Shown: piece by piece, positions 1-22,611 of the stretch
Layout of the letters: the number at the start of each line of letters is the position of its first letter
How positions within the stretch are numbered: the first letter of the stretch is position 1
Virus record (IMG/VR): IMGVR_UViG_3300028840_000775
Location: 1-22,611 of that record
Source of the DNA: a virus
DNA length: 22,611 nucleotides
Strand: one strand, 5' to 3'
Made by a program: the position numbers and the translations under genes
The notes under the pieces: generated by a model
The model's input: the letters and a program-made list of their open reading frames with translations, nothing else
Databases searched by the model: none
Told to the model about the DNA's origin: nothing

Positions 1-218
1 ATGGGAGGCATTCCAAGAAAAGCCCTGAACCTCCCGATAAGGTCTTGCTCTAAGGGTTGAAGCTGCTCATAGCGCTCAGTGGCTATCCTTGCCAGAGCGT
101 CCGTCAGCGGGTCTATACGTCCCGCCGCTTGTGATGCTCTGCTGCTTGCTCGCTCAGAGCCTAAGAAGCCCAGAAGTGCTGAACCGCCTATTGCTATCGG
201 TAACCAAGGAATCGGCAT
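1..218 (-). CDS. Partial: N-terminus of a likely internal virion / DNA-ejection protein
   Basis: An ATG at 218-216 opens a frame that runs off the window edge, leaving 72 visible residues. It begins MPIPWLPIAIGGSALLGFLG, a short Gly/Ala/Leu-rich hydrophobic segment, followed by an Ala-, Arg- and Glu-rich stretch that looks helical. The start is fixed by the strong ATAGGGGG site seven bases upstream, which includes the stop codon of the nozzle gene. In short-tailed phages the gene after the nozzle often encodes an ejected or internal protein whose N-terminus is hydrophobic and rich in small residues, and that is the basis for the call. I recognise no conserved domain in the visible part. A tail-fibre or lysis protein is possible but less likely. 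Confidence 0.6.
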   Translation of the reverse strand, partial: MPIPWLPIAIGGSALLGFLGSERASSRASQAAGRIDPLTDALARIATERYEQLQPLEQDLIGRFRAFLGMPP

Positions 219-222
219 AGTT

Positions 223-230
223 CCCCCTAT
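223..230 (-). promoter_or_regulatory. Ribosome-binding site ATAGGGGG fused to the upstream stop codon
   Basis: On the minus strand the sequence is GAATAGGGGGAACTATG. The TAG is the stop codon of the nozzle gene and the GGGGG is the Shine-Dalgarno-like core for the gene starting at 218. GGGGG can pair with CCUCC of 16S rRNA through one G-U wobble. The same core precedes the starts at 8095, 9103, 18638 and 22010. Confidence 0.65.
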
Positions 231-2164
231 TCTGCTTCGGCTGCGTAGATAGACACGGGTCCAGAGCCGTTAATCCTAATACTGGCCCTTCTGCCGTTGC
301 CCGTGGCTACAAGCCGCCGTTTTGTTGTCCTGTTGCCTGTTATCGTGTGCGTCTGATGCGCAGACCCGTCAAGCATGAGCGTGCCCGTCGCTGTGCAGTT
401 ATCATCAGATGCGTCCACGTCATACTTCATGTATCTTGGGAAATGCCTTCTAGTCTGCAAGGTATAGTCCTTGCTCTGTATATCCCATGTTATCTGAGTA
501 TCGTCGTCGTCCGTGGCCGAGGTCTTTTCAAGCTCCCAGATAAAGCCGTCGTTTGTTCCTGCAAGCAGACGCCTGTTCTGCTCATCCACGGTTACCGTCC
601 TGATCTCAATGCCCCATGTGTAGTAAGACCACCTCTGATTATCCATGTTGTAAATCAGGCAATGCTCAGGATACGTGTTGTCCGTGTCTGCGTACCCGAA
701 GTATATCTTGTTCTGAAACTGGATAAGCCATGCACGGGATAGCTTGCTTGTGTCTATACCGGGTACGCCATTAACCGTTTCCCCCCTGAATATGGGCCTA
801 AACTGCGCCTGAGTGATGTTCCTGTCCTGCCCTGAGTACAGGTATATGCCGTCTATCCCTACGTGATATATCCCATGCCCCTGTACCGCTATGGCCCCCT
901 GAGCACCCTGTGCGCCCGTGATAGACTCCATCTCGATAGGAAAGAATGTGTTCGGTCCCGTGCCTTGGATGTAATATATCTTCTGCTTAGTCAGGGCATA
1001 CGGTTGCCCGTTGCTGAATATGATGCACTGGATCGGGAACTGCGGAGGGGACACCTCAACATAGTATGTCGTGGGCCAATATTCCGGTTGCTTTGCCTTG
1101 CAGTAATAGAGTAGATTGTCCTTAGCAAGAAAGCAGGTGCCGTTATAGTTCGGACCTGCAACGTATGACCCCAAGGGAGGTCTGTCATGATCTGTCGCTA
1201 CTTCAGCGCCAACAGAGCCGTCGGCTGTCGCACTATCGTAGGATATGTAATCATAGCCGTGTGTGATGACGGTGTTGCTGTCAGACGTTTCCGTATCCAC
1301 GGATTCGGTGTAAACTTCTTCCCAGTCAAAGCACCTCTCATCGTCTGTGGCTGAGTCACTTCCCGTAGTTGTGAATTTAACGTCGTCAGTGTCCGTATGA
1401 GAGCTTGTATTCTCCCAGGTATATGTGTACCCATCCTGCATCCCGTAATGGCTTGTACGGGCGTTTAAGGTGGCGTTAAGGTAGTATGTAGAGCCTCCTG
1501 TGAGAGTTCTGTAGATGCGATAGTGAGTAATGCCGTTCAGGGTAGACGTAGACCCCATATCTTCAAGGTCAATCTTGAATAGCAGACTCTGCGATGCGCA
1601 AGTAATGGACAGGTCCGCAGCATCGCTAGGGTCACTCTCATATACGACCGTAGACCCTTCCAGACGGCAATAAGTGTACTTAAAGTTGTAAGCTCCTGTT
1701 AGACCACCCTCAGAGCCTAAACTGATCGTAGGATCGGTAGAAGGGGCCGCAGTACCCCACTCGTATACGGTACTGCCCTCTATACGCTTTCTGTCCGTGC
1801 CGTTTAAGGCAAATACGTTCTCTGTCGTAGCATTGTAGGAGTTATAGAGAATACTGGACCAATCCGCAGAGGTAAGCCCCGTAGCCCTGCTAGTCTCATC
1901 CTCGTAGATGACGCTCCCTGCAAACGTGTACCGGGTGCCGGACTGCTCCCGAATATGCGTGATACCCGTCTGAGCAAGAGCAGTAGAGTTCACCTTGTCG
2001 GATCCGTCACGGGTCTTTACCTGCCCTCCTTGGTCTACACGCAAGTTCTTTAGCCGCTGCATAGACCCTGAGATTACCGTGCTAGGGGGGGTAACCTGCC
2101 CCGGCAAATCCGCAGGGTCCGTTGCAACGTCAAGCTGTCCATTCGGAGTGAAGAATAAAGGCAT
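227..2164 (-). CDS. Tail nozzle / tail tubular protein B-like structural protein
   Basis: A 645-residue virion protein that probably forms the tube below the adaptor ring in a podovirus-like tail. The N-terminus has the pattern of this family: residues 32-43 (SGSMQRLKNLRV) followed by a 'VKTRDGS' turn, meaning 'a set of lines giving an Arg-Asp-Gly-start beta-propeller'. Residues 397-410 (YYIQGTGPNTFFPI) and the later GIYLYSGQD, YNMDNQRWSYY and TNDGFIWELE segments look like propeller blades. Residues about 251-320 form an Asp/Ser/Thr-rich acidic insertion. The ATG lies one base after the TGA of the upstream neck gene (TTTTGATATG) with no clear Shine-Dalgarno, so translation is probably coupled. 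The TAG stop is part of the next gene's ribosome-binding site. The family call rests on domain pattern and position between adaptor and ejection genes. Confidence 0.75.
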   Translation of the reverse strand: MPLFFTPNGQLDVATDPADLPGQVTPPSTVISGSMQRLKNLRVDQGGQVKTRDGSDKVNSTALAQTGITHIREQSGTRYTFAGSVIYEDETSRATGLTSADWSSILYNSYNATTENVFALNGTDRKRIEGSTVYEWGTAAPSTDPTISLGSEGGLTGAYNFKYTYCRLEGSTVVYESDPSDAADLSITCASQSLLFKIDLEDMGSTSTLNGITHYRIYRTLTGGSTYYLNATLNARTSHYGMQDGYTYTWENTSSHTDTDDVKFTTTGSDSATDDERCFDWEEVYTESVDTETSDSNTVITHGYDYISYDSATADGSVGAEVATDHDRPPLGSYVAGPNYNGTCFLAKDNLLYYCKAKQPEYWPTTYYVEVSPPQFPIQCIIFSNGQPYALTKQKIYYIQGTGPNTFFPIEMESITGAQGAQGAIAVQGHGIYHVGIDGIYLYSGQDRNITQAQFRPIFRGETVNGVPGIDTSKLSRAWLIQFQNKIYFGYADTDNTYPEHCLIYNMDNQRWSYYTWGIEIRTVTVDEQNRRLLAGTNDGFIWELEKTSATDDDDTQITWDIQSKDYTLQTRRHFPRYMKYDVDASDDNCTATGTLMLDGSAHQTHTITGNRTTKRRLVATGNGRRASIRINGSGPVSIYAAEAE

Positions 2165-2165
2165 A

Positions 2166-3431
2166 TCAAAATTGAGCCGGGTACGTGTCGGGCAACCTCG
2201 GCCTCATCCTTGTCCTTAGCGGAGGCACATCCGCTGTTTGCAACCTATAATCCCTATCTGCCCTCTGTCCTGATCTATACTGCTTTAGGATACGGTAGCC
2301 TAGCTCTTTTCGCCACCGCCAGTATTCCTCAAGGCTCTGTATGCGCCCGTCCGTGTTCGCGCTGTATGCGGCCTCCAGAGCGCCATATTCGATATATTTT
2401 TGGAGAAATCTAGGGTAGTCACTCTCGTCCGTATAGTCTACAAGATCCGTGGGTAAAACTTCTACCACCACCATAAGGTTATCGTCAGCGTCCACAACGT
2501 CCGTACCGATACCCGATAGCTCATCTACCTGACCCTCTGCGCTCACGACCGTACCGAAGTCCTGATTATCGCTCTCATCGCTGTCAAAGACCGCAATGCC
2601 GTACTCAGAATCAGCATTTACCGTGTCTCTCCAAGTGTCCGAGGACGCATCGCTATACTCGAACGTGTCTGCTGAGTCCTGCGGTCTTTCTTCCCACCGG
2701 AAAGTATGCCATCGAGTATTAGTCGAATCCTCATACGTGATCGAGTTTCCAGAACCGGGGTTATACGCATCCGTTGCTTCCCAATCGTAGGTGTGAGAAT
2801 ACTCATAAACGGGCGTAACCTCGATGTCAGTCCATGACACCGTAGAAGGTAAAGGGTAGATAACCATCTCATTATCGAGAAGGTCCTTGCGATAATAATC
2901 TTGCGGCTTGCCGGAACGTGTGCGCCATGTCCTGTCGTCCGAAGAAAGAGCTTTTTTTGTGATTGCGTCTATAGGGTCTTTATCCCAGTAGATAGCCCTT
3001 AGCTCCGAAAAAGAGCTGTCTATCCATACAGGAGGAGGGGAACCAGGATTGTCCACCATATCCATGAAAGCTTCCCACGGTTGCGTAAACTCGTACACGG
3101 CCTCAGATGTAGCAGCACCAGCCCCGGCTACATGCTCTGCCTCAAACTGAGCAACATGCACGTAGTCTGCTTGGTCAAAGAACTTAAGCGCCTGATATAT
3201 ATAGCCATGCGTGTTGTTAGTGTGCCTCCACTCCCACTCGTATAGGTAAGACTCCTGGTACAGCGGAGGCACCCGTATGTTCTGGACGTTCTGAAGCAAA
3301 CCCTCAACCTCTTGGTTAAGGTTCTTCTGGCTTATGTTGTAGAGCCGCAGCAGTACCGTCTCATCCCAGATGTTACCATCGGGATCTCTCAGATACCGCC
3401 TTATACGGGTCAGATGATCGTCCCAATCCAT
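2166..3431 (-). CDS. Putative neck / second head-tail adaptor protein
   Basis: A 421-residue acidic protein rich in Trp, Tyr and Asp. Residues 1-60 follow the adaptor-like pattern of a short charged helix, 'W-[DE]-[DE]-x-x-L-L-x-x-[LI]-N' and a second helix (WDETVLLRLYNISQKNLN, 22-39). The C-terminus (about 338-390) contains FLQKYIEYGALEAAYSAN followed by a Trp/Arg-rich helix, typical of the end of adaptor proteins. Between them, residues about 215-316 form an acidic Ser/Asp/Thr-rich insertion. The start has a GGAG site seven bases upstream (GGAGAGAGAGTATG). The gene overlaps the preceding adaptor gene by 59 bases. The structural role is inferred from position and pattern. I cannot name a family with certainty. 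Confidence 0.55.
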   Translation of the reverse strand: MDWDDHLTRIRRYLRDPDGNIWDETVLLRLYNISQKNLNQEVEGLLQNVQNIRVPPLYQESYLYEWEWRHTNNTHGYIYQALKFFDQADYVHVAQFEAEHVAGAGAATSEAVYEFTQPWEAFMDMVDNPGSPPPVWIDSSFSELRAIYWDKDPIDAITKKALSSDDRTWRTRSGKPQDYYRKDLLDNEMVIYPLPSTVSWTDIEVTPVYEYSHTYDWEATDAYNPGSGNSITYEDSTNTRWHTFRWEERPQDSADTFEYSDASSDTWRDTVNADSEYGIAVFDSDESDNQDFGTVVSAEGQVDELSGIGTDVVDADDNLMVVVEVLPTDLVDYTDESDYPRFLQKYIEYGALEAAYSANTDGRIQSLEEYWRWRKELGYRILKQYRSGQRADRDYRLQTADVPPLRTRMRPRLPDTYPAQF

Positions 3432-4047
3432 ACTCTCTCTCCGCCTGCTCAGGATATAGCTGCTGAATCCCCAGCCGCTTCAAGTATTTGTTATGGTTCG
3501 CTATGGCGTTCTTAGCATCCCCTCGGCCTGCGTAGAACTCTCCCACTGCGTAGTACACTGCCGCCCACTGGTAATCGTCCCGAAGCTTTATGCGCTCCTC
3601 ATCAGACGTGTACCTGTCCGGTATGACAACCGCCTCTATCTCAAGAATGTCGCTACTCGTATCGGCCATAGGATGAAACCCTACAATGTCCACGCCGATC
3701 ATGAAATAACGCTCAGGAGGACCGGAATTGTGCAGCCAACGGGGGTTATATTGAAGTAGCCAGTTAAAGTCCACCTGATCCAGCCGTCGCCGCCTGCCGA
3801 ATATCCACACGTTCGTAAGCCACGCTATGTCATCCTGCCGGAAGTCCAGCCGGTAGAAATGATGGTCTGCCTTTAGAGGCAAATGGTATGTTCTCTTACC
3901 CGACCCCGTAAGCATGGATATCTCTTCTATGGCGTCATTCAAGCTCTCTCGGATAGGGGCCATGCCCGTGTCGTCGTCACTGAAAACGTCAGGAGAAGAA
4001 GTATCCTCCCCTATGAGTTCCAGCACATGCGTTTCAAGCGTGTTCAT
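3373..4047 (-). CDS. Head-tail adaptor protein (gp11/tail tubular A-like)
   Basis: A 224-residue protein that fits the phage adaptor family, which forms the ring joining portal to tail. The N-terminal half has an Asp-rich loop and a helix (MAPIRESLNDAIEEISMLTG) followed by a beta-rich region with LDQVDFNWLLQYNPRW and a 'P-x-[RY]-Y-x-x-G-x-D-I-x-G-F-x-P' strand pair. The C-terminal third is helical (DDYQWAAVYYAVGEFYAG, then a repeated Asn/Lys helix). Its ATG overlaps the TGA of the upstream sulfotransferase gene as ATGA (4047-4044), which shows how tightly the accessory block is stitched to the tail module. It lies directly ahead of the second neck protein and the nozzle, as expected in a podovirus-type cluster. 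Confidence 0.7.
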   Translation of the reverse strand: MNTLETHVLELIGEDTSSPDVFSDDDTGMAPIRESLNDAIEEISMLTGSGKRTYHLPLKADHHFYRLDFRQDDIAWLTNVWIFGRRRRLDQVDFNWLLQYNPRWLHNSGPPERYFMIGVDIVGFHPMADTSSDILEIEAVVIPDRYTSDEERIKLRDDYQWAAVYYAVGEFYAGRGDAKNAIANHNKYLKRLGIQQLYPEQAEREYGLGRSSDPYKAVSERSRW

Positions 4048-4763
4048 CCTAGCAAGATATCCTTGGCTCTGTTAATGTACTCAAGATCAGCAAATGATAG
4101 CACGTCCCCGTAGCCACCCACCTTGCCTTGTCGTATCTTCGCGCTGTCCGGGTTATCAGACGTAGGCGCAAGAGGGCTTCCCATATATTCAGGTTGCCGA
4201 CTTAACTTCTGCATCTTCTTGAAGCTATGCTGTTCCACGGTTTCCTGCAAAAGCTCTGTATATACGTTAAAGCCTATCCAATGAAGCATCTCTCCAAAAG
4301 CGCACAGGCAACTCTCCTGTAAGTCCTCATAGGATATCTTGAATAGGCTCTTGAAGTTGCTCTCATTGTCTTTCATCATACGGTAGAAGCAGCATATCTT
4401 AGCTATCCCGTGCTTCGGGTCGCGCAACATATCTGAGATAGTGCCTTCGTACGGAGGACACTCCCGATGTTTCATGTGGTAATAGTAAGACACCAGCGTA
4501 TCTTCTATCCCCCTGGTTAGAAACACCGTAGGGGCGCATAGCAATGGCGTTAAGTCTGCCTGATGATAGAAACCCCTGCTCTCTCTTGGCTCTGTGCCAA
4601 AGTGCGTCCACTCAGACCCCCATGCTCCCTGTTTCATCTGCTGATACACATCGTATAGCGTCGTGTACTTCAGATTCAGCAACCGGGCCAAGTAATAGTG
4701 ATACATGAAGCATAACCACGTTCTCCCCGACTTCGGGTAGCTGATGAAATACTTCGCAGGCAT
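4044..4763 (-). CDS. PAPS-dependent sulfotransferase (Sulfotransfer_1 type)
   Basis: A 239-residue enzyme predicted to move a sulfonate group from PAPS to a hydroxyl or amine acceptor, probably a sugar. The three family hallmarks are in the right order: the 5'-phosphosulfate loop YPKSGRTWL at residues 9-17 with the catalytic Lys11, the 3'-phosphate segment TRGIEDTLVSYYYH at 83-96 with Arg84 and Ser92, and the C-terminal RQGKVGGYGD at 211-220. The length is slightly short for the family but nothing essential seems missing. No signal peptide is visible, so it acts in the host cytoplasm and must use host PAPS, since no APS/PAPS genes are present here. It starts two bases after the upstream stop without a clear Shine-Dalgarno and overlaps the adaptor gene by ATGA. 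The acceptor is unknown. Confidence 0.9.
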   Translation of the reverse strand: MPAKYFISYPKSGRTWLCFMYHYYLARLLNLKYTTLYDVYQQMKQGAWGSEWTHFGTEPRESRGFYHQADLTPLLCAPTVFLTRGIEDTLVSYYYHMKHRECPPYEGTISDMLRDPKHGIAKICCFYRMMKDNESNFKSLFKISYEDLQESCLCAFGEMLHWIGFNVYTELLQETVEQHSFKKMQKLSRQPEYMGSPLAPTSDNPDSAKIRQGKVGGYGDVLSFADLEYINRAKDILLG

Positions 4764-4765
4764 AG

Positions 4766-5074
4766 TTATGTTTGCCTAAACCAGATATGCACCTTCCCGT
4801 GAGACAACGAATCCAGCTTAAACTTGTGGATCGGCATATACGGAGAGAAAGGGCCAATCTGCCATGCTACCGCCCCAAAGCCTAGCTGATTCGCGACGGG
4901 CTGTATCGTACCCACCAGATTCGCGTCATTGACTGTCATAGCAACCGCACTATCATGGGTAATGTCCCCAGCATCGTCGATCCACTGGATAAGCATTATC
5001 AGCTTGCCTTCGTCCTCCCAGATAGTTCCCACGGTATCCAGCACGTAGGGGTTGCCATCCGTTTGATTCGCCAT
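4766..5074 (-). CDS. Hypothetical 102-residue protein between the sulfotransferases
   Basis: I do not recognise a family. The protein (MANQTDGNPYVLDTVGTIWE...) seems beta-rich, with alternating hydrophobic residues (KLIMLIQWID, AVAMTV, FGAVAWQIG, KVHIWF), as in small virion or attachment-accessory proteins. I chose the ATG at 5074 because GGGGG lies five bases upstream (AAGGGGGATTCATG). A TTG at 5089 in the same frame would place that site inside the coding region. It follows a 72-base gap that may fold, and ends two bases before the sulfotransferase start. Its place between two sulfotransferases suggests it belongs to the accessory block, but its role is unknown. Confidence 0.7.
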   Translation of the reverse strand: MANQTDGNPYVLDTVGTIWEDEGKLIMLIQWIDDAGDITHDSAVAMTVNDANLVGTIQPVANQLGFGAVAWQIGPFSPYMPIHKFKLDSLSHGKVHIWFRQT

Positions 5075-5146
5075 GAATCCCCCTTGCAAGTGGCGGCAGA
5101 CCGTGGATAGGGCACGGCCAATTAAGGGTTTCCCACCGCCTTAGTT
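5075..5146 (-). other. Short intergenic region with nested inverted repeats
   Basis: No open frame is visible in these 72 bases. Two inverted repeats are nested: GGCGG/CCGCC arms at 5136-5140 and 5092-5096, and inside them CCGTG/CACGG arms at 5113-5117 and 5101-5105 with a 7-base loop. There is no T-run after the outer stem, so a rho-independent terminator is unlikely. An mRNA-processing or stabilising structure is possible. It ends in the AAGGGGG ribosome-binding site of the gene at 5074. Confidence 0.35.
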
Positions 5147-5449
5147 TTATGGGCCGCTTACAATCCACTCATTGTAGGCGTGTAGAACCTGTCCGCCCTC
5201 ATGAAAAGCATTCTCGTTCATTGCCTCAAGCTTGTCTATCCGCCTGATCTCATCCGTGGCGTCTACACTCGCAGACATGGGTTCGCTCGGAACATGCGTG
5301 ATATTGATAGCAAAAGGCTCCACGCAAGTCCCTGAACTCGAAGTCGTGACCGAAGCAAGAGTCCCAAACCGGATCACCGCCTGCCCGTTCTTCTCTCCGT
5401 TGACCACCGGAATGCGCTTCATGAATACTGTACGTCTTGTGATAGCCAT
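5147..5449 (-). CDS. Hypothetical 100-residue protein
   Basis: No family recognised. The N-terminus is basic (MAITRRTVFMKRIPVVNG), the middle is beta-like and Ser/Thr-rich (around ASVTTSSSGTC), and the C-terminal third contains a charged helix (DEIRRIDKLEAMNENAF). The start is well supported: GGAGG lies five bases upstream (GGAGGAAACATG). The gene overlaps the end of the upstream sulfotransferase by 31 bases, more than the usual 1-4 bases seen elsewhere here. It could be a small virion component, since similar mixed beta/coil proteins are common in phage structural clusters, but the sequence does not prove this. Confidence 0.7.
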   Translation of the reverse strand: MAITRRTVFMKRIPVVNGEKNGQAVIRFGTLASVTTSSSGTCVEPFAINITHVPSEPMSASVDATDEIRRIDKLEAMNENAFHEGGQVLHAYNEWIVSGP

Positions 5450-6108
5450 GTTTCCTCCATTCTGTTATAGCCTAACAACTTAAAATCATCCTCGTAGAAC
5501 TGATATATAGGCCATCCCTCGCCATGCTGGTAATACTCAAGATATGGCTCGTGACCGCTCTTCCATTCGTTTTTCCACTCAAGCTCTTTCATTGGCATAC
5601 GCAGGGTCTGAAGCAACCGGTGCCAATCCTGTTCCATGTTCTCATAATGGCCTATAAAGTCCATCATGCACTCACCGTTAATGTGTGTATAGTGCGTCTG
5701 GGGCTGACAGTGCATGGCTATGTTCGGCCAGTTGATAATCTCGAAGTCCTTGGTAATCGTGGCCCGTTTTCTGTAACCCGTAGGAATCCCCTTTATGAAG
5801 TCTTCCCACTCAAACCCGAAATGATGACAAAGGCTCACCGCCCTATCGTAAGGGTTCCGCACGAAGCTAAATATGAAGTAATCATCTATACCGTCCTTGT
5901 GGGAAAGATTCTGCAAAAAGCCCATCGCAGCTTCGCCGTGGACAGTCTGTACCCCTAGATCTCTGAAAGCCTGGTGCATAGCCCTGGATGCGCACTTGGG
6001 GCATTGATTGAATATCCACTTTCCCGCAGGGCTGATTATAGGAAAGCCTCTTGTCCTGTACCCGAGTCCTATCAGGTATGAGATAAACATCTCGTTCCGA
6101 GTCATCAT
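5419..6108 (-). CDS. Sulfotransferase family protein (Sulfotransfer_2-like)
   Basis: A 229-residue protein with the layout of the carbohydrate sulfotransferase branch that has a Pro-Lys-Cys loop. Residues 36-44 (CPKCASRAM) match the 5'-phosphosulfate-binding loop with the key Lys38. Residues 82-92 (FVRNPYDRAVS) match the 3'-phosphate-binding motif, with Arg84 and Ser92. Several Trp- and Tyr-rich segments follow, and the C-terminus ends in YNRMEETW. It is not similar enough to the other sulfotransferase (4763-4044) to be a recent copy: the loops belong to different subfamilies. The ATG forms an ATGA overlap with the upstream gene and has GGAGG eight bases upstream. The second codon is also ATG. 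The substrate is unknown, but neighbouring glycosyltransferases suggest a glycan. Confidence 0.8.
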   Translation of the reverse strand: MMTRNEMFISYLIGLGYRTRGFPIISPAGKWIFNQCPKCASRAMHQAFRDLGVQTVHGEAAMGFLQNLSHKDGIDDYFIFSFVRNPYDRAVSLCHHFGFEWEDFIKGIPTGYRKRATITKDFEIINWPNIAMHCQPQTHYTHINGECMMDFIGHYENMEQDWHRLLQTLRMPMKELEWKNEWKSGHEPYLEYYQHGEGWPIYQFYEDDFKLLGYNRMEETWLSQDVQYS

Positions 6109-6713
6109 CCCACGCCCCTCCTCTGGTAATCAATAGACGGCATATAAGCGGTGTTTACTTTCAAGCCCGTCAGCTTCTTGACCTGAATATAATGCTGGAG
6201 CTTCTGTATGGCCCAGTTATACTGCTCACAGTAATCAGGAGCCGGTCCCTGAATATGCCCATCATTGTTCTCGTCCCAGTCAAAGCCGTGATTAACCTGT
6301 AACAAATCGGTTAAGAACCCGTCAGAAGCAAAAAACACCCGCCCGTGTATCCCTACGTTACGGAGCCTGCTTTGCTCGTTCCTGAATATGAATACAACGT
6401 CATCTGTGAACTTAGCTATATCGTCAAATTGCACAACGGGGCTTACGACATTATGGCCCCGAATCACCGGCTTTATGTGCATGTCGTCGTGCATAAAAAG
6501 CGTATCACCGCCATTCCAGAGAGTTTTCAGGTAGTAATCATACGCCCCAAACTCTAGGCCCCGGTTCTCTCGTTCATGATAGTTGTAAGGGTAGCCGTCT
6601 CTGTCCGCCCAGGGCTGATTCCCAATGACAGAGACCGGATGCTTCTTATGCACTTGCCTTAGAAGCCGCATAAAGTCCGGGTTATAGTACCACCCGCATA
6701 CGCATACATTCAT
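6105..6713 (-). CDS. Putative glycosyltransferase (GT-A-like, 202 aa)
   Basis: The protein begins MNVCVCGWYYNPDF, a first beta strand like those in glycosyltransferases. It then has NRGLEFGAYDYYL at residues 50-62, resembling the 'N-x-G-x-[ED]-x-G-A-[YF]' motif of rhamnan-synthesis and related transferases, followed by MHDDMHI at 74-80, a plausible metal-binding Asp-Asp motif. The C-terminal half includes a Tyr/Gln-rich helical region. The start at 6713 is chosen because it forms ATGA with the upstream stop and has GGAG upstream. A longer in-frame reading back to 6776 has no such support and would overlap the previous gene by 67 bases. The protein is short for a glycosyltransferase, so acceptor recognition may be minimal or supplied by a partner. 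Confidence 0.6.
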   Translation of the reverse strand: MNVCVCGWYYNPDFMRLLRQVHKKHPVSVIGNQPWADRDGYPYNYHERENRGLEFGAYDYYLKTLWNGGDTLFMHDDMHIKPVIRGHNVVSPVVQFDDIAKFTDDVVFIFRNEQSRLRNVGIHGRVFFASDGFLTDLLQVNHGFDWDENNDGHIQGPAPDYCEQYNWAIQKLQHYIQVKKLTGLKVNTAYMPSIDYQRRGVG

Positions 6714-8095
6714 CTCGGCTCCTTTTTGATAAAAACGCAGTCGCTCACAATAAGCATGTCCTTTTCCGCCACCCACGCCATGAACTCGGGTCTTTCCATA
6801 AAGACATGCTCTATATTAGAGTCGTCGCGCAAACGCATAAAGTTTGTCATCAGGTTGCCACCAACCGCCAGAGAATCGTATATCCTGTCCAGCGTTTCTC
6901 GCCAGTCTTTCAAGTGCTCAATAGAGTCCAGGCAGATGCAATAATGAAGACTATCAGGCTCAGGCCAGCCAAATGTAACGTTTGTAAGACCATGCTTCTT
7001 GCAGCGCCATTTCAGAAACTCGTATGCGCAAGCACCGTCCACATCCACGAAATAAACGTGCTTGCCGCGCTTTGCCAACTCAAAGCCTACGACACCGCAC
7101 CCGCAGCCAAAGTCCATACCGACCAGCTTGGTCGGTTTGAGTTCTTCAAGCAGAGTTGCCATGGTCAGCTTAGGAAACGCAGCATGATGGAACACTACTT
7201 GCCGCTGTAGCTGTGCTGGACCCATATGCGCATAATACTCTCTCGTTCCGAGGCCGTACTTCTTCTCCAGCTCAAGACTCATCCAGCCATATTTCTCAAA
7301 ACCCTCATTGAATGCCTTGTCCATGTCCCGTTCGCTAATGCCAAGATACTCAGCAGCATCCGTTTTCAGCTTGTAGAGGATATTGTCCGTCTTCCAAGAA
7401 AGCTCCTGCTCTGTGCCGGTAAAGAAATCGTCCTTGCGCGAAAACTGGTTCTTGTTCCTAGACGTTATGACAACACGATCATTCATGACATGCCCGATCT
7501 CAAGGGTAGGATCGTTATACACCTTGAAACCAGCATCCCTGGCCTTCTTGCAAATCTGAACGTCCGTGCCGTAGGTGAACTCAGGCTCAAACCAGGGAGG
7601 CCCGAGCTTGTCAAAGACTTTCATCTTGATGAGCATACATCCACCGCCCTGTACGGCACGTTCTTGTATAGACTCTCCAAGGTCAAGCTCTGATATGAAG
7701 AAAGGGTCTCCCTGCTCGTTCTCGTCCATAATAACGGGCTTGCCATGACCCCCTCGCTGATAGTACACTGGCCCTACGATATCCACGTCATGCTCAAGGA
7801 GCTGCTTGAGAAAGTCATACGCCTCCGCACCCTTGCTAGGATCGCCTGAACTCTCGTTAATGTCTATGATGTGGTCATCGTCCATCATGAGTAGCCAGTC
7901 TGCCGCTACCTGAAGAGCCACTTCTACGATGTTATTCCTTGCCCTGAATTGCTCTGACTTACCCTTAATGCAAAGAAAGAACTCGTAGTCTGTGTATCTT
8001 CTGCCCAAGTGAAAAGCAAACCGCATATAGTCTTCCAGCGTCTCGGGCGGTACGCCGGCATAGCACGGTATGCCTATACATATCCTTTCCTTCAT
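6710..8095 (-). CDS. Glycosyltransferase-methyltransferase fusion protein
   Basis: A 461-residue two-domain enzyme. Residues 1-240 form a family-2-like GT-A domain: ICIGIPCYAG strand at 5-14, then LLMMDDDHIID at 68-78 with the metal-binding Asp triplet at 72-74. Residues about 320-460 form a Rossmann methyltransferase: SAM-binding VGMDFGCGCG at 325-334, an acidic FVDVDG at 349-354, and CLDSIEHL at 388-395, the typical post-motif loop. It probably adds a sugar and methylates it or a neighbouring sugar. The start at 8095 sits seven bases after ATAGGGGG, whose TAG is the upstream gene's stop. An in-frame start at 8152 would overlap that gene by 49 bases and is rejected. It overlaps the next gene by ATGA. 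Another fusion of the same design lies at 17693-16338. Confidence 0.85.
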   Translation of the reverse strand: MKERICIGIPCYAGVPPETLEDYMRFAFHLGRRYTDYEFFLCIKGKSEQFRARNNIVEVALQVAADWLLMMDDDHIIDINESSGDPSKGAEAYDFLKQLLEHDVDIVGPVYYQRGGHGKPVIMDENEQGDPFFISELDLGESIQERAVQGGGCMLIKMKVFDKLGPPWFEPEFTYGTDVQICKKARDAGFKVYNDPTLEIGHVMNDRVVITSRNKNQFSRKDDFFTGTEQELSWKTDNILYKLKTDAAEYLGISERDMDKAFNEGFEKYGWMSLELEKKYGLGTREYYAHMGPAQLQRQVVFHHAAFPKLTMATLLEELKPTKLVGMDFGCGCGVVGFELAKRGKHVYFVDVDGACAYEFLKWRCKKHGLTNVTFGWPEPDSLHYCICLDSIEHLKDWRETLDRIYDSLAVGGNLMTNFMRLRDDSNIEHVFMERPEFMAWVAEKDMLIVSDCVFIKKEPR

Positions 8096-8099
8096 AAAT

Positions 8100-8107
8100 C
8101 CCCCTAT
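8100..8107 (-). promoter_or_regulatory. Ribosome-binding site ATAGGGGG fused to the upstream stop codon
   Basis: On the minus strand the junction reads CCGATAGGGGGATTTATG. The TAG is the stop codon of the CmcI-like gene and the GGGGG serves the fusion enzyme starting at 8095. This site decides the start, because an earlier in-frame ATG or alternative start has no such site. Confidence 0.7.
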
Positions 8108-8877
8108 CGGATTCTCTCTAAGTAGCCCTCCGGATTGAGGGTTACGAACCACTTTTCCCGTTGCCGGTCTATGGTAAAGTCCTGGTTTCCCGCTAAGAAC
8201 TTATGCACGGCCAGATACGCCCCTGGTCTTTCATCGTTAGGCTTACCGGACGGTATAAACTCCCCAAGCAGTGTATCCTCTACAATGAGATACTGACCCT
8301 TGGTAACTAGCGGAGCATAGGTGTTAAGTACCTTCAGGGTGTGCTCATACTCGTGGGTGGTATCTTCAATGACCATAACCCTATCTTCAGGTCTAATCAG
8401 CGAGGCTACTTCGTCAAACACCTCGCAAGCGTCCCCCTGAACCCATTTAATGCCAGGATACTCACGGGCCTTGTCGTAAAGATAGCCATGCTCAATATCC
8501 ACCCCTATCACACCCCTGGCGTCGGGGATCTCCCCGCCCAAGAGTATGTCCCTGAGAAACATTGTAGAACCGCCTGCTTGATTCCCAAGCTCAACAATAA
8601 CCGTAGGCTTACGGGCACATATGATCTCCTGGAATATCCAAAGATCGTTAGGCATCTTACAAACATGCACGCCCTTATAGCCCGTAAGCGTTCTCACTAC
8701 GTCCAAGATCATACCGAGATACTGAGCCATAGGCATATGAAGGTTGTCCTTGTTTAGCCAAGTGCCATATAGCTCCCGAAGCTCTATCAAAGACACCATG
8801 CGGTAGCCGTCGGGCACCGGGTCATCCTTACTGCCTATCTTAACCTGCTGGAAGGGAGATATCTGACTCTCAGGCAT
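8104..8877 (-). CDS. CmcI-type SAM-dependent methyltransferase (cephalosporin hydroxylase family)
   Basis: A 257-residue protein of the family named after CmcI, whose members are mostly sugar or secondary-metabolite O-methyltransferases. Visible marks are the helix MPNDLWIFQEIICARKP around residues 75-91, the SAM-binding segment VIVELGNQAGGS at 93-104, the acidic GVDIEH at 125-130 and VIEDTTHEYEH further on, which has the Asp and His residues expected near a metal-assisted active site. The likely start is ATG 8877, six bases after GAGGGGGTG. A TTG at 8892 is in frame but lies on the wrong side of that site. It overlaps the zinc-ribbon gene upstream by 8 bases and ends inside the next gene's ribosome-binding site. 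Sugar O-methylation fits the glycosyltransferases downstream. Confidence 0.8.
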   Translation of the reverse strand: MPESQISPFQQVKIGSKDDPVPDGYRMVSLIELRELYGTWLNKDNLHMPMAQYLGMILDVVRTLTGYKGVHVCKMPNDLWIFQEIICARKPTVIVELGNQAGGSTMFLRDILLGGEIPDARGVIGVDIEHGYLYDKAREYPGIKWVQGDACEVFDEVASLIRPEDRVMVIEDTTHEYEHTLKVLNTYAPLVTKGQYLIVEDTLLGEFIPSGKPNDERPGAYLAVHKFLAGNQDFTIDRQREKWFVTLNPEGYLERIR

Positions 8878-9103
8878 CAGGCACCCCCTCAAATAAGGCT
8901 ATGAACTCCGGGTCAATGTTTTCGCGTTTCAAAGCCTCCATCTCTTCTGAACTAAGCGTAAGCACGTTGCGCATACGTCTGTTCCCGCATTTCAAGCACA
9001 TACCATGCTCCCAGATAGTCTCTCGTAACACTATCTTTGCGCAGTCAGTACACCGCACTACCGGATCATGAAATACCTTGTTGTCCTTATCGTACTTATC
9101 CAT
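8870..9103 (-). CDS. Small zinc-ribbon protein (77 aa)
   Basis: Four cysteines are arranged as two CxxC knuckles: Cys18/Cys21 and Cys36/Cys39, fourteen residues apart, which is a classic zinc-ribbon spacing. The C-terminal half is a short acidic helix (SSEEMEALKRENIDPEFIALF). The protein probably binds zinc and another macromolecule, but the sequence does not show whether that is DNA, RNA or protein. The start is set by GATAGGGGG six bases upstream. It is the first full-length gene after the hidden Cys-rich mini-gene and opens accessory block B. It is one of five small Cys-rich proteins in this window. Confidence 0.75.
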   Translation of the reverse strand: MDKYDKDNKVFHDPVVRCTDCAKIVLRETIWEHGMCLKCGNRRMRNVLTLSSEEMEALKRENIDPEFIALFEGVPDA

Positions 9104-9107
9104 TATT

Positions 9108-9115
9108 CCCCCTAT
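9108..9115 (-). promoter_or_regulatory. Ribosome-binding site ATAGGGGG
   Basis: The minus strand reads CTGATAGGGGGAATAATG ahead of the zinc-ribbon gene at 9103. Here the TAG is not the stop of the upstream mini-gene, which ended earlier at 9128. The motif therefore recurs even where it does not have to supply a stop codon. Confidence 0.6.
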
Positions 9116-9127
9116 CAGAATGTTGGT

Positions 9128-9283
9128 TCAACTCTTTGCCCAATAAACAAAAGGGCAATCCTTTTCGTTGCATAGCCGGGCCTGAAATACCCTGCTGGCC
9201 GTGCAATAGGATCCCTTCGCTTCTTTAGAGACCAGCGGACATTTAGCGCTGAGAGTTTTGAACGTCTTTTTCTTCTCTGCCAA
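9128..9283 (-). CDS. Hidden Cys-rich mini-protein (51 aa, TTG start)
   Basis: A TTG-started frame encodes 51 residues beginning MAEKKKTFKTLSAKCPLVSK. It has four cysteines at positions 15, 27, 38 and 43, and a Trp/Tyr near the C-terminus (CPFVYW), the look of a small zinc-binding protein. AAGGGGG lies four bases upstream of the TTG. The frame fills what would otherwise be a gap of 230 bases between the capsid-module terminator and the zinc-ribbon gene. Its lysine-rich N-terminus and ordered cysteine spacing argue against chance. No known family is recognised. Confidence 0.6.
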   Translation of the reverse strand: MAEKKKTFKTLSAKCPLVSKEAKGSYCTASRVFQARLCNEKDCPFVYWAKS

Positions 9284-9294
9284 ACTACCCCCTT

Positions 9295-9327
9295 AAAACG
9301 GGGCGGGAGCTACATCTGTCCCGCCCC
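9295..9327 (-). terminator. Rho-independent terminator after the capsid module
   Basis: On the minus strand a perfect 9-bp stem, GGGGCGGGA (9327-9319) with TCCCGCCCC (9308-9300), encloses a 10-base loop and is followed by GTTTT. It begins eight bases after the stop codon of the second decoration-like gene. The T-run is short, so it may be partial, letting some transcripts continue into accessory block B. The opposite strand lacks a T-run after the stem. Confidence 0.75.
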
Positions 9328-9334
9328 TTCGCTG

Positions 9335-9787
9335 TTACAGCGCCTTGATAAACGCTGCCATTGTTGTAGTTGTCCATGATGAATAAGCCGCCAGGGCAAA
9401 TCCCATTGTCCGGTAGTTCAGTGTACCATTCGGATCGTGCCCTTCTGCGCAAAATCCGCCAGCCAATGCAGGCCGCAGACCAGTATGTGCCACAATCACA
9501 TCATCCGATGTGCAAGCACGAACCCTGACTGCTGAATGATACCCGTACACCTGCACAAGCCCGTAGGTATTATGGGCAATGGTTTCTGCTGCCACTCCAG
9601 CAACCGAAACACCAAGACCGGTTGTCATACATGCCGTCGAAGGCAAGGTTACGCCCACCCCGTCCGCGTCCGCGCTGGCATCCCACTCTACAACGTACCC
9701 GTTTGCAAGGGACGCTGTGGAATAGCTGTTCTTCACGACAACGAAGACCTTCTCTGGGTCACTCCTGGAAACACGTCTGAATAACAT
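9335..9787 (-). CDS. Decoration-like virion protein, paralogue B
   Basis: A 150-residue protein about 84% identical by my hand alignment to the gene just upstream (10255-9800), differing by 23 substitutions and one missing residue near position 112. Both start MLFRRVSRSDPEK and end MAAFIKAL. The sequence is Gly-, Ala- and Val-rich with alternating hydrophobic residues, suggesting a compact beta protein. Placed directly after the major capsid gene, it is likely a capsid decoration or head-surface protein, but I recognise no named family. This copy has extra cysteines (two where paralogue A has Gly or Ala). The start follows AAGGAGG by seven bases. A strong terminator lies just after it. Confidence 0.7.
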   Translation of the reverse strand: MLFRRVSRSDPEKVFVVVKNSYSTASLANGYVVEWDASADADGVGVTLPSTACMTTGLGVSVAGVAAETIAHNTYGLVQVYGYHSAVRVRACTSDDVIVAHTGLRPALAGGFCAEGHDPNGTLNYRTMGFALAAYSSWTTTTMAAFIKAL

Positions 9788-9799
9788 CTCTACACCTCC

Positions 9800-10255
9800 T
9801 TACAGCGCCTTAATGAAAGCCGCCATTGTGGTAGATGTCCAGGAAGTCCAGCCTGCAAGGGCAAACCCCATCTTCTGATAGTTCAATGTGCCGTCCGGGT
9901 CGTGGCCCTCAGCGCACCATACTCCACCTGCCAACGGGGGCCGTAAACCGGAATGAGCGACAATCGCGTCCGCAGACGTAGCAGCACGCACCCTGACCGC
10001 TGAGTGATAACCATATACCTGAACCAAGCCATAAGCTTCATGAGCAATGGTTTCGGTGGCTACACCAGCAACCGAGGCACCTAGCCCCGTGGTCATGCCT
10101 GCCGCAGAGGGCTTAGTAACCCCTACACCGTCTGCATCCGTGGTTGCGTCCCACTCCACTACATAGCCATTGGCAAGGCTGGCGGTAGAATAGCTGTTCT
10201 TAACCACGACAAAGATTTTCTCCGGATCACTTCTCGATACTCGTCTAAATAACAT
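9800..10255 (-). CDS. Decoration-like virion protein, paralogue A
   Basis: A 151-residue protein directly after the major capsid gene, with a close paralogue following it. It carries the same layout: basic N-terminus, a VVEWDA segment at about 32-37, a Gly/Ala/Val-rich core with YGLVQVYGYHSAVRVRA, and a C-terminus rich in Trp, Thr and Ser. Third-codon positions differ widely between the two copies while the protein stays alike, so the duplication is old and both copies are kept by selection. A capsid decoration or head-surface role is inferred from position. The start has AAAAAGGAG upstream, and that site may be masked by a small hairpin (10258-10286). Confidence 0.7.
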   Translation of the reverse strand: MLFRRVSRSDPEKIFVVVKNSYSTASLANGYVVEWDATTDADGVGVTKPSAAGMTTGLGASVAGVATETIAHEAYGLVQVYGYHSAVRVRAATSADAIVAHSGLRPPLAGGVWCAEGHDPDGTLNYQKMGFALAGWTSWTSTTMAAFIKAL

Positions 10256-10257
10256 CT

Positions 10258-10286
10258 CTTCTCCTTTTTGTGACTGACAGGAGAAA
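10258..10286 (-). promoter_or_regulatory. Possible hairpin masking the ribosome-binding site of paralogue A
   Basis: On the minus strand TTCTCC (10285-10280) can pair with GGAGAA (10264-10259), which is the Shine-Dalgarno of the gene at 10255. The loop is 15 bases. Six pairs make only a weak stem, so regulation is speculative. Confidence 0.25.
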
Positions 10287-10323
10287 CCCTATCCAACTCC
10301 CCGTTTTGTTAGAAGGTTAAGGT

Positions 10324-11445
10324 TTATGCCACTATGCTAAGAGAGGTCTCAAAGCATACGCCATGCTTTCTCATGTTGGAAACACATGCCTGGCCCATGA
10401 ATAGCAGCTTTGCCGTGCGCACCGTCTGGTTCTCCGGTGTGACGAACGGCGTGGTGGTCAGATCGGTCTCGCTGTCAATTATCAACTTATAGAACTTCGT
10501 GTTGATAAAAAAAGCGGTCCCGTTGGTCAGCGTTGCGCTTCCTGCATGAATGTCAGGCACGGATTCGTCCCAGATACAGGTAGCCCCGCGCAGCTTGATC
10601 GTGTCAAAACCCATGTCCGCCATCTGAGTATTCTGATACCTCATGTTGGTATCAAGAGCATTCTCATAGGTTTCATAGGTAAGCTGATCTGCGACTACCA
10701 GATTCGGGCTTCCGCCAGTGCCCCTTGAGCAGTAGTTATACATCCGGCGTAGACCTACCTTCATGCCTGCGAATGTGGATACGTTCAGGTTGAAGGTGTC
10801 TCCATCTGCGCCCGCCCCGAGAGACGCCGTGTTATGTCTCCACCATGAGTAGGTCGCACGGTTAATGGTGCCAGGACTGAGCGTACCAGCATTGGTCGAG
10901 TTTTCCTCGGGCAGAAAGTAGCCCAACGGGTTCAAGCCGTAGTTGCCGTCATCCGCAGTATCCTGCTGGAACTCAACACCCGCTGCACCGCCAGTACTCC
11001 CTTGTATCAGGTCCGTATTAAGCTTTTCAGTCATTGACATCTCTGCCTGTTGCACCTTCGCTTCAAGCAGACTGAGAATGCGCCCCTCGCCGGCGTTCTG
11101 CCTCTCCTCCCTGCGGGAAATTGAGATAGTGCCAGCGATTTCGGCCCATTCGTAAAATGCCGTGGTTATTCCGTCCTGGGGGGTTGTGTCGATGATACTG
11201 TAGCCAGAATGAGTCTCCACGGTACTGTTCGTTTCGTACATCAAAGGCATAGCGATCCGCTCACCGCCGTTCTGCCGCTGTACTGCATCCGACAACCGCA
11301 GGTATGCTAAGAAGGCGCTATCCTTGAAGATATTGTCGAATAGCTGCTTCTTGTACGCATACATTGTGGTACTAAGAAGGTTGTCGTAATAGACGGTGTA
11401 AGAACTTGGCGCAGTGCTAGCCCCTGGGGTTCCAGGTGTAGCCAC
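10324..11445 (-). CDS. Major capsid protein (HK97 fold)
   Basis: A 373-residue protein whose layout fits a phage major capsid protein: a flexible Ser/Thr/Pro-rich N-terminus, then a long helix region (FKDSAFLAYLRLSDAVQRQN), an E-loop-like stretch with ERIAMPLMYETNSTVETHSGY, a spine helix (RILSLLEAKVQQAEMSM), and a C-terminal domain with CIWDESVPD and a strand run near TAKLLFMGQA. It follows the scaffold-like gene and precedes the decoration-like pair. The start is GTG, seven bases after GGAGG (GGAGGTGAGTCAGTG). Thr, Gly and Ala are frequent, as in highly expressed coat proteins. I cannot assign a specific capsid subfamily. Confidence 0.85.
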   Translation of the reverse strand: MATPGTPGASTAPSSYTVYYDNLLSTTMYAYKKQLFDNIFKDSAFLAYLRLSDAVQRQNGGERIAMPLMYETNSTVETHSGYSIIDTTPQDGITTAFYEWAEIAGTISISRREERQNAGEGRILSLLEAKVQQAEMSMTEKLNTDLIQGSTGGAAGVEFQQDTADDGNYGLNPLGYFLPEENSTNAGTLSPGTINRATYSWWRHNTASLGAGADGDTFNLNVSTFAGMKVGLRRMYNYCSRGTGGSPNLVVADQLTYETYENALDTNMRYQNTQMADMGFDTIKLRGATCIWDESVPDIHAGSATLTNGTAFFINTKFYKLIIDSETDLTTTPFVTPENQTVRTAKLLFMGQACVSNMRKHGVCFETSLSIVA

Positions 11446-11460
11446 TGACTCACCTCCTTG

Positions 11461-12306
11461 CTAAATAGCGCCGGGAGGTATCACTCCTTGGTCAGCGAGA
11501 TCTCGTTGGGCCTGCTCAAACGCCTCTCGAATGGACTTTGCTTGAGGGCCACTCCCGGCGGTTGGTTTCTTAGTAGAAACCCCAGAAGTGGTAGCGGACT
11601 TGACTTTATCTTGGAGCTTGCGCATAGCCGCCTGTGTAGCACGGCTTTCACGGACCTCTTTGGGCAGGCTCAACTCATACAGCGTTTCTGGATCATTGGC
11701 TAAGGACGGATGCTTGGCAACTAGTTCTTGCATTCTATCCTCATGCTCTCTCCAGTCCGGTGCAACATCGTCCAGCCGTTGCTCAGTAACGTGCTTAAAG
11801 ACCTGCTGAAGGACAGGCATAATCTCTGTTTGAACCCGGTTATACGCCCGTTCCTCTGCTGTCTTATAGACCTCATCCCACGTTTGAGGATCTTGCGCAG
11901 GAGCGGTCCCGTTCTGGCTGTCGGCCTGCTGTTGCTGCTGTGCTGGAGACACCGTTAATCCATACTGCTTTGCATACTGCTGAAGAGTACCCAGCGGGTC
12001 GCTTCTAAAGGCGTCAATAACCTGACGGTCTGCCTTTATAGCCTCCATCTTCTCCCCATAGCTGCGCTGCATGTTCTTATACGCGGCCATGAGTTTCGGA
12101 TCATCCGCTATGTCTCTGGGGTCGAAGAACGTATCCTCGGCTGCTTGCTGAGTTCCGGCATCGTCGGTTGTCCCAGCGCTATCGCCAGCCACGGATTGTC
12201 CTTCGGTCCCGCCGGGTGCTTGGGGGGTTATCTCAGTGCCCTGAGGTCCCTCGTCAGCTTGCCCTTGAGTTCCGTCAGTTCCCATGGTGGTCTGTTCTTC
12301 TGCCAA
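11461..12306 (-). CDS. Putative capsid scaffolding protein
   Basis: A 281-residue, strongly acidic and Gln/Ala-rich protein. The first 60 residues are low complexity (Gly, Gln, Thr, Asp), followed by coiled helical regions: KLMAAYKNMQRSYGEKMEAI, a run of five glutamines, and a segment with EIMPVLQQVFKHVTEQRLDD. The C-terminal part is basic and Lys-rich (DKVKSATTSGVSTKKP), as in scaffolds that contact the coat inner face. It sits just ahead of the major capsid gene, the usual position. The start is TTG, five bases after GATAGGAGG; the first ATG is eight codons in but lacks a comparable site. No protease is visible in this window, so the scaffold may leave intact. Confidence 0.75.
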   Translation of the reverse strand: MAEEQTTMGTDGTQGQADEGPQGTEITPQAPGGTEGQSVAGDSAGTTDDAGTQQAAEDTFFDPRDIADDPKLMAAYKNMQRSYGEKMEAIKADRQVIDAFRSDPLGTLQQYAKQYGLTVSPAQQQQQADSQNGTAPAQDPQTWDEVYKTAEERAYNRVQTEIMPVLQQVFKHVTEQRLDDVAPDWREHEDRMQELVAKHPSLANDPETLYELSLPKEVRESRATQAAMRKLQDKVKSATTSGVSTKKPTAGSGPQAKSIREAFEQAQRDLADQGVIPPGAI

Positions 12307-12325
12307 TGTTACCTCCTATCGCAGG

Positions 12326-12616
12326 CTATACCCATGCCTGCTCGTTCAGCTTCGGGGTAGCCCCCGACTCTGTTACTCCCTGCTCGCGCATGACCTTCTT
12401 GCGATGCGCATTGCTTGTTATGTAAGTGTCAAGGTTTTCGTCGTAGTATCCTCCAGTGGGTACTGGACCCACGTTTATTCGGAACATAGGCGGTAACTTT
12501 CGCATTATAACTTCCTGCTCACTACACCCGCAGTCAATCTCTTCATACTCATGCGCTAGAATCTCTGAGACCCTGCCGCACTCAGGGCATTGATAATCGT
12601 TAAGGCGTAGTGTCAA
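12326..12616 (-). CDS. Zinc-ribbon protein, FmdB-like N-terminus (96 aa)
   Basis: The N-terminus YQCPECGRVSEI (residues 8-19) with Cys10 and Cys13, followed by Cys29 and Cys31 in a CGC arrangement, forms an FmdB-type zinc ribbon. The remainder is a short beta/coil region with SNAHRKKVMREQGVTESG, a basic segment common in phage proteins lying between portal and scaffold. The start is a TTG that overlaps the TGA of the preceding mini-gene as TTGA, with AGGAAG upstream. It might be an assembly or DNA-contact factor, but the function is unknown. Confidence 0.7.
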   Translation of the reverse strand: MTLRLNDYQCPECGRVSEILAHEYEEIDCGCSEQEVIMRKLPPMFRINVGPVPTGGYYDENLDTYITSNAHRKKVMREQGVTESGATPKLNEQAWV

Positions 12617-12750
12617 TGCTTCTTCCTCGTGACCGGCCTTTTAGAGCCTCTCCGGGAGTTGTGAATACGAGCGGCCTTTTTCTTAGCGGCCTTGTCGCTC
12701 ATACCCTGCCTTTTGAACTTGTCGCGCATCTTAGTGTATCCTTTAGGCAT
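12613..12750 (-). CDS. Hidden small basic protein (45 aa)
   Basis: An ATG at 12750 overlaps the portal stop codon (TAATG) and opens a 45-residue frame, MPKGYTKMRDKFKRQGMSDK and on, ending RKKH. Nearly half the residues are Lys or Arg, including KAAKKKAAR and RRGSKRPVTRKK. It ends by overlapping the next gene's TTG start. The tight overlaps on both sides and the filled gap make it a convincing gene. The composition suggests nucleic-acid binding, perhaps a small DNA- or RNA-binding virion protein. I recognise no family. Confidence 0.75.
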   Translation of the reverse strand: MPKGYTKMRDKFKRQGMSDKAAKKKAARIHNSRRGSKRPVTRKKH

Positions 12751-14597
12751 TATGTTGACCCTCCCATGCCCGGTAACATGCCTGCTATCTGGCCCCCGAC
12801 GGAAGACGTGGGCCTTGTCTCACCTACCCCCGGCTGACTGCCCGTGGCACCCGGCGCAGGCACCTGCCCGCCCATGATCTTTTCGCCTATCTTCAGCAAC
12901 TCATTCACCATCTGCTCATCTTCAATATGATGCAAATCGGCCATCTTCTTGACAATCGTGGGCGACAGCATAAGGTGCCAAAAATTGCCCAGCAAGGATA
13001 AAAACGCCATCCAGCTTGTACGCTCCATCTGGGGCAACTGAGGAATAGTAGACCCGATATTGACATCATATCCGAACTCCCCGGCTATATCGTCATAGTC
13101 AGTCTCCCTGACCGTAACCCATAGCTCTCCCTCCGGCCCCTTGATCCGTACGGCTTCGTCACGAGATATATGAACCTTGACCTGCATATCAAGCTTACGT
13201 GCTATGTCCAGCACGAAGTCTATAACTTCGCTCATAGCATCGCCTTCTTTGATCTCAAGGCGCTTATCAAGAATACCTGCCTGAGTAGCCGAATCTGCCC
13301 CTGCTATGCCCCTGGCCTCATCAGACTGCCCCCCGAATAGCTCTATCATGTCCTGATTGAGATACCCTATCTCGCTATAGGCCTGCTGATCCAGGGGAGC
13401 GTCACGGATAGGGGTCACTGCGTTCGGGTCTATGGCCTCTATAATCGTGCCGTCCTCTCCGCTTTCCAGCTTGCTTCTCTCATCATGATCCACGGAAGGG
13501 TTGACTATATACTTACGGTTAAATCTCTTCCTGTGGGTAAGTAGCCTGCTACGGGCCAAATTAAACTCTTTCTGAGCATCTAAGCCCTGGCTAATAGGGG
13601 GTATAGGGTACGGCGAGTTATCGCGCAGAGTAAAGCGTAGGATGCTGAAAGGATGCTTTTCTATGCCGTCCGGCAGTGCGTCAGGGGCCATCAGGGGGAT
13701 AACGCCCTCTTCGGCCACGATAAGCCACTCATCATGCTTCAAGTCGTATATTTCCCAGTACCGGAAGCTGTTCTCTTTATCCTTGGTATGCCAGTTGTCG
13801 GAAAAGTTGGACCCCTTGCTGGAAGCGTCCATATCGCCCTTCTTGCGATGCTCCCGTTCCTTGTCCTCATCGTCCTGGGTAATGCCCCGCTTTTCAATGT
13901 CCCTGAGCGCCTTCTTGCTGAACCTGCGATCACGATTAGCTTCTTTCTTGGTGATGGTCACGCCTTGAGCTACCCATGACCATGTATCCTCCAGTGGCCC
14001 TGCATCCTCATCCCAGAGAAAGTCGTCGGGGTGTATGCGCTCTATACAGTATCTCTCGTTTATGGGCACTTCCCCCGGCTCGGTAAGAGGCTCCCCTGTC
14101 TCTTCGTCTATCAGAATCTCATCATTTTCCCCGACCATGGGCTTGCCGCCGTCAGGGTTCTTCTCGATGTCGGCCTTGTAGTGCGTCTTAGCTACGCCAT
14201 AGGAGAACTGAGCGTCCTGTATGGAAAGACGGGTCTTTTTCTTGAGGTTAAGCTCTGCCTTGAGATAATTCAGCATAGCCTGACGGATACTCCCCCTGGA
14301 CTCCCATAGCTCCCGCTTCTCCGGTGCAGGATCAAAGGCTCGCTTCAAGTTAACGTAGAAATACGGGTCTGCCTTGTAAAGCGATGGAAGGGTAGTCTTT
14401 AAGTGGCTGTAAACCTTGTTAATCGTTATCCACTCGTTAGCAGGATAACCGGGATTCTGACGGCCATCAAGGTACGCTAACGCAAGATCAACCCGGAAGA
14501 GGTCTTTCCAGTTCTTCCTGACCGCTTTTGCCCGATTGATTCTTTCCATCCATCTTTTTTGGACGTCCTGGGCGCTTTCTTTCCGTCTTCGTGGCAT
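12750..14597 (-). CDS. Portal protein
   Basis: A 615-residue protein that forms the head vertex channel for DNA entry and exit. Evidence includes the basic N-terminal helix (VQKRWMERINRAKAVRKNWK), the Asp-rich and charged wing region, PFSILRFTLRDNSPYPIPP followed by QGLDAQKEFNLARSRLL (a characteristic portal helix), and AIDPNAVTPIRDAPLDQQAY with a stem-like helix and an 'IAGADSATQAGILDKRLEI' stretch. Neighbouring scaffold and capsid genes support it. The first ATG (14597) has a weak site, and the ATG at 14549 (Met17) is an alternative. It overlaps the preceding gene by 110 bases, or 62 if Met17 is used. Its C-terminus is Pro/Gly-rich, and its TAA stop overlaps the basic mini-gene's start. Confidence 0.85.
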   Translation of the reverse strand: MPRRRKESAQDVQKRWMERINRAKAVRKNWKDLFRVDLALAYLDGRQNPGYPANEWITINKVYSHLKTTLPSLYKADPYFYVNLKRAFDPAPEKRELWESRGSIRQAMLNYLKAELNLKKKTRLSIQDAQFSYGVAKTHYKADIEKNPDGGKPMVGENDEILIDEETGEPLTEPGEVPINERYCIERIHPDDFLWDEDAGPLEDTWSWVAQGVTITKKEANRDRRFSKKALRDIEKRGITQDDEDKEREHRKKGDMDASSKGSNFSDNWHTKDKENSFRYWEIYDLKHDEWLIVAEEGVIPLMAPDALPDGIEKHPFSILRFTLRDNSPYPIPPISQGLDAQKEFNLARSRLLTHRKRFNRKYIVNPSVDHDERSKLESGEDGTIIEAIDPNAVTPIRDAPLDQQAYSEIGYLNQDMIELFGGQSDEARGIAGADSATQAGILDKRLEIKEGDAMSEVIDFVLDIARKLDMQVKVHISRDEAVRIKGPEGELWVTVRETDYDDIAGEFGYDVNIGSTIPQLPQMERTSWMAFLSLLGNFWHLMLSPTIVKKMADLHHIEDEQMVNELLKIGEKIMGGQVPAPGATGSQPGVGETRPTSSVGGQIAGMLPGMGGST

Positions 14598-14841
14598 CTT
14601 CTAAGTCCGACTTGAGAATTTCAACCTCTAATTCAAGATATTCAAGCTTCTTGGCAATGGCTACAAAGAACTCATGTAGATCCCATTTGCCCTTGCCCGA
14701 CTTGATGAGGAAGCGATTGCCTATCTGCTTGCGAGAGTCAACGTCTAGCGTCTGTACTATCCAGTCAACCTCTCGAAAGGCGTCCTCCTGAAGCTTGATA
14801 AATCCCGCCTTGTCCACTACGTCGCGTTCAATTTCTGCCAT
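14488..14841 (-). CDS. Hypothetical 117-residue protein with coiled coil and AT-hook-like tail
   Basis: No named family. The first two thirds look helical, with a coiled-coil-like run (LEYLELEVEILKSDLEDATK, about 67-86). The C-terminal tail has RPGRPKK, an AT-hook-like core, followed by Lys/Ser/Gly-rich residues. The start at 14841 lies after GGGAGATAGGGC. The gene overlaps the portal by 110 bases, a long overlap for this genome, which makes either its end or the portal's first ATG uncertain. A role in DNA packaging or capsid assembly is plausible from position alone. Confidence 0.55.
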   Translation of the reverse strand: MAEIERDVVDKAGFIKLQEDAFREVDWIVQTLDVDSRKQIGNRFLIKSGKGKWDLHEFFVAIAKKLEYLELEVEILKSDLEDATKTERKRPGRPKKMDGKNQSGKSGQEELERPLPG

Positions 14842-14852
14842 GCCCTATCTCC

Positions 14853-15167
14853 CTATGAATTATCGAAATGCGGTGTATAAAACACCGTAACCTCAGATGT
14901 TCCCTGGTCGTTTGCTACATATATCCCGTTCTTGCACTTAATCCCGGCCCCCGGCATAAACCCGTTCAACCCTAGCGCAGACGCATCATACGTGTTTGTC
15001 GGGACTACTTCTTTGCCGGATGCAGCAGTATTGTCGTATACGGTGATGGTGGGGTCGTTTACAGCGTCGGTGCCGATAAGAAAGCCGAAGAGAAGAGCAG
15101 GACCGTCATGAACTAGCCCTCCGCCGTCGAATTGCGCAACCTCTGTGGCTACGTTATTGATTCTCAT
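14853..15167 (-). CDS. Hypothetical 104-residue beta-rich protein
   Basis: I chose the ATG at 15167 because it overlaps the upstream TGA as ATGA and has GGAGG six bases upstream (GGAGGATTTGTATG). A longer in-frame version reaching 15200 lacks such support. The protein is Gly-, Ala- and Val-rich and contains DPTITVYDNTAASGKEVVP, a turn pattern seen in small phage structural or fibre-associated proteins of unknown detailed function. No signal peptide or membrane segment is visible. Confidence 0.65.
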   Translation of the reverse strand: MRINNVATEVAQFDGGGLVHDGPALLFGFLIGTDAVNDPTITVYDNTAASGKEVVPTNTYDASALGLNGFMPGAGIKCKNGIYVANDQGTSEVTVFYTPHFDNS

Positions 15168-15484
15168 ACAAATCCTCCATACAAGACCAGACTTGCGCAT
15201 AGGGCCAGAAGATAATAGATGAGCCTCCGCTGTTTCTGTATCATATTTATCGAGTCTCTGGCAAGCGCTTCTTGTTTTTCAAACTCTTTTCCCGATACTT
15301 TCTGAGCTTCTTTATAGATTTCACGCACATACGTTCTCATGTTCGGCTGACCGTCACGGTTGTCATAGAAATTCACGCAAGCCTGCTTAACCTGCGCAGG
15401 AGTTAGACCGTAAGGCCGTCTTCTCACTATAAGCGGGATAGGCACGTTCAAGGACTTGTAATATTCTATGATTGCGGATTTCAT
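15164..15484 (-). CDS. Hypothetical protein with C-terminal membrane anchor (106 aa)
   Basis: The ATG at 15484 overlaps the acyltransferase stop as TAATG. The N-terminal two thirds are soluble, mainly helical and basic (VRRRPYGLTPAQVKQACVNF, then AQKVSGKEFEKQEALARDS). The last 19 residues or so are hydrophobic (LIYYLLALCASLVLYGGF), forming one membrane segment. This gives a tail-anchored protein with its bulk in the cytoplasm. A holin, spanin or membrane tether for the glycan enzymes upstream are all possible. The sequence does not decide between them. Confidence 0.65.
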   Translation of the reverse strand: MKSAIIEYYKSLNVPIPLIVRRRPYGLTPAQVKQACVNFYDNRDGQPNMRTYVREIYKEAQKVSGKEFEKQEALARDSINMIQKQRRLIYYLLALCASLVLYGGFV

Positions 15485-16341
15485 TAAAAAGCAAGTACTT
15501 GCGTTTCCTTCGCGTCTTTTGACTCAATCCATTTGCCGCGCTTTGCCCGTGCCGGAACGCCTACATAGGTTACTCCCGGCTCCGTGTCGTGCGCTACCAC
15601 GGCTCCTGCACCGATCTTGCTGCCTTTACCGAGACGCACCCCCGGTAAAATAACAGCGGCCACCCCGATACGAACCTCATCTTCAATCACGGGAGCGATA
15701 TATGTCTTCGGTCCTTTCCACTTCGGATCAATCGTCTTATCGTTAGTAAGAATTGCCTTGCTGCCTATGTATACCTCACTGCCTACGATTGCATTTGCGC
15801 AGACGTTAGCGTACATCCCGCAACGGGTATTCTCGCCCAGTTGAGCACCCTCCGCTATAAAGCAATAGTCACGAATATCGCAACCGTCAGAGAGAAGTAC
15901 CCGAGGCCTGATATGCACATAATTCCCTATCCATACATCCTTGCCGATGGTCACATCTTCGTCTATGATAGAATATTGACCAAGATGATAGTTCCGCTTC
16001 TCTACTTTCTTAGCAGGAATACCAAGATAAAGCCCTGGTTCTATACAGTCCTTTGTTACAACCGACCCCGCTCCAACTACCACATTGTCGCCAATTACTA
16101 CGCCTGGAAGCAAAATTGCGCCTGCGGAGATGTAGCAATTAGAGCCTATAGTAACGCCCTTGTTCTGACCGTCAGGGGTCTTCTCAAGCGTCATACAGCT
16201 AGGGCCAAGAGTCGTGTTATCACCTACCCTTAGACCGTTAGCAAGATGCACCGCTGCCTTAACCTCTACGTTATCTCCAAGAACCACGTCCTCTCGAATA
16301 ACGCAATTCTCTTTGATTATAACGTTCTTACCCGTTTTCAT
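15484..16341 (-). CDS. Tandem hexapeptide-repeat acyltransferase (left-handed beta-helix)
   Basis: A 285-residue protein made of hexapeptide repeats ([LIV]-G-x-x-x-x), which build a left-handed beta-helix. It seems to hold two complete acyltransferase domains in tandem. The first ends around residue 116 and the second around 270, and both end with the same signature: 'LPGVVIGDNVVVGAGSVV ... YLGIPAKKVEKR' against 'LPGVRLGKGSKIGAGAVV ... YVGVPARAKRGK'. A His at 32 and His at 251 could be catalytic in one or both. Such enzymes usually acetylate sugars from acetyl-CoA, often in surface polysaccharides. It starts as ATGA with the upstream fusion gene, with GGGAGAAGG ahead. The two-domain layout is unusual. 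Confidence 0.85.
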   Translation of the reverse strand: MKTGKNVIIKENCVIREDVVLGDNVEVKAAVHLANGLRVGDNTTLGPSCMTLEKTPDGQNKGVTIGSNCYISAGAILLPGVVIGDNVVVGAGSVVTKDCIEPGLYLGIPAKKVEKRNYHLGQYSIIDEDVTIGKDVWIGNYVHIRPRVLLSDGCDIRDYCFIAEGAQLGENTRCGMYANVCANAIVGSEVYIGSKAILTNDKTIDPKWKGPKTYIAPVIEDEVRIGVAAVILPGVRLGKGSKIGAGAVVAHDTEPGVTYVGVPARAKRGKWIESKDAKETQVLAF

Positions 16342-17693
16342 GCCTTCTCCCAGCCTAAAGATCCTGTAGGTTTGTTTTCGTAGAACTGCTTGTACCCGTA
16401 GCCCGTCATTACTTTCTTAAACTCTCCAAGGCCCCAAGGAAGAACGTGAGTGCCCTGATAGTTCTTCCAAGGGATCTGCCTGTCAGACATACATTCTAGG
16501 GGCAATTCTATTAAGACATACGGAATATGTGCAATCTTTTCCAGGGTTCGCAAACATTGATCTGGCGTTAGGTGTTCCAACGTGTGCGAAGATACAAACG
16601 CATCTGCTTCTGGCAGTTTCTCGACTTCGTGAAACCATTTGCCAAGCTTGATCGGCTTATACCGTTCATCCTTGAGTATGCCGTTGCTGATAGGCGCAGG
16701 GAAATCGTACCCGGTCCACATCCCTATGCCGTTTGAGAGCATACTTTTGGCTAAGGCACCGTCATAGCATCCTAGCTCTATCACTCGTGGGTTCTCTGGC
16801 AAATGGTCGAACATCTCCTTGAAGGGCTTTGCATGAAAGCGTCTTTGAGTCGGATAAAGCCTGTAAAGCTGATCGCTGATGTACCTGCGTTCTTCAAAGT
16901 TAAGCTCATGAGACACTTGCCTAAAGGCGTTCCAGCTAATCCAGGTCGGCTCGTCCTCCACCCGCAAAGACGGAAACACCTTGCAAAGTCTTTCCTGCTT
17001 AGTCATGGCAAGGTAGTCTTTCTCCCACCTTGGAGTTATCTCATAGATTCCTGGCGGCACTTTTCTGTCCGACTGCCGCTGTATAATGTTCCAAGAATCC
17101 GGCTTTTTCCCCAGCCCACTCAGATGATAATACCCCGTGCCCCAGCGGTAGATAAAGTATGCCTCATCTTTTTCTAAGCGTTGTTGATGAAACGTGCCTT
17201 TACCAAGCCGTTTCAAGCGTTCTCGGAATACCTGATCGCTGCCGCTGTTTATCTGCGCATCTTGTCCTGCAACCTTCCAAGCATCTTTAGTAAAGGGATG
17301 AACACCGGCATTGGAACCGCGCTTAAATGTAACTCGCATTCCGTTCATAAACCAGTACCCGTTGAACTCCAGGTGGTCCCAGCCTTCCTGCATGTACTTC
17401 AAGATAGTGGATAAGGCCCACGGAAGTTGCAGATCATCATCGGGCCATGGCGCAACTAGCGTGTCGTCGGGCACCATGTCCATCCAAGCATTGCATTTGT
17501 CCCCAAGCGTAGGGTATCGAGTATCGCTGTTGATAACCCGCACTCTTGGATGCTCAAACTTATACTTTACACCTTCCTGATCGTTCAGGATAATCAATTC
17601 CGCGTCCGTATAGTCCTGCCGCAGAAAGGACTCCACCGCTTCGTTTAGAAGCGCAGGCCGTCCGTATGTTAAGCACCTACATCGTAGCTTCAA
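16338..17693 (-). CDS. Glycosyltransferase-methyltransferase fusion protein
   Basis: A 451-residue two-domain enzyme. Residues 1-230 are a family-2 glycosyltransferase: the first strand and loop are MKLRCRCLTYGRPALLNEAV, and PWPDDDLQL at 82-90 carries the metal-binding Asp triplet. Residues about 300-440 are a SAM-dependent methyltransferase with VIELGCYDG at 304-312 and SSHTLEHL at 368-375, the latter like the post-motif region of methyltransferases acting on sugars or lipids. The start is TTG (17693), 17 bases inside the previous gene, with only a weak GGTGAAC upstream, so it may be coupled. It has the same architecture as the fusion at 8095-6710, but the sequences are only distantly alike. 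Confidence 0.85.
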   Translation of the reverse strand: MKLRCRCLTYGRPALLNEAVESFLRQDYTDAELIILNDQEGVKYKFEHPRVRVINSDTRYPTLGDKCNAWMDMVPDDTLVAPWPDDDLQLPWALSTILKYMQEGWDHLEFNGYWFMNGMRVTFKRGSNAGVHPFTKDAWKVAGQDAQINSGSDQVFRERLKRLGKGTFHQQRLEKDEAYFIYRWGTGYYHLSGLGKKPDSWNIIQRQSDRKVPPGIYEITPRWEKDYLAMTKQERLCKVFPSLRVEDEPTWISWNAFRQVSHELNFEERRYISDQLYRLYPTQRRFHAKPFKEMFDHLPENPRVIELGCYDGALAKSMLSNGIGMWTGYDFPAPISNGILKDERYKPIKLGKWFHEVEKLPEADAFVSSHTLEHLTPDQCLRTLEKIAHIPYVLIELPLECMSDRQIPWKNYQGTHVLPWGLGEFKKVMTGYGYKQFYENKPTGSLGWEKA

Positions 17694-18441
17694 TTCGGTT
17701 CACCAACTGTACCCCAAAATGGTCGTAGATGGGCGCAGGGTCCATCTCCAACTCCTTAAAACCTAAGAGATAGTTACGCACCCGGTCCTGAATGTTGATA
17801 GGATAGCCCGTGCCATTTCTGAATAGATGTATCCACCTCATCCAGGGGAGGCAAAGCACCTTCCGTCCGGCCCTTCTATACTTCTCGTGAATATACCCCT
17901 CATCCGCGCCAAAGCCCCGATACTCAGGGTGAAACCCTAGCCACGCCTCCGTGCGGCATCCGAACAGCCCCAACCCGTGCATGGGTATTTCAAAAGGCTC
18001 GTCTGGTATGGGGTCTTGTGTAGCCCACACGCCCCACATATCCGACCGCCACTCAGGGTCCATGTGCGTTACGGGCGTTTTAAGGTCGTCATAAAGCATG
18101 ACTCCATGAATCAGATCATCCCCTTCCCATAACCTGTCCAGAGACCCCGGCATGAGCATTACGTGTGAGTCTATGCAGATGGTTAGCTCGCCCTCGGAAT
18201 GTTTGAATATCTGCTCTCTTGGCTGCGTAGTGCCTACGTTCTCAAGATACTCAATATAGCGTACAGGGATCTCTTTGCCCGTAAGCCACGCATCTACAAA
18301 GTTCTTCAGCTTTGAATCCCCATAGTTGTCTACGATGATTATCTCGCAGTCCGTTAGGTCGTGAAACATCCGCAGGGCTTGGATAGTAAAATACACCCCC
18401 TCATAATCGTTATACGCAGCCATGCCGATAGTTAGCTTCAT
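17677..18441 (-). CDS. Family-2 glycosyltransferase (GT-A fold)
   Basis: A 254-residue enzyme. The first strand and nucleotide-binding region MKLTIGMAAYNDYEGVYFTI and CEIIIVDNYGDSKL (about 32-46) are classic for family 2. The metal site appears as CIDSHVMLMPGS at 89-100, with Asp91-Ser-His instead of the usual Asp-x-Asp, a known variation. The later GADEGYIHEKYRRAG supplies acidic residues at the acceptor side. The gene overlaps the Cys-rich mini-gene as ATGA, and its end overlaps the next gene by 17 bases. It follows directly after the Thr/Ser-tract protein's stop and the mini-gene, so that protein is a tempting acceptor. The donor sugar is unknown. Confidence 0.85.
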   Translation of the reverse strand: MKLTIGMAAYNDYEGVYFTIQALRMFHDLTDCEIIIVDNYGDSKLKNFVDAWLTGKEIPVRYIEYLENVGTTQPREQIFKHSEGELTICIDSHVMLMPGSLDRLWEGDDLIHGVMLYDDLKTPVTHMDPEWRSDMWGVWATQDPIPDEPFEIPMHGLGLFGCRTEAWLGFHPEYRGFGADEGYIHEKYRRAGRKVLCLPWMRWIHLFRNGTGYPINIQDRVRNYLLGFKELEMDPAPIYDHFGVQLVNRIEATM

Positions 18442-18638
18442 TTAATGGCCTTTAGCTTCTCAGCCTCCTCAAAATCGTCATAGCAGAAATCGTCACGCCC
18501 GGTTGACGGCCATACCAGCGTGAACTCGTCGCTTGCTGAAGCCTTTGCAATGGTAGGTGCCGGTGCATTCGCCCTGCAAAAGCCGAAGTTGTTATTACGG
18601 TACTCCCATTTCTTACAGTCTGCGCATCTGTTCGCCAT
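18438..18638 (-). CDS. Cys-rich mini-protein (66 aa)
   Basis: A 66-residue protein with Cys5, Cys8, Cys21 and Cys52: a CxxC knuckle near the N-terminus and two single cysteines, a plausible zinc site. It starts MANRCADCKKWEYRNNNFGF and ends in a charged helix (FEEAEKLKAIK). The start follows ATAGGGGG by five bases, and the gene ends with an ATGA overlap to the glycosyltransferase. Similar mini-proteins open accessory block B. No function is known. Confidence 0.7.
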   Translation of the reverse strand: MANRCADCKKWEYRNNNFGFCRANAPAPTIAKASASDEFTLVWPSTGRDDFCYDDFEEAEKLKAIK

Positions 18639-18642
18639 GTTT

Positions 18643-18650
18643 CCCCCTAT
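18643..18650 (-). promoter_or_regulatory. Ribosome-binding site ATAGGGGG fused to the upstream stop codon
   Basis: The junction reads GAGGATAGGGGGAAACATG on the minus strand. The TAG is the stop codon of the Thr/Ser-tract gene, and GGGGG serves the Cys-rich mini-protein at 18638. Confidence 0.7.
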
Positions 18651-19876
18651 CCTCGTGGTTTTGGATTAGATACTCCCATTAGTAATATGTCCGGCCTAAA
18701 CGCCGGAGCAACAGTAGAACTGGTAGTGCTTGTCGTGGTTGTACTCGTCGTTGTTGTGGACGTACTTGTAGTTGTCGTGGTGGTGCTTGTTGTCGAAGTT
18801 GTGGTTGTGCTGGTCGTAGTTGTCGTAGAGCTTGTCGTTGTCGTTGTGGTGGATGTCGTGCTCGTAGTCGTGGTTGTGGTCGTTGTAGAAGTCGTAGTCG
18901 TCGTTGTGCTTGTAGTCGTGGTAGTCGTACTCGTGCTTGTGGTTGTACTGGATGTTGTAGTCGTTGTCGTTGTCGTAGAACTGGTCGTAGTAGTAGTTGT
19001 GCTTGTTGTAGTAGTTGTCGTGGTGGTACTTGTTGTTGTAGTGGTAGTGGTTGTTGTCGTACTTGTTGTAGTCGTAGTCGTAGACGTGGTAGTGGTCGTA
19101 CTTGTAGTGGTAGTCGTGGTCGTGGTAGTGCTAGTGGTTGTCGTCGTGGTTGAGGTCGTAGTGGTGGACGTGGTAGTTGTGGTCGTTGTCGTGGTGGTGG
19201 TGGTGGTCGTGGTGGTGGTGGTTGCTGCTGCCTCGGCCTTGAAGCATAGGACTTCCGCTACATAATAGCCGCCAGCCGATACGTTGATCTCGGCTTCTTC
19301 GCCTGATAGTGTCGAAGCAATCGCCCTATAGAACGAACTCAAACCGCGATGCGTGTTAATGTCCGTAACCGTGGCATCGGCCCCGGTCCCAGACGGAATC
19401 TCTTCGAAGCTCGGCTCCTGTGAGGCATTGCTCGATTGGAATGCGGCCCAGCAGAAATTATTCGAGCTTGTAGATGTCAGGTCGCTCGCGGTTTCCCACG
19501 GCGAATTTTCAAACCCGCCAGATCCAGTCGCATTGTCTACATAACTGGCTGTGTCACCATCTGGGTCAAGCACTCCGTAACTTGCAACACGCGCCCCGTT
19601 GCCTGCGCCAAACGTAACCGTGATTTCAATAGTCGTAGAGTTTGCCGCAACTACATAGCCTTGTCTAAGCCGAGCCACACCTTCGCTGAGTTCTGTGAGC
19701 AATGTATAACTGCCGTTGTCATCGTCCTCAATGTCACTAATAGAAAACGAAGAGATTGACCCGGCAGAAACCACCACAACATCGCCCGCAGTCACACTCA
19801 CGTTGCTGAATGTCAACGTGGCAGTGGTGCCATAGCTGTCATCGCTCCCAGTTGCTCTTGGTGCGTTCCAGGCCAT
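18647..19876 (-). CDS. Virion-like protein with a 170-residue Thr/Ser-only tract
   Basis: A 409-residue protein. Residues 1-218 look like a soluble beta domain with alternating hydrophobics and Ser/Thr/Gly (GDVVVVSAGS, TTIEITVTFG, YYVAEVLCFK), with an immunoglobulin- or jelly-roll-like feel, but I recognise no family. Residues 219-388 contain only Thr and Ser, chiefly Thr. The last 21 residues (VAPAFRPDILLMGVSNPKPR and one Gly) resume a normal composition. The start follows TAA directly (TAAATG) with no clear ribosome-binding site, so it is probably coupled. The tract would be an extended linker or, if modified, an O-glycosylated mucin-like stalk. A glycosyltransferase begins about 200 bases downstream. 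A head or tail fibre is the likeliest role, but this is inference. Confidence 0.65.
   Translation of the reverse strand: MAWNAPRATGSDDSYGTTATLTFSNVSVTAGDVVVVSAGSISSFSISDIEDDDNGSYTLLTELSEGVARLRQGYVVAANSTTIEITVTFGAGNGARVASYGVLDPDGDTASYVDNATGSGGFENSPWETASDLTSTSSNNFCWAAFQSSNASQEPSFEEIPSGTGADATVTDINTHRGLSSFYRAIASTLSGEEAEINVSAGGYYVAEVLCFKAEAAATTTTTTTTTTTTTTTTTTSTTTTSTTTTTTSTTTTTTTTTSTTTTTSTTTTTTSTTTTTTTTTTSTTTTTTTTSTTTTTTSSTTTTTTTTSSTTTSTSTTTTTTSTTTTTTSTTTTTTTTSTTSTTTTTTSSTTTTTSTTTTSTTSTTTTTTSTSTTTTSTTTTSTTSSTVAPAFRPDILLMGVSNPKPRG
18713..19222 (-). repeat. Low-complexity Thr/Ser-coding tract (510 bp)
   Basis: Every codon in the tract is Thr (ACN) or Ser. On the plus strand it reads as a run of GTN triplets. 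All four Thr codons are mixed and the order is not a simple tandem copy, so the tract is kept at the protein level rather than by DNA slippage alone. Read in another frame, it gives a poly-Val frame on the plus strand that is a shadow. Confidence 0.9.
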
Positions 19877-20167
19877 TTAGATCGACCGTATCTTATCCAC
19901 CACCGTTTCGGGCACATGAGTCTGCGTTGTTGCTGTGCCGGTAAAAAAATCGTGCAGCTCTGACATGATGGTGCGAAACTCCGTCAAGTCAGTTCGTACA
20001 TCGCCAGCGGCCACCCCCATCGCGTCAAGATCCTCCGTTGTCAAGTTATTGACAAACTCGGCCAGTTCTGACCATTCGTGCATGAGGTTGTTCATCTTGT
20101 TAGCAGCGCCCTGCAATCGACCGTAAAAAGCTACCTTTGTTGGTCGCTGCAACTCTGTTAGTGCCAT
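19877..20167 (-). CDS. Hypothetical helical protein (96 aa)
   Basis: No family recognised. The 96 residues are mostly helical: NKMNNLMHEWSELAEFVNNL and DLTEFRTIMSELHDFFTG, rich in Glu, Asp, Leu and Asn. The start has GGAGACAAAAATG (GGAG six bases upstream). It follows the large terminase after a 48-base gap and ends where the Thr/Ser-tract gene begins (TAAATG). A structural or chaperone role for that tract protein is possible from position and coupling. Confidence 0.7.
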   Translation of the reverse strand: MALTELQRPTKVAFYGRLQGAANKMNNLMHEWSELAEFVNNLTTEDLDAMGVAAGDVRTDLTEFRTIMSELHDFFTGTATTQTHVPETVVDKIRSI

Positions 20168-20215
20168 TTTTGTCTCCTTTTCAATGCAGCCCTTCCGTAA
20201 TCTTAGCGTATGCGC

Positions 20216-21646
20216 CTATCTTATCCTAGCATACGCAGCGGCCATAGATATCCCATACCGCTTCGCATACTCCTTTGCCCGAATATACTTGTTCCTTTCC
20301 GCCGTGAAGCTCCCAGGCGGGATAACGACTCTCTTCTTGGGCGCAAGTGGCCGAGATAGCAAGGAATAGCGGGTGCAGTCGTACCCCTCGTCTGGCTGGT
20401 CGGTATCACAATCCTCGGGATTCTTGGGGTCTTCGTAAAGGTTCTGAAACTCTCTCCACCAGTTCTTGCAGGACTTGAATATCACGAACTGGGGCCGATC
20501 CTCCTCGTCAAGCATTAGCCTCTGGTGGATTTGCTGTTTCCCCCGGATACGGTCGTTATCGGCTTTCATGAAGTAAAGCCTTTCCTTTCCAGCATCCTCT
20601 ACAAAACTAGGGCCATGGACCTGATTGCTGCCCTTTATCTTTGTAGGACTCCAGCAGGCGGGGTCTGCTACCCGATATTTCATCTTTTCGCGCTCTATGT
20701 CAACAATTTCTCGACATATCTCCGTGTTGGTCTGCCTCACCCCTAGATTCGGGTCATCACCCTTCATGCCGTACTTCTCTCGGTAGAGGTAGATAACCCC
20801 GTCAAAGTCCTCCGCAAACCATAACGCGCACCAGGGACGGGCATACCCCCAGTCAAACGTCATCCAGTGCGTCCATTCCGGCGGAATAGGAAAATCATCG
20901 CAACCGTGGACCCTCTGACTTAATTCCGTGAAGACCTGTCCCTCAAATACGTCCCAGACTCCATGAAGAAGCCGCAATTTCTCGACTTCCGGCAAAGCCT
21001 CAAGCCTTTGAATGTAAAGAGGGTCATTTTCGACCAGGGTAGGGTTATCTGTTACCTTGGCGGGGATAAATACGCGACTTTGGCCCGTTATCGGGTCAAT
21101 ATAGGGCTTTTTAGGGTTAGAAACGTCTACAAACCGCCCTTTTACCCACATATGCCCGATATTTCCGGGGTTTGTGGTGGATAATATCTGCGTGGGGATC
21201 TCAGGCACCGTGGATCGCACCCGACTGTGCATGAAAAGGTACTGAGACTCGGTAAACATCGTCAATTCGTCAAAGCCGCAACGGTGTATTTCCTGACCGT
21301 GATACCGATACTTGTCGTTCTCATGCTGCATGTGACCAAGCTGAATAATCGCCCCCGAAGGAAAGTGCCACCTGTGCTCAGTCGCCTTATAGTTAGCGCT
21401 GATACTCACCTGCGGATACCACTGCTGGCACCTGTCAATAATCTCCTGAAGCTGCGGGAAGGTTCTGCGCAAGATAAGAGCCTTGTACCGAGGATGCTGG
21501 ACGTACCGAGCCTCCTCCATGATTAGGCAGTCCGTCTTGCCCGGACCAGCAGCGCCCCCGAAGAGTACCTCAAACTCCGACCGGGAGCAAAACTCCTCCT
21601 GCGGACCTGGGTGCGGTCGCCATGCTACGTCAGTCTGCTGGCTGAT
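20216..21646 (-). CDS. terL: Terminase large subunit, non-canonical AUC start
   Basis: A 476-residue motor that packages DNA into the capsid and cuts it. Residue numbers count from the proposed AUC. Walker A GGAAGPGKT is at 30-38, Walker B with CGFDELT at 123-129 (Asp126, Glu127), and the coupling motif STTNPGNIGH at 156-165. The nuclease half has FDWGY near 264-268 (Asp265) and VADPACW near 326-332 (Asp328), as in an RNase H fold. The open frame upstream of Met43 (21520) encodes the conserved WRPHPGPQEEF region and Walker A, but holds no ATG, GTG or TTG before the stop at 21664-21662. The only start with a good site is AUC at 21646, four bases after GGAGGA. A start at 21520 would delete Walker A. 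The frame overlaps the zinc-ribbon gene by 17 bases. Confidence 0.9.
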   Translation of the reverse strand: MSQQTDVAWRPHPGPQEEFCSRSEFEVLFGGAAGPGKTDCLIMEEARYVQHPRYKALILRRTFPQLQEIIDRCQQWYPQVSISANYKATEHRWHFPSGAIIQLGHMQHENDKYRYHGQEIHRCGFDELTMFTESQYLFMHSRVRSTVPEIPTQILSTTNPGNIGHMWVKGRFVDVSNPKKPYIDPITGQSRVFIPAKVTDNPTLVENDPLYIQRLEALPEVEKLRLLHGVWDVFEGQVFTELSQRVHGCDDFPIPPEWTHWMTFDWGYARPWCALWFAEDFDGVIYLYREKYGMKGDDPNLGVRQTNTEICREIVDIEREKMKYRVADPACWSPTKIKGSNQVHGPSFVEDAGKERLYFMKADNDRIRGKQQIHQRLMLDEEDRPQFVIFKSCKNWWREFQNLYEDPKNPEDCDTDQPDEGYDCTRYSLLSRPLAPKKRVVIPPGSFTAERNKYIRAKEYAKRYGISMAAAYARIR

Positions 21647-22010
21647 ATCGTCCTCCGCTGCCTATACCTACTTTCCTGCCGCAAATCATACACCGAAAAA
21701 ACTTGTCTACCCGAATCCAACCTCCAGGCTTGAAATCCCGCTCGCATTCAGGGCATGGCTTTCGTGACGTTACTGGATGATGATGCTTTTCATGCGCTGC
21801 CATTAGCTGACTCGCACGCCGAAACTCGCAATCCGCAGAATCAGCTATGCACCTACGAACCCAGTCCCCCAGATTATCCAGCGTCAGCGCTGTCCATCCG
21901 CCATGATATTCTTTCGCGCCCTCATGGTCCTTAATGCTCTTTCCAATTACATCAAGTATGAAATTCTCAAGATCAACCTTAGTCCATCCCTCCGGTAATT
22001 CCTCCATCAT
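21630..22010 (-). CDS. Zinc-ribbon protein ahead of the large terminase (126 aa)
   Basis: The N-terminal half is helical (DLENFILDVIGKSIKD, then a Trp/Arg region). Residues 73-78 have a His cluster (HEKHHH), and two CxxC knuckles follow at Cys86/Cys89 and Cys107/Cys110, seventeen residues apart. That makes a zinc ribbon or finger, possibly for DNA. I see no HNH nuclease signature. The start is ATG at 22010 after GATAGGGGG, with a second ATG as codon two. Its 3' end overlaps the terminase start and its stop is TGA at 21632-21630. Position suggests a packaging accessory, perhaps affecting DNA recognition. A reading frame shifted forward by one base would lead into the terminase. Confidence 0.7.
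   Translation of the reverse strand: MMEELPEGWTKVDLENFILDVIGKSIKDHEGAKEYHGGWTALTLDNLGDWVRRCIADSADCEFRRASQLMAAHEKHHHPVTSRKPCPECERDFKPGGWIRVDKFFRCMICGRKVGIGSGGRYQPAD
21651..21656 (-). promoter_or_regulatory. Shine-Dalgarno of the large terminase
   Basis: GGAGGA on the minus strand is followed by CGAT and then ATC. This is a perfect match to the anti-Shine-Dalgarno at a suitable distance from the AUC, and it lies within the coding region of the zinc-ribbon gene. It is the main evidence for the proposed AUC start. Confidence 0.6.
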
Positions 22011-22012
22011 AA

Positions 22013-22020
22013 CCCCCTAT
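22013..22020 (-). promoter_or_regulatory. Ribosome-binding site ATAGGGGG fused to the upstream stop codon
   Basis: The minus strand reads CCGATAGGGGGTTATG. The TAG (22019-22017) is the stop of the hidden two-helix membrane gene, and the GGGGG serves the zinc-ribbon gene at 22010. Confidence 0.7.
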
Positions 22021-22181
22021 CGGTTAGCCTTACGACCATACAATATCAGCCAGAGAATCCCCCACCACCCGGCAGTAATCCATAACCCTACCCGCGTATC
22101 AGGAAATAGCACCCCTATCCAAAGAGCTACAGCGATACATACCTCAAGATAACCCTTATCACGTTCCCTTGCCCTTTCCAC
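22017..22181 (-). CDS. Hidden two-helix membrane protein (54 aa, GTG start)
   Basis: A GTG at 22181 starts a 54-residue frame inside the end of the small-terminase gene (23-base overlap), ending in the TAG that forms the next ribosome-binding site. The N-terminal ten residues are charged (VERARERDKG). Two hydrophobic stretches follow, LEVCIAVALWIGVLF (about 12-26) and VGLWITAGWWGILWLILYG (31-49), separated by a short PDTR turn. The C-terminus is basic (RKANR). GAGGG lies five bases before the GTG. This is the layout of a small class-II-holin-like or other membrane protein. It fills what would be a 148-base gap. The family is not recognised. Confidence 0.7.
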   Translation of the reverse strand: MERARERDKGYLEVCIAVALWIGVLFPDTRVGLWITAGWWGILWLILYGRKANR

Positions 22182-22548
22182 TTCCACCCTCGATAACCTC
22201 CAACGCTACGTCAGGCTTCTTCTCCGGTAAATACACCGCCGGACCCTCTCGCTTCGTGCTCACGTCTATCTTCTGCTCAGACTCCTTCACCGTCATGGTC
22301 CCTAAATACGTGTTCCAGATGGCAGACTTGACGTGCGGAGGCGTCTCATCCAAAAAGCAGAGCCGAATCATCGCTTTATTCAAGGATTCACCATATTCCT
22401 TGGCTAAATCCTCCGCATCCTGCGTGATCTGCTTCTTTAACGCCGCAGAAATGTCCCTTGGCTGCAACTTCGAGGCCGTAGAACCCGGTTTACGCCCGGC
22501 TCCAGCCCTTTTCCCGCCGCCACCCTTCATTCCCTTCTTGCCTGCCAT
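22159..22548 (-). CDS. Putative terminase small subunit
   Basis: A 129-residue protein that probably recognises phage DNA for packaging. The N-terminus is Lys/Gly-rich with GKRAGAGRKPG (residues 13-23), a pattern common at the start of small terminases and similar DNA-binding proteins. A helical middle (DAEDLAKEYGESLNKAMIRL, then PPHVKSAIWNTYLG) resembles an oligomerising helical core, and the C-terminus is Gly/Lys-rich. Position just ahead of the large terminase supports it, although two small genes intervene. The start has AAAAAGG upstream. The call rests on position and composition, so a homing or other DNA-binding protein cannot be excluded. Confidence 0.55.
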   Translation of the reverse strand: MAGKKGMKGGGGKRAGAGRKPGSTASKLQPRDISAALKKQITQDAEDLAKEYGESLNKAMIRLCFLDETPPHVKSAIWNTYLGTMTVKESEQKIDVSTKREGPAVYLPEKKPDVALEVIEGGSGKGKGT

Positions 22549-22611
22549 GTTAAAACCTTTTTGAATGTGAGAAATTAATCATAATACGCAAGCTTCGGTG
22601 CCCACGAGGGG

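Follow-up and report, generated by a model that had tools for sequence, protein, structure and literature searches.

Two putative glycosylation modules among the late genes of a podovirus-like phage

Enzymes that transfer, methylate, acylate and sulfate sugars are encoded among the head genes of the phage described here, and this raises the question of what they modify. An earlier note on this DNA regarded them as one set, split into two blocks, that tailors an existing acceptor, either a virion protein or a host surface glycan. The DNA analysed, termed the window, is an entire IMG/VR record of 22,611 bases and represents a genome fragment. The called genes are on the minus strand. In order of transcription they encode TerS, TerL, a 96-aa protein, a Thr/Ser-tract protein, the products of block 1 (18441-15484) and the portal; these are followed by a scaffold-like protein, the major capsid protein (MCP), two tandem 'decoration' proteins, so named by gene position only, the products of block 2 (8877-4044), the adaptor and more structural proteins. 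The portal and adaptor match SU10 families, the MCP matches phrog_9953, and the window is that of a podovirus-like phage. The closest MCPs in GenBank are ~25-28% identical to that of the window.

Both blocks are found on the minus strand of the late operon at the coordinates and with the open frames originally assigned to them. Their threading into the operon is confirmed by gene overlaps of 4, 17, 4, 1 and 4 nt at block junctions. Sugar-nucleotide and polymerisation genes, which the earlier note had found missing, are likewise not seen in the window, but as this is a 22.6-kb fragment, the absence of sugar-nucleotide genes means little.

Enzymes of the two blocks

Upstream of block 1 is the gene of the Thr/Ser-tract protein (18647-19876, minus strand; 409 aa), which begins right after the stop of gene 19877-20167 (gap 0). 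The span proposed earlier for the whole set, 4044-18638, ends 9 bases short of this key gene, whose product is the probable acceptor of block 1 O-glycans. After a spacing of 8 nt there follows the gene of a small Cys-rich protein of 66 aa (18438-18638), which overlaps by 4 nt the gene of a GT-A glycosyltransferase (GT) with a predicted fold like that of polypeptide GalNAc-transferases (17677-18441; PF00535, E 8e-10). This is the proposed initiating O-glycosyltransferase. The next gene (16338-17693) encodes a 451-aa fusion of a GT2 and a SAM methyltransferase (MT) (PF00535, 1.8e-5; PF13489, Methyltransf_23, 5.6e-6), and 15484-16341 encodes a sugar O-/N-acyltransferase-type protein in which hexapeptide repeats form two runs (7 PF00132 stretches). 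The top NCBIfam match of the latter, a NeuD/PglB sugar acetyltransferase at 1.7e-43, is under that model's cut-off. The last gene of the block, 15164-15484, overlaps the acyltransferase gene by 1 nt; its product, of 106 aa, has a hydrophobic segment at the C terminus.

The genes of and around block 2, also on the minus strand, begin with the decoration genes (9335-10255; two tandem ~150-aa copies), whose family, c0, sits directly 3' of the MCP across the clade. A small CxxC zinc-ribbon-like protein (8870-9103) belongs to the core cassette; its families, c13 and c18, are related (hhalign 96%) and are mostly encoded 5' of the core GT in both cassette types described below. A CmcI/rhamnosyl O-methyltransferase-type enzyme (8104-8877, ORF to 8892; PF04989, 1.3e-37) has counterparts at the equivalent place in contigs L001 and L363; as a single-protein query, CmcI gave no relatives in viral contigs. 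It is followed by the core fusion of a GT-A GT and a SAM MT (6710-8152). Pfam recognizes the MT in the C-half (1e-9). The N-half has no Pfam GT match in the window protein, but PF00535 is matched by its relatives, and the AF2 model (pLDDT 87) matches the GT-A enzymes STIV A197, LH3 and GalNAc-Ts, as well as UbiG-type MTs.

Relatives of the next protein, 6105-6776, are located after the core fusion in four contigs (L001, L363, L373 and L374). This protein has no assigned family, with zero matches in Pfam, NCBIfam and PDB profiles, and is a glycosyltransferase by position only. The Sulfotransfer_2-type carbohydrate sulfotransferase (5419-6108; PF03567, 1.5e-9) matches phrog_3347, labelled 'galactose-3-O-sulfotransferase', at 3e-14, and contains the PAPS-loop-like sequence CPKCASR and also RNPYDRAVS. 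A ~100-aa core-cassette protein (5147-5449) belongs to family c12, present in 12 of 14 type A contigs; the small-protein families c12 and c19 are unrelated by profile comparison. The block ends with a Sulfotransfer_1-type sulfotransferase (4044-4763; PF00685, 2e-10; motifs YPKSGRTW and RGIEDTLVS), whose gene overlaps the adaptor gene by 4 nt. Thus the three methyltransferase domains, the double hexapeptide acyltransferase and the two sulfotransferases read from the DNA in the earlier note are all present. Of its four GT domains three stand, and AF2 models of two of these proteins, 17677-18441 and 6710-8152, match GT-A enzymes; the fourth, 6105-6776, is not established since it matches nothing.

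A fixed cassette beside the decoration genes

Relatives of the phage were found with an MCP profile. Their MCPs are 52-68% identical to that of the window, and nearest-neighbour identities within the set are 54-82%, bar one identical pair. Wherever the interval between decoration protein and adaptor is visible, it holds GT genes (25 of 25 contigs, the window included). The type A cassette (14 contigs) consists of the zinc-ribbon-like protein, the GT-MT fusion and usually the ~100-aa protein; in the 13 relatives, the fusions are 38-50% identical to 6710-8152 over the full length and occupy a single position. The type B cassette (11 contigs) has a GT4-type GT, a separate MT (9 of 11), usually the zinc-ribbon-like protein, and a further GT homologous to the fusion's N-half (hhalign 99.5%). 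That one cassette type fuses the GT to the MT, and the other mostly keeps them apart, points to a functional link between the two. Contig L001 has in addition a DegT aminotransferase, a GNAT and a Sulfotransfer_3-like gene.

An independent search of IMG/VR, starting from the fusion alone, gave 21 full-length or edge-cut relatives, 8 of these contigs being new. Each of the 21 is preceded by genes for the MCP, the decoration protein and the zinc-ribbon protein, and is followed by the adaptor gene unless the contig ends first, as two do. Block 2 is a positionally fixed core cassette of a phage lineage. The core cassette is absent in MCP relatives at ~32-35% identity, and no GT is annotated between the MCP and the next head genes of MW202803 (28%) and OP596615 (26%), the nearest GenBank MCP relatives. 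With the cassette absent from distant MCP relatives, block 2 belongs to one lineage.

Three contigs (L368, L372 and L377) have diverged unevenly from the window, with identities of 49-52% for the decoration protein and 41-43% for the fusion, both at the level usual for them, against lowered values of 39-44% for the MCP and 24-27% for the adaptor. By these sequence comparisons, the stretch from decoration protein to fusion behaves as if it were a travelling unit, and this co-conservation makes the decoration protein the first candidate acceptor. By position and co-conservation, 9335-10255 would most likely be what block 2 modifies.

A glycosyltransferase family linked to Thr/Ser tracts

The Thr/Ser-tract protein has 167 consecutive Thr and Ser residues (140 T, 27 S) at positions 219-385, preceded by an N-terminal part of ~217 aa. 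A DNA microsatellite origin of the tract is ruled out by codon use. All four Thr codons are near-evenly used (entropy 1.98 of 2 bits), and identical adjacent codons are rarer than by chance (0.14 vs 0.19); these two properties indicate that selection acts on the protein. The tract is absent from all other clade members examined. The N-terminal part gave no relatives in viral contigs as a single-protein query and nothing by tblastn against GenBank phages; as it has no family match, it is the operon context that suggests a place in the virion. In another phage locus (L082) the tract protein is encoded just 3' of a tail-collar protein, an arrangement consistent with a virion location.

The AF2 model of the block 1 GT (17677-18441), built from a 41-sequence alignment, has a pLDDT of 93.9. 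In Foldseek comparisons with the PDB, 49 of the best 50 matches are ppGalNAc-Ts (E 1e-13 to 3e-10, TMq 0.65-0.79). D91-x-H93, H205 and GFG..EGYIHEK are invariant over 41 relatives. By analogy with ppGalNAc-Ts, we take D91-x-H93 and H205 to be the DxH metal motif and the distal metal-binding His. At the sequence level, a 3-sequence profile gives GALNT1 at E 0.007, the 41-sequence profile omits GALNT1, and phmmer with the catalytic segment, which sought a residue-level alignment to GALNTs, gave no GALNT match. A ricin-type C-terminal lectin domain is a feature of GT27 polypeptide GalNAc-transferases (PMC4202792) and is absent here, the product ending at 254 aa and the model comprising the GT domain only. 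Given this absence and the Pfam class, GT2, the enzyme may work like GT27, but membership is not established. On the basis of the predicted structure, transfer of a first sugar to Ser/Thr of a polypeptide is proposed; in GT27 enzymes the sugar is GalNAc, from UDP-GalNAc.

Relatives of this GT are found in 263 IMG/VR stretches and in 115 stretches of bacterial genome contigs; tblastn with the GT and two relatives gave no match in 50,697 GenBank phage records. A Thr/Ser(/Pro)-tract ORF lies directly upstream of the GT gene in 26 of 52 phage loci, compared with 25 of 732 other nearby ORFs (OR 28, p 2e-20), where ORFs are mechanical, tracts are defined by a threshold and loci are dereplicated at 90% GT identity only. 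Six other tract definitions give 21-27 of 52 upstream and 14-25 of 753 elsewhere. The bacterial contigs display the same linkage (10/74 vs 7/679, p 5e-7). As a control, MCP loci were searched and a tract was found in 1 of 80, compared with 57 of 81 GT loci before dereplication. A joint tree of phage and bacterial GTs is noisy with long branches, and therefore a phage-only tree was used. Here the tract trait is widely spread, with 10 changes compared with a shuffled mean of 17.9, and the nearest neighbours of the window GT (L083, L084, L085 and L089) all have a tract.

About half of the GT relatives are without an adjoining tract; in three such loci (L102, L112 and L152) poly-Thr runs occur elsewhere in the record. 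The reverse test gave a different picture, as only 3 of 79 generic poly-Thr loci hold the block 1 GT family and GT2 is found among 1 of 100 neighbours of generic poly-Thr genes. Thr tracts are common in IMG/VR and are mostly without this GT family; the inference thus runs from GT to tract only, and the claim is confined to the GT family.

Other genes accompany the pair in various combinations. L089 has a tract gene, a GT with an MT-like C-half and a second GT, joined by 4-nt overlaps. In L096, a Sulfotransfer_2 gene, a second GT and a block 1-type GT are adjacent, with a Thr/Pro-rich protein close by. A relative of the GT half of 16338-17693 lies 3' of the tract-GT gene pair in L089 and 5' of the GT in L096. 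Genes that follow are of the GT29 sialyltransferase family in L126 and L156, and of a GT60-type GT in L099. In close relatives of the window phage the portal gene is mostly directly 3' of TerL, and block 1 homologues lie between them in none. Block 1 is a separately acquired, transferable module that is absent from the equivalent site in relatives; its site is not conserved among them, but the GT-tract pairing recurs in unrelated phages, and the gene order in one contig. The single split set proposed in the earlier note accordingly gives way to a fixed lineage cassette and a separate module. The notion of scattered morons, which that note had set against its own reading, does not fit block 2, whose position is kept in every relative, but the block 1 site is not so kept.

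Virion proteins as putative acceptors

We consider it fairly probable that the phage uses both blocks to glycosylate its own virion proteins, with which they are co-expressed. Phage-encoded GTs in or near structural genes, as found here, are a mark of virion-glycosylation systems. It is unlikely that the enzymes are instead mere passengers of the late operon whose target is a glycan on the host surface (O-antigen, capsule or EPS), altered to bring about superinfection exclusion or seroconversion. GT2, hexapeptide and sulfotransferase enzymes are indeed frequent in polysaccharide loci, and the block 1 GT family is also bacterial, with 64 of 74 bacterial contigs having no adjoining tract. However, in every relative block 2 lies next to the decoration gene, members of the block 1 GT family are linked to genes with Thr tracts, and an annotated envelope function is absent. 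In addition, gtrABC-type seroconversion employs the GtrA flippase and GtrB bactoprenol GT, and a membrane pair of this kind was not found among the ORFs of the window, a fragment, scanned with Pfam, PHROGs and NCBIfam. Tailoring of an existing acceptor is supported, and comparison with relatives speaks for a virion protein rather than a host glycan.

The tract might alternatively be a mere disordered linker or stalk, with the block 1 GT acting elsewhere and both residing in exchangeable receptor-interaction regions. The abundance of poly-Thr tracts in IMG/VR, mostly with no neighbouring GT, fits this, but we regard it as somewhat less likely still: tracts are characteristic of the ORF immediately 5' of the GT gene (directly downstream 1/31; elsewhere in those loci 22/753), and the GT is predicted to fold like enzymes that modify Thr/Ser peptides. 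DNA hypermodification, where the GTs and MTs would modify altered bases, is highly improbable. One block 2 relative weakly matches PF20691 (TET-associated GT; E 0.003, under cut-off), but a dioxygenase (TET/JBP), hydroxymethylase or nucleotide kinase was not found among the scanned window proteins, the genes are located among head genes, and such pathways have no role for sulfotransferases or Thr tracts.

If virion proteins are the acceptors, 17677-18441 would attach the first sugar, from a host nucleotide sugar, to Thr/Ser residues of the tract in 18647-19876. The GT-MT protein 16338-17693 would extend and methylate the glycan, the hexapeptide enzyme 15484-16341 would acylate it, and the block 2 sulfotransferases may sulfate it. 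The outcome would be a dense, charged, mucin-like brush covering the particle, perhaps serving in shielding, adsorption or stability. In block 2, the core GT-MT fusion would glycosylate a protein associated with the capsid, for which the decoration protein, with its genes immediately 5', is the likeliest candidate; in the window this fusion is accompanied by the CmcI-type methyltransferase, the 6105-6776 protein and two sulfotransferases.

O-glycosylation of Thr/Ser-rich tracts by ppGalNAc-T-type enzymes is generally held to be a eukaryotic trait. It is stated not to occur in bacteria (PMC5504323). The phage genes resemble eukaryotic mucin-type O-glycosylation (GT27) in predicted GT fold, DxH and distal His, dense Thr/Ser tract and sulfotransferase tailoring, and some phage relatives have GT29 sialyltransferase-family genes. 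They differ in that the phage proteins are cytoplasmic, have no lectin domain and are of Pfam class GT2, with a phage protein as putative acceptor and with methyl and acyl tailoring. Bacterial loci for surface glycans that are sulfated or methylated (EPS, LPS, capsule) likewise contain GT2, PF00685/PF03567, hexapeptide acyltransferases and PF04989, but genes for a polymerase, a flippase, an initiating phosphotransferase or nucleotide sugars were not found in the window, and its blocks sit among head genes. STIV A197 (GT-A, PDB 2c0n) is the top Foldseek match of the GT half of the core fusion; this likeness is structural, from a predicted model, and A197 is from an archaeal virus and has no methyltransferase half.

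In mycobacteriophages Che8, Corndog and Myrna, phage GTs glycosylate capsid and tail proteins (Freeman et al., 2023, as cited in PMC12363180 and PMC11256854). As described in these sources, that system resembles the one proposed here in purpose, i.e. glycans on particle proteins, but a Thr/Ser-tract acceptor, a sulfotransferase and a ppGalNAc-T-like enzyme are not reported in the parts consulted. No mycobacteriophage match was found by tblastn with the block 1 GT and block 2 fusion (E 1e-3, 1e-5; 50,697 phage records). The combination found in the window is described in no title or abstract of the open-licence papers searched.

A broader reading, plausible but tentative, is that of a widespread and undescribed phage-encoded mucin-type O-glycosylation, in which the phage would provide its own Thr/Ser-tract 'mucin' virion protein, a ppGalNAc-T-like initiator and swappable sulfo-, methyl-, acyl- and GT29 sialyl-transferase-family tailoring enzymes that build a dense charged brush. 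If true, phage particles would be glycosylated, and possibly sulfated, on an unrecognised scale, with the probable enzyme and acceptor encoded side by side in many uncultured phages. The compact enzyme-acceptor pair would be usable in glycoengineering, and the purpose of phage sugar genes would become directly testable. The GT-MT cassette by the capsid gene in one podovirus lineage would be a second, independent system with few candidate acceptors. For the phage itself, the glycan brush would be what host defences, receptors or grazers meet.

TerL and the major capsid protein gene

The mechanically called open reading frame for TerL in the window begins late (region 21520–21640): the open frame continues upstream of it and there encodes the Walker A motif (FGGAAGPGKTD), but offers no ATG, GTG or TTG for this part. 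TerL therefore probably uses another start codon. Two of the IMG/VR stretches compared with the window have TerL reading frames of 824 aa (L018:381–2855) and 919 aa (L020:4029–6788), far above the usual ∼480 aa; the extra length is apparently an N-terminal extension. The major capsid protein gene of another stretch (L024:1879–3640) is in pieces that are separated by a 172-aa reading frame (2168–2686), possibly an intron or an insertion carrying its own gene.

Small proteins near the portal and in block 1

A 115-aa protein encoded ahead of the portal gene (14853–15200) displays 56% identity to a protein found directly before the adaptor in L010, and such small proteins apparently relocate between sites. 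At the C-terminus of the 106-aa protein of the block 1 module (15164–15484) lies a hydrophobic segment, LIYYLLALCASLVLYGGFV, that may anchor it in a membrane.

Threonine tracts and associated enzymes

IMG/VR contigs frequently carry runs of at least 16 Thr codons (at least 120 matches in the scan; L162–L240). Among the matches listed, such runs are often linkers within large proteins and are mostly without an adjoining glycosyltransferase (GT) gene. Genes of the GT29 (animal-type sialyltransferase) family are present in phage contigs L156 (8848–9414), L126 (7340–7900) and L093, and in two cases they sit directly inside a Thr-tract/GT operon. Radical SAM/SPASM-like proteins are encoded directly upstream of the block 1-type GT at two tract-bearing loci (L115:6914–7996 and L099:6943–7998), where they may provide further protein modification.

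Follow-up and report, generated by a model that had tools for sequence, protein, structure and literature searches.

A phage large terminase gene lacking a canonical start codon, with an AUC as candidate initiation site

The terS-terL region and its surroundings

We examined the large terminase gene (terL) of an uncultured virus in a window of 22,611 bases. The window is the entire IMG/VR virus record, a single metagenome contig in a single copy. On the minus strand the gene order is terS (small terminase subunit), a small putative membrane protein gene, a zinc-ribbon-like ORF, and then terL (Table 1).

The TerL frame is bounded upstream by TAG (21664–21662), with a second TAG at 21670–21668, and ends at a stop at 20216. 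Read from the first TAG down to 21520, it contains no ATG, GTG or TTG before Met43 (numbered from AUC 21646), and the Walker A motif (GGAAGPGKTD) precedes Met43. A preliminary description of this DNA had noted the bounding TAG, the lack of a canonical start until Met43, and an AUC at 21646 lying four bases after a perfect GGAGGA. On reading the sequence we found its frame coordinates to be correct and the AUC and GGAGGA to be placed as described. The GGAGG core (21656–21652) is spaced 5 bases from the AUC. Reading TAG as a sense codon was considered and rejected; a TGA at 21688–21686 closes the extended frame, and there is no canonical start after that TGA.

Table 1. Features of the terS-terL region (window coordinates)
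Feature	Position	Strand	Remarks
terS, small terminase subunit	22159..22548	-	Homology to the gene beside terL in relatives (about 30–36% identity, many loci)
Small putative membrane protein ORF	22017..22187	-	56 aa; GTG start at 22187; overlaps the end of terS
Zinc-ribbon-like ORF	21630..22010	-	126 aa; CxxC...CxxC; overlaps the TerL frame
GGAGGA, Shine-Dalgarno-like	21651..21656	-	4 nt before ATC
ATC, candidate start codon	21644..21646	-	Sole single-mismatch relative of ATG before the Walker A lysine
TerL	20216..21646	-	476 aa if AUC 21646 is the start; open frame reaches 21661
GTA, rival start position	21626..21628	-	1 nt past the zinc-ribbon stop; matches the canonical starts of relatives in alignment; no Shine-Dalgarno
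First in-frame ATG (Met43)	21518..21520	-	Downstream of Walker A

Sequence comparison indicates that the interval between terS and terL is a variable spot. Four relatives (L012, L035, L036 and L038) carry a different small gene there. Relatives of the zinc-ribbon-like ORF were absent from IMG/VR (peptide patterns) and from the fetched relative loci, and none was significant in phages. A 16-nt direct repeat (14/16 positions) links the terL start region (21624–21639) with the end of terS (22205–22220). We give this repeat no weight as a recombination junction; repeats of equal quality arise elsewhere by chance.

Downstream of terL, about 5.6 kb of extra genes (20167–14597) separate it from the portal gene, a pair that is adjacent in relatives. 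These genes encode two glycosyltransferase-like proteins, a hexapeptide transferase and a long Thr-rich protein. In the 409-residue protein at 18647–19876, a very long tract consists mostly of Thr, with Ser interspersed; its ACN repeats also leave a Val-rich ORF open on the opposite strand. At 4044–8892 lies a gene cluster for two sulfotransferase-like proteins, a methyltransferase-domain protein and a CmcI-type methyltransferase, which suggests surface-glycan or virion modification. Directly after the major capsid gene lie tandem duplicated genes (9335–9787 and 9800–10255) of about 150 residues each, with nearly identical N-termini (MLFRRVSRSDPEK).

TerL and its relatives

The preliminary description had called the gene a large terminase, an identification borne out by profile matches, full-length alignment and retained catalytic motifs. 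TerL matches phrog_979 (E 9.6e-57) and Pfam Terminase_6N (1.6e-12, above the curated cutoff), and its family profile matches the solved large terminase 5oe8 weakly (E 2.8e-05). It aligns over its full length with relatives at 50–64% identity, the nearest being 62–64% identical. Walker A (GGAAGPGKT), the FDE motif (D131/E132) and the nuclease residues D270, D333 and D428 are all kept, and most of these Walker and nuclease residues fall in invariant alignment columns. TerL shares Walker A, the FDE Walker B, the nuclease aspartates and the terS-terL order with the large terminases of phrog_979 and phrog_2. It differs from them in having no canonical start, in the two small genes that stand between it and the terS homologue (22548–22159), and in the glycan-modification genes that separate terL from the portal gene.

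We compared 33 codons before Met43, from a conserved Trp to the Walker A region, with those of ten relatives. Each comparison gave 8–16 identical, 12–18 synonymous and 4–8 nonsynonymous codons, a pattern that places this segment under purifying selection as judged from codon alignments. Since nonsynonymous changes are few, the N-terminal part is evidently translated and required, and we do not find Met43 credible as the start. TerL therefore has essential N-terminal coding sequence without a canonical in-frame start.

Terminase-based scans of viral contigs and genomes yielded some 24 distinct relatives whose N-terminus could be read. Every one of them has a canonical start (ATG, GTG or TTG) 1–17 codons before the conserved Trp. 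In most, there is a 4-nt overlap between the terL start and the upstream stop, or the two lie no more than a few bases apart; this layout suggests that their terL is translationally coupled to the upstream gene, usually that of the small terminase. Because two small genes stand between terS and terL here, the usual coupled start is gone. A search with a DNA pattern spanning the start retrieved no near-identical copies of the region.

Two TerL relatives carry intein-like insertions at Walker A. In one (L025:381-1560; IMGVR_UViG_3300014613_000197) the insertion lies inside the motif (YGG / PLTLDT...NGCVVTKN / SAGPGKT) and carries a LAGLIDADG-like domain. Its first residue appears to be Pro, not Cys, Ser or Ala, and for this reason it may be a class 3-type intein. 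The other (L046:244-1560; IMGVR_UViG_3300037308_000174) has a different insertion (GGGK / MLAVDTPIPTPSGW...VPTHN / SDALIM) that begins with an unusual residue and matches LAGLIDADG weakly.

Initiation at AUC 21646 and its alternatives

TerL has a near-cognate codon, ATC 21646, with a suitable Shine-Dalgarno sequence, and the GGAGG spacing of 5 is within the range of the phage's own genes (4–9). In the window, GGAGG at 4–9 nt precedes 6 of the 29 gene starts as against 8 of 1016 internal near-cognate codons (0.8%), a ~26-fold preference. The Shine-Dalgarno energy at 21646 is −9.5 kcal/mol, better than that of most genes of this phage. Compared by anti-Shine-Dalgarno pairing energy only, some 3% of positions equal this site. 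GGAGG is also frequent, the terL strand having 41 copies in 22.6 kb, four of which fall in a 140-base stretch at the start region. Folding of the start region leaves the GGAGG partly paired in the minimum-energy structure (−13.8 kcal/mol) and is not decisive. The Shine-Dalgarno site is thus suggestive, not overwhelming. A start at AUC 21646 would give 8 residues before the conserved Trp, within the family range of 1–17, and would overlap the upstream stop by 17 nt; most relatives start within a few bases of that stop. By these sequence features, 21646 is the best-placed initiation site. That translation truly begins there, at an AUC, we hold only tentatively, as a reading that falls somewhat short of an even chance; the likelihoods given here and below are matters of judgement.

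About as likely is a fault in the contig or a change private to it: the real phage would start TerL at a canonical codon here or close by, and the contig, a metagenome contig in single copy, would differ from it by a base-calling or assembly error or by such a change. All relatives have a canonical start nearby, and the ATC is one base from ATG and has kept a strong Shine-Dalgarno sequence, as expected had an ATG stood there. On the other hand, the remaining genes of the window look intact (no frameshift is needed to align terS, portal or terminase with relatives), and the window contains no Ns. The preliminary description had proposed asking whether relatives share the missing start, and had taken canonical starts in them as evidence against an AUC. 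The missing start is not conserved: all of the roughly 24 distinct relatives use ATG, GTG or TTG near the aligned position. Conservation of a near-cognate start is a supporting feature, not a strictly defining one, and these relatives stand at some distance, the nearest being 62–64% identical to TerL and none having the zinc-ribbon gene. The claim that TerL starts at AUC has accordingly fared unevenly. The intact gene, the lack of a canonical start and the choice of 21646 as the best site speak for it, but the identity of the codon is put in doubt by the canonical starts of all relatives.

Ribosomes might instead re-initiate in a coupled manner at GUA 21628, directly after the zinc-ribbon stop, as in relatives that start one base past the stop. 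Three relative loci, of which two or more are distinct, show such a gap of +1 between the upstream stop and terL, and the position and the predicted N-terminus (xAWRPHPG) match those of relatives (MSWRPHAG, MTAWLPHPG). However, GUA has two mismatches to AUG, and a Shine-Dalgarno sequence is absent (−0.5 kcal/mol). We prefer 21646, judging the Shine-Dalgarno sequence to count for more than the expectation from position, and we regard initiation at the GUA as quite unlikely. Neither codon is canonical, and so a contig error or private change, whether at 21646 or at 21628, is a serious rival. The preliminary description had offered as another alternative a +1 frameshift leading from the zinc-ribbon gene into terL. 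It was right that the two frames are related by +1 and that the UGA is followed by C; the zinc-ribbon ORF ends in GAC TGA C, a weak stop as in prfB, with the Shine-Dalgarno-like GGAGGA upstream. In prfB the Shine-Dalgarno sequence lies 3 nt before the last sense codon. Here the GGAGGA is about 15 nt before that codon, and by our assessment of pairing a +1 shift gives poor re-pairing at every codon of the stretch open in both frames (the last sense codon would shift from GAC to ACU). The slippery codon and closely spaced Shine-Dalgarno sequence of a prfB-like site are therefore missing at GAC UGA C. Neither a zinc-ribbon-terminase fusion nor the zinc-ribbon gene itself occurs in any relative examined, and a programmed frameshift yielding such a fusion is disfavoured to the point of being highly improbable. 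There is an equally slight chance that the terminase is non-functional or is made from Met43 without its N-terminus; Met43 is the first canonical start, but its product would not contain Walker A, and the codons before it are held by purifying selection.

The best explanation in our view is initiation at AUC 21646. It starts from an intact, selected frame, the lack of a canonical start and a well-placed Shine-Dalgarno sequence. The base would truly be C, and the site would be picked by the perfect GGAGG five bases upstream, giving a functional terminase. Ribosomes on the overlapping zinc-ribbon gene would help by leaving the site accessible or by initiating again close to it. As to the evolutionary route, small genes probably entered between terS and terL and parted terL from a start overlapping the terS stop. 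An AUC start would then yield low but sufficient terminase. It is unlikely, we think, that this essential phage motor gene is kept on an AUC behind a strong Shine-Dalgarno sequence inside the preceding gene in such a way that its output depends on IF3 and on zinc-ribbon translation.

Known non-canonical starts and implications

AUC starts are rare but known. Streptomyces infC begins with ATC and is misannotated by gene callers (PMC5472188). It resembles the candidate terL start in using a near-cognate codon that differs from AUG in the third base only, but many bacteria use the infC start (IF3; AUU or AUC), which is autoregulatory, whereas the start proposed here is that of a phage terminase, is not conserved, and shows no evident regulation. 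The AUU and AUA starts of S. aureus come with extended Shine-Dalgarno motifs and give roughly 10–30% of AUG expression (PMC13009471). Two of these, cvfC1 (AUU) and ccpN (AUA), likewise place a weak start codon behind a strong Shine-Dalgarno sequence (PMC13009471); they are conserved and demonstrated by ribosome profiling and reporters, whereas the terL AUC is deduced from one contig. The GTC start of Streptomyces sigR, also misassigned by gene callers (PMC5472188), has two mismatches to AUG and was demonstrated experimentally; it is nearer to the rival GUA than to the AUC. In E. coli, Shine-Dalgarno sequences are located 5–9 nt upstream and enhance re-initiation, and IF3 suppresses non-canonical starts (PMC2268962). 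Our search of the literature, which covered few subscription journals, found no phage terminase with a non-AUG start or a frameshift fusion.

Even if true, the AUC start adds one more example of a phenomenon already known. As the natural start of an essential phage gene, such an AUC would be unusual. Should the contig be in error instead, the locus would exemplify how single-base contig faults can imitate rare biology. If the AUC start is real, standard gene callers would report this terminase without its ATPase P-loop. Phage classification makes use of the terminase, and annotation would be distorted wherever such a start is missed.
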